Shown here: positions 1 to 64,000 of the stretch, piece by piece
Layout: the number at the start of each line of letters is the position of its first letter
Position numbering within the stretch: position 1 is the stretch's first letter
NCBI GenBank assembly: GCA_950106755.1
Contig: OX467092.1
Location: 26,612,582-26,676,581 of the forward strand
DNA length: 64,000 nucleotides
From: Climacium dendroides
Lineage: Eukaryota > Streptophyta > Bryopsida > Hypnales > Climaciaceae
Direction of reading: 5' to 3'
Notes under the pieces: model-generated
What the model was told of the DNA's origin: nothing
Seen by the model: the letters and a program-made list of their open reading frames with translations, nothing else
Database searches by the model: none
Translations under genes and position numbers: made by a program

Positions 1-2040
1 ACAAGCTTGCTACCCGAAAGGTACATCTTCTATTGCTATGCCTATTTTTGAGCTTTTTTGACGATTAGTTGCCAATACAAAGATGGGAAGAAATTTATGG
101 AGAAATTTGGAAAATTGTAAGGTTTAGGATTTAGGCTAGTTGTGCTTTGTTATGCTTCTCATTTAGGAAGATTGAATTAGGCATAAAGTTTGAGCAAAAA
201 GTGACATAGAATTAGATAAACAAATGAATATGATAAACATTTAAAATTTTTAGATGCAATATGCAAGAGCACTTGCAAAAATATAAGCATTTCTTTGAAT
301 GAAGAGGTAAGATAATTTAGAATTTATTTCACTTGGATGTATCATTTTTAGGATTGGTTTAGATGATATATCCTCATTAGTGTCCACAATGATGAAGATG
401 CTAATATATATGGGTACATTTTGTGAACATTTGAATTTCCCAAATCCTCCTAAATTGAAGAATTCAAATTTTATTACTAATTATTCATTTGAATTTTTTT
501 CATTATTGTACATATGAAAATATTCCATTTATATACATATGAGAATCTTTTACAAGAAAGATTCTCCATTGCCTCATCAATATCCTTATAGAATTTGTAA
601 AATAATATGCATATTTAGAAAAAAAGTGAATGTTGATATGGCATGTATCAACATAAACATGTCTTTTGGGGGTCTAAATTAAGATGTCCTAACAAACTAT
701 CACAAACAACATACTATTGAAAAGGATAACATTCAATTTTATTGAAAAGGATAAATTCTATTGAAAAGGATAACAATTTTTCTTGTAATATGTCTATATA
801 ATAAGTGTATGAGGGTGGGTATTCTAGTGGGGGGTAGTGTTGTTGAGTAGACGTGGTAAGCTATAAAAGTGTGTATGTATAGATTGTGGTGGTGGAGGTG
901 TTTTATCATTTATCTTTTTTATTGACTACTACATTAGATGGTGTTTTTGGAATGATTTGGGCAGTTGTAGGTCAAGAGTCAATCATCAAATGTTAGCTAA
1001 TAAATTTTATTACTAATAGATGTTATGCAGTGATGCATGTAAAGTATTTGTAGTCAATACTAAAAATGTATCATACCAGTTTGTATCTAGGATTATAATT
1101 ATAATGGTTGATTCTAGATTATTTTTGGTTGTCAATCTTCTAGCCTAATGTATAATTTGGTTAATATCTTCTAAAGCAAATGAGTGAGCTATTCCCTTTC
1201 TTTTTCATTGATGTGAAGACATTGACTAAAGTAGATCAAAAAAATTTATTGCATGTGTGTGTTCAAAATAAAATGTGTGGAATTGAATTGGTCATGTCAA
1301 TGGCAACAAGAAGTAGAAATGGATTTGAAAGTAATTAGTAATGTATTGTAAGATTTGATCAAGGAAGGAATGTTGGTGGTTGCCTGGTTGGGACATGGTA
1401 TTTTATTCTTAGTCTTTTTGTATTTTTATTTTGGGCAAAGTCAAATGAGTTCTATTTAGAATGTTTATGTGGATTGTTTGAGTGGTATGTAGTGTTGGTG
1501 ATGTCAATTGTATTGTTGCCATAACCATTCAAGTCTAGTTTTAGTGATAGAGGTTTAAAATTATCAAGATACAATATATATGTACGCTTCCTAGTTTTGA
1601 ATGTAGTTTGGATATTTCGTAATATCTTGGTGGTATTTGTCTAAGGAAGAGGCTAAGCGGCGGTTTAATGTGGCAAGTGTCTTCATCTTGTGGTTTATAG
1701 AAAAAAAATTCAATTGAATAGATTTATTGTTGTTTATAGTTGATGAAAGAGGTATAGATTATGGTTTGAGAAAACCATACTAAAAAATTATTGATCCAAA
1801 TTGAGATATTTGAAATGGATTGAGTTATCTAGTCGTTGCCATATATATTAAATTTTGGCCGACTTTTTAATGATTTAGAGTTAGTTTATGTAATAAGTTT
1901 GTGGTTGGTGAGGGTGTGGATTGGGTGGTTACTTTGGTTGTTGTGTAATTGTTGAGGTTGTCCATGGTTACTTTGTAGAATGGGAGGTAGGAGGGCATTG
2001 CCACAAATGCATAATAATTGTGAAAGTTTCTTCATAAGCT
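1..2040. other. AT-rich stretch without a recognisable gene
   Basis: Both strands are rich in stops and no coding frame of note or known repeat end could be recognised. It lies 5' of the decayed gypsy gag, so it may be retrotransposon leader or the older sequence beside it. No LTR boundary could be fixed. Confidence 0.4.
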
Positions 2041-2084
2041 TCTCACTTGGTGGAAATAGCTCAAGAAGCTTCTAACCTTGTGGA

Positions 2085-2340
2085 ACCTTTTAGAACCTCA
2101 TGAAACCTTTTGAAACCTCATGGAATTGTTTAGAACCTCGTGCAACCTTAAAACCTTGTGGAACCTTTTAGAACCTCGTGAACCTTTTGAAACCTCATGG
2201 AACCGTTTAGAACCTTGTGCAACCTTAAAACCTTGTGGAACCTTTTGGAATCTCATGGAACCGTTTAGAACCTTGTGCAACCTTAAAACCTTGTGGAACC
2301 TTTTGGAATCTCATAGAACCTTCTCAAGTACTTTCCAAGT
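2085..2340. repeat. Tandem repeat of the AGAACCTTGTG/AAAACCTTGTGG type
   Basis: Units of about 58-77 bp made of shorter 15-20 bp modules (GGAACCTTTT, TAGAACCTTGTGC, AACCTTAAAACCTTGTGG) recur at about 2144, 2221 and 2279. The small reading frames here on both strands are by-products of the repeat. Its place upstream of a gypsy gag suggests an LTR or untranslated leader, which is inference. Confidence 0.75.
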
Positions 2341-2967
2341 GTGAACAAAATCTTAAATCATATATAAATAGGAGTTGAGATTGAAGGATTCTTTAGTCTT
2401 GACAACTCATTTTGCAATCTATTTCATAACACTTTGCCTTAGTTCCTGAACATAAATTTTGTTCTTTGAACTCTTATTTTTTTGAAGACTTTTTACGTTC
2501 TTTAAAGATAAAGTCTCATATTTCCATTCATATTTTTGTCTATGGTATTTTCATTTTCTACCAAGTTTGTCCTTGATAATTTGTTGAGATTAATATTCAA
2601 CATCATTAGAACTTCACTAGTTTCAAATAGAGCATGGATTATTCCTCTATCTAAAAGCTTTTAGGTGTTTTAGAAGTTGCAGATTGCCCACTTTTAAATT
2701 GATGTTGTTGCTTGCTAAACGTTCTTTTTGTATAGATTTTTTTACTATTTTTTTAGCTTAAAAAGCTTATAGACTTGAATAGACCACATGTTCCATTATT
2801 CAATTCCAACCTAGATATTTGTATTATTAGCAAATCAAAACAAGAACTTAAAGGAGTGATTGTGCATTAGTTTAGTGTAGTTACATTCAAAGCACTTCTG
2901 TCTTTGCCTACTCCCTTTATCATCTCAGTCCTCTGAGACCACATAGTATTGAATATAGTATTCATAT

Positions 2968-4173
2968 ATGTCTATTATTAGAACATTACGTTTTTTTTCA
3001 ATGGAAAAAGTAAACGAAATTGTCATGCACAATTTGAAATTAGACACCATCATGGTAGCTATGACAGCCATGAATATTGACTGCAAACGTATATTTAAGC
3101 AAACTAAGGAGGTGAATGCAAGACTTTGTGGCTTTAAAACAAAACTAAAACAACAAATGGAACATGTTCATATACCAATAATGCAGACTAATTGACTAAG
3201 ACTTTATTGAACTCAATGTTACAAGCTTTAAGTTCACCTTCCAACGACAGCAAGGAACCCTGTGTGACAATGTTAGCTGCTTAAAGAAATTTGATGGTAC
3301 ACGCTCCAAGTTTTGAAGTTTTGTCAACCAAATTTGACTTATTACCTTCTTACATCTACAATGATATCCAATGGATGCGGTCTATATAGGATTTATGTGA
3401 ACTTTGCTATTTACATAAGCACTCTTTTCATTTGTACAGCTTTTCAAGAAAAACTCTCTAACCTATAACATACTTTGAAACATGTCTCACAACATTTGCA
3501 AAGGTTTTTAATAAGCACAATAAGATTTGTTCTACAACAACAAAGATTCACAATTTGCGAAAATGACACACTTGGCATTAGTATATGTTCCAGATTTTTG
3601 TCAATTAGCATGCAATATCAATTGGAACAAACAAGCTCTAATAAGCCAATTCTACTATGGCCTATGCGATGAAATAAATGATTTATTATTATCCTTCCTA
3701 GATCCTCCGATACTCAATGAAGTGATTAACCAAGCTATCAAGTGTGATGAAATTCTATTTAAGTGACAATAAGAAAGACATGCATGGACTACACTCCAAT
3801 TGTATGTTGGTTACTTGGCTACTTCTTTGACAATTGTTCAAATAAACAATTTGAAGTAAAAGATATACAAATTGATGCAATTCAATTCAAGCCTTTGATC
3901 AAACAAAAAAAGACACCAACATGAGGAAGGGTTGTGTCTCGATTGCAAAGAGCCTAGATACAAGATTGACAATTGTTTAAAAAAACAGCAATGCACATCC
4001 TAAATTTGGAGCACAAATATTCAATGGAAAAACAACAATTTTTAGCTAAAGTAGGGACCATATGGGTAGAGCCTACATTGTTACCGGCAATTCTAGGTCT
4101 TATATTATCCGCAAAACCTATGCTTCTCTTTAAACTAGTGTGTTTAGGCCCCAAGAAAATTGAGACTCATACT
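2968..4173 (+). pseudogene. Decayed Ty3/gypsy gag and start of protease, cut by the giant element
   Basis: Fragments in several frames read like a plant Ty3/gypsy gag. 2968-3195 has the HNLKLDTIMVAMTAMN region, and 3527-3766 has LACNINWNKQALISQFYYGL, a typical retrotransposon gag segment. Near 3930-3975 a zinc knuckle remnant reads C-L-D-C, four residues, Y in place of His, four residues, C. The last residues (LVCLGPKKIETHT) end at 4173, where the giant element begins. The frame resumes at 61595 with LIDLRALACFIDESFA, the gypsy aspartic protease start. Frameshifts and stops make this a dead copy. It shows where the giant element inserted and what the empty site looked like. Confidence 0.85.
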
Positions 4174-4199
4174 ATGGGTAATTTCATTAAAATGGCGAT
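4174..4199 (+). repeat. Left TIR of outer element
   Basis: 26 bp, perfect inverted match to 61565-61590. The next 20 bp (ATTCCACATGCCATTT) also match the right end of the miniature element at 60520-60655, so that small element derives from this left end or from a relative. Confidence 0.93.
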
Positions 4200-4666
4200 A
4201 TTCCACATGCCATTTGCGCGAGCAAGACGATTTTGGCGGTTTTGAGATTGCATGTGGACTGGCGCCATTATATCAGAATTGCACGGAAGAGGTGGAGTGC
4301 CCAATGTTTGTAGAGGTTTTCGGTGATTGAGGTGCGGGTCACACTCCCCCCCTCTCCAATCGGAATTAGTGGCCTTGCATTCGCTTAGTGTTTCACAGTG
4401 CACAATGGTGAGTATTTTCATAGGTAGCATTCTTGATGGGAGGTGGTCGGCAAATGCAAGTGGAAAAGCTTCATATATTTCAACATGAATATAATAGTTT
4501 GTACATATATGGTAAAGGTCGAAGTACATGCGTCCTAAAGTCTACCTTAGAGCTTGGAAGTCCAAAAAAAGGAGTCAAGAAATAGCCAAACAATGAAAAG
4601 CCACGCACGGTCACATTGCATGTATGTGGGATCCTTCCTTCTAGAGGCTCTTCCAAGTTAGAGCAT
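4200..4666. other. Outer element subterminal region
   Basis: Non-coding spacer between the left TIR and the 3' end of the transposase gene. It is G-rich in places, with AAAATGGCG-like and TTTTGGCGG words that echo the TIR interior. No gene seen. Confidence 0.5.
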
Positions 4667-6510
4667 TCAGTTTGGCTTGCGTTGTTGTTCTTCTTCTGCA
4701 ATGCAGCGTAAATTATCGACGGCAAAGCTAATTTGTTGTCGTGGCACAACAAAGTTCAGTCCTTCATTCTTCTTTGGCTTCCAAGATGCCATAATGCTAT
4801 CCGTTGAAACGTAGTCATCTTGGGTTGCTGCTCGATCGATCTTCCATCTGAAATTGGTCTTTGTATCCCACCCCTCGTACAACCGCCGCATGTCCTTGGA
4901 CGTTCCGCATGGTATGTACCATTGCACGAGGACTTCACGGAAGTGGTCTACTTCTGGATCAAACTCTGGATTCACAACAACCCTACCAAGCCAAACCGGA
5001 TCCTCGCAATCTAATGCTAGTCTCACAAATACGTAAAAGCCTTCACAAAGATCAGTGGCCACGTTGTATGTACGCGGTGGCCTCCCCTCCAAGATGCCGA
5101 TGTAAGAGTCTTCTACCTCTACTTCCTCTCGCGTATTTCCGTCTTGTATGAAGTCTGTCGTAAAATCCCCCAATTGTCGAGTTTGGGGCCAAAATCCTTG
5201 CTTTGGTAGCCGATCCAATATGTCACCAAGTGCAACATGTGGGCCTTGTACTCTCTGGTCCCATCCTCTTTTGCAATGTTTGTCCAATGCTGGATGTATC
5301 CATTGAGTCCATGTAGAATCTCCGCTTTGTTTGTCATTTTCTTGGGTTTCACGCGTGGGGGATCACCTTCAGGAAGTTGAGGTTTGTGTTCGGCATCTTC
5401 CTTCCATAACTTCAAGCCCTCTTTGGGCAACCACTGAATGTTGGTACACGCTAGTTTGTATTGCATGATGGGCCAACCGTTGTCGTCCACGAAGAATTTG
5501 TACTGCCTTCCGTTCGAGTGACCCACCAATTGCTTCTTCTTCATCCCAAGATAAGGTTTCACATTAGCCTTGAAATCAGGCACCTCTTCAATAAGGTGTG
5601 GGATGAATGGAACCTCTTCCATTTCCATGTACGACTGCATCAACAACAACAATGTTGGATGGTCCTTTGCGTGGAGGACCATATTCCAACACCCAAAAGA
5701 TGCGTCGATGTCGTCGTGCGTGTGTCCTACTATCATGAAGGATACCACTACTTCTTTCACAATCCGTCGTGCAACCAAGAGGGACCAAAAACTAAAGACG
5801 TATTTGTTTTTGTTCTCTCTCTAGGAATTGTCCATTTGAATGTGAAGCACAGGTGGCAACGGTCGAGCCATGATGGGGTCCGAAGGAATGTCTCCCAAGG
5901 AACCTACACAAATCTCGCTATCCTTCAGCAATTCTCGATACAACTCGGTGCTGCCAGACCCTCGAAACAATGATCAGGAAGACTTGGCTGGAGGATCTTC
6001 TAGATCTTGTAGCAATTTTGCAATTGATCCCACGGTGAAGTTGCTGTCGCTCGGGAAAACATCTAAACTGTAGTGTGCGTATTTGCCATTGCCGTGGCCG
6101 TGTGCAAACATTGCTGTCACTTTGACGGGCAACTTCATGAATCCATCTAGTGCTTTTGTTTTCCTTGCCAATGCAGGACATGCAGTTTTGGAATGGTCCA
6201 TCTTGTCATGCATGATGGCTAGAAGTTGGGACGGGCGCAACTTGGATAGCCATCGACTACGATAGTACGCATGGCGACAAGCCTTTTGAAGAAACAAATG
6301 CTTTTCAATACGCCTTTGGATTTGATTGTAGTCCTCGGTTCCAGGTGCATGCGAGGCCCACAATTGCTTCAAGTTGTCGCAAATGCTACATCTTGCAAAG
6401 GAATCTCCTCTTCCTTTGATCACATAGTCATAAAAGTATTTCTGCCGAATCTTACTAAAGCAAGGTTGTAAGGTTGTAATATTGGGGTTGTCACCAAGTG
6501 CCTGGTTTAC
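4667..6510 (-). pseudogene. Outer transposase, 3' exon (DUF7869-like, C-terminal two thirds)
   Basis: Reading down from 6510, the frame aligns residue by residue with the intact transposase of the nested element: RGDSFARC, IMHDKMDHSKTA, FAHGHGNGKYAHY, then LHIQMDNS, VSFMIVGHTHDDIDASFG, LNGYIQHW, GFWPQ, YEGWDTKTNF, STDSIMASWKP. The family is RNase-H-like in look, with the acidic motifs HDKMDH, DN-x-S and GHTHEDID; that these are catalytic is inference. Decay: an in-frame TAG at 5821-5823 beside the DN motif, and a frameshift near 5200-5220. The exon starts after the acceptor TTGCTTGTAG at 6511. The preceding exon lies 23.8 kb away at 30285-31526, because the nested element sits in the intron. 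The stop is 490 bp from the left TIR. Confidence 0.85.
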
Positions 6511-6786
6511 CTACAAGCAACGCGAAGCATATGGTCACTCTTCACTATCCGAGCTCTTCCAGAGGTAAAGTAAATCCACACTTCTAGTTGTAGAATTAGT
6601 CCTATGCAAAGGGATCTCTACCCCTCTATTACATTCCGAGGGGGGATAAACCACCAAGACTTCACATGTGCAACACGTACATGGAATTGAATTCCTCTAC
6701 CTTTGAATTTGTATTTTCAATGTGAGGCCCCAAAATGGATAAGAATAGGTGTAGAGTAAGATAACATCTAGTACGGCACAAAATAA
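6511..6786 (-). other. Downstream part of outer transposase intron
   Basis: Non-coding. It ends (minus strand) in the acceptor TTGCTTGTAG at 6511. The last four bases before the nested element, 6783-6786, are ATAA, the left copy of its target duplication. The upstream part of the same intron is 29703-30284. Confidence 0.7.
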
Positions 6787-6814
6787 AAGGCCTTATTCGT
6801 TAAAATGAGACAAA
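6787..6814 (+). repeat. Left TIR of nested element
   Basis: 28 bp, perfect inverted match to 29675-29702. GAGAC/GTCTC words continue inside: inverted at 6820-6830, and as AAATTGAGAC twice near 6865-6893. These are candidate subterminal transposase sites. Aligned from the tip, it shares GG at positions 3-4 and TTC-x-TTAAAATG at positions 10-21 with the outer TIR. Confidence 0.93.
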
Positions 6815-7347
6815 TTGCAGTCTCATTTTAATTTTTCATACATGCAAGGTGGAAGAAGGGTTCATTAAATTGAGACTGTTCATTAAATTGAGACTTGAAA
6901 ATGTCAAATATGTATTTCATTAATTTTATACTATTAACTAAAGTAGCACAAACTCAAAAGTACATCTCGATTTACTAATTCCTTTGTAAAAAAGAAAACA
7001 AAATAGTCAAAGACATTATGAAGTGAGACATTTTTAAAAATCAAAACTTTCATATGTCAAAAAACTAATGTATACATGGAGGATAGCAAACTTTAACATG
7101 AAATTAAACATATGAATTACCAAAAATTCACCAAAAACATTTAGAATACAATACTTGGAGACGCAATAGTAATAAAAAAATTTACTATTAATAGAAATCA
7201 ATTTCTCATACATAGGCACACTACCATAATAAAAGTAACCAATACATATATGAATGTAAACATGCCCAAACTTGTTAATAATTACAATGAGTGCTCTAAT
7301 TGAACTACCAAAACAACATTTGTCTAAAAAAAATTATGAACTATAAG
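6815..7347. other. Nested element left subterminal region
   Basis: AT-rich non-coding spacer between the TIR and the transposase stop. It carries several AAATTGAGAC or GTCTCATTTT words in both orientations. No gene seen. Confidence 0.5.
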
Positions 7348-10233
7348 TCATTCTTCAATCATAGAACCATCGTTATTTGCAGTAGTCGTGAAGGCTGCCA
7401 CTGATGCCTTAATAATTTGAATTTGTAGACTTGGAACCGTCACCTTTGGATTTTTAGTTCCATCACGAAACCGTGGCTTCCAAGCTGTCATGATACAATC
7501 TGTGCTTGACCATGTTGAAGGTATAACACTATCTTCACGCCACACATTCCCTTGTTTGGTGTCCCAACCCTCATATGTCTCCATATTAATGTGCCGATCC
7601 GAAGTAGGCCTCCAATATTGGATTTTGATCATATGCATATGCCCTGGATCGGGACTCAGAGCCATAATAGCCCTAGCGAGCCAAAATGGTTTTGGATCAC
7701 CATCAACAGGACGCACTGCAACAAAAGAACCTGCGTGTGTATCACGAGCAGCACAAAACGAAGAACGTGGATGATCACACTTACGTCCAACAAAGTTGGC
7801 ATCCTCTGCATTTTCTTCACGTAATGTGCCATTTCTTTGCATTTGATCTGTTTCATCATTGGCAATCCTTGAAGCTGGCCAAAATCCATCAAGTAATGCC
7901 TCTCGCACTTGAAGAGGTGCATCTAGAGCAGCTCTGATGCCTTTCCAATACTCTTCTAGTGGACCATTCTTCCGCCTATACTCTCCACTATGATCATTGT
8001 TTGCCATTTTGTTCCAATGTTTAACATAGCCATTCAAACCTTTCTTTATCTCTTCAAGAGCTTTCATTGGAACTGGAGTCAAAGGTTTAGGGCTACCACT
8101 TGGTACTTTAGGAAGTCCATCCTCAGTCTCTGACCACATTCTTATCCCATTTCCGTGCTCTGGCAACCACTTTGGGTCAGTACACAAATTTTTATACTCC
8201 ATCAAAGGCCATCTTGAAGAATCCATAAAAAACTTGAATTGTTGACTTTTCGAATGCCCTCCTAATTCATCTCCACCAGTGCCCAAATAACCCTCCACAA
8301 ATTTCTTGAAATCAGGGAGCTCCTTAATGAGATGAGGAATCACAGGGTGCGTTTCACAATCCATAAAGGACTTCATGAGCTTTGGAAGTGTTGGATAGTC
8401 ATTCGTCTTCAATCTTGAACTCCATCGACCAAAAAGAGCATCAATGTCTTCGTGAGTGTGTCCTACAATAAGAAAGTTGATGTATACCTCATGAAAAATG
8501 CCTTTGTATACAAGCAAAGAGCAGAAAGCAAAAACATATCGATTCTTGTTGTCCCCTGACGCATTGTCCAATTGCAATATTAATATTGGTGGGAGAGGTT
8601 GAGCTGGAAGTGGCTGTTCTGGAGGTGGAAGGAGGGAGTCCAAGCAATTTTCTGCTCCTTTTAAAAGCGCCTTTGTCAATGTGGATTGCCCCTCCTCAAT
8701 AGAAAATAATGCCCTCGATGAATTTTTAGGCGGGCCTTCCAAATCCCGCAACAACCTTGCAATGGACCCAATGGTATGATTCGAATCTGTTGGGAAAATG
8801 CCCACACCATAGTGTGCATATCGTACATCGCCATGACCATGAGCAATCATACCTATGACAGCAACATGCATTTTCATGAAGGATTCCGTTGACTTGTTCT
8901 TGTGAGAAAAGTGTGGAGAAGCCGTTTTTGAATGATCCATTTTATCATGAATGATGCACAACATTTTGTCCGGGCATCTCACGGAAAATTCCCGATTTCC
9001 ATAGTAGTACTCTCTATGAGCCCTCTGACCTACAACATGGGTATTCAAAATATTGGTATACTTATCAAACGACTCTGATTTCCAACAAGCGCTCCTCAAT
9101 TGCTTATACTCATCGCACAAGCCACACCTAGCAAAACTATCCCCACGAGCCTTGGCAGCAAATTCAAGGAAATTCTGACGGCGAATGTTGCTCAAGCCAC
9201 TAGAAGAAATCGGCTGCAAATTGAACTCAGCATTGGACTCATTTATTTTAGGTAATTGGTCACTCCAACGAAAAGCAGAAGGTAGAACCATCGCTGCAAC
9301 TTTCTCCTCAGACTCTATTGTCCTTGTTTTGTGTGGCATTCGATCGGCATCAGACTCAATAAAAGTTCGAAGCGTGGCAGTAGCTTGAAGAGTATACATG
9401 CGGGGTTTTTGGGATCCCACATTTCCATGCACCTGAGCTTGCTTCCCAATTCTAGCCTTCTCTTTGTACCTATAGAACGTAGCTCTTGCAATCCCATGAA
9501 TGATCCACCATGCAGTGGGGCACACTTCTCTACCTTTCAAGGTAATCCACTCTTTGCCAACACTGTCTTTATGGATTTGCCTATGCACCTCCAAAAGTGT
9601 CTTGCTACGCGCCTTGAAGTCCTCACCTGAATATAGTTCAGTCCTTATCGTTTGGATTTGCCCACGCGGAAAAGGTTGAATACAATTTTTCTCACAACAT
9701 GATTTTGTGGACACTGATGTGATCGATTCCATAGAGAGGAGAAGTTCTTTCTTGGGTGGAATCACTGGATCAATCCTTTCACGAGTTGTTTCGTACGATC
9801 AAACCCCCTTACGAATTCTTCTGCTTGATGGGTTCATGGCTGCGTTATATACATGGGTTTGGTCATGGTCATATAAGCTCACATCGTCATCTAAAAAAAC
9901 TCTCTTGATATCCCAGGAACGAAGTGACCATACATTGTCAGATGAGAAGAGTTTCTCGTTCAGAGACTCAGCAATTTGAATGGCAACCCGGTCATCGCCA
10001 AGAGGCTTTCCATCTTGGTCAATGATTAACTTAGGGTCAACGTTTTGGCAAACCCCCCTTGCAAGGTCCACCCCATCTTCGTTTCGAAGAGTGACAAATC
10101 GTGAGACCCATTTTGCACGAGAAATCCCCTCGCATACCTGAACATTAGGTGGAAATGGAGGAACTGGATTCGCGAACTCATCAAACCCATGGAAATCCAT
10201 TCTGCAAATACGAAGACCAATCCTTAGATTCAT
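7348..10233 (-). CDS. Nested-element transposase, DUF7869-like, one in-frame TGA
   Basis: One reading frame of 961 codons with a single internal TGA at 9799-9801. The upstream part is 144 codons (ATG at 10233; another ATG at 10200). The downstream part starts at an ATG at 9765 and gives 805 residues. Counted in the 805-residue part: a Cys pair CCEKNC near residues 23-28, a helix-turn-helix-like stretch (VCPTAWWIIHGIARATFYRY) near 90-110, HDKMDHSKT near 273, LQLDNASGDNKN near 400, GHTHEDIDALFGRWS near 437, and a C-terminal YEGWDTKQGN/STDCIMTAWKPR module. The motif set matches proteins annotated as DUF7869, which accompany eukaryotic DNA transposons; a DDE-type role is inference. The frame is otherwise intact, so it may be recently active. 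Its 5' end is 226 bp from the first P1 palindrome and its stop is 560 bp from the left TIR. Confidence 0.85.
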
Positions 10234-10458
10234 TGTTCAGTCAAACATAAAGATGTTCTATTGCAGCAACTTCTAGTACACTAGAAACTAAACATACTCT
10301 ATATTCACTAATATTAACATCATGTCTCTATAATTTCTTACGAATACAACATCGTTGAATGGATGATCTAATGATTTGTGCTATGATTCAGTCATTCATC
10401 TTCATCTAAGTAAATACTTTTCAATGCAAAGTTGCAAACACTTTATTTATAGTTGACA

Positions 10459-12352
10459 TTATCATCGCCCCGACGATAACCGGAAGTTGTTGTTACTCAG
10501 AGTTATCGTTGACTCAATGATAACTCTCCTCAACAAAACTCATTTCTTGATTCGTTGGATGTGATGAAGAAATAATTCAACCCAATGCACAATCTCGTTT
10601 GAAATCATAAGAAATTGAAGTATCTACACCTTTGAAAATTACTGACAAGATTATCATCGACCCGACGATAATTGGAACTCGAAGAACTCAAAGTTATCGT
10701 TGACACAACGATAATGATCTTCAATGAAACTCCTCTCATGATTTGTTGGTTGTGACGAAGGAAAAATTCAACCCGATGCACATTCTTCTTTCAAATAATA
10801 AGAAATTGAAATAGCTACACATTTGCTAAGAATGCCGATTGAAAAAAACTGACTACGTTATCATCGACTCGACGATAACTAGGAGCAAAAGAATTCAACA
10901 GTATCATTGACTCAACGATAACTATCCTCAACGAAACTCCTTTCATGATTTGTTCGATTTGACGAAGAAATAATTCAACCCGATGCACAATCTCCTTGTA
11001 AATCATAAGAAATTGAAGTACCTAATCATTTGCTAAGAATGCTAACTGAAAATTACTGACTACGTTATCATTGACTCGACGATAATTAGAAGTCAAAGAA
11101 CTCAGAGTTATCGTTGACACAACAATAATGATCTTCAATGAAACTCCTTTCATAATTCGTTAATTGTGACTAAGGAAAAATTCAACTCAATGCACATTCT
11201 TCTTTCAAATCATAAGAAATTGAAGTACCTACACATTTGCTAAGAATACCGATTGAGAAAATTTGACTACGTTATCATCGACTCGATGATAACTAGGAGC
11301 AAAAGAATTCAACGATAACTATCCTCAATGAAACTCCTTTCATGATTTGTTCGATTTGACGAAGAAATAATTCAACCCGATGCACATTCTACTTTCAAAT
11401 CAGAAGAAATCGAAGTAGTTACACATTTGCTAAGAATGCTAACTGAAAATTACTAACTACGTTATCATTGACTTGACGATAATTAGAAGTCAAAGAACTC
11501 AGAGTTATCGTTGACACAACAATAATGATCTTCAATGAAACTCCTTTCATGATTCGTTAGTTGTGACTAAGGAAAAATTCAACTCAATGCACATTCTTCT
11601 TTCAAATCATAAGAAATTGAAGTACCTACACATTTGCTAAGAATACCGATTGAGAAAATCTGACTACGTTATCATCGACTCGACGATAACTAGGAGCAAA
11701 AGAATTCAGCGGTACCATTGACTCAACGATAACTATCCTCAATGAAATTCCTTTCATGATTTGTTCGATTTGACGAAGAAATAATTCAACCCGATGCACA
11801 TTCTACTTTCAAATCAGAAGAAATCGAAGTAGTTACACATTTGCTAAGAATGCTAACTGAAAATTACTGACTACGTTATCATTGACTCGACGATAATTAG
11901 AAGTCAAAGAACTCAGAGTTATCGTTGACACAACGATAATGATCTTCAATGAAACTCCTTTCATGATTCGTTAGTTGTGACTAAGGAAAAATTCAACTCA
12001 ATGCACATTCTTCTTTCAAATAATAGGAAATTGAAGTAGCTTCAAATTTGCTAAGAATACCGATTGAGAAAATCTGACTACGTTATCATCGACTCAATGA
12101 TAACTAGGAGCAAAAGAAAGAGGTATCATTGACTCAACGATAACTATCCTCAATGAAATTCCTTTCATGATTTGTTCAATTTGGCAAAGAAATAATTCAA
12201 CCCGATGCACATTCTGCTTTGAAATCAGAAGAAACTGAAGTAGCTACACATTTGCTAGGAATGCCGATTGAAAAAATCTGACTACGTTATCATCGACTCG
12301 ACGATAAGCAGAAGTCAAAGAAGTCACAATTATCGTCGACTCAACGATAAGT
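10459..12352. repeat. P1 palindrome satellite, about 10 units of 207 bp
   Basis: The unit recurs with starts near 10459, 10650, 10857, 11064, 11271, 11460, 11667, 11874, 12081 and 12286, giving spacings mostly of 207 bp. Each unit holds two palindromes about 45 bp apart. The first is close to GTTATCATCGA-CTCGACGATAAC, the second close to GTTATCGTTGAC-xCAACGATAA. Between pairs lie conserved words (CCTTTCATGATTTGTT, GAAATAATTCAACCCGATGC, ACACATTTGCTAAGAATGCC). Changes in one arm are often mirrored in the other (TCGATGA with a matching arm). The array abuts the 5' side of the transposase gene, so a promoter, operator or binding-array role is plausible. Confidence 0.93.
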
Positions 12353-13085
12353 ACCCTCAATGACAGTATTGAGGTAATGGAATTATCCATGAAATGCTCC
12401 GACATTCACGCCACAAAAAATGGGCATTGCAAACAACTTTGTTACAACTCTCTAAACCAAAAGCAAGAGTAACCAATTCTTTATAGTCTACAGGCTCGCT
12501 CAACAAATATAACGTCTTCACGCATGGAGATGTCACAAACATGGACCTTCAATGACTAGTTTCACGTACTTCCTGACATCAATATGTACAAAACTAACTC
12601 ACCACCAGTCGAGGTCAATGGCAACTAATTTAAATACAAACTACACCTTCTACCTATGAACTCACAAACAAGAAGAAAAAAATTTGAGGACCTGCAGTTG
12701 TCAATGTGCTAGGCAGACACACTTGAAGCGCAAGAGAATAGCAAAAGCAAAAGAGTCTTGTCGGCGTGTTTGTGGAAGAAGGCATGTTCTGGCAAGTGAA
12801 GTTGTCCGTGGCAAGAGGTGGGCAAAAAGTTAGAAAAAGCGGGAAAATTTTAGCGGGCAATTCCAAATTTCAAATTTCTTGCAAACTCCTTGATTCCTGG
12901 CTGTTCAGTCATTCGCTTGAAGGCGCTTTTGCCAGCTTTCTACAAAAAAGATGTGGCTCCACCAATGCATTTTCCAAAAAAAAATTGGCCATATACAGAA
13001 TTGTGTGCTATAGTTCTAGTAGGTTGACTTTTCGGGTCGTGTGCCCATCGATTGCCCAATATTTTTAGGCCTTTTCTTGGTGGCT
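12353..13085. other. Spacer after the P1 satellite
   Basis: No recognisable protein. Short frames on both strands do not resemble any family I know. A moderately GC-rich patch at 12650-12960 could be a leader or promoter. Confidence 0.4.
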
Positions 13086-13320
13086 TATTTTCTATCAAAT
13101 CCATTTTTGGGTTTTAGGATTTCGGCTTTTCAGGCTATGAATTTTTAGAGGTTTAGGGTTTTTAGGGTTTAGGGTTTAGGGTTTACGGTTTTCATGCTAT
13201 GAATTTTTAGAGGTTTAGGGTTTAGGATTTGTAGGCTATGAATTTTTAGAAGTATAGGATTCGGATTTTAGGGTTTAGGGTTTAGGGTTTAGGATTAGGG
13301 TTTAAGGCATGACAAATGGG
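13086..13320. repeat. Interstitial telomere-like TTTAGGG repeats
   Basis: Runs of TTTAGGG (plant, Arabidopsis-type) are interleaved with the phrase GGCTATGAATTTTTAGAGG repeated about three times. The sequence also contains TTTAGGATT and TTTACGG variants, so it is a degenerate interstitial block, not a chromosome end. Confidence 0.8.
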
Positions 13321-15560
13321 TTTTCAATATGTTTAGGGCTATAGGTTTCAAGGTTTAAGTTCTGTCATTTCATCATGCAAATAGGGGTTACGGTCGCATT
13401 GATCATAAAAAATGGAGATACTCTTCTATTTCTTCATGAAGGTGCAGTGGAATAATGTAGCAATGAATCAGATGGAAAATAGTATTGTTGAATTTATATT
13501 CCATTTATTCATGCACGTTTGGTGGAATACTTGAGAAATGGAAAAAAATTGGGACATTATGTTGCTCAATTATTCTCCCATTTTTTCATGCAAGTGTGAT
13601 GGAATAATGTCGCAATGAAAAATATTGGGAAACAATGCATCTCAATGTATTTGCCATTTAGTGATATACGTTTGATGGAATACCAGAGGAATGAAAAAAA
13701 ATGGGGAGATAATGTGCTCAATTACTCTCCCATTGTTTTTTTCATGCAACTCTTTTGGAATACCATAGAAATGAAAAGATATGGAGAGATAGTGTTGCTC
13801 AATTAATTCTTCATTTATTTATAGAAGAGCCGGATTTAAGGCTTAAGGATAAGGGTTTATGCTTTAGATAATATCATATAATTAGGGGTATGTTGTACGT
13901 TGTGGATTTGTGGGCATTTAAACTAAAAAAATGTGGTGTAAATAAGATATTTCACTTCTAAATTTTTTCTTTTCTTAAATATATAATAACCGGAAACATG
14001 AAAACAAAATGGGTCATTATGAATCATGTAAGCATAGCGTAAAAATGAGCTCCCGCTCATTGAGAATATTTTTGGTTCAGTGTTTAACGTGACTTATTAG
14101 TGTCATAATCATTTATTTGGGTATGATTCAAAAGTGGACGACATCCACAAGAATGAGAATTAATTGCAAAATTTGAAGACTTGTGAGTTATGAGATTCAA
14201 CCTAAAGTAATAGTACATCCATAGTTCTCTTAATACCCCCCTAAACCATAACATGGTTAGGGGCTAATTAACAAAAACTAAAGACTTAAGCGTAGCTTCT
14301 TCAATAATAAGTCCACAATATACTACTAAAATTGATTTCGTTTTTAGAATAAAACATTTCAATTCCAAAGACAGTGGTGTAGTCATTTACAAAGATAGAA
14401 TGGTAGATGAAATAGTGTACTACGCAAAATAGAATGGTCTCTTCTAATTGGTTTAATTCATTAAAAATTTCCTAAGTTGTTTAATAGTTATTTCCTAAGT
14501 GGTTTAGTTCTTCAATTTTTTTGCCGAACCTTGACTTCTAGGTCTTCCTATTCTCACCTATTACAAATACCCCAACCCAAGTTAAATGTCTACATTTTGC
14601 CTTATAGAACTAATAGAAGAAATTTTTTTCACAAAATCTTTTTAATCTCCTTACAAAATACTAGTGATTGACACATGCTATGGTACGCACTCATCATTAG
14701 AATTTTATTAGAGATTTTATGTATTTGATAGAATGCAAAACTAAAATTTCAATACATTTTCAAATAAAAAATATTTAAATCTTTATATAATTTTTTTTCT
14801 AAGTAATATTGAAATTTTTCTTTGCATATTGAAATGTAAAATAGAATTTTATTGAATGATGAATGAAATATATGCAATGGTGAATGTTGTAAAAGATAGA
14901 CATACATTAAAATGCATTAATGTAGCAATGAAAAAAATGGGGAAATAGTATTCCTCAATGTATTTGCCATTTTGTGATATACGTGTGATGGAATACGAGA
15001 GGAATGAAGAAAAATGGAAAGATAGTGTTGCTCAATTACTCTCCCATTATTTTCTTCACGCAAGTGTGTTGGAATACCATAGCAATGAAAAGAAATGGGG
15101 AGATAGTGTTGCTCAATTCATTTGCCATTTATTTATGGAAGAGCTGTAGTCTTCGGTTAAGGAGAAGGGTTCATGCTTTGCATAATAAAATATAATTAGG
15201 AATATGTTCTATATTGTGGGCATTTAAACTACAAAAAAAATGGTGTAAATAAGATAATTAGAATGAAACATTTCAATTCAAAAGTGGTGTAGCCATTTAC
15301 AAAGATAGAATGGTAGTCAAAATAGTGTACTACGCAAAATAGAATGGTCTCTTCTAAGTGGTTTAATTCATTAAAAATTTCCTAAGTTGTTTAATAGTAA
15401 TTTTATAAGTGGTTTAGTTCTTGAATTTTTTTGCCAAACCTTGACTTCTAGGTCTTCCTAGGCTCACCTATTACAAATACCCCAATCCAAATTAAATGTC
15501 TACTTCTTGCCATATAGAAGTAATTGTTTTTGGCTAAATCTTTTTAATCTCATTACAAAA
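13321..15560. repeat. Imperfect direct duplication
   Basis: A block at 13600-13960 (CTCAATGTATTTGCCATTT, GAATACCAGAGGAATG, GAGATAGTGTTGCTCAATT) recurs at 14915-15240. The block at 14330-14650 (GGTGTAGTCATTTACAAAGA, ACTACGCAAAATAGAATGGT, CTTGACTTCTAGGTCTTCCT) recurs at 15240-15555. In the second copy the two blocks are contiguous; in the first they are separated by about 370 bp. Inside the first block a shorter unit of about 60 bp is itself repeated. No coding signal. Confidence 0.75.
14657..14915. repeat. Short copy of the TGCTATGGTACGCA repeat family
   Basis: It begins with ACATGCTATGGTACGCACTC and ends in words matching, on the other strand, the ends of the two larger repeats at 35.3-36.1 and 36.6-37.5 kb (CATTGCATATGTTTCATTC). 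It therefore looks like a shortened, roughly palindromic member of the same family, placed between the halves of the direct duplication. Exact ends are not resolved. Confidence 0.5.
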
Positions 15561-16920
15561 TATAGATGGAACTGTGGAATTCATAACTCAAAGTTCAAAT
15601 TATGAATACATCTAAAAAGTGTTTTTTTGTTCAAAAAGATGGATGCATAGAGAAATATTGTACTTCATCAAACATTAACTTCTGAAAGACGCTCAAAGTG
15701 CTTTTTGGTTGATGAATGAGAGAGCATGTTCTTTTGTAGGACAGAAGTACAACTATTTGGCCTTGGCATTAGGGGTGGAAATAAAAAATCTTCTACAACA
15801 TAAGCTTTTGAATTATTTAAAAACAATTCTTTCGACAGTTGTAGAATTCATGATCTCCACATCTACTAACATGTCCGTTTAAGGTTTAATGATGGCCATC
15901 TTGGATGAAATAATCCATTGTAGTGGCTACTTAACTTCTGGGCCAAGCTTATATTAGGGGGAGGCTTTAAAATGGTTTAGGCATTAAGAACCACCCCTAC
16001 AAAAGGCTCTAAAATATTGAACATGGGTGTTGAAATAGATTTAACTTTTTGTGATGGGAAACTCCCATACCATGTGGAAGGACTCAAATGGAACTTGCAA
16101 ACGTAGTTTGGCTTCCAGAGAATTGGTAAATCTTGGATTCATCTGAAAATTTTACCACACAAACTACAAAAAAGAGCGTAAATTCTCCAATAAATTTTAT
16201 TGAATTTGAACATCGGATGCACAAGTTACAACACTTCAAATTGAAGGATGTGGTTTGCATGATTATCAAATCACTAGAGAATTTCTAAACCCACAAACTT
16301 CTGTTGGATGCTTTAAAAGATTTGCATGAAAGGTTTTACCCATCATATTAATGGGTTTTTACAACCACTTCATCTTTTCCAGCACGTTGTCTCTTGCATT
16401 ATTGTTGTATAAAGGAACAAAAAAAGAGCCCTAGGGGAATGCTAATATGTGAGCATGAAGCAAGGAGCAAAGAGTAGGGAGCAAGGATTTGTGAGCAGGG
16501 ATTTCAGTTTTAGGAAAAATAATTGTCATAATAGTTGGAATTGAGTGGCCTGTCGTTTCATTCATTCATTGGTTTCATCCACTATTTTTTGGGCAAGCAT
16601 ATACGTGAAATAAATAAATCTTCAAATTCTCTTCCATTAAAAAAGAGGCAAAATAAATTTAAGTCCTCCACGATCTCCAGAAGGCCTAATTTCCTTGAAG
16701 GTACTCACCTCCAAAATGGCGCTTGACCTTAAAGCGCCATGTACATGATGTGAACATTTTGAAAATCAGTTATGTACCTATTTGATTGGAGCGCTTTTAG
16801 TCATAGATTTGACTTTCCAGAACTTTTGCATATTGTATCCAAATCTAGTGTTCTCTGGTGCGTTCGAACCTCCATTCCCTTGCCAACAAAGAACATACAA
16901 AAATTTTACCATTTTTATAA
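15561..16920. other. AT-rich stretch without a gene
   Basis: No coding frame or repeat end could be recognised on either strand. Confidence 0.4.
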
Positions 16921-18111
16921 TAGTAACTAGGCTAAACTCCAAAAAGTGGCGGTTTTGGGTGTACCCACCTTAGGTGAGTGCTTTTAGGACCTTCTACCTT
17001 AGGTAAGTCATGGGCAGGTTCGGGTGTTGTAAGGGGAGGTTTGGGTACTACCGCAAGAGGTTCGGGTATGCCGAGTGTGAGGTCTGGGTAGTCGTTGTCG
17101 ACCTCCTCAGGCGGCGCAGGTTTCCGGGTGCTGCGACTTCTACGGTGTGTCTATCAACTTCAGTGCGTGAGTTGTTTGCACAATTGTGTTTTAGGGTTGT
17201 GTGAAGTGCGAGCAATTGCGTTTTGCAAGGGTTGCGGCTTAGGGTGAGTTCCATTTCGTAAGTGTATTCAAGATTTAGGGTGAGGAAGCTGAGCTCCATT
17301 CCGCGACTTTCAGGCTTTAGGCTGAGATTTTTTCCTCGAGTTCAATCGGGAGCTGTTGGATCTGCGAATTTCAGGGTTTAAGGTGAGCTTTATTCCACAA
17401 GTTCAATCAAGAGCTGCTACGATCCGCGAGTTCAATTGGGAGCGGCAACAATCAATTTTGTGAGTTCAATCGGGTTTTTCGGTGCTTTGCAAGGTACGAG
17501 GTTCATGTTCTGACTTCTGAGCTCCATCGTACAAGTTCATTTTGGGTGTACACTGAGTGACCGAGTGCTTCCACAAGTTGAAGGATTAATGTTTTCAATC
17601 TGTGGACGCTGGCTTTGGAAGGCTTGTGCTTCTGAGTGTATTAGTGAGCGCTTATATTTTTGTGCGCGCTGGTTGTTGCGGTCTTCTGCTTGTGTTTGTC
17701 AACGTCTTTTTCAACGCTTTTGTTTGGGATTGTGAGTACTCATGCTGTTCATTTCTTCTGATTTTGCGTGCCACAGTGGTCCTGGCGGAGTGGTTTACGA
17801 ATTTGTTGGGAGCGATTGTTTTTCAGCGCTTTTGTTAGTGTTTATGAGCGCTGATGATTTTGTGGGCTTCTGCTTCTGCATGCCACAGTGGTCCCAGCGG
17901 AGTGGTTTAGCTTTGATGGCTCTTTTTTGAGGTCACATGTCTTGTTTAGGGTGTTTGTGAACGCTTGTAAGCAGTGAAAGAGCTGAAGTACCCGTTTTGG
18001 ATTCCAAGTTGTAGTTCGTAGTGTCTTGCACTGTTTCCCACTTGAATTTTGCATAATCACATCGTTTCCAGATCCTGCACCTTACATTTCTTTAATGAAA
18101 TTGCATTGTAT
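16921..18111. other. G/T-rich region upstream of the ParB-like gene
   Basis: GC content rises compared with both sides, with repeated GGTTCGGG and GAGTTCAATCGGGAGC words. A similar GGTTCGGGAAGGTTTGGG patch occurs in the outer element at 39.4-39.5 kb. The two may be promoter or leader regions. Short open frames here show no family resemblance. Confidence 0.35.
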
Positions 18112-18255
18112 ATGGCATTTTCAGAATTCGAAGGATACGTTGAGCATCTGAAGTTCAAAGTTCATAGAGGAAGCGTCTTCCAAGTCCCAGGTTTGTCCAC
18201 TGAAGTCAAGAAAGAAAAACTAATTCGTTCCATCATGCTAGCATTTAGGGTTTAG
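18112..18255 (+). CDS. Candidate short first exon or small protein
   Basis: A 47-codon frame begins with ATG (MAFSEFEGYVEHLKFKVHRG) and ends with a stop inside AGGGTTTAGATG. It lies directly before an intron-like stretch with P1 palindromes and about 1 kb before the ParB-like gene, so it may be a 5' exon of that gene. I found no good donor in phase with 19184, so this is weak. Confidence 0.25.
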   Translation: MAFSEFEGYVEHLKFKVHRGSVFQVPGLSTEVKKEKLIRSIMLAFRV

Positions 18256-18311
18256 ATGCGAAAATTAGGGTTTCCACGAAATGCCCTAGCCAGGTCCTCG
18301 GCAGAAGTCAG

Positions 18312-18875
18312 GGTTATCCTTGAGTCGAGGATAACCTGGGACACTTTAGCGGTATCCCGACTTTCTAGATAGCTGTTAAGAATCCTTGGTTATCCTCGAC
18401 TCGAGGATACCTTGGAGGTAATTGATGTTATCCACTAGGAAGCTAACAATAATTTCTAGGAGACAATAATCAAATCGTAGCCACAAAAAACAAAATTCAA
18501 CTGAAATGGAAGGTAACCTGAGATAAATCAACAAAAGCCAAACAACTTAGATATCTGTAAAGTATCCCTGGATATCATTGAGTCGAGGATAACTTGGAGT
18601 TAATTGAAGTTAACCACTAGAAAGCATACAATCAATCATAGAAGACAATCATCAGATAAGAGCGGAAATAACAACACTGAACTGAAATAGAGATAAACTG
18701 AGAAAATTCAATCCTATGCAGACATCCTTGGAACCTGTGGAGTATCCCTGGTTATCCTCGAGTCGAGGATAACATGGAAGTAAATGATGTTAACCACTAG
18801 AATGCATACCATCATTCATAGAAGTCAATCATCAGATAAGAGCCAGATAAACAAAACTGAACTGGAATGGAGGTA
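18312..18875. repeat. Second P1 palindrome group with 180-bp repeats
   Basis: Palindromes lie at 18312-18336, 18384-18416, 18571-18598 and 18750-18777. The sequence has drifted to the TCCTCGA/TCGAGGA form (arms GGTTATCC and GGATAACC). The palindrome at 18384-18416 extends to about 14 bp per arm (CCTTGGTTATCCTC). From the second site on, about 180-bp units with AACCACTAGAA and CATAGAAGTCAATCATCAGA words repeat three times. Likely intronic or 5' of the ParB-like gene. Confidence 0.88.
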
Positions 18876-19055
18876 AAGAACAATATTTTCCAAAAAATCC
18901 CATTATTTTGTATTAAAAACATTGTATCCTTAAATCATTGATACAACATCAAAAAAAAACAATAGTAATCTCGAGTAGCCCCAAACGTTCTCCACGTATC
19001 ATTCACATGAAATGACCACTCAAATTTGCAGCTAGTGGAATCATTCCCAAACACC

Positions 19056-19079
19056 AGTTATCGTTGAGTCGACGATGCT
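19056..19079. repeat. P1 palindrome, single site
   Basis: AGTTATCGTTGA-GTCGACGATGCT, about 110 bp upstream of the acceptor TTTTGACAG that precedes the main exon of the ParB-like gene. Confidence 0.8.
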
Positions 19080-20601
19080 ATGTCCAATTATGTGAATTTT
19101 ACTAAAGAAAATTCATAGGACATCTTTTGGAAATGGAGCGTAGAGGCTTAAACTAAATTCCAATCATGCACATCTTTTGACAGGACCTGAGAATGGATTC
19201 GGAGGATGCGTACGACTATTCAATGACAAAGCACCACCTTGAACCCTTCGTCAATCCTGTCGAAGATGGACCCTTCATTTCGGAAATGGAGGATAGCTAC
19301 GGGAAACTATTCTAGTTCAAATCGCATGTTGCGAGCTGGAGTTTTGGTGTGAACCGATGGAAAGACTACGTCTTTCTCCGGTACAAAGTCTCTGGGCAGC
19401 CGGGTTACCTAGTGTGGAATTTGAATGAGAAGGTGATGTTCATAGATGCTCACTACAACAACTATGTTGCGGTCGTCCTACGTGAGGTAGATGATGCTGG
19501 GAAAGCCGGAAAACATTGTCACTCAATAGTGCTCAATGTCAACTTAAATCAAGCAGAGTTTGACCTTGAGAACCTCATGACATTATTGGAGGGCTCTGAA
19601 ATGGAGTCCCTCAATCAACAATTCATAGATAGCGGATATCTTCCATGGAAAACCGGGACCGGCAAAGCTACTGCGACTAAGCTCAGCCTTATCTTCCAGA
19701 CATTGGAAAGGTACGCTTTGTCAAATGTTCAAGCTCCTCCAAGTGTGGGAGGGCAAATACGTAATATTCAACAACGAGAATCGACTGGAAAGCGGAACCT
19801 GCCATCTGGAAGCGGAGGAGGCAGAAGTAGGGGGACTCAATCTAGTCAACCCATGCCGGAGACTCAAACTCAGGGTTCCATTGATCCGAGCCCAACACCA
19901 CCAAGTAAAAGAAGAAAGAGGAGTTTAGTGGGAGGTGCCACAGGTGCAGGTAGCTCGGGGTTTGCATTGACATTAGTTGGAACTCAATTAGAAGAGCCGA
20001 TGGAAGAGTTTCAGAGGCACGCACTCATTCAGAGGGAGTTTTGGGTAGAACACAAGCAGTGTTTTCTCTTCGATCAGAACACTGTTAGTGTGGACATCAA
20101 GCAATGCGTGATTGCGAAAGAACAGTATATAATCCGTGCACTGCAAGAGGACATGGTCAAGTCTGTGAAAGAGCAGCTCATCCAACTCATCGACATCAAG
20201 CAGCGGCAGAAAGTATACTTGACTCCAGTGGATAGAAATAATCAACTCTTGAAAACGAAACCCCAAAAGTGGGAAGACATTGAAAATGGCCAACACAGTA
20301 TAACAGCATCCAAGGAGCTTCAGAAGCAAGGGTGTGGTGAAAACAAGCGTGTGGAACTGCATAGGTGGGATGCATACATTGTTTGGACGTTGGACCCAAA
20401 CAAACTTCGACACATTTCGCGCTTCTACAATGCATCGAACCACCTAGATCATGCGCAGCCAATGTGGGGGAATCAAATAATCAGCTGTAGGAACATCTGG
20501 ATCGCCTGCAAGCGTCCCACTCTTGAGTTGACCGATCATGTGGTGCGACAGAACAAGGCTGTATATAGTCCGGTCAACTACAAGGTGAGCGAGAGCTTAC
20601 C

Positions 20602-20624
20602 ACCATCGTCGACTCGACGATACC
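20602..20624. repeat. P1 palindrome in intron 1 of the ParB-like gene
   Basis: ACCATCGTCGA-CTCGACGATACCT, 18 bp after the splice donor at 20585. Confidence 0.8.
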
Positions 20625-22108
20625 TGCTGCACTACAGCATTAAATTCCTTTAGTCTTGTATTCATTGATCAATAGTTTGAATTTTAAATAGAACTCAATT
20701 TCATGATGGACTCTATGTTTTTTTTATCATCCTCTCTCTCTGTCCTTATTTCTCCATAACCTCTTCTTTGCAGAGCTTTACCGATGCAGTTGTAGATCGT
20801 TTCCAGAATATTAATCCAAAAGGAGACAGTGCAACAATAAGGGGGCCGTCGGACCTGAAGAACGAAATCTAGATAATAACCCTCTCGGATGAGTTATGGG
20901 ATCACAAAGCATGGTGAAGGCGAGCTCATTGACCCAGCTACCCTTAAAATGTATAAGGAAAATAAAGGGTACAAATTGAAGCCTGCCGGATTACGAAGGG
21001 AGTTCTTTAAACATGCTGGCCATTTCACTGACAAGGATTTCGGAAAACAGGCACAACATCTGCTTGGGATTACTCCTGGTCGGGCTGCACCATATCCCAA
21101 GCTTTCAGTTTCAAGAATGAAGGTGATAGCAGTGGACAACATGACAAGTATGGACTGGACTGAGCGAAGGAAGAGGAAGAAAATCGTGATTCAAGACTTG
21201 ATGAGCATCAAGTCTGACTTAAAGCTTCCAGATAGCCAGAAGGACATAATCGATGAGCAGTGGAGGTCTTGGAAGTCTCGCCACCGATTCTCTTCTGCTA
21301 CATGGGATTTCCTCCTTTCACACATCAAGGCCGACTATTTTAAAAGGCGCTTACGGAATGATGCATGGCTGAAGCACATAACGGACCTCGAAAAAGAATT
21401 CCCAGACGTTCTGCACATGTACAATCGCTTCATGAAGCTGAAATATAGTCTTCCTGAATTGAGCGGTGGAGTGGAGATGCGCGGCATGGATGTCACGGCG
21501 AAGGCGCTTGTCACCACTAACCGATTCACTTACTGCCGTCGGGAGGTGAATCTTGCAGTGGTTGATATGAGAGAAGTCCCTCGATCAAAACCCACAGCAG
21601 TCGAGGAAGCCATAGACCCATTTCTAGACTTCTTGGACGACAAGCTGGAGCCAAGTATGAGTGCAGCCAACGTGTGGCTTTTCATATTACGTGACAGTGA
21701 GGATGTGAGCGCGGCTGTTAACTTTGCTGACTTGAATATGGCGGAGTACGACATACTGAAGTCCAAGTACATCCCATGCAAAGCGGAAATGCTCAACAAC
21801 GTGACGAACCGAGGCGCCGCCCTAGATGTGCCTCTTCTCTTCCTCTTTAAGAAAGAGAACGAATTCGCTTCATCTGTACGGGATTTCATGAAGCCAGAGT
21901 ATCGAGCGCCTTCGGAAACATGTCCGTATTACAAGGATGCGCACAGGAACACAGAATGCAAGTGGAGAATTCACCCCACTGAACTCCGAATGGAGTTCTA
22001 TTTAGAGATCCTCCAAGCATTTGCAGTCCCTGGCGAGAACGTGCTTGGAATTTATACCAGAGTCAAGCTCATGCTTGCTGCAAAGGTATGTGACGTTAAC
22101 ATTGTCAT

Positions 22109-22327
22109 TTACTATCATTGACTCGAGGATAATGGTCAATTTTCGGAGTGGATTTGTTAGGCTAGTGTAGTTCATGAAATCTATTGAGCAATTGTCACAG
22201 TTATCCTCGACTCAACGATAATTACCTATTTTGTATAGTTTGTTTTCCTGTCATGCTCTTGTCTTTGCTCTTCATACAAAACGAAGGATGTAGGATGCTC
22301 TTGTTATCCTCGACACGACGATAACCT
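22109..22327. repeat. Three P1 palindromes in intron 2 of the ParB-like gene
   Basis: Sites at 22109-22135 (TATCATTGAC/TCGAGGATAATGG), 22198-22225 (AGTTATCCTCGA/CTCAACGATAATT) and 22301-22327 (GTTATCCTCGA/CACGACGATAACC). They are spaced about 90-100 bp apart and fill an intron of only 289 bp. Confidence 0.85.
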
Positions 22328-23094
22328 GTCCTTGCTCCCCTACGACTCACTGATATCCTCTTCTCTTGATTCAGATGTTTGGGGCATTCTTCTATGGTTA
22401 CGTCAACAAGCACGATGCAAAGGGATATAGAAGTATATCATACTTTGTTGATAAACTCGACAAGAATGACTTCATGCATTCAAACTCGCCGTACTCGCTT
22501 ACGTATGTCCAACCCCCTCGTCGTGGACCCGTCATGGTGTTGTCTGACTCGCCTCCGTCGCCTCCCATGACATTGGAATCACCTGTTGGGACCTCCGTGA
22601 CGGAAAATCGAGTGTAGATTGAAGAGCTCGTTAGCTCCGATCCGGGATTGGATGGAATAAACGAGTTCGGAACAAATACGTTCCAAATGCGTGCGTGGTT
22701 GTCCTCGATGTCGATGCCAACTCTGGATTCGACTACTGATCCCGTCACCTCTGAGAATTTGAACATCCAACCTTCCTCTCTTGGATTGGTAGACGTGTCT
22801 AGTGTGTCTAACAAGAATGAACCTGCCCAACCTCCTTGTAATGAATCACAGGCACTCGCGGATGTGGATCCTATTGCACGCTGTCGTGTTGTAAATAGGT
22901 GTGGTGTTTAAAAACTACGAAAAGAACTCTTTAGAACGTCAATGGACTATAAGGATTGAGTTAGAAAAGGTGGGGTCGTGGAGAAATCCACGGTTTGGGT
23001 TTTGTACTGCATCTTGTCGCTTAGCTCAGGGAAAGTAGGAGGCTGGCTAGCTGGTTATTTCCTGCCTTCACTAGCGGTGCCAAGTTGCTGCTGC

Positions 23095-23195
23095 TCAGAT
23101 TGATTCAACGGGCCCGATGGTATTCGAACCCGGAACCAGTCGACAACTAACGGGGACTTCAACAACCAGCCAAGTCCGCAACTTGGCGTTGATTG
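23095..23195 (-). repeat. Possible tRNA-derived SINE head
   Basis: On the minus strand GGGTTCGAATACC near 23130-23145 resembles a pol III B box, and about 45 bases 5' of it a TGGCTGGTTGTTG segment resembles an A box. Spacing is about right for a tRNA-like head. The tail and target duplication were not identified. Confidence 0.35.
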
Positions 23196-23453
23196 TTAGC
23201 CCCACAACGGTTTTATACCGTTGATGGTTGCATCGTGTGGTATCAGATGAACGAAGCAGTGTACCTTGATCCATTTCTACATAGGTTTTCTTTTGAGACA
23301 AAAACATATACCTATAAATATTTGACTTGGGATTGGTTAGTTGGAATTAGCTTCTCAATGAAGCTATTAGTTTTGTATAAAGGGAATGGGTTACATTCCT
23401 TGGTTTAGAAGAACCTGTTTAGGCTTTGATTTTGGATTCAGTTATTTGTAGTG

Positions 23454-23873
23454 ATGGATTCGCAGAATCTTGAGGATTGGGAGCTACCATTATCTCAACC
23501 GCTGTTTGATTCTGATTTGCCTTCTACTTCAAGACGTCGTGCACGCGATGAAGTTGAGCCTTCTGAGCGTTGTATTCAACCGCGAACAGATCTAGACCCA
23601 AGTAATTTTCAATTTGCAGCTGCAAGTATTCAACTTGATACTAGGGCCTTGGTTATTGTTTTGGAGGCTGAATCTACGCTTTCTGGAGATCATCAAATGA
23701 TATTTGAAGGACGTTTTGAGAATAACGCTGAAAGGCAGATGGTTAGTCACATTTCAAGTGAAGTTGGGCATCGCCTTTGGCTTCAAGGGCAACTCAGTCA
23801 TTTGAGCAGTCAACGGAGGGCTAGTTTCATTTCCGAAGTAGTTCTTCAAATCCTTGAGTTTTTACATGTTTAG
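23454..23873 (+). CDS. Hypothetical 139-residue protein
   Basis: ATG at 23454 opens MDSQNLEDWELPLSQP, followed by a Ser/Arg-rich patch (STSRRRARDEVEPS) and a stretch with alternating hydrophobics to the C-terminal VVLQILEFLHV. I do not recognise a family. Codon use is ordinary and the frame has no internal stop, unlike its neighbours. It could be a stand-alone cargo gene or a 5' exon of the phosphatase-fusion gene downstream. Confidence 0.45.
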   Translation: MDSQNLEDWELPLSQPLFDSDLPSTSRRRARDEVEPSERCIQPRTDLDPSNFQFAAASIQLDTRALVIVLEAESTLSGDHQMIFEGRFENNAERQMVSHISSEVGHRLWLQGQLSHLSSQRRASFISEVVLQILEFLHV

Positions 23874-25587
23874 TCATTTATTTCCTCTTAAAATACCTTT
23901 AAGAGCGGTTGATTTGTATTCCAATGTTTTTTTATGTTGAGTTTAGAGGAACCTTAACTTGTTCTAAAGTTCCTACAATAAGTTGTGAGAAGGGTTTTTT
24001 TTCCTACTTGGTTTTTCCCTTTTAGTTGAATTTCTAAGATTTTAATAAATGAATAGAAGATGTAGTGGAGATAAGAGGGAGTAGTACCTCAACCAATGGA
24101 CTTCTAGATGCCTTATGGGTCAAGTCATGGGCTGATGTGGTCCTTAGGAGAGGAGATAAGGAAGGAGGGAGCTTCCTCCTCGGCCTCTTCTTCTTTTTGT
24201 GTGTTGTTATGGAAAAAGAAAAAAGTTTTTGCATACTGTGATTTTCGAGCGACTAAGGCTTTGTGTAGGATACGAATTTTGATTTGAGATTTGGCAGAGT
24301 TGCACATCTTGTTCTTGCGCTTCTTTTGGCACTAGTTTCACTTGATTTGGAGTTGTTATGAGAAAGTTATGAGTAAAAGAGTGAGGGAAGGTCTGCTGCT
24401 ATCCGATTAGAGAAGTGGAGACTTCGAGCCTCTCCTGCAGACTCAATATTTCTTGTATTCAAGTGAAATTTAGAGTAAGTGTAGGTCTTATTGTTAGCTT
24501 TTCAAAAAGCTATCACACTTGTAAATTGAGTTTGTGAAACAAAAGATATAGACGGAAATGTGAAGGAGTGATAGGAAGAAGGAGATGAAGTTAGAAACCG
24601 CTTCTACAAACTTTAGCTTTGAATTTGGAGTGTCATAGAACTTAGGTAGGGTGGAATTTGGAATTGAAAATTTGGTGTAGAGTTTTAAGGCAAGTTAGGA
24701 TTCCAACCTTTCAAGTTTCAAGAGTTTTAGAGTATTATTGAACATTTTGTGGCCAAAACTAGCACATGCACATTCAGTTGCCAAGCAAATTTGAAGTGCT
24801 TAAGTTTGGGGTGCTATAGAAGGAGGAGTATTTGAAATTTTGAGTTCAGTTTTGGAGGAGATCTTTATGATACTTTAAGCTTTCAAAGACTCAAATATCA
24901 AGCAATTTGGAGCGTTTTTGAGCATTTTATGTCTTACAAGGTGTATGCATGTTCGGTTGCTAAGGGATTTTGGAGCACCAACTTTGAAAGACTATAACTT
25001 ATGACTTGTAAGTTCGATTCTGTTGAAATTTGGAGGAAGAGTAGATGGTGTTGTTAGCTTTTCAAAAACTTATAACACACTTCATTTGAGATTATGATGT
25101 GTTTGGAGCATCTATTTTAGTGTTGCTGCCTTCTTCAAGAGGTTTCAAGGCTTGCGGTTTTGATTCCTACTTCATTTAGAACCACACAAACACTTGTATT
25201 AGTATTTATACGGTGTATATACGGTCTACTATATACGTATTCTACATATTTATATACACATATTTATACGTACATACGTACACGAATTTTATGCGTATTT
25301 TATACTTGTATTGTACGACTATACGTACACGAATTTTATACATATTGTATATTTGGTATAAAGACGTTTGTATTTGAATACAAGTATTTCTACCTATACT
25401 TGTATACATACTCTTGCATATTCAAGTTGTTCTTTTACCTTGATGGTTCATCCATTTATTTACGGACAGCTTTAGTTCCCTCCACTTGAAGTATTATCTT
25501 CTATTGTATTCTCTTAGTTTGGTGTTATAAATCAAAGACCTGACTTTGTTTTCACTTGCTCCCAAACCTAATCACTTCTAGTTGCAG
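23874..25587. other. Non-coding stretch with a TATACGTA-rich patch
   Basis: No protein recognised. 25195-25400 is low-complexity, dominated by TATACGTAC, TATATAC and ACACGAATTTTATA. The region ends in a likely acceptor (TTCTAGTTGCAG at 25587). Confidence 0.45.
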
Positions 25588-26238
25588 CAAAAAAACCCTG
25601 TGTTTCCCCTAAGCAAACTCTTATTACCCGACAGCGCCATATCGTGGAGGATATTGAATCAGATACGGAATTTGACAAGATGATGGAGGACGACGCAAAG
25701 AGGACTGAAAATGTTGAGGATGTCGGCCGAGCAAGGGCGGAAGAGAATGTTGGGGCGGATGATGAACTCATAGTTGATGCCCATGTTTCCAACTTGCCCA
25801 ACTTCATTGACCTGGGTAGTGATAATGATGTTGCGGATCATCCTCGAGAATCTGATGACGATGAAGAAAACGATGATGGCGCTTCCAAACAGAAGGAAAT
25901 GAAGCCACTGCTCTTGCCCACGGGTTCCATCATCAAGGTGGAAAAGGACTATTGGAGGCTAGAAGAGGAGAAGAAGACCAGAATAATTGAACGAATAGCA
26001 GCAAGGGCAGCAAAAGACAAAGAGTTGGCCGATGCGAATGCAAAAATAATGGAGTTGCAGATAAAGTCGCAAGCCCAAATCTTGGATCTATCGTCCCAAT
26101 TTGAGCAACTCAAGCAGCTCTTGTCATCCCAATCTAGTCAACAACTTGGAAATCCCTTGGTTGTATCCCAAGCTGGGCCTTCACATCCTCCACTACCTAT
26201 CTCTACATCACCAATCGTGCAGGAACTGGTTGTTAGGC

Positions 26239-26268
26239 TCCCTCATCCTCGTATCGATGATAATGAGG
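26239..26268. repeat. P1-like palindrome inside coding sequence
   Basis: CCCTCATCCTCGTATC-GATGATAATGAGGG in exon 1 of the phosphatase-fusion gene: 7-bp perfect outer arms, imperfect inside. It is translated LPHPRIDDNEG. Related phrases at 25830-25855 (HPRESDDDE) and 26400-26424 (HPRVDDADR) read in the same frame. Confidence 0.6.
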
Positions 26269-28597
26269 GTGGTCGTGCAGTGACACTGGAAGATGTCGTT
26301 ATTTGCACACCAACTTCGCAATTGCCAAGGATATCTTCGCCAATCCCTTCAGCATTTGAAGTTGTTGTTCCGGAGCCACAAATTGCCCTACAAGATGCAG
26401 GACATCATCCTCGTGTTGACGATGCTGATCGTGTTGCAGAGGTCCCGGCGTCTCCGATTGAAATGACCTCCGTCCCTGAGTCGGCGAAGGCTGTTGTGGA
26501 ACGCCATTCTCCCTCCTTTGATGAAGAGGAGGAGAAGGTGGACTACGGCGAGGGCGAAGAAGATCTTCACGATACTCCTCCGTTCGAAGAGAAAGGTCCT
26601 TCTTCTAAGCCCGCTGAGGGGGAAGACGATTCCACCCAAGCGGGTGGATCTTCGCAGGTAAACTCCTCAAATCCAGAGTATTAATTTAAGGTGGAGAGTG
26701 TGATAGTCGTTTGTTATTGTTTGGAATGCGGTGCGCATGAACTGCCGACTCTTATTCGAATTCATGATGCTTGACAGGATGGCGTGCCTATCCTTGAATG
26801 AATTGCACGGATGGATCCTGTGTCCGTGGTCGACATGCGTGTAGAATAGTATAGCGTAGGCTTCAATGCGCAGTCTTGACGACCCATACTTAAACGAAAT
26901 TTCGACATGTATTTTATAATCTACCTTAAATAAAGTATAAGCGTTTCAATAGATTGTGTACAATGACGTCTAATTGATCCGATTTGTGCATGTGTTCATG
27001 CTCAGCTCAATACACATAGAAATGTGCAATGTCCGGTACCAATGAAAGCACTCCCTCGCGGAAGTCCCCAGTCAATTAGTGGAATGAAATGCATCTGTCC
27101 GCTTGCTGGTTCTCCCACTTCTGCATTTATTCAGGTAACTCCAATTCTCATTTGTTTTACTTTGATCAGATAGCATCGGAGGGGCAAAGAGAGGTCTTGC
27201 AAACGAGCTTGCATCCTTTGATGCCTCCACCGCGGAGAAAATGGCTGAATATTATCTTAGACCTGAACGGCGTGCTTTGCCAGAGCATGCCGAGGGCGTT
27301 TGCTGATAAATTGAAGTCTTATAGGCTTGAAGACAATGTTCTTAGCCATCGGTACCCGACTGTCATCGGATCGAAAGCAGTATTCGCTAGACAGAATGTC
27401 AGGGAATTCTTGCAGCAGGTGTCGGAAATTGCGCATAGGGTCATTGTGTGGTCCACCATGATGAAGCATAATGCAGAACCGATTGCTGGGCACCTGTTCA
27501 GCAATTGCAGGGCCCCCTTCGATATACTAGGCCAGGAGCAGTGTTCGAAGGTAGAAGTCGCTCCTGGAAAGTTCTTCCATCGCAGAAACAAAGTGTTCTG
27601 CTTGAAGATTATTGAGGATGGCCTGTTTTCCGTTCATAGTCAGGGCCCGTTCTTTAACGATCAAAATACCCTTCTCATTGATGATTCTCCTGAAAAGAGT
27701 ATTTGCAATGATAATGGGAATGCCTTGTTCCTCGAGACTTGGAGTCATTCCAAGCGGAGGGACGACGTGCTCTTGGGCGAGCTGCTCCCTTGGCTCCGGA
27801 GGTTGCATTCCAACTGTCCGAATGACGGGATGCAACAATACATCAATGAGAATTGGATCGGGTTAGACCCACCCAGTCCCGATGACCATGCCCTCCAAGA
27901 TATCATTGAGGGCATGAAAGAGTCCGCGAAGGTCATGAATTGCTCATACGAACTTTCCACAGTAGGTCTACGTGTAGAGACGCGTCGCCGTAGAGTTTAC
28001 ACTTCGACTTAGAGTTTACACTTCCGTGTGATTGAGCATGCAGGGGTCCAGGCATTTTGTACTATATATTTCAAGTGAATGACCATTCTTTGAGATTAAT
28101 ATATGAAGCTCTTTTTTTATCAATCATCTTCTGGCACAATGTTTCAGAATTTGTTTGCCCTCAAAGTACTACTTGATCGATGCAAAAGGCAGGAATTGAG
28201 CTTATTAATAATTATTTAGTGCAGGTCGAAGGTGTTCGCTTTTTGGGATCACTTGTGAAGCAAAAAATCACAAGGAGCCTCCTCTCTGGGTCGGAAAAGG
28301 CACGATCGAGTGACTCCAAATCCGATGGTGGAAGCTGTGAAACGGCTCCCTTCTCTAAGCTCTACATGTTGCGCTCTGCCGCGGACGCCACGTCGGCTGC
28401 CATCGACTATTCAAAGGGGGATATTGAGGACAGCGTTGTGGACAGCCCCCCGAGTCGTGGACCCGGAAGGACTCCTATTTGTTCTCCATCACCGTTGAAG
28501 CGCACGTCCTCGAGCCACGGACGATCTGCATCACCAACTTCGTGCATGGGCACTCCCACAAGTCGGAAACTAAAGCTCCCGGTCGACAACGTTGTGA

Positions 28598-28620
28598 GAT
28601 ATCCTCGGCTCGAGGATGAC
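28598..28620. repeat. P1 palindrome inside coding sequence
   Basis: GATATCCTCGG-CTCGAGGATGA, translated VRYPRLEDD in exon 3. A weaker relative at 29038-29062 (TTATCCTTCGA, GACGATATCC) is translated HYPSRRDDI in the same exon. Confidence 0.75.
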
Positions 28621-29157
28621 ATTCAAACTTCGACTCGGTTGGCTTCTATCCCCATTGTTGGAGTGGAATCAGAACTACTTCTAAAGGGAGAAAACGAGAT
28701 TTTACTTCACGGGAAGGCTGTTTCATTCTGTAAAACATCGTTTGATGGTAATTCATCACCTCGTTTGAAGTCTCGCGGAGCGAGTTGAACGCCATCATCG
28801 GATAGTCTTTTTCGACAAAGAATTGTTAGAGAGCAAAGGCTAAGTATGGGCTCAAAATCTACCAAGGCTGTAGTTGTAGACCTAAACCCTAAACCGATTC
28901 TACCAAGGCCGCCCTTCAAAGGTCCAAAATCTCATTCTGCTTTGGAGGTTCCCGAAAGCATGAGGAGGCCAAAGTGGAAAGCTAGGGCTACGCAGAGTTT
29001 GAATGATTGGGATACTTCTGATAGTCAAGGTTGGCCGCATTATCCTTCGAGGCGTGACGATATCCTACGAGGGCTTGCAAAGGTGCAAGCAATGGAAGCA
29101 GCAAAGATTGAAAGTTCGGAAACCAAAGAAAAAAAGTGGGAGAAAATGTGCAAATAA

Positions 29158-29674
29158 CAAAGACAAGTTTTAGAATCCATCCATTTTGTAGTCTCTTTTA
29201 CCATGAGTAGAATGATTGTCAAATTGTAAGTACTCAGAGAAATTGAGTATGTACGGGCATATTGTAGTTACTATAAATAGCATAGCAAATATACAAAAAC
29301 TAGAACACAAAGGAGGTGCTATGACATGTAACTATGAAGCACTTTATTGTTTTCACATGGATTTGGGAAAATCAAAAATAAACTCAATGATTCGTTTGTT
29401 TTTACTGTAAATGATCTATTCTATTGCAAATGACACGGTTCCTCGAAGCTTCTTAATTGATCGTGAACTCATTCGCTTGATTAATTTCCTTGAAAGCACC
29501 TTTTGAACCATCGCATTATTAAATTGATTGTCATCATATAAAATCACCTCTTCTATCTCTTTAGATGCAACTTCTTGTTGATGTTGAGAAAACAGTTCTA
29601 TTTATCATTGAGTTCAACAACTCTTTGTGAAATGGGGCTTTGGTTTTCAATTTTTGAAGTCTCAAAATGACCAT
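29158..29674. other. Nested element right subterminal region
   Basis: AT-rich non-coding spacer between the last exon and the right TIR. Inward of the TIR, GTCTCAAAATGACC near 29658-29672 echoes the TIR core. Confidence 0.5.
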
Positions 29675-29702
29675 TTTGTCTCATTTTAACGAATAAGGCC
29701 TT
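29675..29702 (-). repeat. Right TIR of nested element
   Basis: 28 bp, perfect inverted match to 6787-6814. The following 29703-29706 is ATAA, identical to 6783-6786. Confidence 0.93.
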
Positions 29703-30284
29703 ATAAGGGACTTCCATGCCAAATTCAACTTGGGTTGCCTCGCCGCTTTGTGCTCCTTCTATGACTATGAACACCTATGCAATCAACCTTCACTATATAC
29801 TACCTTCACAAGTAGGGACACTGCAAATCTGTTGAGGAACACTACATTGCCTCAAGAAATTCACTTGGAAAACACATCAGTGTCTACTCTTATTTGTGAG
29901 GAATCATTACAAACAATACGGCACCCCAATGATTTTACCTCGATAAGTGTTAATTTGATTGAAGTAGGGCCATGAAGACATTAAATCTCTGATGGAATTG
30001 AATTGGATTCATCATGTGTTATGTGGATAATAATAAGGTTGGTGTGAACAAAATAATAAATATTGCATATACCTGACACATGATTCACCATGAATTTATG
30101 ATCGTTGTTCCATTCAATTCCAAAGTCACCTAAATATTATCCACAAAATTTTTTTAACCTGAGTGTCAACTACTGACTATGACAACATCCTTTGCTCTCA
30201 AGTGATAACAGAAGTTGAGGCTAAAATGAAAGTTCTCGTTGTATCAATGTCAATGGGCAGCGTAGTCCAATGTGCAGTCCTTAC
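29703..30284 (-). other. Upstream part of outer transposase intron
   Basis: Non-coding AT-rich sequence. On the minus strand it starts at 30284 with the donor AAG-GTAAGG (30279-30287), a near-perfect 5' splice site. Its other part is 6511-6786; without the nested element the intron would be about 0.85 kb. Confidence 0.7.
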
Positions 30285-31526
30285 CTTGTTGACAGAAGCT
30301 AATAATTGGTTCCATTGGGTATTAGCAGGGAGAACTTTCAGGCTCACTTTCTCTCCACTTTCTAAAGTGAAAGACAAGTGGGGCATGTGGTCTGCGCTTC
30401 CCTCCAACAAAGACTGTAGAGTTTGGATGGCTTGAACAGTTGATGTTCGCCTTTTTGTGTTGTTGAAGTTGCCATGCGGAGCACCTTGGACATTGGCCTT
30501 CGCCTTACCCTTGTACCTTTGAAAGGTCCGCAAGGAAACCTTGTGAAGCGTCCTCCAAGCAAGCTGACAAATGCTTATGCCTTCTACGGTGACGACTCCT
30601 TTGTACATAGTCCAGTGGACGTCCAACATCTTGGTGGACTTCACTTGAAATGTCTGCAAGTACAATTTTGTGCAGAGGACACAAATGGTGGAAGGATGGA
30701 ATTTCTTCGTGCAGTCTTTGTTGCAGCATCGTTGCACAAAGACATCTGCAATGGATTCCGATGATAACAAGTTTGTCTTTTTGTTCAGCAATGCAGCGGC
30801 TCGTGTTCTTCGCTCATAGCGATATGGTTGTTTGCCTTGTCTTTTTCAATTCTGCTCTAATTCTTTGTCGAGGGTAGCTTGTTTCCGAGCATGATCATAG
30901 ACACTGGCATAACCATTCTCTCCGAGATAAAACAAGAGGCGCGTTGGCCAACGCAAGCACGTGTCTCCCACACTGGGATCCCCATTGTAGACCTTCAGTA
31001 CAACGATGCCAACATCATTGTCGCCCAAACGGTTGCATCCATCAATACATGCCTTGGGATTTGCAGCGATGATAATCACTTCAGCAAAATTGGAACCATC
31101 AACGTGCCTTGCCAGCAGAGCCTTCCCAGACCATCCGTCGTGGTCGATGCCTTCACAATTAGGGATAGGACTAGGGTCTACGACTGTAGTAGAATGATCC
31201 TTTGATACATCTTCCTCACATTCTTCAAATCCCTGTCCACGCAACCACATAGGAGTCAAGACCATCACAAGAGTGGAATGCTTCATTCACTACAACAGAA
31301 TATGGTAAAAAATCGCACTCGGTTTTGAGTGCGCAATTTTATTGGCATGTATCGTTGTAGTGATGTTGGGGTCCAAATATGCAGAATAAAGCAACACGTA
31401 GAGAAGAAAACCTCGTCGTTGTCGACTTTGCTTGACGATGTATGAATCATGAAAACTCACTGCCCAAGGACCTGCAATGCCACGGACGTCGAAATGAACT
31501 CTCACTTCTAGGAGGATGGCAAGCAC
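30285..31526 (-). pseudogene. Outer transposase, 5' exon (N-terminal third)
   Basis: Below 30791 the frame matches the N-terminus of the nested-element transposase: LLSSESIADV, CCNKDC, VHWTMYKGVV, LAWRTLHKVSLRTFQRYKGKA (helix-turn-helix-like), LEGSADHMPH, LESGEKV. It stops aligning at the donor after LLASVNK (30285). The homologous sequence resumes at 6510 with VNQALGDNPNITTLQP. Above, 30849-31286 matches the 144-codon leader part of the nested copy (NCEGIDHDGW/VCEGISRAKW, DNDVGI/DDRVAI, YDHA/YDHD). A single TGA (30846-30848) separates the two parts, at nearly the same place as in the nested copy. A 75-bp miniature insertion (31288-31362) breaks the frame; without it the frame extends to an ATG at 31526. 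Confidence 0.8.
31288..31362. mobile_element. 75-bp CACTA-like miniature element in the transposase leader
   Basis: Ends are CACTACAAC on both strands, with partial pairing inward and an internal hairpin around CGCACTC..GAGTGCG (31314-31333). Flanks are ATT and ATG, so the expected 3-bp duplication is imperfect. Removing 78 bp fuses the coding sequence on both sides in one frame (DPN then MKHSTLVMV). Confidence 0.65.
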
Positions 31527-31800
31527 GCTTCAGGAAGATATGAAAAGCAGAAACATCAATGTTCGGAGACGTTCAATTTGCGCACCAAGATTCACAAAAG
31601 ATAGGAACTGAGACTACTGAAAAGGGAACGTCTCAACATGGAAGCAACGTTCTTGGAATGGTAGTGACTGCAAGTACTTTCAGAATGAGCAATCTGGACC
31701 TAAACATCCCACACTCGAAAATGTGCTTGTTAGAATCACTTTTAAGATGTGCGGTCTAATCCGAGCGATACCTCCTCCATGGCCACAAGTCACAGCAGTT
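31527..31800. promoter_or_regulatory. Region between outer transposase start and P2 array
   Basis: Non-coding on the minus strand upstream of the transposase frame. Its position corresponds to 10234-10458 in the nested element, which likewise separates the transposase from its palindrome array. A promoter here is inferred from position only. Confidence 0.35.
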
Positions 31801-32196
31801 GGGTTCAGACTACGCGGTCTGAACCCACAGATTCATGTTCAAGGATGGGAGTGGAAGTTCAAGAGTGCGGACCGCGCAAAATAACCGATTCATGTTGAAG
31901 GAATGGAGTGGAAGTGGATGTTTTCGGACCGCGCGGTCTGAGCCTGACGCCACCACCTCGCAATTCAGTCACCTCGGCCAAGTTCAGACCACGCGGTCTA
32001 AACCCTAAATTACCTGATCAAGGAATCCGTGGACGCAGACGCCACCAAACCACAAGGTCAAAGCCTGACGCCACCGACTCAAAAAATAGTCACCCTCAGA
32101 GAGTTCATGCTGCGCGGTTTGAACTAGGCCTTCTCCATATTGCAGGGACGATCAGAGATGGACAGATAAATCAACTCATGCTGCGCGGTCCGAACC
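31801..32196. repeat. P2 palindrome array upstream of the outer transposase
   Basis: Sites: 31801-31826 (GGGTTCAGAC-TACGCG-GTCTGAACCC, 10-bp perfect arms), half site near 31867, 31923-31944, 31982-32004, a degenerate site near 32046-32064, 32102-32124 and 32174-32196. Spacing is about 55-75 bp, and phrases such as CAAGGATGGAGTGGAAG and GCCTGACGCCACC recur between them. This mirrors the P1 array beside the nested transposase although the motif is unrelated. Confidence 0.9.
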
Positions 32197-33235
32197 ACTG
32201 CACTTGCTAGTTCTCGACCAAAACATCACGGTAATTGACATCATCGTAACACTACTTATCATAAGCTACATTTGTCGGCCTATTACGGACACGGGGCTGT
32301 ATGTATGCAACAATGTGAATAATCTACTTGCAGAGGCAAGTAGTACATTCTATGACTTGTGGAATACGGAGTGATGAAGTCTAAGTACAGCTACCGCATA
32401 AGAACCATACACTGAGACCAATTCAGCAGCTCAGCCTTCATTAGTACAGCTATTCATGATTGCAAGGTCACATTCAATCAAAGTAGGAATAGAAAACGTC
32501 TCCATCTCTACATTTCCAGTGTATCCAATCCTAATGCTCAAGAGCACGCCTTTCAGGGAATTTGAATCGATCAATTCCGCTATACGCTGCTCAATTCTAC
32601 AATCCGAAATCAACAGACGACCTAATTCTACAAATCATCCAATCTAGCAGTGCGATGCGGGAATTCTTCCTCAAGACACTCACTAAACTTCCTTTCTTCG
32701 AAATTCCGACATTCTAACAGTTGCCAACGTACGCAAGCTTAAGTCCAAACGGCTCCACCTTGCATAACGCTCCAACATCCGCTACAAGTTCACACAAACT
32801 TGCATTTGAAAGCACAGAAATGAAGTCATTGGTTGCCGAATACTGAAACCCAACTTCCACTAAATACGTACTCTCGTTGTAGACTAAGAGCGTTCGTTGT
32901 CCACATCTAAAGAATGCAAGTGCCGCACCTACAGTCTTTGCGCCCAAGCAACCACGCTCCAGCGACGATGCCCTCCACAAATCCAACAACACAAATACTG
33001 CGGCCAAATCAACCTCCTCAACTCAGAACTCCGACGCGCAAAAATGAAGCAGGCGGAGGTAGTGCAAAAGCAACATGCGAAAATGAGGTCAGCTGTCAAT
33101 GCGCTGCCATCAAGTCCGCCGCCGCCTTCAGGCTGATTTGGCAATGGCACATTTCCCGAGATGGACTGGTAGCGCACCGGGTTCTGTCTTCTTTAACCTC
33201 TAAATGTTGGACCTATGGTCGCTGATTTCAAGCCT
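32197..33235. other. Mixed-composition region, no gene assigned
   Basis: More GC than the region that follows, with several short frames on both strands, none resembling a family I know. May be a leader or remnant of cargo. Confidence 0.35.
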
Positions 33236-35289
33236 CATTGTCATCACTCAATTTCTTGCCATTTTGCAACAAAATATGTATGGAGAAAATTTAACTTATT
33301 TTTATGAGATGAAACTAAAAGTCTTGCTCGTTGCACCAAAATTTTAGATTTTTTTTTAAATAACTGATTTTTTGGGGAATTTTGGTAAATATAATGAAGA
33401 AAATTCATATCCAATAGAAAATTATTTCAAAAAATCTGAAAATTCCAGCATGTGTGCATATTATAGTGATGACCAACATGGTATAAACGCATTTTACGTG
33501 CCATTCTATAATTAGAACGCAATAGACATTGAAAATACATTGAAAGTTTAAATTGCAATAAAAAATTGATTATTAGGAATTTTTTTGAAATTCTAATTGG
33601 AGTAGAAACTAGAGTGAATGAACTTTATTTTGTTAGTGGGGCTTAAATTCAAAAGATATCATTTTGGTAGAGAAATTTCAGATTTAAAGCAAGGAGCAAC
33701 AACTTTCTAAAATGCACTAAAATAGCATTTATGTGAAGACAAACTCCAAACTCAACTAGATTATCTTCATAACCCAACATGGAAGGTCAACAACAAAGAA
33801 GTGGATGAAAAAATTCTTCCCAACTTTCTACAGTTGAAGAAATTTTCATTCAAAAGCCACAAAATGGTCTCGTCGTCATTTCTGGATTCATTAGCATTCA
33901 GATACTCTACAATTACCATCGAGTATACCTAATTCCAGTTTCAGAAAATCCAAACTTCTTCTCTAAAAAACTTTTCCCATTTGCTGCAAATAACCTCTTA
34001 TGGAAAGTTCATTTTCCTTGAATAATGTTGTAATCGTGAACTTAAATGTGTTTTCGTTAAATATTTGAATTTGGAAAAATTCCATTTCCATTCATTCCTC
34101 AACTCATTCTAGAAATCATTTCATATGTTATTTGCGTTGGGAATTTCTGGCAAAAGGAACCTGTAGTCATTATTGAACAAAGCTCACAATTATATATCAA
34201 AATTGTACTGTATGCTTTTTTAGAGTTGGAAGTCTTGGAATTGATCATTTTAAGAACAAAGTTACCATGTTCTATATTCATCGGAAGTACAAGATGAATT
34301 TCCAATGTAGTCTAGAAGGTATTGTGATACTATAAAATTATTTCTACACATGGCTATCTCACCTCAGTCTCAATTCTTCAAGGTTGGCCAATTTACAACC
34401 AAACAATAGTATTATCAAATGATATATTAAAAAAATTCAACATTGGAATTAAAAATTTGTCATTCTAGTGTACAACATATACCAATGAAATTTTGAAGTA
34501 CAAACATAATGTGGTGATTAGATTTCATTTCCATATTTCCATACTCTTTGTATTGTAGTTCAGAGGAAATGATTAAAACTGGTTTTTTAAAAAGGGCCTT
34601 CTACATAGAAGACATTAATTCAATGATTAGATATAAAAAAAAATGCCTTTCCTTCATAGGATCATACAAACATTTGAGACTGCTGTAAAGTACTCATGGC
34701 GCAAGTAATGGTTATTATACAATTAAAGAATGAGCAAAATATTCTTATGTGTAGGTAAACAGATCTTCAAGAAAGCTTCATAATATGCAACCCTTTAGAA
34801 GGTATACAATTTATACATTTTGTGAATTCATTTCTATAATTTCTGTAAGTTTGTTAAACGTTTGAAATAGGAGTCTATCATAAGAAATTTTCTAAATTCT
34901 TGCTTCCAATCCTTAAAAGGAATATGTAATAGCATTCCCACCTCTCCAAATTCTAATATATTTCCAAAAATCTATATTTCGTGTACACTTTAATCTACAA
35001 TTAAAAAAGGGTTATGAAAACCATTCCAAGCTCGGCTCCTAGCTCGGGGCTAGAGCCCCTTGGTTTACTATGCATGTTTTCATGTATTTCATTTTGGACC
35101 TTTCCGCTTGTCTCTTCATTTTTATTAAGCAAGTTCAAGTAGAAACAAGATTTACATATATATTCCACCGAGGTTTCAGTACTTTGGTTGCAAGTAACAT
35201 TCTTTCTTCTATGAATTGGAATTGTCCATGTTTTGTAGGAAAATCAAAAGAGTGATAATGGATACATTGCCAATGTAACCCATCATATT
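33236..35289. other. AT-rich non-coding stretch
   Basis: No coding signal. 34010-34200 resembles 38850-39050 in the same orientation (TAGAAATCATT-CATAT, TAGTCATTA), so it holds repeat fragments. Confidence 0.45.
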
Positions 35290-36073
35290 ACTAAAATCAT
35301 AAGTCCCTCTGTAATATCACAAATGCGACCATTAATACTAGGGGCTCGTGCTTGCTATGGTACGCATTTATTGTATCACATATTATTATTACTAAATTTT
35401 TACTCAAAATCTGACAAATTTGAATAAAATGCATGATATTAATTTCAATAAGTCTCTAAAATAATTTTTTTCAATAATGTTATAAAAATATTTTCAATCA
35501 TGCATAAATAGAAATCATATTTTCATACAATGTGATATTATTGAATTAGAGTAGCAGTTCACAATCACCTCTGTAATATCACTTTTTACAAAGGGTGATA
35601 TTATAGAAACAATATAGTCGTTGCAATTGAGGTGATATTAAAGAGGATCAATATGGTGATATTAGAAAGGTAGAAATTCCATTTTTTTTTTTGGTTTCAT
35701 ACTTCTTCTGCATTTCTATGATTTTGTGCTTTTGTGAGCTTTGAACTCAATTGTGCATGAAGCTTTTGAGGTTTTTGAATTTCTCCTTTAAATTCTTCTA
35801 TTTGGGTTGCCATTGTTTGTAACAATTGAGTCAAATTTCTAATGCATTCTAATGTATGTGTATCTTTTATCACATTCATCATTGCATGTATTTCATTCAT
35901 CATTCTTTAAATTTCTACTGTTTATTTCAATATATGCTTATTTATTACAAAAATTATATGAACATTTTTGTAATTTTTATCTGAATATTTATTGAAATTC
36001 TTGCTTTGCATTCTATCTAATACATAAAAATTCTAATGATGAATGCGTAGCAGAGCAAGTGCCAACTGCTAGT
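35290..36073. repeat. TIR-type repeat, copy 1
   Basis: Begins near ACTAGGGGCTCGTGCTTGCT (35337) and ends near GCAAGTGCCAACTGCTAGT (36072); the outer 100 bp of the two ends are imperfect inverted repeats. Sequence just 5' of the left end is shared with copy 2, so the repeated unit is larger than the inverted-repeat element. A 68-codon minus-strand frame (35697-35903) looks like coiled coil and has a relative in copy 2. Confidence 0.6.
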
Positions 36074-36282
36074 ATTAAATAAAATTATAGACGTTTGGTG
36101 TCGTCTACATGACACTCCTTGAAAGTGGCCCAAAATCATTGTGTTGCCAAGGACATTGAAAATTGTTGGGCCTTAAAGCCACCCCTTGGGCATAGGTTGT
36201 GTGACAATTTGAAAGAGAGAAATGAAACTAAATCCCTTTTCCAAAGAGTGGGCCAACATCACTATGTTGCCGAAAATGTTGT

Positions 36283-36600
36283 CCGGGCATTTAGTTTAAA
36301 TTTTAAATTAAATGCACACATAAATACTAATAATTATAGGGTTGCACTCCCAAAATTTCAAACTCAAATAAAACATGGAATTATTTCTAGAAGAGGTTAA
36401 AAATGTATTAAATTGGCATGTTTTTTTAACTCAAAAATTTATAGAGAATACGTTTAGATGACCACTATACCAATATTGAACTCAAAATGAGTTTTCAATA
36501 GAGTTATTTTTAGGAATTTTTTGTTCATTGTTTAGACCATTTTTCCTTATGTAATGTAGAGGTGTGAAAGTGATTTTTCATTTCTACTGTATATCTTGTT
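36283..36600. repeat. Arm of a distant inverted repeat
   Basis: Reads as the reverse complement of about 38750-39070: TTTAGGAATTTTTTGTTCAT against its complement, and TAGGGTTGCACTCCCAAAAT against its complement. Probably two oppositely placed copies of one repeat. Confidence 0.6.
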
Positions 36601-36635
36601 ACTTCAAAAATTTGTAACTAATTAGTATCATACTA

Positions 36636-37496
36636 CTAAAATCATAAGTCCCTCTATAATATCACAAATGCTACCATTAATACTAGGGGTTCATGCTTGC
36701 TATGTAATGCATTCATTGTATCACATATTAGTAAAATTTTGATATATTTGAATAGAATGCATGATAATGATTTCAATAAGTCTTTGAAATAATTATTTTA
36801 AATATTTTGTAAAAATATTTTCAATCATGCATACATAGAAATCGTATTTTCACACAATGTGATATTATAGAAATAGAGTAGCAATTTGCAATCACTTTTG
36901 TAATATCACTTTTTACAAAGGGTGATATTATAGAAATAATATAGTTGTTGCAATTAAGGTGATATTAAAGAGGATCTATAGGATGATATTATAGAGGTAG
37001 CAAATTCATTGCTTCTTTTGGCTTTACATTGTTTTGCACTTCTATGATTTTGTGCTTTTGTGAGCTTTGAGCTTTCATGATTTCAATTTTTTATTACTAC
37101 TACCAAATGATTTTGAAAAATTTATTCAATCGAAGCGATTTTGGATTCCACAACAATTAAGTTGTGCATAAAGTTTTTGAGATTTATAAGTTTTTCTTTT
37201 CAATTCTTCAATTTGGGTTGTCATTTTTTGTAAGAATGGAATCAAATTTCTAATGGATTCTAATGTATGTGTATCTTTTATAGTATTTACCATTGCATAT
37301 GTTTCATTCATCATTCAATAAATTTCTAATGTACATTTCAATATATGCTTACTTATAAAAAAAATTATACAAAGATTTTAGTCATTTTTATTTGAAGATT
37401 TATTGAAATTTTGGTTCTGTATTCTATCTAATACATAAAAATTCTTATAAAATTCTAATGGTGAATGCGTAGCATAGCAAGCGCCAACCGCTAGTT
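36636..37496. repeat. TIR-type repeat, copy 2
   Basis: Same order of features as 35290-36073: ATCATAAGTCCCTCT, CATTAATACTAGGGG, TTTTTACAAAGGGTGATATT, and the end TGCGTAGCATAGCAAGCGCC. The copies begin about 1.35 kb apart in the same orientation. The small minus-strand frame 37126-37314 (MMNETYAMVNTIKDTHTLES) is the relative of that in copy 1. Confidence 0.6.
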
Positions 37497-39390
37497 AACA
37501 AATAAAAATATCAATAATTCAAAACATGAACTTCCAAAGTTGAAAATGCAATTCTCATTTTTTTCATTTTATTTTATTTAAAATTCAAAAAGTACATAGG
37601 GAGTCCAAAGTTTTGTTCGCACATGGTTTTTTATGGAAGGAAGAAGTGCCCTCCCCTGAGGGGTCTAAAAATAGAGTGTGATTAAAACAAAAATCTATTT
37701 TGGGGAGATTACTTTGTGTATCCATAATAGAGTATGTGTATACAAGTGTTTTTTTGATTCCCTACATACCTTTTAAAGAACTGTCACTTCAACCTATAAT
37801 TTCAAGCATTGTAGAAAAATGAAACATGTCAACAAAACCTCATTTCAAAACCATTCTAAGATGCTTTACTCAAAAAATGATAATAGTTTGTTTATAATGC
37901 AATTTAGAAAGAATTTTCTTGCGGGGCACTCCTCTTTTTTTTCTAATGTTAGTGTGAGAACAGAACTTTGGACCCCCTATATGTATTGAATTTTTACAAA
38001 TGTAATGTACATGGATTTCATAGATCTTTTTTTCTTATTAAATTTTATATTTTTATTTTTTTCCTTTTCAATAAAATGAAATGAAATAATGAATAGATTT
38101 CCCTACTGTGGAAGATTATGTTTTGAATTATTGATATTTTCATCTTATAAATATAATGAGTTACAACCTCCATCCCAAAATGATCTTTTTGTTGGACAAC
38201 ATCTTTTGGATTAAGGCTATAAATAACTTTTAAAAGACTTACTTTACATAATAAGTAGATTTTGTTGATTTCTTCCCATCTTAAAAAATTTGAGTTTTAG
38301 AACCCTTTCCAAAGTGTAGTTTTAGAATATTGAAAAGTGTAAAATTTTGGGCATTTCCAAAGAACACCAATGAGCACTTAATTGTTGAGTGTTAGGGTGT
38401 CATCTTGTGGGCATTTAATATATGGCTAAAATCAAGTTTAGAACTTCATTGTGCCTCTTGCAGCTTTATCTACTTCAATTGGGGAATACTCAAAGAGATG
38501 CAAAAAATAAGACAAAACCATGTTCATTGATCCCTTCAATCATTTTATTTGTCTTTTACTTGATGATTGCATGGATGATTGCATAGGGAACTACTACTTT
38601 GAATTGTTTTTCTAGTCCCAAACAACAATTACAAGCCAAACTTGATAAATTTCAACATGACAAAGTGCAATAAGAAGATCATTTGGGGATAAGAAAACCA
38701 AGCCAAAAGGAAGATCATTATGGGACGAAGGGAGTACAAATTTTTGAAGTGAAAAGGTACACTGCAGAGCTAAAAATAACCTTTACATGCCTATTTTATA
38801 TAAGAGGAAATTGTCTAAGAAATGAACAAAAAATTCCTAAAATGAACTGACTATTGAAAGCTCATTTTTCTCGAATGTTGTTGCAAATGGTCAATGACAT
38901 CTAAATGTTTTCTTTAGAAATATTTTGAGTTCAAAAACATGCCATTTTCGTGCGTTTTTAGCCTCTTCTAGAAATCATTCCATATTTTATTTGAGTTTGA
39001 AATTTTGGGAGTACAACCCTATAGTCATTAATAAACAATGCTTAAATTTTGAAGTTAAAATTATAGTTTGTTAGAAACTACTGGGTTGCGTGTGCTTTGT
39101 TGTAGTAGAATTAAGTGCATTCCCTAGGCAAGGAAATTTAGAAGTTTGCCTTTCAAAATTTATAAAATGATTTTGGTAAGAAAAATGGTGATTCTAACTA
39201 TCCACATGGAGTCTATAACTTTAGACCTACAACTTCTATTTGTATACCAATTCCAAAACATTCTTCCTAAATCGAACTTTGTATATTTTTTTCCCAATTT
39301 GCAGCGTGTTTGGAGAATAGAAGACGTTTATGGGTTCATTGCTCCACATACTTGGATTTACAGAACTAATCATTAGTTCAACTCACCATA
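37497..39390. other. AT-rich non-coding stretch with repeat remnants
   Basis: Holds the second arm (38750-39070) of the inverted repeat noted at 36283-36600. No coding frame recognised. Confidence 0.45.
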
Positions 39391-40560
39391 GGTTCTAGTG
39401 CAACGTGTCGGCTTGTGGGAGGTTTGGTGGAGCTTCAGGTAGGTTTTGGACGGTTCGGTAGATTCAGTAGGTTCGGGAAGGTTTGGGATAGGTTCGGGGA
39501 CCATACACAACCTTGGGTTGTCGTCCTCCTCGAGGACCAGGGTTGCACACTCACTTTCCGTTTTCCTCTTTCCTTGTTTTATGTTGTTGCTTTTCCAGTT
39601 GGTCTCCATGCAGTCGCCATTTTGTTTGCGTTGCGCACTAGTTGTAGTAGCCACGGAAGTCCAATCGCACGTTTTTGTCTTGCATTGTTTTCATTTGTCA
39701 TTGTGGAGCGAGGTGTCGTTTCTTGTTGTTGTGGCCTATCAAGTGGGTTCGACTTCTCCTTGTTCTTTCGGTTTGGAGAGGTGCAGGAAAGAATGGAGGT
39801 TTGTCAGTCGTAGCGAGGCGTGCAACGTCCTTGAAAAAGCAGCAGGCTTGTTTGGAGAGCTGGTGATGTGCATATCTTCAGTGGCTGAAAGCAAGGTGTG
39901 TAGGTGGGTGGTCTTTTATTTTCTCTACATTGTCAACGTCCTCTGAAATTGTGGTTTCTTGTGAATGAAACAATTGTCTGCACCTGCGCACTTAGCATTC
40001 TAGTATGGTTAGAATGTAGAAGATTAGGGTTTCAAGGGAATGCAATTCTAGTGTTGTCTATTTTCATATCTACAGTGGTAGTGCAATTCTAGTGTTTCCT
40101 ATTTCCATGTCTAGCTATTTGTAGTATAGATTGCATCAGTTTTCTTGGAGGGCAAATTCAAGTTTGTAAGTGGTTGATTTTGTGAGAGGTTTTGGATTTA
40201 CAGTGACAATGCAATTTGTTTTCAATGGTGACATGAGTAGGAGAATAGAGTTCCAATTTGGGTGTGAAATTCATTTCTACGTACGTTGCTCAAGACATAG
40301 GAGAAGAAAAATGATAATATTTTGTATTGTATATTCTGTGCATTGAACTAGGAGGAAGAACACGATCGTAATTTCACCTCTAAAAACGTAAACACAACGG
40401 AGCCTGTGACATTTGTTGCAGAAGCCGGAGATTGCAATTTGGACGCTCAATTCCAAACATCAAGGACACAACTAACGTCTTTCTAGCAGGTAATAGAAAT
40501 GACTACAATTGCTGGAATGTAGTAAGGGAGTCTATATCCGCGCAACGTAGAACTCACCAC
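39391..40560. other. GC-richer patch, no gene assigned
   Basis: 39415-39540 is rich in GGTTCGGG and GGTTTGGG, like 16.99-17.1 kb in the nested element. The plus-strand frames 39415-39813 and 39446-39946 are open but hydrophobic, Cys-rich and unlike any family I know. Possibly a promoter or leader. Confidence 0.3.
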
Positions 40561-40565
40561 TTCTA

Positions 40566-40681
40566 CTTCAGACCGCACGGTCTGAACCATTTGTAGCAAA
40601 GAAATTGAATTAGTATGGAGGTAGGCACGAAGGAACAGAAGAACGTCCAAAGGAAGGTCTAGACCATCCAGTCTGAACCTT
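40566..40681. repeat. Two P2 palindromes
   Basis: 40566-40588 (CTTCAGACCG-CACGGTCTGAACC) is near-perfect. 40655-40681 (AGGTCTAGACC-ATCCAGTCTGAACCT) is decayed. About 90 bp apart. Confidence 0.85.
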
Positions 40682-40689
40682 ACACTGGC

Positions 40690-42460
40690 TTCTTTTGAGG
40701 AAAAATTCAATTAATGTGAGTCAAAGAACTACCATGAGAAGGTTGTGAGCGCTTATTTACCCACCCTTGGTAAATCAGCAAACACGATCAGGTTCTTAAA
40801 ATCGGTCCTATCCTATGGGTGTTTTAACGTCGTTCCATTGTGCCTTCCAAGCAATGGATCTTTTCTAATTCCTCAGTATGTTTCAAGCATGCAAAAATCC
40901 AACCAAACCAAGTTTTATCCTATTAGTTATTTGATAATTCCTAATTCTGATGAGTAGCTGAAGTTATTTTGCAAACGATGATTCAAACACAAAATAAGTA
41001 TTCCCTCTTGTAGATGATTAATTCCCCTTTCCAAAACTATAAAATTCACCCAAATTGGACACTCCTAGCAAAAAATATAGGTAGATGAAGTTTGATTGCT
41101 AAATGGTTCATCAAAAACTTCATCCACGGTTTTAGTTTGGTTCCCTAATTCAAAAGACCTTGGGGTTTTGAAAATATACTTAAAACATTTCTTACTACCT
41201 AACTCTGAAGTTTGGTCTTAATTTGACACATCTATTGAAGTTTCATCCAATCCCAGCCTAGAACTTCATCCTTTAATATCTTGTTGGGTTTTTAGTCTTT
41301 TCTTGAGTTTGAAGTTCCCATGGGTTCTAATTATTCTCCTCTACAAGCTTGTGTTTCTAAGTTATCATTCTACTCTCAATTCTAAGCTCTAAGTTAGCCT
41401 TCCTTGTTCCATTTGGTTCCGGTCTGACTCTTGTTACTTTACTAATTTTAGAAAGTTTATCCCTTTTTCATGTACTTTTCTATTCTAGGATTCTAGATTG
41501 GGTTTACACTTGCTAATTGAATCTTTCTACTAGAAGTTATCGATGGATGAAGTTTGACCACTTAAATGGTTCTTCAAACTTCATCCATTAAGATCTATTA
41601 ATTTGCAGTTTGAAATTAAGTCTTTCCTTTGGTGCTGGATTCTAATTAATATTCTCTGTTTTACTAATTTGACTTGTTCCAAACTTTTGGTTTTGTCAAA
41701 ATTTCATCCAATTTTGACTCTAAACTTCATCCATTCCTAACTTTCTTGTTTTAAGTCGGAATTCTAAGTGTGAGATGTTTTTGGAAACCTCCAAGAAAAA
41801 TCTACCATCTAATCTGATTATTTTTAACTAAAAACTTTGTCTTGATACTTTGAATCCTATTTGTAATTCGGCCCTATGGTATTTTATCCTATTTTCAATA
41901 ATTCAAAAGGAAGGGAAGAAATTAATGTTTTACCTCAAAGTCGGGTTCGTTGTTGAGGTAATTGTAGGCATCTTGGAACGCTCCATCATCCGCCATTTTC
42001 CAAAATCATTTGATATTTTTGCCCACGGCTTAAAAGAGGGGTTTAGATACTTTTCTAAGTCCTATTTTTCTCTAACTCCTTTCCTCCTCTTTATCTTTCC
42101 TTCTTTTCTCTTCCTATCTTCACTTAGTTCACGTACTTCAAAAAATACATAAATTGACCCAATACACTTTATCAATCTTCTTCTGATTTCCCTTATCTCA
42201 ATTCTAATTGGTTGTTCTAGATACTTGAGATTTCTCCTTCTTCAACTTCAACTATAATAATCTAACAATTTGTTCTTCAATTCACAACTATCATTCCTAT
42301 TGAGTTTTTGAACTCAAACTTAGTTTAAGCTAGAAGAGTTGAAAGAGTGGTGAGATAGAACTTTGTTTTGCATTCTTCCTTGCTAGTCACACCTCCCTAA
42401 TCTATCCTTCTTCCCTTCTAATTTATTTCCTAATTTCCTTATCAAATGCCTTAACTCTCG
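40690..42460. other. AT/CT-rich non-coding stretch
   Basis: Recurring ATGGATGAAGTTT and AACTTCATCC words in both orientations (41085-41600) hint at old repeats. No gene seen. Confidence 0.4.
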
Positions 42461-42469
42461 GTCTGACTT

Positions 42470-43100
42470 TAGAAAGATTACTATTTTTAGACTTCTAATA
42501 TGTTTTCCTTGTAGAGGCTAAAACTAGCTTTCTAAGTTGATGTGGAACTTGCAAATCGGACTTTCCCAGTAGAAGTTATGCATGGATGAAGTTTTGAGTC
42601 CTAATTAGTGTTTGAAACTTCATCCGCTTATAACTTTCTCAGTTCAATTCGATTTTCTTTGTACTTTATGTTGTTGAAAATTTCTAAACCTCTATTATTA
42701 GGTTCTTAACTCAAATCTATACTATAACCTCCATCTAATGGTTTGACTTTGCTTTTAGCCTCGGCTCTACATATACTTTAACTCTCAGACTAACTTTTGG
42801 TAGCTTACTATTTTTAAACTTTTAATATGTTTTCCTTGTAGAAGATAAAACTAGCTTTCTAAGTTGATGTGAAACTTGCAAATCTAACTTTTCTAGTGGA
42901 AGTTATGCATGGATGAAGTTTTGAGTCCTAATTAGTGTTTGAAACTTCATCCGCTTATAACTTTCTCATTTTAGCTCGGATTTCTTTGTATTCTATGTTT
43001 CTGGAAAGCTCTTGACCTCTACTATGAGATTTTGAACTTCAATTTGTATTGACCCTTCTTCTTAGCGGCTTGACTACACCCTTGGTCTTGGCCCTAAAGA
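42470..43100. repeat. Direct duplication of about 320 bp
   Basis: 42480-42660 and 42800-42980 share long stretches (ATGTTTTCCTTGTAGA, AACTAGCTTTCTAAGTTGAT, GTTATGCATGGATGAAGTTT, TGAAACTTCATCCGCTTATA). Confidence 0.8.
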
Positions 43101-43179
43101 AAGACTAATATTAAAAATGACAACTTGACCAAACTAAGGCCAAAAGGCCTAACTACATAGAAATGATCAAAAGAAAGGA

Positions 43180-43440
43180 GAGGTTCAAAGCTTCGCCGTC
43201 AAAATGAAAATAACTAAGAGTTCAAATCCCATGAAGTCAAAGCTTCGCCGTATTCTAAAGAATATACAATTTCCTCCTTCACTCTAAAACATGCAAAGTC
43301 AAAGCTTCGTTGTATTCTAAAGAATATACAATTTCCTCCTTCACTCTAAAACATGTAAAGTCAAAGCTTCACCATATTCTAAAGAATATACAATTTCTTC
43401 CTTCACTCTAAAACATGCAAAGTCAAAGCTTCGCCGTTCC
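43180..43440. repeat. Tandem repeat, about 61 bp unit, 3-4 copies
   Basis: AAAGCTTCGCCGTATTCTAA followed by AGAATATACAATTTCCTCC and TTCACTCTAAAACATGC repeats with few changes. Confidence 0.85.
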
Positions 43441-43469
43441 AAATGAGACAAGAAAATTATAAGGAAATA

Positions 43470-43531
43470 CTTCCACTTCCACTTCCACTTCCACTTCCAC
43501 TTCCACTTCCACTTCCACTTCCACTTCCACT
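43470..43531. repeat. Hexanucleotide microsatellite (ACTTCC)n
   Basis: About ten uninterrupted copies. The apparent Gly-Ser repeat protein on the minus strand is an artefact of it. Confidence 0.93.
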
Positions 43532-45473
43532 ACAAGTTAGTACAATCATAAAAAAAACTCTACAGACCCCCACAAAGTGACATCGACAAGGTACGGAGTG
43601 GGGTTTCTCTCTAGGATTAGTACAAGCCAAAAATCCAACAATAATGACCCAAAACCCAAGTTTCAATGACAAAAAACAACCAAGATGAAGCCAAGATTTG
43701 AAAGAACTTGGCTAAGGACAACACGAAGGAATTAACTTATCAAAAGAACACACATTCACGAGCTAAAAGCTCCCCTAAGCGGCATCGCCAAGGTACGGAG
43801 GGGAATTCCTTTAGGATTAGTAAGATAATTCTACAACAACTCAAATCCAACACAATAAGTCCACGAAAACACAATGACTCAAATCAAACTTGAAGGGACC
43901 CCAATGTCCTTCACGAGAGCTTGGAAAGTATCAACAATAAGCTTAAAATGCCCGAAAAACACAAGAATTTGGCAACGTGGCCGAAAATTGACCAAAATCC
44001 AACTTAATGGATCCAAATGAAATGGGGCGGTTCAAAATGAATCTAAGGGGTGATTTGAGAGAAGAATGAGCCCCCTTATATGCTCTTCCAAGGTGGCTCA
44101 CCCCCTCTCAATTCTTAAGCCGTAATCTTATCAACTAAGATTTTCATCATAATCTCTAGTTTTTGACTTTCTACGTTGGTCCAAACTTCCAACTTTTGGA
44201 GAAATGCTCCAAATCACAAACAGATTGCGCCATTGTCTTCAAAAGGCCATTATTAGTTTAAAAAAATCCCCTCCCCTTTTTCCTACGTCAAAATCACAAA
44301 GATTTCTAATGCTAACTAGATGACCCAAAGTGGATAAAAATCCAACTTTTGGAGATCAACTTTTCTAGGAAAAGTAACCCTAGGCTCTTTAGTAGGTGTA
44401 AGGGAGTAAGAAAAGACCCCGCTTTGACTTCAATCTAATGCCGTATGCTCCCGATACGCCGGTCAACTCCACGATTAATCTTCAATTTTGTCAATTTTGG
44501 AGGATCTTGCCAGTTTTGCATCTTCTGACTATCGGAATGCTACAAAACTTGTTGGATCTTGTTATTAATACAAAAGAAGATACTCTAATTTTTAGTGAGA
44601 TTTTACCGTAGTCTAGGTAATTCCTAAGAATTTCCCATCATTACTTCTAACGGTTGACTACTCGGAAAAAGATCTTTTGAAGATCAGAAAAAATCGAGAA
44701 TTTTCATGGAACCTCTCATGGAATTCCACAAGGTATGTGCAAACTCATTTTCCCATTTTGCACATCTAAGGAAAGAAAATCAAATCCCGCTATCTCCTTT
44801 AACTTCTGGTAATTAGGGAATCTTCCACATGGAAGGGAATTTTGGCGAGTTGATTGTTCCGTTGGACTCCTGGCATGCTTTCCACCTTAAATTACCGTAC
44901 TTAGGTTGTAGATGCCCTCCTCTGTTCCGTCTTGAGTTTTCTTCACTTGTAGGCTAACAATTGGGGTTTCTATTATTTTGTCAATGGAATGAGAAAACTG
45001 AAACCTATCTTTGGAAATTTATATTAGGGTTCTCATCTAATTCCCTCGGACCAATTTGGTTAAGATTTATCACTGAAAGGCAGGTTCAGACAAGTTGGGC
45101 AATTTCTACTAAATATGGTTATTTTATAAAATTTCTGGATTTCTATCCTATCTACATGCAAGATTTGGTTATAAATAGCAGAAAATGCCCCATCTAGGAC
45201 CAATTGCTATATTGGTATGTGACATCTCCATTCTGGTTATTCACTCTTTTTTGGGCTTTTTGTGTATAAAACTATATTGAAAACTAACAAAATCCAAAAG
45301 AAACAATTCCTGAGTCATGAGTGTCCAAATGGACACTCTCAAACCACGACGACAAGGACAAGGAATTGGAGGATCGAGTCATCAAGATAGAGGATAGCGG
45401 ACACGAAAATCTGGGAGATGCGTCACAGGACCCCACAGCCAGCGAGGCAATCGTCACCAATTTCTGAGCTCCG
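43532..45473. other. Non-coding stretch before the phosphatase-fusion pseudogene
   Basis: A phrase around GCCAAGGTACGGAG with GTTTAGGATTAGTA occurs twice (about 43590 and 43790). No coding frame recognised; upstream exons of the following gene may be hidden here. Confidence 0.4.
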
Positions 45474-47990
45474 TAGGAAGCTCTTGGAACGCCACAAGAC
45501 CAGATGCCATTCCAGGGGACTTTACCGCCTGGTTTTCCTTCCCATCACTCTTTACCACCGACTATTCAAACTTTGCAATCTGAATACACCTCCACCCCGA
45601 TCTCCAGTTCTCCTGTGGATGCTCAAATGGTGAGGACCGAACTCCCTTCTCCTACTCTTCTCTTCAGTCCGGGGGACTAAGTTTAGACCGCTCGGTTTGA
45701 AGTCGTCCCTCCGCCCTTAACGACTCATCCTCCCAACGCTGTGGTTCAGACCGCTTGGTCTGAAGTTCTCCTTCCTCCTCTAGCGCCTCATCCTCTCGGC
45801 ACTGTGGTTCAAACCGTCGGGTCTGAAGTCATCCCTCATCTGCCGAGTTCTTCCACTGGTGGTCCCTCCACTGCCTTGTCGCCCATGCCTCCAAGGATCC
45901 TCATCGAAGACATGCAGAGGGAGTTGGATCGTCTCCGTGCGGCATTGACTCTTGCCGAACGGACAGAGATGAAGAAAGTGAGGGCAGACCTTAGTGGCAC
46001 GGCTGTTCCCCAATCGAAGCGGCCCATGGCAGAGAAATTGTCCATGACTTGGCTTCTAGTGAACGAGTTGAAGGATTGTGCGCACAAGGACCGGACTAGG
46101 ATGATGGTGATTGTGTAGGTCGCCATGGACACGCTCAATGCCGAACTGCCGCCCCTCACCGCGGAGGAGAAATTGTATGTGGAGGCTATTTGGATGATGG
46201 AGTAAAATTTGCAAAACGCGTTGGGGCATCGGAAGGAGACCTCCATCGACCTCGACGACATCAACAATGCAGAGCTCCAAGCCAAAATTGACGAGAAGAA
46301 TGCGGCCAGGGAGGAATACAAGCTCATGGTGATGGCGGCGGTGCAGGGTAGGTCGACCTCGGGTGCGGACGCTACAAGTCCCAATGCATCAACGACGGGC
46401 GCAGGGGTGTCGGCTCAAGTTGTATCCACCTCGAAGGCGGGAACGACACGAGGGATTTCTTTTGCTGCAAGCAGGGTCATCAAGGAGGAGAAGCCCGACA
46501 AAAAGTTGCCCATCAACTTGGAGTTCTTGCAGAAGGTGAGGGAGAGCCTCGAGAGGAAGAACTCTACAGTGGTGGAGAAGTGCAACACGACCATCGATGT
46601 GCTGCTGCAAGAGAGGGAGGAGAAGCAACGCAATTATGAGGCCAAGGAGAGGGAGAAGAGGGCCCTCAAGGAACAACAGGAGGCCAGGGAAAGGGAGAGG
46701 GAGGCTAGGGAAAAAGAGAGGGAGCTCAAGGAAGAAGAGAAGAAGGCCAAGCAAAAGGCGAAGAAGATGCAGCGGAAGCAGGAGCTCATCGAGCAGCGGA
46801 AAATGCTGGCATTGCTTGACTGCAGCTGCTTCCGCCTGGAATGGTGACACCGGCCACGCCAACAACTCCTAGTCCGAATCCTCAGAGTGAGGTGCACATG
46901 GTGTCTGGAGTGTCCACCACGAACTCGGCTTCCGCTACGGACGTCGCTGCGTCGGGCCTCCGCCACTTGGCAACGAGGATCCCTTCTCTTCTTTGCGATG
47001 ACCTCGCGCTCAGTCAATTTCCTCCTATGCATGTTGCTGCAGCCACGCATCCTTCCAGCATCTACTCCAACCCTTACGACCTACATTTTGACTTTGGAGA
47101 TTTGGATAGCTCCTTCACTAACCTTGTTGAGCAAAACTCTGCGCTAGTGTAGGATCCCGTTGCTCCCGCCAACCCTCCAGCGACGTAGGAGCAGCCTCCT
47201 TCAACAGACTCGACAGCCGAAGACGACACTCCTCTCTCGGTGCGTAGTCCCTCCACATAGCTTCCATGCTTGTAGTTAGGCCCTGTGGCGCAGATGCTAT
47301 GTGAGGGTTTACGACGGGCCGATCGAAGGTTGCCCCGCCGAGTTAGAGACCCCCAGGGGCATTAGTTCTGTAGATGTATATGCACAATCTTGTGTCAGAC
47401 GTAGTTGGATCTCAACTTGTACAGTTTTAGACCGGCGCCTTGAAATTGTAAAGCATTCAAACTGAATTTGTAATATATCGGCTATCATTTTTTACTTGCG
47501 CGTGCTTTGTGTCCTATGGAAACGTTGTGTCTATATTGCCCTTCAATGTGTGACTTTCTTGTCTTTGGCTTTGTAGTTACGCTCGCATCACTTGTCCGTC
47601 GCGGATGACGTGGCTCTTGCACCTGAAAGCGAGGGCGCGGTGCCCATGTTGGACACGGCTTCAGCACTCCCGACAACGGCTTCCGTACTCCCGGCAACGG
47701 CTTCAGCACTCCCGAGAACGACTTCCCCTCCGCCCTCTGGAGTGGCTGTACAAGACGACCCGGCGGACAACGTGGAAATGACATAGGTCGCGGTGTGGGA
47801 TGAAGTCTCGCCCGTCGATCTTGCATGAGCAACTCTTGCTGTCACAAGTGAGGTCCCGCCAGTGGAGTTGCCGATGACGGGTGCGGCTATTGTTGCGGAG
47901 GATGCTCCCGTCCCTTTGGAAATGACCACTGCCGCCTCTCCCAAGGAAGTCCCTCTCGTTGCAACCGCCCCTTCCAAGGATGTGATTGTC
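45474..47990 (+). pseudogene. Phosphatase-fusion gene of the outer element, N-terminal exons
   Basis: Exon 45474-47239 (donor TCG-GTGCGT) joins in phase 0 to 47577-47990 (acceptor GGCTTTGTAG, donor GTC-GTACGT). It is Pro/Ser-rich at first with in-frame P2 copies read IQTLQSEY, VxTARFEV, VVQTAWSEV and VVQTVGSEV. A coiled coil follows (DMQRELDRLRAALTLAERTE), then a long Glu/Lys/Arg helix at 46590-46800 (REREAREKERELKEEEKKAK), then Ala/Pro/Thr-rich spacers. Breaks in an otherwise steady frame: TAG at 45474, 45684, 46116, 47150, 47186 and 47784, TAA near 45669 and at 46203, TGA near 47826, and a 1-2 base frameshift near 46815-46838. Each stop fits a C-to-T change of CAG, CAA or CGA. The architecture parallels 25588-26658 of the nested element. 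Confidence 0.6.
45564..45828. repeat. In-frame tandem P2 palindromes in coding sequence
   Basis: 45564-45586 (degenerate), 45680-45702, 45744-45766 (GTTCAGACCG-CTTGGTCTGAAG) and 45807-45828. The last three sit in a repeat of about 62 bp containing CTCATCCTCCC/CGGC phrases, all in one reading frame. Confidence 0.85.
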
Positions 47991-48089
47991 GTACGTGCAG
48001 TTAGCTATAAGTATCCTTATAACAACGAAACGTTGCAAGATGACACGAATTATCGTTCCAGGGAACTCTAATATGATATTGGTTGAATT

Positions 48090-51000
48090 AGAGGTATCCG
48101 GATTGTGACTACACCTTTAATTTCCTTCGTTTCACTTCCCTACCTTATTCCGGAAACTAGGTACATTCCGGATTCCGTTTTAGATCTGGACTACTTCCGG
48201 AACCTAGTTCCATCTCTCCTAGTTTACAATTTTTGTTACCTCTGTTTTACCCTCAGAGGATCCTCCCTTGCTCTAGAAAGGGGTGGGGACTCACCACTTG
48301 TGTGACTAACCTCTCTGTTCCCTAATTCTTAATCAACAATACGCCCTGGACAACGTAGTTGTATAAGGAGGGAGGAGTATTCTCTCATAGCTTCTGGATT
48401 GGCTGACCCGGAAACAGGTCACACAAAGAAACTCTCACACCTCTCTTACTACAACGACGGATCCGAACTTATAGATTGAAGGGAGTAGATTTCCAAGAAG
48501 ACAACGTATTGAGATGGAGGTTGGTAGACCTTCTGGAGTAGCGGGAGATCCTTCTTCTGGCGGTCGCTTATCTCCGCATGGAACCTCCCTAGTTCTAGAC
48601 TTACAAAGACCTCTACCTCTCTACCCGGATCGCTGTTCCGACAATTTGAAGGCACGTAACGCTTACACTCCCCTATTCAGATTGCATCCCCTCCTGACTA
48701 CCTTAACACCCAAGAGACCTGTCGCTCGAGATCTGAATTCCTCCTCTCCCATCCCTCTCTTACTCCAGTACACAGATACAATACAAACGCATACACTAGC
48801 TAAAACTCCATAGGTAAAGTGTAGCTAGTAGTACTCCAGCTCACTCAGATTAAGAAAGAAATTGAAATAACATACGTGAAAGCACTAAGATGAAATTGGA
48901 ATGGAATGGCAGACCACTAACTTACTTGCCATTAAATACTAACTGAAAATCCAAAGTCAACTCCTAGAAGCCTGAAAAGGAAACCTGGAAATCCAGGAAA
49001 CCAATCGCTGAACCCCTCCGAGATATCCGGAAAGGCCAGTCACTGTTGTCTCGAGAAAACCGGAAATTCCCAAACTACTTGCCTAAAATTCTAGAACCTG
49101 GACCCACGCTCGGAAACCCATTCCAGATCCGGAACTACTCTTTCTAGGAATTCTAATGCCTTAGCCTTCGGACCTTCTTCAAGCAGCTGCCCGCTTGACT
49201 GGTTGGCATTCCTTTTACGCTCCTGGATGGAGTCATTTTCGTTGCTGCTCGAGTCTGAATGTGGCGCGTTGCGGGAGACGGATCGCTATCCCTCTCCGTT
49301 CCGGAGTCAGGTAGAATGCGCATTCTCTTCTTCGGAGTCTTCAATGACTTGAACTTCCGTCTCCTTCTCTGGTGGTGTCTCCTCCAATATTGTGGATTCG
49401 CTTCTCTTCTCCAATGTAGTCTCCTACATGTGTGCGAACCCTTCCAAATTCGTCCAGGCTGGATTGGTCATTCCGCCGATCCGGTTGATGAGATCTCCTC
49501 TAACCCGCTGTCCTAGGACTTTGAACGATCCCCTCAAAAGGTTGGGTACCGTCTGCGCTCTAGGGATTTCCGGAGTTGAGACTTTGGGTAGTACTGGAAC
49601 CGATTTTGCACTGGACTCATGTTTCGATTCCGACGCTGGCCTCAAATTTAACTCTATCATCCGTATCTTGTTGGAAGTGGGCTCAGCCGGCGTGAGTATC
49701 CCTCTCAGTCCCTCCATTCGGGTGGCACGATCCGCTAATGGCCTTCTTGGAGTAGCCGAGACAAATAGGAGTTCCAAAAAGTTTGAGAAATCCATTACCT
49801 GATTCGGATCGATGGTTGACAGCAACTGTCGTAACTCCCCTAAAACCCGCTCTATCCGTGCCGTGAAGTCTACTAGGATGGTCACCACCTTTGTCCCGGT
49901 TATGTGACCTTCCTGTATCATCCTTGAATCGAATAGAGCTGCTTTCGTGATGACGTCTGCTTTGATGTCGATCGATTTGGATAGATTCTTGACAAGAGAG
50001 AGGGCCTCCTTCTCTCTCTCCTTTGAAGCCGCCATCTCCCCTTCTGCCCAATTCAGTCGGGTCTGGAGTTGATTCCGCTCCGTCTCCAACTCCTGAATCC
50101 AGTCCTCCCTTTTCTTTAGGTCTTCCGGTTTGGGCAGTCGCTTGACTGCTTCCACAATCTGATTTGGCTCCACCTTCAAAACTTCCGCCGTGTCTATCAC
50201 CAGATCCGCCAGACTGTTGTGGAGCACCTTGGCTTTGCGTATCCATTCGAACCCGGCATTGAAAAATGCCAATTCGGATTCTACCTTCGAATCTTTGCTT
50301 GACTCTCTTCTCTCCATCACCGGCGATTTGACTCGTGATCCCGGATCTGTTGACTTTCGCTTCTTTGTCCTCGGATTGGTTAGAGGTTCCTCGGGGTGTT
50401 CTTCCAGTTCCGACTCGATCAAATCTTCCACTTCTTCTCCAGAAAGTCCATATGACAAAATAGCCTTTCCGGTGTCGTACTGGACTATTTCCGCAACACT
50501 CAAAAGCTCTTGTTGGTGGTATAAGTGGAACAGGTAAGTGCTAACCGGACTTGCTTTTGCACGGGTTACATGCTCTGCTAGTTTAGACACTAACCCGGCT
50601 ATGACTCTACCCCAATGCACGGCCCAATTCTCCATAGCCCCCAAAATTGTATTGGCCACCATAACGATGACCCGTGTAGGTTTTTCCGGGTACAAGATGG
50701 GAATGAGGAACTCTAGAACTCTCCTATGTCTCTCGTCCTTGCATTCACTAATAGCAAATCCGTCCTTAGGGTTTGCAGACCCTATGAACTTTCCAGCTAC
50801 AAAACGGTCCGTCCTTGATGCTAACCCGTTTCCACTCTTCCGGAACTGATACACATCCGCCCAGATGTCTTCCGTCCACGTGACTGGCCGTCCTCTCAGA
50901 GTGAGCTCATACTGATTCGGAACTCCGTGGAATAGTTCCTAGATCATATCCTTGCTCTTAAGGTTCCATGGTCGGTGTAACAAACCGACACACCCTAATT

Positions 51001-51545
51001 TGATCAAATCCTCCTCTAACTGCTTGTGCAGTTCCGGATTGTCTGGAATAGTTGGAGAAATAATCCGGGCAGATACGACCACCTTCCGGACCGATACTGA
51101 TGCCATAAGGTTTAAGTAGAAAGGAAGGGAGAGAAAAAATAAACCTAAATCAGTCGCTAACTCACCACTCTTTCTCTCAACTACTCACACGGACAGTTTC
51201 AATAAACAAAATAGGAAGGTGGAGATGGAAACCCTCGGCAAACAACTTAAATATCAAACCGTCTCCCTACGGTAATCAAGATAACGACTACAGGTCTGTT
51301 ATACTAATGGTATCCTATTCCCGTAGCTCCGGGGTTTATACTGTAGGTTCCTGCGTTCCGGGTAATTCCGGATTCCGGATCCAGATAAGTTCCAGTTACG
51401 GATTTTGCCGGAACACCTATTTTCTAGTTTGGGTTTTTTCTCACAAAAATCCCGTTTTAACTATAATGTTTTTGATTTTTTCTCTATTTTTCTCACCTAG
51501 CTCTCTTAACCTTGATCCGTCCCTAGATTCCGGATTCCCACAGTG
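48090..51545. other. CCGGA-rich segment inside a gene intron
   Basis: TTCCGGA/TCCGGAA words are very frequent here and rare elsewhere in the window, for example ATTCCGGATTCCG at both edges (about 48164 and 51366). It lies within the 47991-51808 intron of the phosphatase-fusion pseudogene and carries its own minus-strand gene. It is probably an inserted element with its own sequence signature, but I could not define matching ends or a target duplication. Confidence 0.45.
49424..51106 (-). pseudogene. Unknown 560-codon protein gene with one in-frame TAG
   Basis: ATG at 51106 opens MASVSVRKVVVSARIISPTI. The frame runs to 49424 with a single TAG near 50941 (after NLKSKDMI, before ELFHGVPNQY), where CAG would fit. 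The N-terminal half has aromatic-rich segments (YELTLRGRPVTW, IWADVYQFRKSGNG, FLIPILYPEKPTRV, ENWAVHWGRVIAGL). The middle is charged (SELEEHPEEP, TKKRKSTDP), followed by a coiled coil (WIQELETERNQLQTRLNWAE). I do not recognise the family; size, layout and setting are compatible with a gag-like or transposon cargo protein. No zinc knuckle, protease or polymerase was seen. Confidence 0.5.
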
Positions 51546-51911
51546 ATGAAGGTGAGACTTTCTTCCCTTCCTTTGGACAAAAATCACTTGCATTGTCCCC
51601 CCTTGCTTGTCTTGTCTGCATCTTTGAAGTACATAATGTATTATACATCCTCCATTCAAGATAGGGCCCTCGTAATGCACGGTTCCCTTCCTCTCTCCAC
51701 GAGTTTGTGCGTCGCACCCTTTAGTTTAAAAAAGTTGCATGTCTTTTGGTATTGGCTTGGACTGCTCATTCTCGATCTGACTTTCTGTGCGGGGTATCGC
51801 TTATGTAGGTACCGTTGCCTCACCTTCCGAAGCATCTGCCTTTCTTTAGTTACTTGATCGTGTTGGAGCTGGAAGGGGTTGTATGTCACGTTCAGCAGGT
51901 GGGGCTCGAGA

Positions 51912-52345
51912 TGTCGGATCCCATTGTCAAAGGAGTGGATCCCGTTGGCAAAGAAGTGGATCCCGTTGTCAAAGGAGTGGATGAAGTTGTCAAAGGAGCC
52001 ACTACAAGAGAAAGTGTCCAAATTGACAAAAACTGGCCTGAATCAACTAGTCCTAATTGACAAAAAATTGACAAGTTTTTGTCAATTTGGACAATTTTCT
52101 GTCAATTTGGACTAGTTGATTCAGGCTAGTTTCTGTCAATTTGGACACTTTCTCTTGTAGTGAGCGGATCCCGTTGGCAAAGGAGTGGATGAAGTTGGCA
52201 AAGGTGCGGATCCCGTTGGCAAAGAAGTGGATCCCATTGGCAAAGGAGTAGATGAAGTTGTCAAAGAAGCGGATCCCGTTGGCAAAGGAATGGATGAATT
52301 TGTCAAAGGAGCGGATCCCGTTGGCAAACAAGTAGATCCGATTGG
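51912..52345. repeat. 21-bp coding tandem repeat (heptad DPVGKGV)
   Basis: GGATCCCGTTGGCAAAGAAG-type units of 21 bp encode (V/A)DP(V/I)(G/V)K(G/E), alternating with DE(V/F)VKG versions. About 19 units if the inserted element is ignored. The array lies between the first motif and the remainder of the phosphatase-like domain. Confidence 0.88.
52000..52162. mobile_element. 163-bp CACTA miniature element, TSD AGC
   Basis: TIRs of about 70 bp, nearly the whole element: CACTACAAGAGAAAGTGTCC at 52000, its complement ending at 52162, and further inverted ATTGACAAAAACTGGCCTGA/TCAGGCTAG. AGC at 51997-51999 and 52163-52165 is the 3-bp duplication typical of CACTA. Removing 166 bp restores one frame through the heptad repeat. 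Confidence 0.93.
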
Positions 52346-53457
52346 CAAAGTGCAGCCGTCCGAGGAAGATTTTGACCCTACCAGGTGACATAGGTTTGAT
52401 GAATACGAGCTGTGTTGCGGTCCCGATCTGCGGCTCTTCTTGAGCAGCTTGGCCAAGAGGTTTTGCGTAGCCATCTGGACTAGACTGCTGGCCAACGTCG
52501 CCAAGCCCGTGGTCAAATTCTTGTTCCGCGGCTATAACACCCAGCCCTTGCACATCCTCACCTTGGAGGATTGCACCTACATTGTAGAGAGATCGACGTG
52601 GTGGAAGTGCGATTATAGACCCAACCCCGCACGTCCATGCATTGCACCCATCTGCTCAGTGCACCTTGGCCTCAACGACTGTGAAGCTACTGTAGTGAGC
52701 AACACGTACCTTCAATGCGACGAACATCCAAGCAGCCTCCTATGCCTCAAGGTCTTGCACAAGGCGGTGCAGCAGCTCCGGACCAAGGATTTTGTGCCGA
52801 ATTCCACCAACACCTTGCTCGTCGACTGCAGTCCGCATAGCTCCATTTTGAATTTGGAGTACAACGTGATTTATCCAGTCCCGTACGTAAGGAGCGAGTA
52901 CAACAACTTCTTGACCTGGTCGTTGCATCCATATCTGGCGGACTTGCTCAAGTGCAATCGGGGCATGTCGCACTACTTGTCCCAGAATCCCCCGTACTTT
53001 GGACAACTCGAGACACCCCTCAAGTAGTGGATCCTGACTCAAAAAATGAAATCATATGCCAAAATGCAGGACCCCTCCCTCTTGCTACAATACCCAGACA
53101 GAGTTGGCATGTACCATACAAACAAGAACGATTATTGGACCTGCAAAACAAATGTATGAGCTCATGCAAATAGTGAAAATGGGATGCGTGTGCAGACTCA
53201 TCGGCGTGCTCACGTTCCAGTCATATTTGCTCTCAACGCATCCAAAACCTCTCCCAAGAGTTCTAGGCGACGTCGGATGTGCATGACGAACGGTGTGGGC
53301 TCCTCAGATGGATGCCTCTACCCAAACAAGGAGGGCATGGATGTGACGTCCGCTCCTCTTTAGAAGAAAGGGTGTTGCCATTGGCGGTGTGTGCGCAGCT
53401 CCGACATGCTCCGCATATCGTCGAACAGGAAAGCTCGAGGGAGGTACATGCGGTTGG

Positions 53458-54148
53458 ACGTATGACATTGAGGGAGAGACGAATTTTTCCCAACGTGCAG
53501 TATTAGGTGGAAGTGTGGAACAAGACAAAGGAAAGTAGTTTCTACATCCAATCTTCCTGCCTTTATTATTGGCTCGTTGATTACGTTGCAATTCTTGTGT
53601 CGAGGGGGGGCTCATCATTTATTATGGCGTGTAGGCTGCTGCCCATGAATCTTGTAGGGGTGTCAACATGTGGCCTACACTAAAACCAAGCTAGGCAGTC
53701 AAGGGTGCACGTAGTATGGCTGGGCCAACAAAATGGCGGATAACTAAGTGGGTGTGGTTGACAATGAACTTCGGCGGTTGCTCCCGTGTACCTATTTCAT
53801 TTGCATTGTTAATCGGCTCTTTTGAAAATGGTTCAACACGTCGACCCCTTCGACGGACTCGGGATTGTTCCATAAATGAATTCCACGTAGGTTATAGTGT
53901 GTCAAAGACTAATGGAGAGTACAAACATTATTACATCCATCCATATTAATTTTCTACATATTAGATCCATCCATATTAATTTCGTGCAATACACTTTGTA
54001 ATATTTCTCACATACAAATCTAAATGAAAACATTGTAACATTATAGATTCATATGGCCCACAAGATGATAGCTTCATATGGCCCACTATATTGTAGGTGT
54101 ATATGGGCCATAGTATTATAGCTTTACACGGGCCCCAACAAGACAATT
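53458..54148. other. Spacer, no gene assigned
   Basis: Short frames only. TATGGCCCA phrases recur at 54050-54120 (repeated GGCCCAC-A-ATAG). Confidence 0.4.
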
Positions 54149-56098
54149 CACTAGTAGAAAACAGGCTATCAATGACTATTGTTTATAACTGCGTAACCAG
54201 TCATTTAGGACACTAATGTCAATAGAATGACTAAAACTGGATTTTGGGCTCAGAGTCATTTAGGACAAGTCATTACGGACAAGGTAGTCATTTGAGACAA
54301 GAGCATTCTTTTTCATCCTATGTTGATGTGGAACTTCATTAGGGTGTGATTATATAAAGCACCTCCAATGGCAGTTTGCCACGTGGCTACAGATCTAACA
54401 TGTTGAGTTGGCAGTTTTTTATTCGTTGGTATTGGAGTGATTCTATTTGATGTCAAATAGGTTGTTGGAGTCATATTATAGGCTGCTGGAGTCATTTCGC
54501 AGGTTGTTGCAATCAGTTTGCAAGCTGCTGCAGTCATTTTCTAAGCTGTTGGAGTCATTTCGCAGGTTGCTGCAATTAGTTTACAAGCTGCTGCAGTCAT
54601 TTTGTAAGCTGCTGGAGTCATTTCGCAGGCTGTTGTAGTCATTTCACAAACTGTTGCAGTCACTTCGTAGGCTGTTGCAGTCATTTAGTAGGCTATTGTA
54701 GTCATTTTTCTGGCTGTTGAAGTCATTTTGTAGGTTGCTGGAGTCATTATATAGGCTGTTGGAATCATTTTGTAGTTACTATATAAGCTATGGTAGTCAT
54801 TTTCAAGTGATATTCATTCCAAAAAATGATTAGCTCGGTCACAATATTGTAAGCATAAATGACTACATTTATACTATTACTACACTATGTTTGCACTATA
54901 ACTACACTATGACTATACTATAATTGCACTATGTCAAAATCTGAATTGCTTAAGTTGCCTAAATTGCATGAACTACCTAAACTCCTTGAATCGCCTAAGT
55001 TGCTAGAAATCAGGAATTGCCTGAGTTGCTGAAATTGCTTAAATTTTCTAAACCACCTGCATTACTTGAACTATCAGAATTGCCTGAACTACCTGAATTG
55101 ACTGAACTGCCTAAATTGAACAACAACAAATAACAACAAACAAGAAGTAAACAATAGAAAGCACTAAAGAAAAAGTAAATTGCTACATTCAAGAGATAAG
55201 GTTGGAGGTAGACCTGAACCTTCATTTACAAGCAAGAGGAACAAATGAGAGGAAGTTGATGAACAAGAAGCAAGAAGGAAACAAAACAAGAAGAAGAAAG
55301 AAGCAAAGAGGAGGCAAAAGCAAGAAGAAAACATGAAAGAAGATGAAGCTTGAAGAAGAAGGCAAAGTAGGAGGAAAATATAAGAAGAGATGAATCTTGA
55401 AAAAGAAGGCAGCAGCAGCTGCAATGTGTGTTTGACAACTGCAATTACAATATGCCACATGTCAACCTACATAGAAATAGAAAGGCAACTGACCTAAAAT
55501 GTGGCGGCTGACCTAAAATCTAAGCCCTCCATTTACTATCAAGATACAATCTTATCCATCCATTTAAAGTCTAAACTATTCATTTTCAAATTGCCCATCT
55601 GATTCCACCATTTCAACCGTCCATTTGATCCATCCATCATTCCATCTAAGCCATCCATTTGATCCATTCATCTAAGCTGTCCATTTGAAAAGTAGTTTGT
55701 GACTTAAAAATGACTACAATGCAATTAACATTTTATAGAGAAGCAAATAATAAATTTAATAAGTTCAATTTTCATGGTGTCCTATTGTCAGTCATTTTTT
55801 AGTTTTACTGTAGTCATATATTGTGCTCATTTTATGAAAGCACAACTCAAATATGACTCAACGAAAATTGCATCAGCAATAAGGCCACAGAATACAGACT
55901 GAACTGTGGATGACACTAGTTCTGGTCGTTTGTTTCATCTGGTCGCCATCCATTGCTCTGGGAAATCACTACTAAATGACTGCTAATTGTGACAGGTCAG
56001 CTTTGGCACCATTTCCATGACTATTAGTCATTTTCAGTAGCCTTTTAGTAACCAGTCATTTTTTGACTGGTTACATTTGACCCTGTTTTCTACTAGTG
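54149..56098. mobile_element. Non-autonomous CACTA element, 1.95 kb, TSD ATT
   Basis: Ends CACTAGTAGAAAACAGG and its complement, flanked by ATT (54146-54148 and 56099-56101). Subterminal GTCATTTAGGAC/AGTCATTTT words recur near both ends in CACTA fashion. The interior has a tandem repeat (54455-54800), AT-rich sequence and purine-rich GAAGAAGAAAG tracts at 55230-55420. No transposase frame. Confidence 0.92.
54455..54800. repeat. Tandem repeat of 36/18 bp in the CACTA element
   Basis: GGCTGCTGGAGTCATTT(CGCA) units of about 18-36 bp repeat through 350 bp. The Leu-rich reading frame here (LLESFRRLLQ) results from the repeat. Confidence 0.88.
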
Positions 56099-56101
56099 AT
56101 T

Positions 56102-56440
56102 CTCCTTCAACATAGCATTTCTTTGGATACAACACTTTTAGTATACTATTTCTTTCAATAAAGCATTTCAACATAGCATTTTTTTCGATACAACACTTTC
56201 AATATAGCATTTCTTTCAATATAGCATTTCAACATAGCATTTCTTTCAATATAGCACTTTCACTTTCAAATTGAATGTGGCATTTTCCTTCTCAGTACAG
56301 TGTAGTCTAACTTTGTATAGTGCTTTCGCCCTTGGTCTATTCTTACAGCCCTCATGCTAGAGGGCATTAGTGCGCCCCTCATTTCTCCACAGCAACAAGG
56401 TGATCACTTCCCCATCATGTGCGTCTGACCAATTGCCTCT
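56102..56440. repeat. AACATAGCATTTCTTTC simple repeats and spacer
   Basis: TTTCAACATAGCATTTCTTT and ATACAACACTTTCAATATAG alternate about eight times at 56105-56265. The remainder is unassigned. Confidence 0.75.
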
Positions 56441-56497
56441 CATCCATATTCATGGTGTTGGCATCAATGTCCTTCCATTCAGATTGGCCATCACAAG

Positions 56498-56518
56498 GTT
56501 TAGACCGCCTAGTCTGAT
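56498..56518. repeat. P2 palindrome
   Basis: GGTTTAGACCGC-CTAGTCTGATTC, slightly decayed, in the first unit of the inverted-repeat array. Confidence 0.75.
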
Positions 56519-57656
56519 TCCTGCACCTCTCATCCGGGTGACATGTTGGCCTCGAATCGCTCTCTGTAGGGCGCTCGGTTCTAACCACCCATCCTAAACC
56601 CGGCAGTAGGATGGGTCTTTGGAAATAGATAGTGCTAGTAGTGGTCAATGCGTGGTATACATTGCATACCTCAATTCGAGTTCCTTCGGCTTGTAGCGCT
56701 GCTGACACAACCAACCACTTCCTCTACTATGACTTCTACCTTGGGTTGCTATATTGAGGTATGCCTTTGAACATCCGCGGTGCGGACTGAAAGATTACAT
56801 GCTCACATTTGCAATTATGGTGGCAAGACTCCAAAACTGTACATGGGCGTCGAAGAACACGAGAATTATCTAAAAGCATGATGCTCAATCTATGGATCGA
56901 TCTGCTGAACTACGGTTGTCTCGTATGTTGCCAACGAAAGTGAGCATCTCCTTTCGGCCATGCTGGAACATGGTGTAGAATAGTAGGGATGTCATGGTCA
57001 ACATTTTCCTGCATCTATTTGCGATTCTCCTGTAGGCGATGCAGGCGGCGCTCATCGTGACCTCCCTCTTCCATCTCACGCCCAAGAGATTGCGGGGAAC
57101 CGATCACCTTTCTCTTCCATCACCACACATTGCATTTTTGAGGTTGGAAACAATCCACTAGTGAGTGGATGTGGATGGGTGTGGAGAATCTTTGTCGTCA
57201 ATGCTGGTTTGTGAAGCACCAAAAAAGTTCTGCAGTGTACATGCACCATGTGCGGCGACGGAAGAGAAAGGTTATCAGATCCCTAGCAATCTTTCGGTCG
57301 TGAGAGGAGGCGGGCGTTCATGATTAGCGTCCATCCACGTTGCCTATGGGAGCATCTTGAATGGATGCTGGAAAATGGAGATCACGACATTCCTTCTTTG
57401 CTTTAAGCCATGTTCCATCATATGCAGACATCACAGAAGAATCTGTTGCGAGTCACGAGGCTACAGTGGACGAGCACTTCCTTGGAGTCCGTGGCCACAA
57501 TGATTTCTACTTCTTCAGTCGTCTACCACTCTGCTTCCGTACGACTGATCGGGGCGTCGTTCAATTTGAGGGCTTCTTGAACGGTAGCAGATTCAATCTT
57601 AAGAAAGGTGGATTCCCTTGCATCGGTGTCCTTCTATTCAGGTTGGCCATCGCAAG

Positions 57657-57678
57657 GTTTAGACCGCCCGGTCTAATT
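57657..57678. repeat. P2 palindrome
   Basis: GTTTAGACCG-CCCGGTCTAATTC at the corresponding place in the next unit, about 1.16 kb after the 56498 site. Confidence 0.8.
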
Positions 57679-60519
57679 CCTGCACCTCTCGTCCGGGTGA
57701 CATGCTGGCCTCAAATTATTCACTGTGGGGCGCTCGATTTAGTTCGCACGTCCTAAAACCGGCAACAGGACGGGTCTTCGGAAATAGACAATCCTAGTAG
57801 TCAATGCGTGTGATATAGATTGCATAGGTCAATTCGAGTTCGTTGCACTTGTAGCATTGCTGACAAAACCAACCACTTTCTCTAGTATGACTTCTACCTT
57901 GGGCAGCTACGTTGGGGTTTGCCTCTAAACAACCGCGTTGCGGACTAAAAGATTACATGCTCACATTTGCAATCATGATGGCAGGACTCCCAAACTCTAC
58001 ATGGGCGTGCAAGAACAGAAGAATTATCTTAAAGGATGTTGCAAAATTTATGCATCGATCTGCTGAACTATGGCTGTCTCGAATGCCCACATCCAAAGTG
58101 AGCTTCTCCTTCCGGCCATGCTGGAACATAGTGCAAAATAGTAGGGATACCTGGTTAGCATTTTTTTGCATCCATTCATGTTGCTCTGATAAGCAATGCG
58201 TGCAACACTCATCATGAACACCCTCCTTAATTGCTCGTCTCACGACAGAGAGATTGAAGGGAACTGACCTTCTTTCTCTTCCATCACCGCACATTGCATT
58301 CTTCAGGTTGAAAACAATCAACTAGTGAGCGTATGCGAATGGGTGTGGAGAATCTCCTTCGTTGACACTGGTTTGCGGAGTACCACCAAAGTTCTCTAGC
58401 ATACTTGTATCACAAGCAACGACGGAAGAGAGAGGATATCGGATTGCACCATGAGCAACGACGGAAGAGTGAAGATATCGGATCCCATTCAACCTTTTTA
58501 TAGTGAGACAAGGAAGGCCTTCATGACGAATGCCACCCGCGTTGCCTATGGAAGCATCGCGAATGGATGCCGGAAAATGTTGATCACGGCATTCCTTCTT
58601 TGCTCTAAGCCATGTTCCACCATATGCGGACTTCATGGAAGAATCCTTTGCGAGTCACGACGCTACAATCAACATGCACTTTCTCGAAGTCCCTATGAAT
58701 TTCATATGACACCCTACTGGAGACTTCAACGGAACGAATAGGTCTTCGAAAATAGACAGTCCTAGTGGTGATATGCATGTGGTATAGATTGTATAGCTCT
58801 GTTCAAGTTCGTTCCACTTGTAGCATTGCTAACACCACCAACCACTTCCTCTGTAATCACTTCTACCTTGGGCAGCTACGTTGGGGTATGTCTTTGAACA
58901 ATTGCCTATCAGAGCATCATCATGCTCTCCCTCCTTCATCTCACGACCGAGAGATTGCGGAGAACCGATCACCTTTCTCTTTCATCATCGCACCTTGCAT
59001 TCTCGAGGTTGAAAACAATCCACCTGTAAGTGCATGTGGATGGATGTAGAGAATCTCCATCGTCGGCACTGATTTGTAAACCACCACGAAAGTTCTGGAG
59101 CGCACATGCACCATGAGCGCTGATGAAAGAGAAAGGGTATCGAATCCCAGCCAATCTTTCTGTCGTGGGATGAAGAAGGCGGTCATAACGAATGCCACCC
59201 ACGTTGCCTATGGGAGCTTCACGAATGGATGCCGGAAAATATAGATCACGGCATTTCTTCTTTGCTCTAAGCCATGTTCCACCATATGCGGACTTCACGA
59301 AAGAATCCTTTGCAACGTACAACACTACAATCAACGAGCACTTTCTTGGAGTCCTTGGCGAGAGCAGTCCACAAAAATCACTCCATGCAGTTCTTCGGCC
59401 ATACAACAAAGTGCAAGGCATTACAAGGTAGCCTAGTTGCCCACATAGTGGCTCATGACACGAATGCTTGTTCTGGAGCCCTTTCACCATGAATGGAACA
59501 AAGGTGGTGTTGATGCTTTCAAGGGTTGGAGGTGCTCTAGGAACTCTTCACCAGTTGGGGATCCACTGGGACGTAGGGATGAGTGAAAAAATTCAAGAGG
59601 GAGCCCGTCTGCTTGTAGACTGGGCATTGTTGGCATTGACAAATCACAAGACAACCTTCACTTGGACTACCATGATGTGAAACAACTCACGAGGGAAGCC
59701 TTCAACAAACTTGGAGGCAAATATTGTGGCCTTGATGTTTGGAAGGTCCGCACCAAAAATGAGCTTCTACTTCCAACCATGCTCGAACATGGTGCTGGAT
59801 GCTGAGAAATGTCGTGGTCAACATCTTTTGGCAACCATTGACGGCGTTCCTAGAAGCAACGTGGGCAACGTTGTTCATGAACGCCTTCCTCCATCATCAT
59901 CCATTGGAGAGGATGAAAGCAATCGGAATCCGTTGTCCTTTTCCATCATTGCGCATTGCATTCATTGGGCTTGGACCAGTCTACTATTACCAGGATGTGG
60001 ATTGGTGCGGAGAATTTCCTTCCTCAACACTTGTTAGTGGAGCACAACAAAAGTTGTCTGGTGGGCACAATCAAAATCTCAAAATGCTTACGCTTCTCAT
60101 GAGACGAATGTGCACTGTCCTTGTGGATGGTGCATGTACGCTGGAAAACTTGTGTTGTGCTCAACTAACAAGAGTTGAGGAAGGAGAATCTCCACACCAA
60201 TCCACATTCCGGCAAAAGTCGATTGTTTCCAACCTCAAGAATGCAAAGTGGGGTGATGGAAAAGGACAATGGATCCCGATGGCCTTCAATCTCCCTCATG
60301 GAAAATGATGGAGGAAGGCGTTCACGACAAACGTCATCCACGTTGCCAATGGAAGTGCCGTCAGTGGTTGCCAAAACATGCTGGTCACAAAGTCCCTTCG
60401 TTGTTGTAAGTCATGTTCTGTGACAATTCAAAGAGCGCTGAGTGCTACCATATTCAATCCATCATGGAGGAATCCTTTGTAGTCAACAACAATGCAAATC
60501 CTCAAGCATCTCTTTGAGC

Positions 60520-60655
60520 ATGGGGAATTTTATTAAAATGGCAAATATTCTGTGATTTCAATATCCCACAGTTCAGACCAGGCGGTCTGAACTGTGGGAA
60601 TGGCACAGTGTGGAAATGGCATGTGGAATATCGCCATTTTAATGAAATTTTCCAT
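60520..60655. mobile_element. 136-bp miniature element of the outer-element family, TSD GAGC, carrying P2
   Basis: Ends ATGGGGAATTTTATTAAAAT and ATGGAAAATTTCATTAAAAT (inverted) match the giant element TIR. GAGC at 60516-60519 and 60656-60659 gives a 4-bp duplication. The centre is a 34-bp palindrome (60565-60598) with 15-bp perfect arms, CCCACAGTTCAGACC and GGTCTGAACTGTGGG, around AGGC. Likely mobilised by the same type of transposase. Confidence 0.92.
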
Positions 60656-61564
60656 GAGCCCAGATGCGAAAACCGGGTGGAGACTTCAGCGGCATATACT
60701 CAATCTCCCAATGTGGAAGACCTAGACTTCTCGACAACAACACAGGTCACAACTTCCATTGTCTAGCAGTCTGCTTCTATATAAGGACCATGACACTGTA
60801 CAAATAGACAAATACCTTGATGTAATTGAACAGTAGTGAAGTATTGCAAATGAAAGCACTAGAATGTGGTCCATCCCGATGTACTGATGTAGGATCAGTG
60901 CTTAGGATGATTAGTGGGCAGTCCGCAGAAGTCGTCGTCCATTTGCATGTGCAGTGTTGAGAAGAATGGGACCATTGGATGTTTGTGCTCCCTCAATGTG
61001 TTCTTGAGGTTTCCTTTTGGAAATCAAGTTGTAATATCACCCGAGGTGAATCCCCATGGGGAACCCAAATTTCTATTGAATAAAATCTCCATTATTGAAA
61101 ATGACTTGAAGTTTCTCCTTAGCATTCATCCTTGTCCTTCATGCATACATTTGGTTGAGGTTCTCGAGGAAATCCCATGTTGTCTAACCTCTAACACTTT
61201 ATTCACGTGTTCTGGGTGCCTCCACCACAATCTCGTGAACCGCCCAAGCACTGGCTGTAATGTACCAAATATCTTGAAAGCAATGCATTTTGTATGCAAT
61301 CCCACAATTGAGCAACTTCAATTGACACAATTATATGGTAGAAGTACTAAATTTCCCAGCAATGTGGTAGCCACATTGCACATGCCATCACCTTTGGCCA
61401 TGTGAAGAGCACATACAACGGCACTTCTAGGCACCGAAACCTCAAAAATGGTCCCCAACAAGTCCAAATTGCACCAAAACTCCCACCTTTCTTCACCTCT
61501 CGAGCCATCTGGCTAGGAATTTCTTCCATTTTGCAACCCCAATTTATGCCATTTTCATAGCATA
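60656..61564. other. Outer element right subterminal region
   Basis: A 163-codon plus-strand frame (60914-61405, MGSPQKSSSICMCSVEKNGT) is open but Cys-rich and unlike any family I know. It may be chance or an exon. AAAATGGC words recur towards the TIR. Confidence 0.35.
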
Positions 61565-61590
61565 ATCGCCATTTTAATGAAATTACCCAT
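61565..61590 (-). repeat. Right TIR of outer element
   Basis: 26 bp, perfect inverted match to 4174-4199, followed by TACT (61591-61594). Confidence 0.93.
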
Positions 61591-61594
61591 TACT

Positions 61595-61925
61595 CTAATA
61601 GATTTAAGAGCCTTGGCATGTTTTATAGATGAATCTTTTGCCAAGATGCATAGAATTCCGTTAATTCTAAAAATGAAAATTGTACATGTTGAAGTTATTG
61701 ATGGATGACCATTATTATTTGAAAACATTACCCACAAAACAATTTTTTTACAAACTATGGCAAAAGATCATAATATTCATGTTGTCTACAATGTTATTTG
61801 TTTTCCTTCTAGCCTTGTTATTTTAGGACTTTTTTGGCTCAAAAAATATAATCCTCAAATTGATTGGTCAAACTATAGTATTCCCTTTCATCCTAATAAT
61901 TTTTCTATATTAAAGTTGTAGTTTA
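61595..61925 (+). pseudogene. Rest of the Ty3/gypsy protease and linker
   Basis: Reading on from codon 4171-4173: LIDLRALACFIDESFAKMH, IPLILKMKIVHVEVIDG, a TGA at 61706-61708 where CGA would fit, then NITHKTIFLQTMAKDHNI and VILGLFWLKKYNPQIDWSN. This is the gypsy aspartic protease (D-S/T-G-A here decayed to DLRA) and the segment that leads to reverse transcriptase. The frame ends at a TAG near 61923; no reverse transcriptase follows, so the host retrotransposon is also truncated or interrupted again. Confidence 0.88.
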
Positions 61926-64000
61926 GATTTTGCCTAACTCACAAAAACCCAAAACTATAGTATAGGTTTTTTTTTATGGCTAGAAAATGGTCAAGTAGTC
62001 TAATGTTTTGTAGCTAAAGTCACTTGTATTCTAAATTAGAATGGGATATATATTCAATTTTAATAATTTTCATACACTCTTACTTCCAACTTTATACGAT
62101 CTACCCCTATATGGCATACCAATTCTATCTAGTAAAGAATATAATTTTTGGCAAATGGACGGGTACGACCTCAAATTGATAATATAAATGTAGATGCTCT
62201 ATAATATAATCATTTAATTAATTATATATATGTAATATTATAATATTATAATATATAATATATAATGTATATATTAATTCCTTAATTATAGTGATGTTGT
62301 TTTACCAATGGACAAATTGTCTTAGTTGTCATTTACTAGCCTAATTGCTAATTTTGGATGCTTAGTTAAAGATCCTAAACTAAATTAGTTTGTCCCTGAC
62401 TAATGTAAAGTATGGTCTGATTAGAAAGCTTAGCTATCGATTTGTCTTAACCCATTAATTGGATCACATTTGGCAATAATATAGTCCCAACTAAGTACAC
62501 AAATACACCACTACCAACAAATTTTATTTGTTAGGTTTAAGTCACTTCCCAATTTAATTCTACATCAATACATATTAATTAACATACCTCAAATGCTAGA
62601 CTTAGTTTATTCAATCATGTGCCAACTACCTTAAGTCCAAACGTACCAAAACTTACAACCTTACTCTGTCTATTTGCCTTATTAATTATTTCATTCAAAG
62701 TATGGCCATCTATAAATAATATAGAGTGTATAGTTTGTGAATTAATATACACTCCAAACACACCTAAGAATCTTCCAATTAATAACCCTTACAATTTTGG
62801 ATGTGTTTAAATCATGAACTTCTATAGTTTAGGGTATGGTATGTAGACTCTACTAGTCAAGTTATCCCATCCCAACTGTCTAGATAAGCTCTAAATTTTC
62901 AAGACCATTGATTGAGAGTTCTATCAAATGGTTGGTCTATGACTCCACATAACTTCAACCTTAAATCAATCAAAGTTAATTTACAATTATATAGCTCATC
63001 TTCAAGTTCACCGTAACTTATTTCTCAGTTGTATACAAATTTATGATTATGCACACAAAAAGTTTAATTAATTCATCTATCCATCAAGTCAAATGAATTA
63101 ATCTTAGACATATAAGGGAAATTTAACAAATTTTGGAATTTTTAGATTCCACAAATATGAATTCTAGAATTTAGGGTTTAGGTGGTTATCAATTTTCATT
63201 GGTCACTACTGACCAACTACACCATAATCGTCTTACAAATCTATACTTCTCTACCCTGTATACTACATAATAGTACCTATATGTCGGCTACCCACCGATA
63301 CTTCTGTTGATGTCTTCAGATTTGAATCAAGGCTTCTGGCAATGTCTTCAAAATGTTTTTGTGGTCCGTAAGTCCTAAATAACTCCATAATTTGTTAAAT
63401 CGCTAATAATATGACTGAACCCCTAAAGGTTTTTGACTATGTTTTTCACCAAAACCGCTCTAAAACTGCCATTCCTAGTACAAGTACCAAATTTTAGAAA
63501 AAATTATTTTTGGACACATGTAACCATAGGATCTTGTAGTACAGTGATTTGTGAAGAAGTGGTAAAAATTTCAGAAATTTCCACCACACAGATTGCAAGA
63601 TATTAGCATTTGAAGTGACAAAAAACTTTCTTTTGTCCGTGCGAAAAACCAGGCAGTTGCACTTCATAAGGTTACATTTTTATGAAAAAATGTTCAAAAT
63701 GGTGGCTACCATTTTTGGATTCATTCTTCAATTTTTGGATTCAATTTTTGGATTCATTCTTCAAGGCAAGTTGGTTACATTCTTGAAAATTTTCAGATTA
63801 TTTGGAGTTGTACAACATATAGGAAAAAAATAGTAAGTAGAAAGAAGTAGAGAATTCAAAACACTAAATTGTTAACAATTCATTTATGGAATTGAAAAAT
63901 GCCAATGCCAATGGTTGTAATGTTGTAATAAACAATCTACACCTAATGTGTTTTTTTTCTTTCAAAAATATTTAAAATTGAGTAAGATGAAGGACTTCAA
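61926..64000. other. AT-rich stretch without a recognisable gene
   Basis: No coding frame or repeat boundary recognised. The expected gypsy reverse transcriptase is absent, which suggests another insertion or deletion near 61925. Confidence 0.45.

Follow-up and report, generated by a model that had tools for sequence, protein, structure and literature searches.

Ends and target site of the outer element

The window, by which we mean the whole 64,000-nucleotide stretch analysed (C41:26612582-26676581 in a genome of 412.6 Mb and 123 contigs), contains two transposons with terminal inverted repeats (TIRs), element A and, inside it, element B. Both have a gene for a DUF7869 protein at their left end and, on the + strand of their right half, a gene for a NIF-type phosphatase, and both are bounded by a 4-bp target site duplication (TSD). 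The features of the window are compiled in Table 1. The outer ends were found as the original prediction had described them, that is, as perfect inverted repeats of 26 bp (26/26 positions) with TACT on both sides. Among perfect inverted pairs spaced by more than 1 kb, the longest reached 15–17 nt in ten first-order Markov sequences as long as the window; chance repeats were rejected as the source of the ends of A.

Table 1 Features of the window. Positions are those of the whole stretch.
Feature	Position	Strand	Remarks
TSD of A, left	4170..4173		TACT
Element A, including nested insertions	4174..61590		57,417 bp as it stands
Left TIR of A	4174..4199	+	26 bp, ATGGGTAATTTCATTAAAATGGCGAT; tip common to other copies
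A: DUF7869 gene, C-terminal part	4724..6510	-	in-frame stops
TSD of B, left	6783..6786		ATAA
Element B	6787..29702		22.9 kb, inside the DUF7869 gene of A; empty site in other A copies
Left TIR of B	6787..6814	+	28 bp, differs from the TIR of A
B: DUF7869 gene	7351..10203	-	predicted transposase with a single in-frame stop at about 9800
B: tandem repeats	10495..12434		207 bp, with palindromic motifs
B: two-ORF gene	19316..22121	+	two ORFs (445 and 413 codons)
Extra stretch in this B	22877..25677		missing from the C1 copy; edges approximate
B: acidic ORF	25572..26684	+	
B: NIF/FCP1-type HAD phosphatase gene	27080..28012	+	PF03031, E 3.3e-12
B: Ser-rich ORF	28177..28788	+	3' of the phosphatase
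Right TIR of B	29675..29702	-	
TSD of B, right	29703..29706		ATAA
A: DUF7869 gene, N-terminal part	30273..31238	-	separated by B from the C-terminal part
Nested insert with TG..CA ends	47987..51542		3.6 kb; 5-bp TSD GTGAT; absent from the c37 A copy
A: NIF-type phosphatase gene, partial	52389..53027	+	E 1.8e-7
Mini-element with A-type TIRs	60520..60655		136 bp; flanked by the TSD GAGC; lies 0.9 kb inward of the right end of A
Right TIR of A	61565..61590	-	ATGGGTAATTTCATTAAAATGGCGAT inverted, 26/26
TSD of A, right	61591..61594		TACT

The target was a repeat: the right flank of A matched 21 other places in the genome (22 with the window). Five of these paralogues were fetched; in all of them the two flank-matching pieces lay at most 12 nt apart or overlapped by 4, and the alignment ran unbroken across the junction with a single copy of the 4 bp. 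The empty site, which had been proposed to be restorable, is confirmed by these paralogues. Joining the flanks of A gives the frame ETHT-LIDLRALACFIDE of the original prediction; its assignment to a gypsy protease was made from the motif, and a Pfam scan of the target flanks recognised no retroelement domain (two matches with E 0.34 and 0.43, below the cut-offs). One could argue that the outer ends belong to two separate small elements, for example mini-elements, which flank the region by chance, and A-type mini-elements do exist, one of them close to the right end, but TACT matches at both outer ends, long pairs of the same layout are found elsewhere, and the site is empty in every paralogue fetched. 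This explanation is very improbable and was rejected, since it is contradicted by the empty site.

Copies of both elements and the make-up of the 57 kb

The search for further copies with the same TIR tips and 4-bp duplications, which had been suggested along with the original prediction, found them in family A. At least 43 other places in the genome matched the left end, and 24 of 43 start at query position 74–75, which is the TIR tip; 40 of 618 candidates were scored for the left end and 40 of 536 for the right end. Long matches to the left end are 75–92% alike. Seven copies were read inward: the tip was kept and the flanks differed in all seven, and over the 20–30 kb read none of them showed a right end bearing the corresponding duplication. 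By coordinates, same-strand pairs of A ends enclose 31.1, 34.8 and 10.3 kb as well as mini-elements of 271 and 257 bp, and all five pairs have a 4-bp duplication. In total, A-type mini-elements of 136, 257, 271 and 318 bp were observed.

Family B was searched in the same way. At the left end, 40 of 367 candidates were scored, the window included, of which 33 were 98–100% identical and 7 were 94% identical; at the right end, all 40 places scored (of 623 candidates) showed 97–100% identity. The 39 other left ends start at query position 22–28 (tip at 28) and the 39 other right ends stop at 321–331 (tip at 323). A right end within 100 kb was assigned to 33 of the 39 other left ends, 16 of these pairs being 18.5–19.5 kb and the rest up to 80 kb apart; since pairing took the nearest right end by coordinates, the pairs at the upper extreme, of 70 and 80 kb, may be false. 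For C3:522119, a further left end, no partner is among the right ends listed. Fourteen of the 33 paired copies were tested for the 4-bp duplication and all had it, including two long pairs of 41.0 and 38.3 kb. B appears to be a young, recently amplified family with a typical size of 18.5–19.5 kb, and it looks much younger than A because most of its left ends are 98–100% alike (33/40), compared to 75–92% for the long matches to the left end of A. A copy on C1 (18.7 kb) is collinear with B of the window, the main pieces being 91–97% identical; collinearity fails at the extra stretch and at the tandem repeats.

Over both families, the 4 bp on either side matched in 23 of 23 end pairs. At other lengths, 2/23 pairs matched at 2 and 3 bp and none at 5 to 10 bp, and mismatched pairs, used as a control, matched at 4 bp in 6 of 506 cases. 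The A-type pairs tested were the five found by coordinates, A of the window, its mini-element and the c35b mini-element; L040, a stretch too short to show the flank, was left out. The duplicated sequences vary and TTAA is not among the 23. The tips of the elements are ATGGG and AAGGC, and the TIRs measure 26 bp in A and 28 bp in B.

B has split the DUF7869 gene of A, with P0001 residues about 6–325 found at ~31.2–30.3 kb and residues about 331–931 at ~6.5–4.7 kb. In the A copies c35a, c35b and c37, the site of B reads ACAAAATAAGGGACTT, with a single ATAA and no B, and in the C41 copy of A, position 6787 joins 29703 by alignment coordinates, again without B. The B-free site is therefore seen in 4/9 other A copies; the c39b and C40 copies are not straight there, and c1, c40 and c39a are unaligned at this point. 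The c37 copy has another insert some 60 nt past the empty site of B.

The blocks of A that are collinear in one or more of the nine further copies read (4174–6786, 29703–32726, 47655–47986, 51543–54148, 56166–57322 and 60775–61590) amount to ~10.5 kb. B, the TG..CA insert and other stretches make up the remainder of the 57 kb. No terminal direct repeat was found in the TG..CA insert, which is of LTR type as judged by its ends, and no clean insertion ends could be shown for 32727–47654. Parts of 35.3–39.0 and 40.7–45.3 kb match some A copies in a different order or in inverted orientation, in the manner of dispersed repeats.

These copies bear on the question whether A moved whole as one 57-kb element that already contained B and the other inserts. 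The perfect outer duplication and TIRs would agree with this, nothing at the outer ends forbids it, and some B-family end pairs are 38–80 kb apart, the two of 41.0 and 38.3 kb even with a duplication. However, B is absent at its site in four other A copies and the TG..CA insert is absent in c37, the paired A copies are shorter by coordinates (31.1, 34.8 and 10.3 kb), and B looks much younger than A by end identity. A single 57-kb unit is thus unlikely, and the 57 kb are probably a nest. What holds of the predicted 57-kb cut-and-paste element is the TIR transposon with its TSD and empty site, but probably not its unity. As a mobile unit, it is rather the inner B that stands out, since its 19-kb family has numerous copies that are nearly identical.

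Genes of the elements and the predicted transposase

The DUF7869 protein is probably the transposase of both elements and of the DDD type, since its model has an RNase H-like fold, three aspartates (D285, D411 and D453) are conserved, and the nearest solved folds of its core are mariner transposases (Mos1, the SETMAR domain and Sleeping Beauty) and retroviral integrases, in a fold list in which some known transposon families are missing. An initial structure model, based on 18 sequences, reached a pLDDT of 59 and was too poor for use. The second aspartate is of the LDN type, like the mariner motif. No DDE or integrase match was obtained with Pfam in 18 of 18 DUF7869 members. With an E cut-off of 0.001, one search gave 187 relatives, and the organisms named among the 120 listed are mosses only, Ceratodon purpureus and Physcomitrium patens, so that the window probably comes from a moss. 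IMG/VR contigs gave no match in a search that finds close relatives only, and the literature search returned no paper with the word DUF7869.

The gene set of B comprises the predicted transposase, the two-ORF gene and the NIF-type phosphatase, and the phosphatase is a gene common to A and B. DUF7869, the two-ORF gene, the acidic ORF, the phosphatase and the Ser-rich ORF belong to the B unit, since the C1 copy is collinear. When the B of the window was compared with that of C1, dN/dS (Nei-Gojobori) was 0.50 for DUF7869, 0.30 and 0.46 for the two-ORF gene, 0.43 for the acidic ORF, 0.56 for the phosphatase and 0.32 for the Ser-rich ORF, values as expected for coding sequence. With regard to the cargo that had been predicted, extra genes are present; by appearance they are a complement proper to the family and not obvious host cargo.

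Pfam scans covered selected ORFs and stretches, and no match was found at 19.0–24.0 kb of B, where the two-ORF gene lies. Relatives in a large protein set number 66 for the two-ORF protein, none with a Pfam domain or an informative name, and 63 for the phosphatase; against PDB sequences, the phosphatase gave 8 matches with E 0.35–0.93. Longest contigs of equal size occur five times between the 120 listed DUF7869 and the 66 two-ORF relatives (46150, 460842, 493283, 50733 and 406742) and three times between the 63 phosphatase and the 66 two-ORF relatives (6926, 10519 and 397408), which suggests that the element genes are linked elsewhere, too. The literature search revealed no paper joining transposon, NLI interacting factor and moss, and no TIR transposon with a phosphatase partner was named in the titles and abstract openings of the literature searched. 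A TIR transposon that regularly carries a phosphatase gene as a partner would, to our knowledge, be unusual.

DUF7869 could also be a passenger or regulatory gene and another protein, for example that of the two-ORF gene, the transposase. The two-ORF gene is kept with the element in B and, as judged by equal contig sizes, on other contigs, and it lacks a Pfam match; however, tblastn found no relative of it in A, save for a 15-residue match to its antisense strand, whereas DUF7869 is present in both elements and, being the only one of the two that was modelled, has the RNase H-like model and the conserved aspartates. We regard this alternative as quite unlikely.

With a probability of about 0.83, positions 4174–61590 are a multicopy TIR transposon A with 4-bp TSDs that contains a complete 22.9-kb element B of a second TIR family, each likely moved by the DUF7869 protein encoded in both, which is predicted to be a DDD transposase. 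After binding to the TIRs, this protein would excise the element and connect the element ends with the two target strands 4 bp apart, and gap repair would then give rise to the 4-bp duplication. A would have inserted into an older repeat and B would afterwards have entered the transposase gene of A; the present 57 kb of A are likely the result of growth through B and further nested insertions. As to the phosphatase, our guess is that it may act on host transcription or chromatin proteins and thereby favour expression or transposition. DUF7869, a Pfam family without assigned function, would thus gain a testable role as transposase, and a 19-kb TIR element with an apparently recent amplification in a plant-like genome bears on the size limit of a DNA transposon that is still able to spread. 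The likely function of DUF7869, the giant, recently amplified element and the conserved module of a phosphatase and an uncharacterised gene are likely to be new.

Relation to known transposon superfamilies

Compared by description, Sola is the best fit with respect to TSD length, putative DDD triad, likely host and size. In the sections of the sources consulted, Sola is a plant TIR superfamily with a 4-bp TSD, a DDD transposase, TIRs of 11–1124 bp and a moss among its hosts, most elements having 2–9 kb and some more than 15 kb, and Sola1 is recorded from Physcomitrella patens (PMC10741241, PMC9033089); Sola1 has a mean size of 5.4 kb in bivalves (PMC10294476) and Sola1-3 are in Repbase (PMC4455052). 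A and B share with Sola the 4-bp TSD (23/23 pairs), TIRs within the size range and, as a feature of sequence and model, the putative DDD triad. Unlike A and B, Sola is described in these sections without mention of a phosphatase or extra gene. The word Sola does not occur in the part consulted of a paper on expressed P. patens transposons (PMC7466625).

A tentative and somewhat doubtful reading goes further: DUF7869 may found a plant TIR superfamily of its own, made up of giant elements with 4-bp TSDs and a three-gene module of a DDD transposase, the two-ORF protein and an FCP1/NIF-type phosphatase acting on host transcription or chromatin. If so, the element would bring its own phosphatase for this purpose.

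Among solved folds, those of Tc1/mariner come closest to the core of DUF7869; this superfamily is described with a 2-bp TA duplication and sizes of mostly 1.5–6 kb in plants (excerpts of PMC10741241), whereas A and B have 4-bp TSDs of varied sequence and no Pfam DDE match, and it was rejected since the 2-bp TA duplication is not found. Ginger1/Ginger2, with a TSD of 4 or 4–5 bp (PMC10045372) and, for Ginger, TG..CA ends and TIRs of 40–270 bp (PMC10741241; both as excerpts), shares the TSD length and was rejected on the ends, which are ATGGG and AAGGC with TIRs of 26–28 bp. Gypsy-type integrase, a Ginger trait, was matched by Pfam in 0/18 DUF7869 members; the modelled fold is nevertheless integrase-like.

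PiggyBac targets TTAA. It resembles A and B in the length of its TSD and is given CC..GG ends (excerpt of PMC10045372); it was rejected because TTAA occurs in 0/23 duplications and the tips differ. Polinton/Maverick, for which a TSD of 6 bp is given (in the same excerpt of PMC10045372), was rejected on the 4-bp TSD in 23/23 pairs. In size class, A and B are like the giant eukaryotic elements Polinton, Teratorn and Terminon, as far as these are covered in the part consulted of PMC6431247. Polinton/Maverick has a protein-primed DNA polymerase, Starship is a further giant eukaryotic element of the same size class, and the enzymes and gene sets of Polinton, Teratorn, Terminon and Starship differ from those of A and B.

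Facing left ends of A and B

Two left tips of the outer TIR transposon A, at C39:4233512 (-) and C39:4257389 (+) of the same genome (G000), face each other and carry an identical outer flank (aatattttgagt), a pattern as in an inverted duplication that would have included the flank. Left tips of B, the TIR transposon nested in A, were also found in facing orientation on C1: among the left-end matches listed, one pair (C1:7829831/7851734) is 21.9 kb apart and a second (C1:7980235/8002142) has equal spacing. The two pairs lie 150 kb from each other, which suggests either that a block was duplicated or that the assembly produced the pattern.

Repeats and phosphatase of B

The palindromes around TCGACTCGA are carried by 207-bp and 180-bp tandem repeats, of which every copy in the window repeat listing lies inside B; these motifs are possible protein binding sites. 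In the predicted HAD phosphatase of B (window 27080-28012), the first HAD motif reads DLNGVL, with N replacing the usual D, and IDDSP is retained further along.

Minor features of A and its copies

On C35, a 318-bp A-type mini-element is located 14.4 kb inward from the left tip of the A copy c35b. The A copy on C41, read as the reversed join of stretches L047-L050, harbours a different nested element, ~24.3-28.1 kb from the left side of that copy, which has the ends TGTGAGTGCTC and a 5-bp duplication (CCAAG) and is related, in reverse orientation, to window 40.7-45.3 kb. A 71-nt inverted repeat accompanies the first 21-bp-period set of A.

Coordinates of repeats and of the A-type mini-element
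Feature	Position	Detail	Source
Palindromic motifs around TCGACTCGA in tandem repeats	window 10495-12434, 18312-18870, 22194-22329		repeat listing
21-bp-period tandem repeats in A	window 51892-52350, 54442-54798		repeat listing
A-type mini-element	G000:C35:23855487-23855804	318 bp; GAGG duplication	stretch L016
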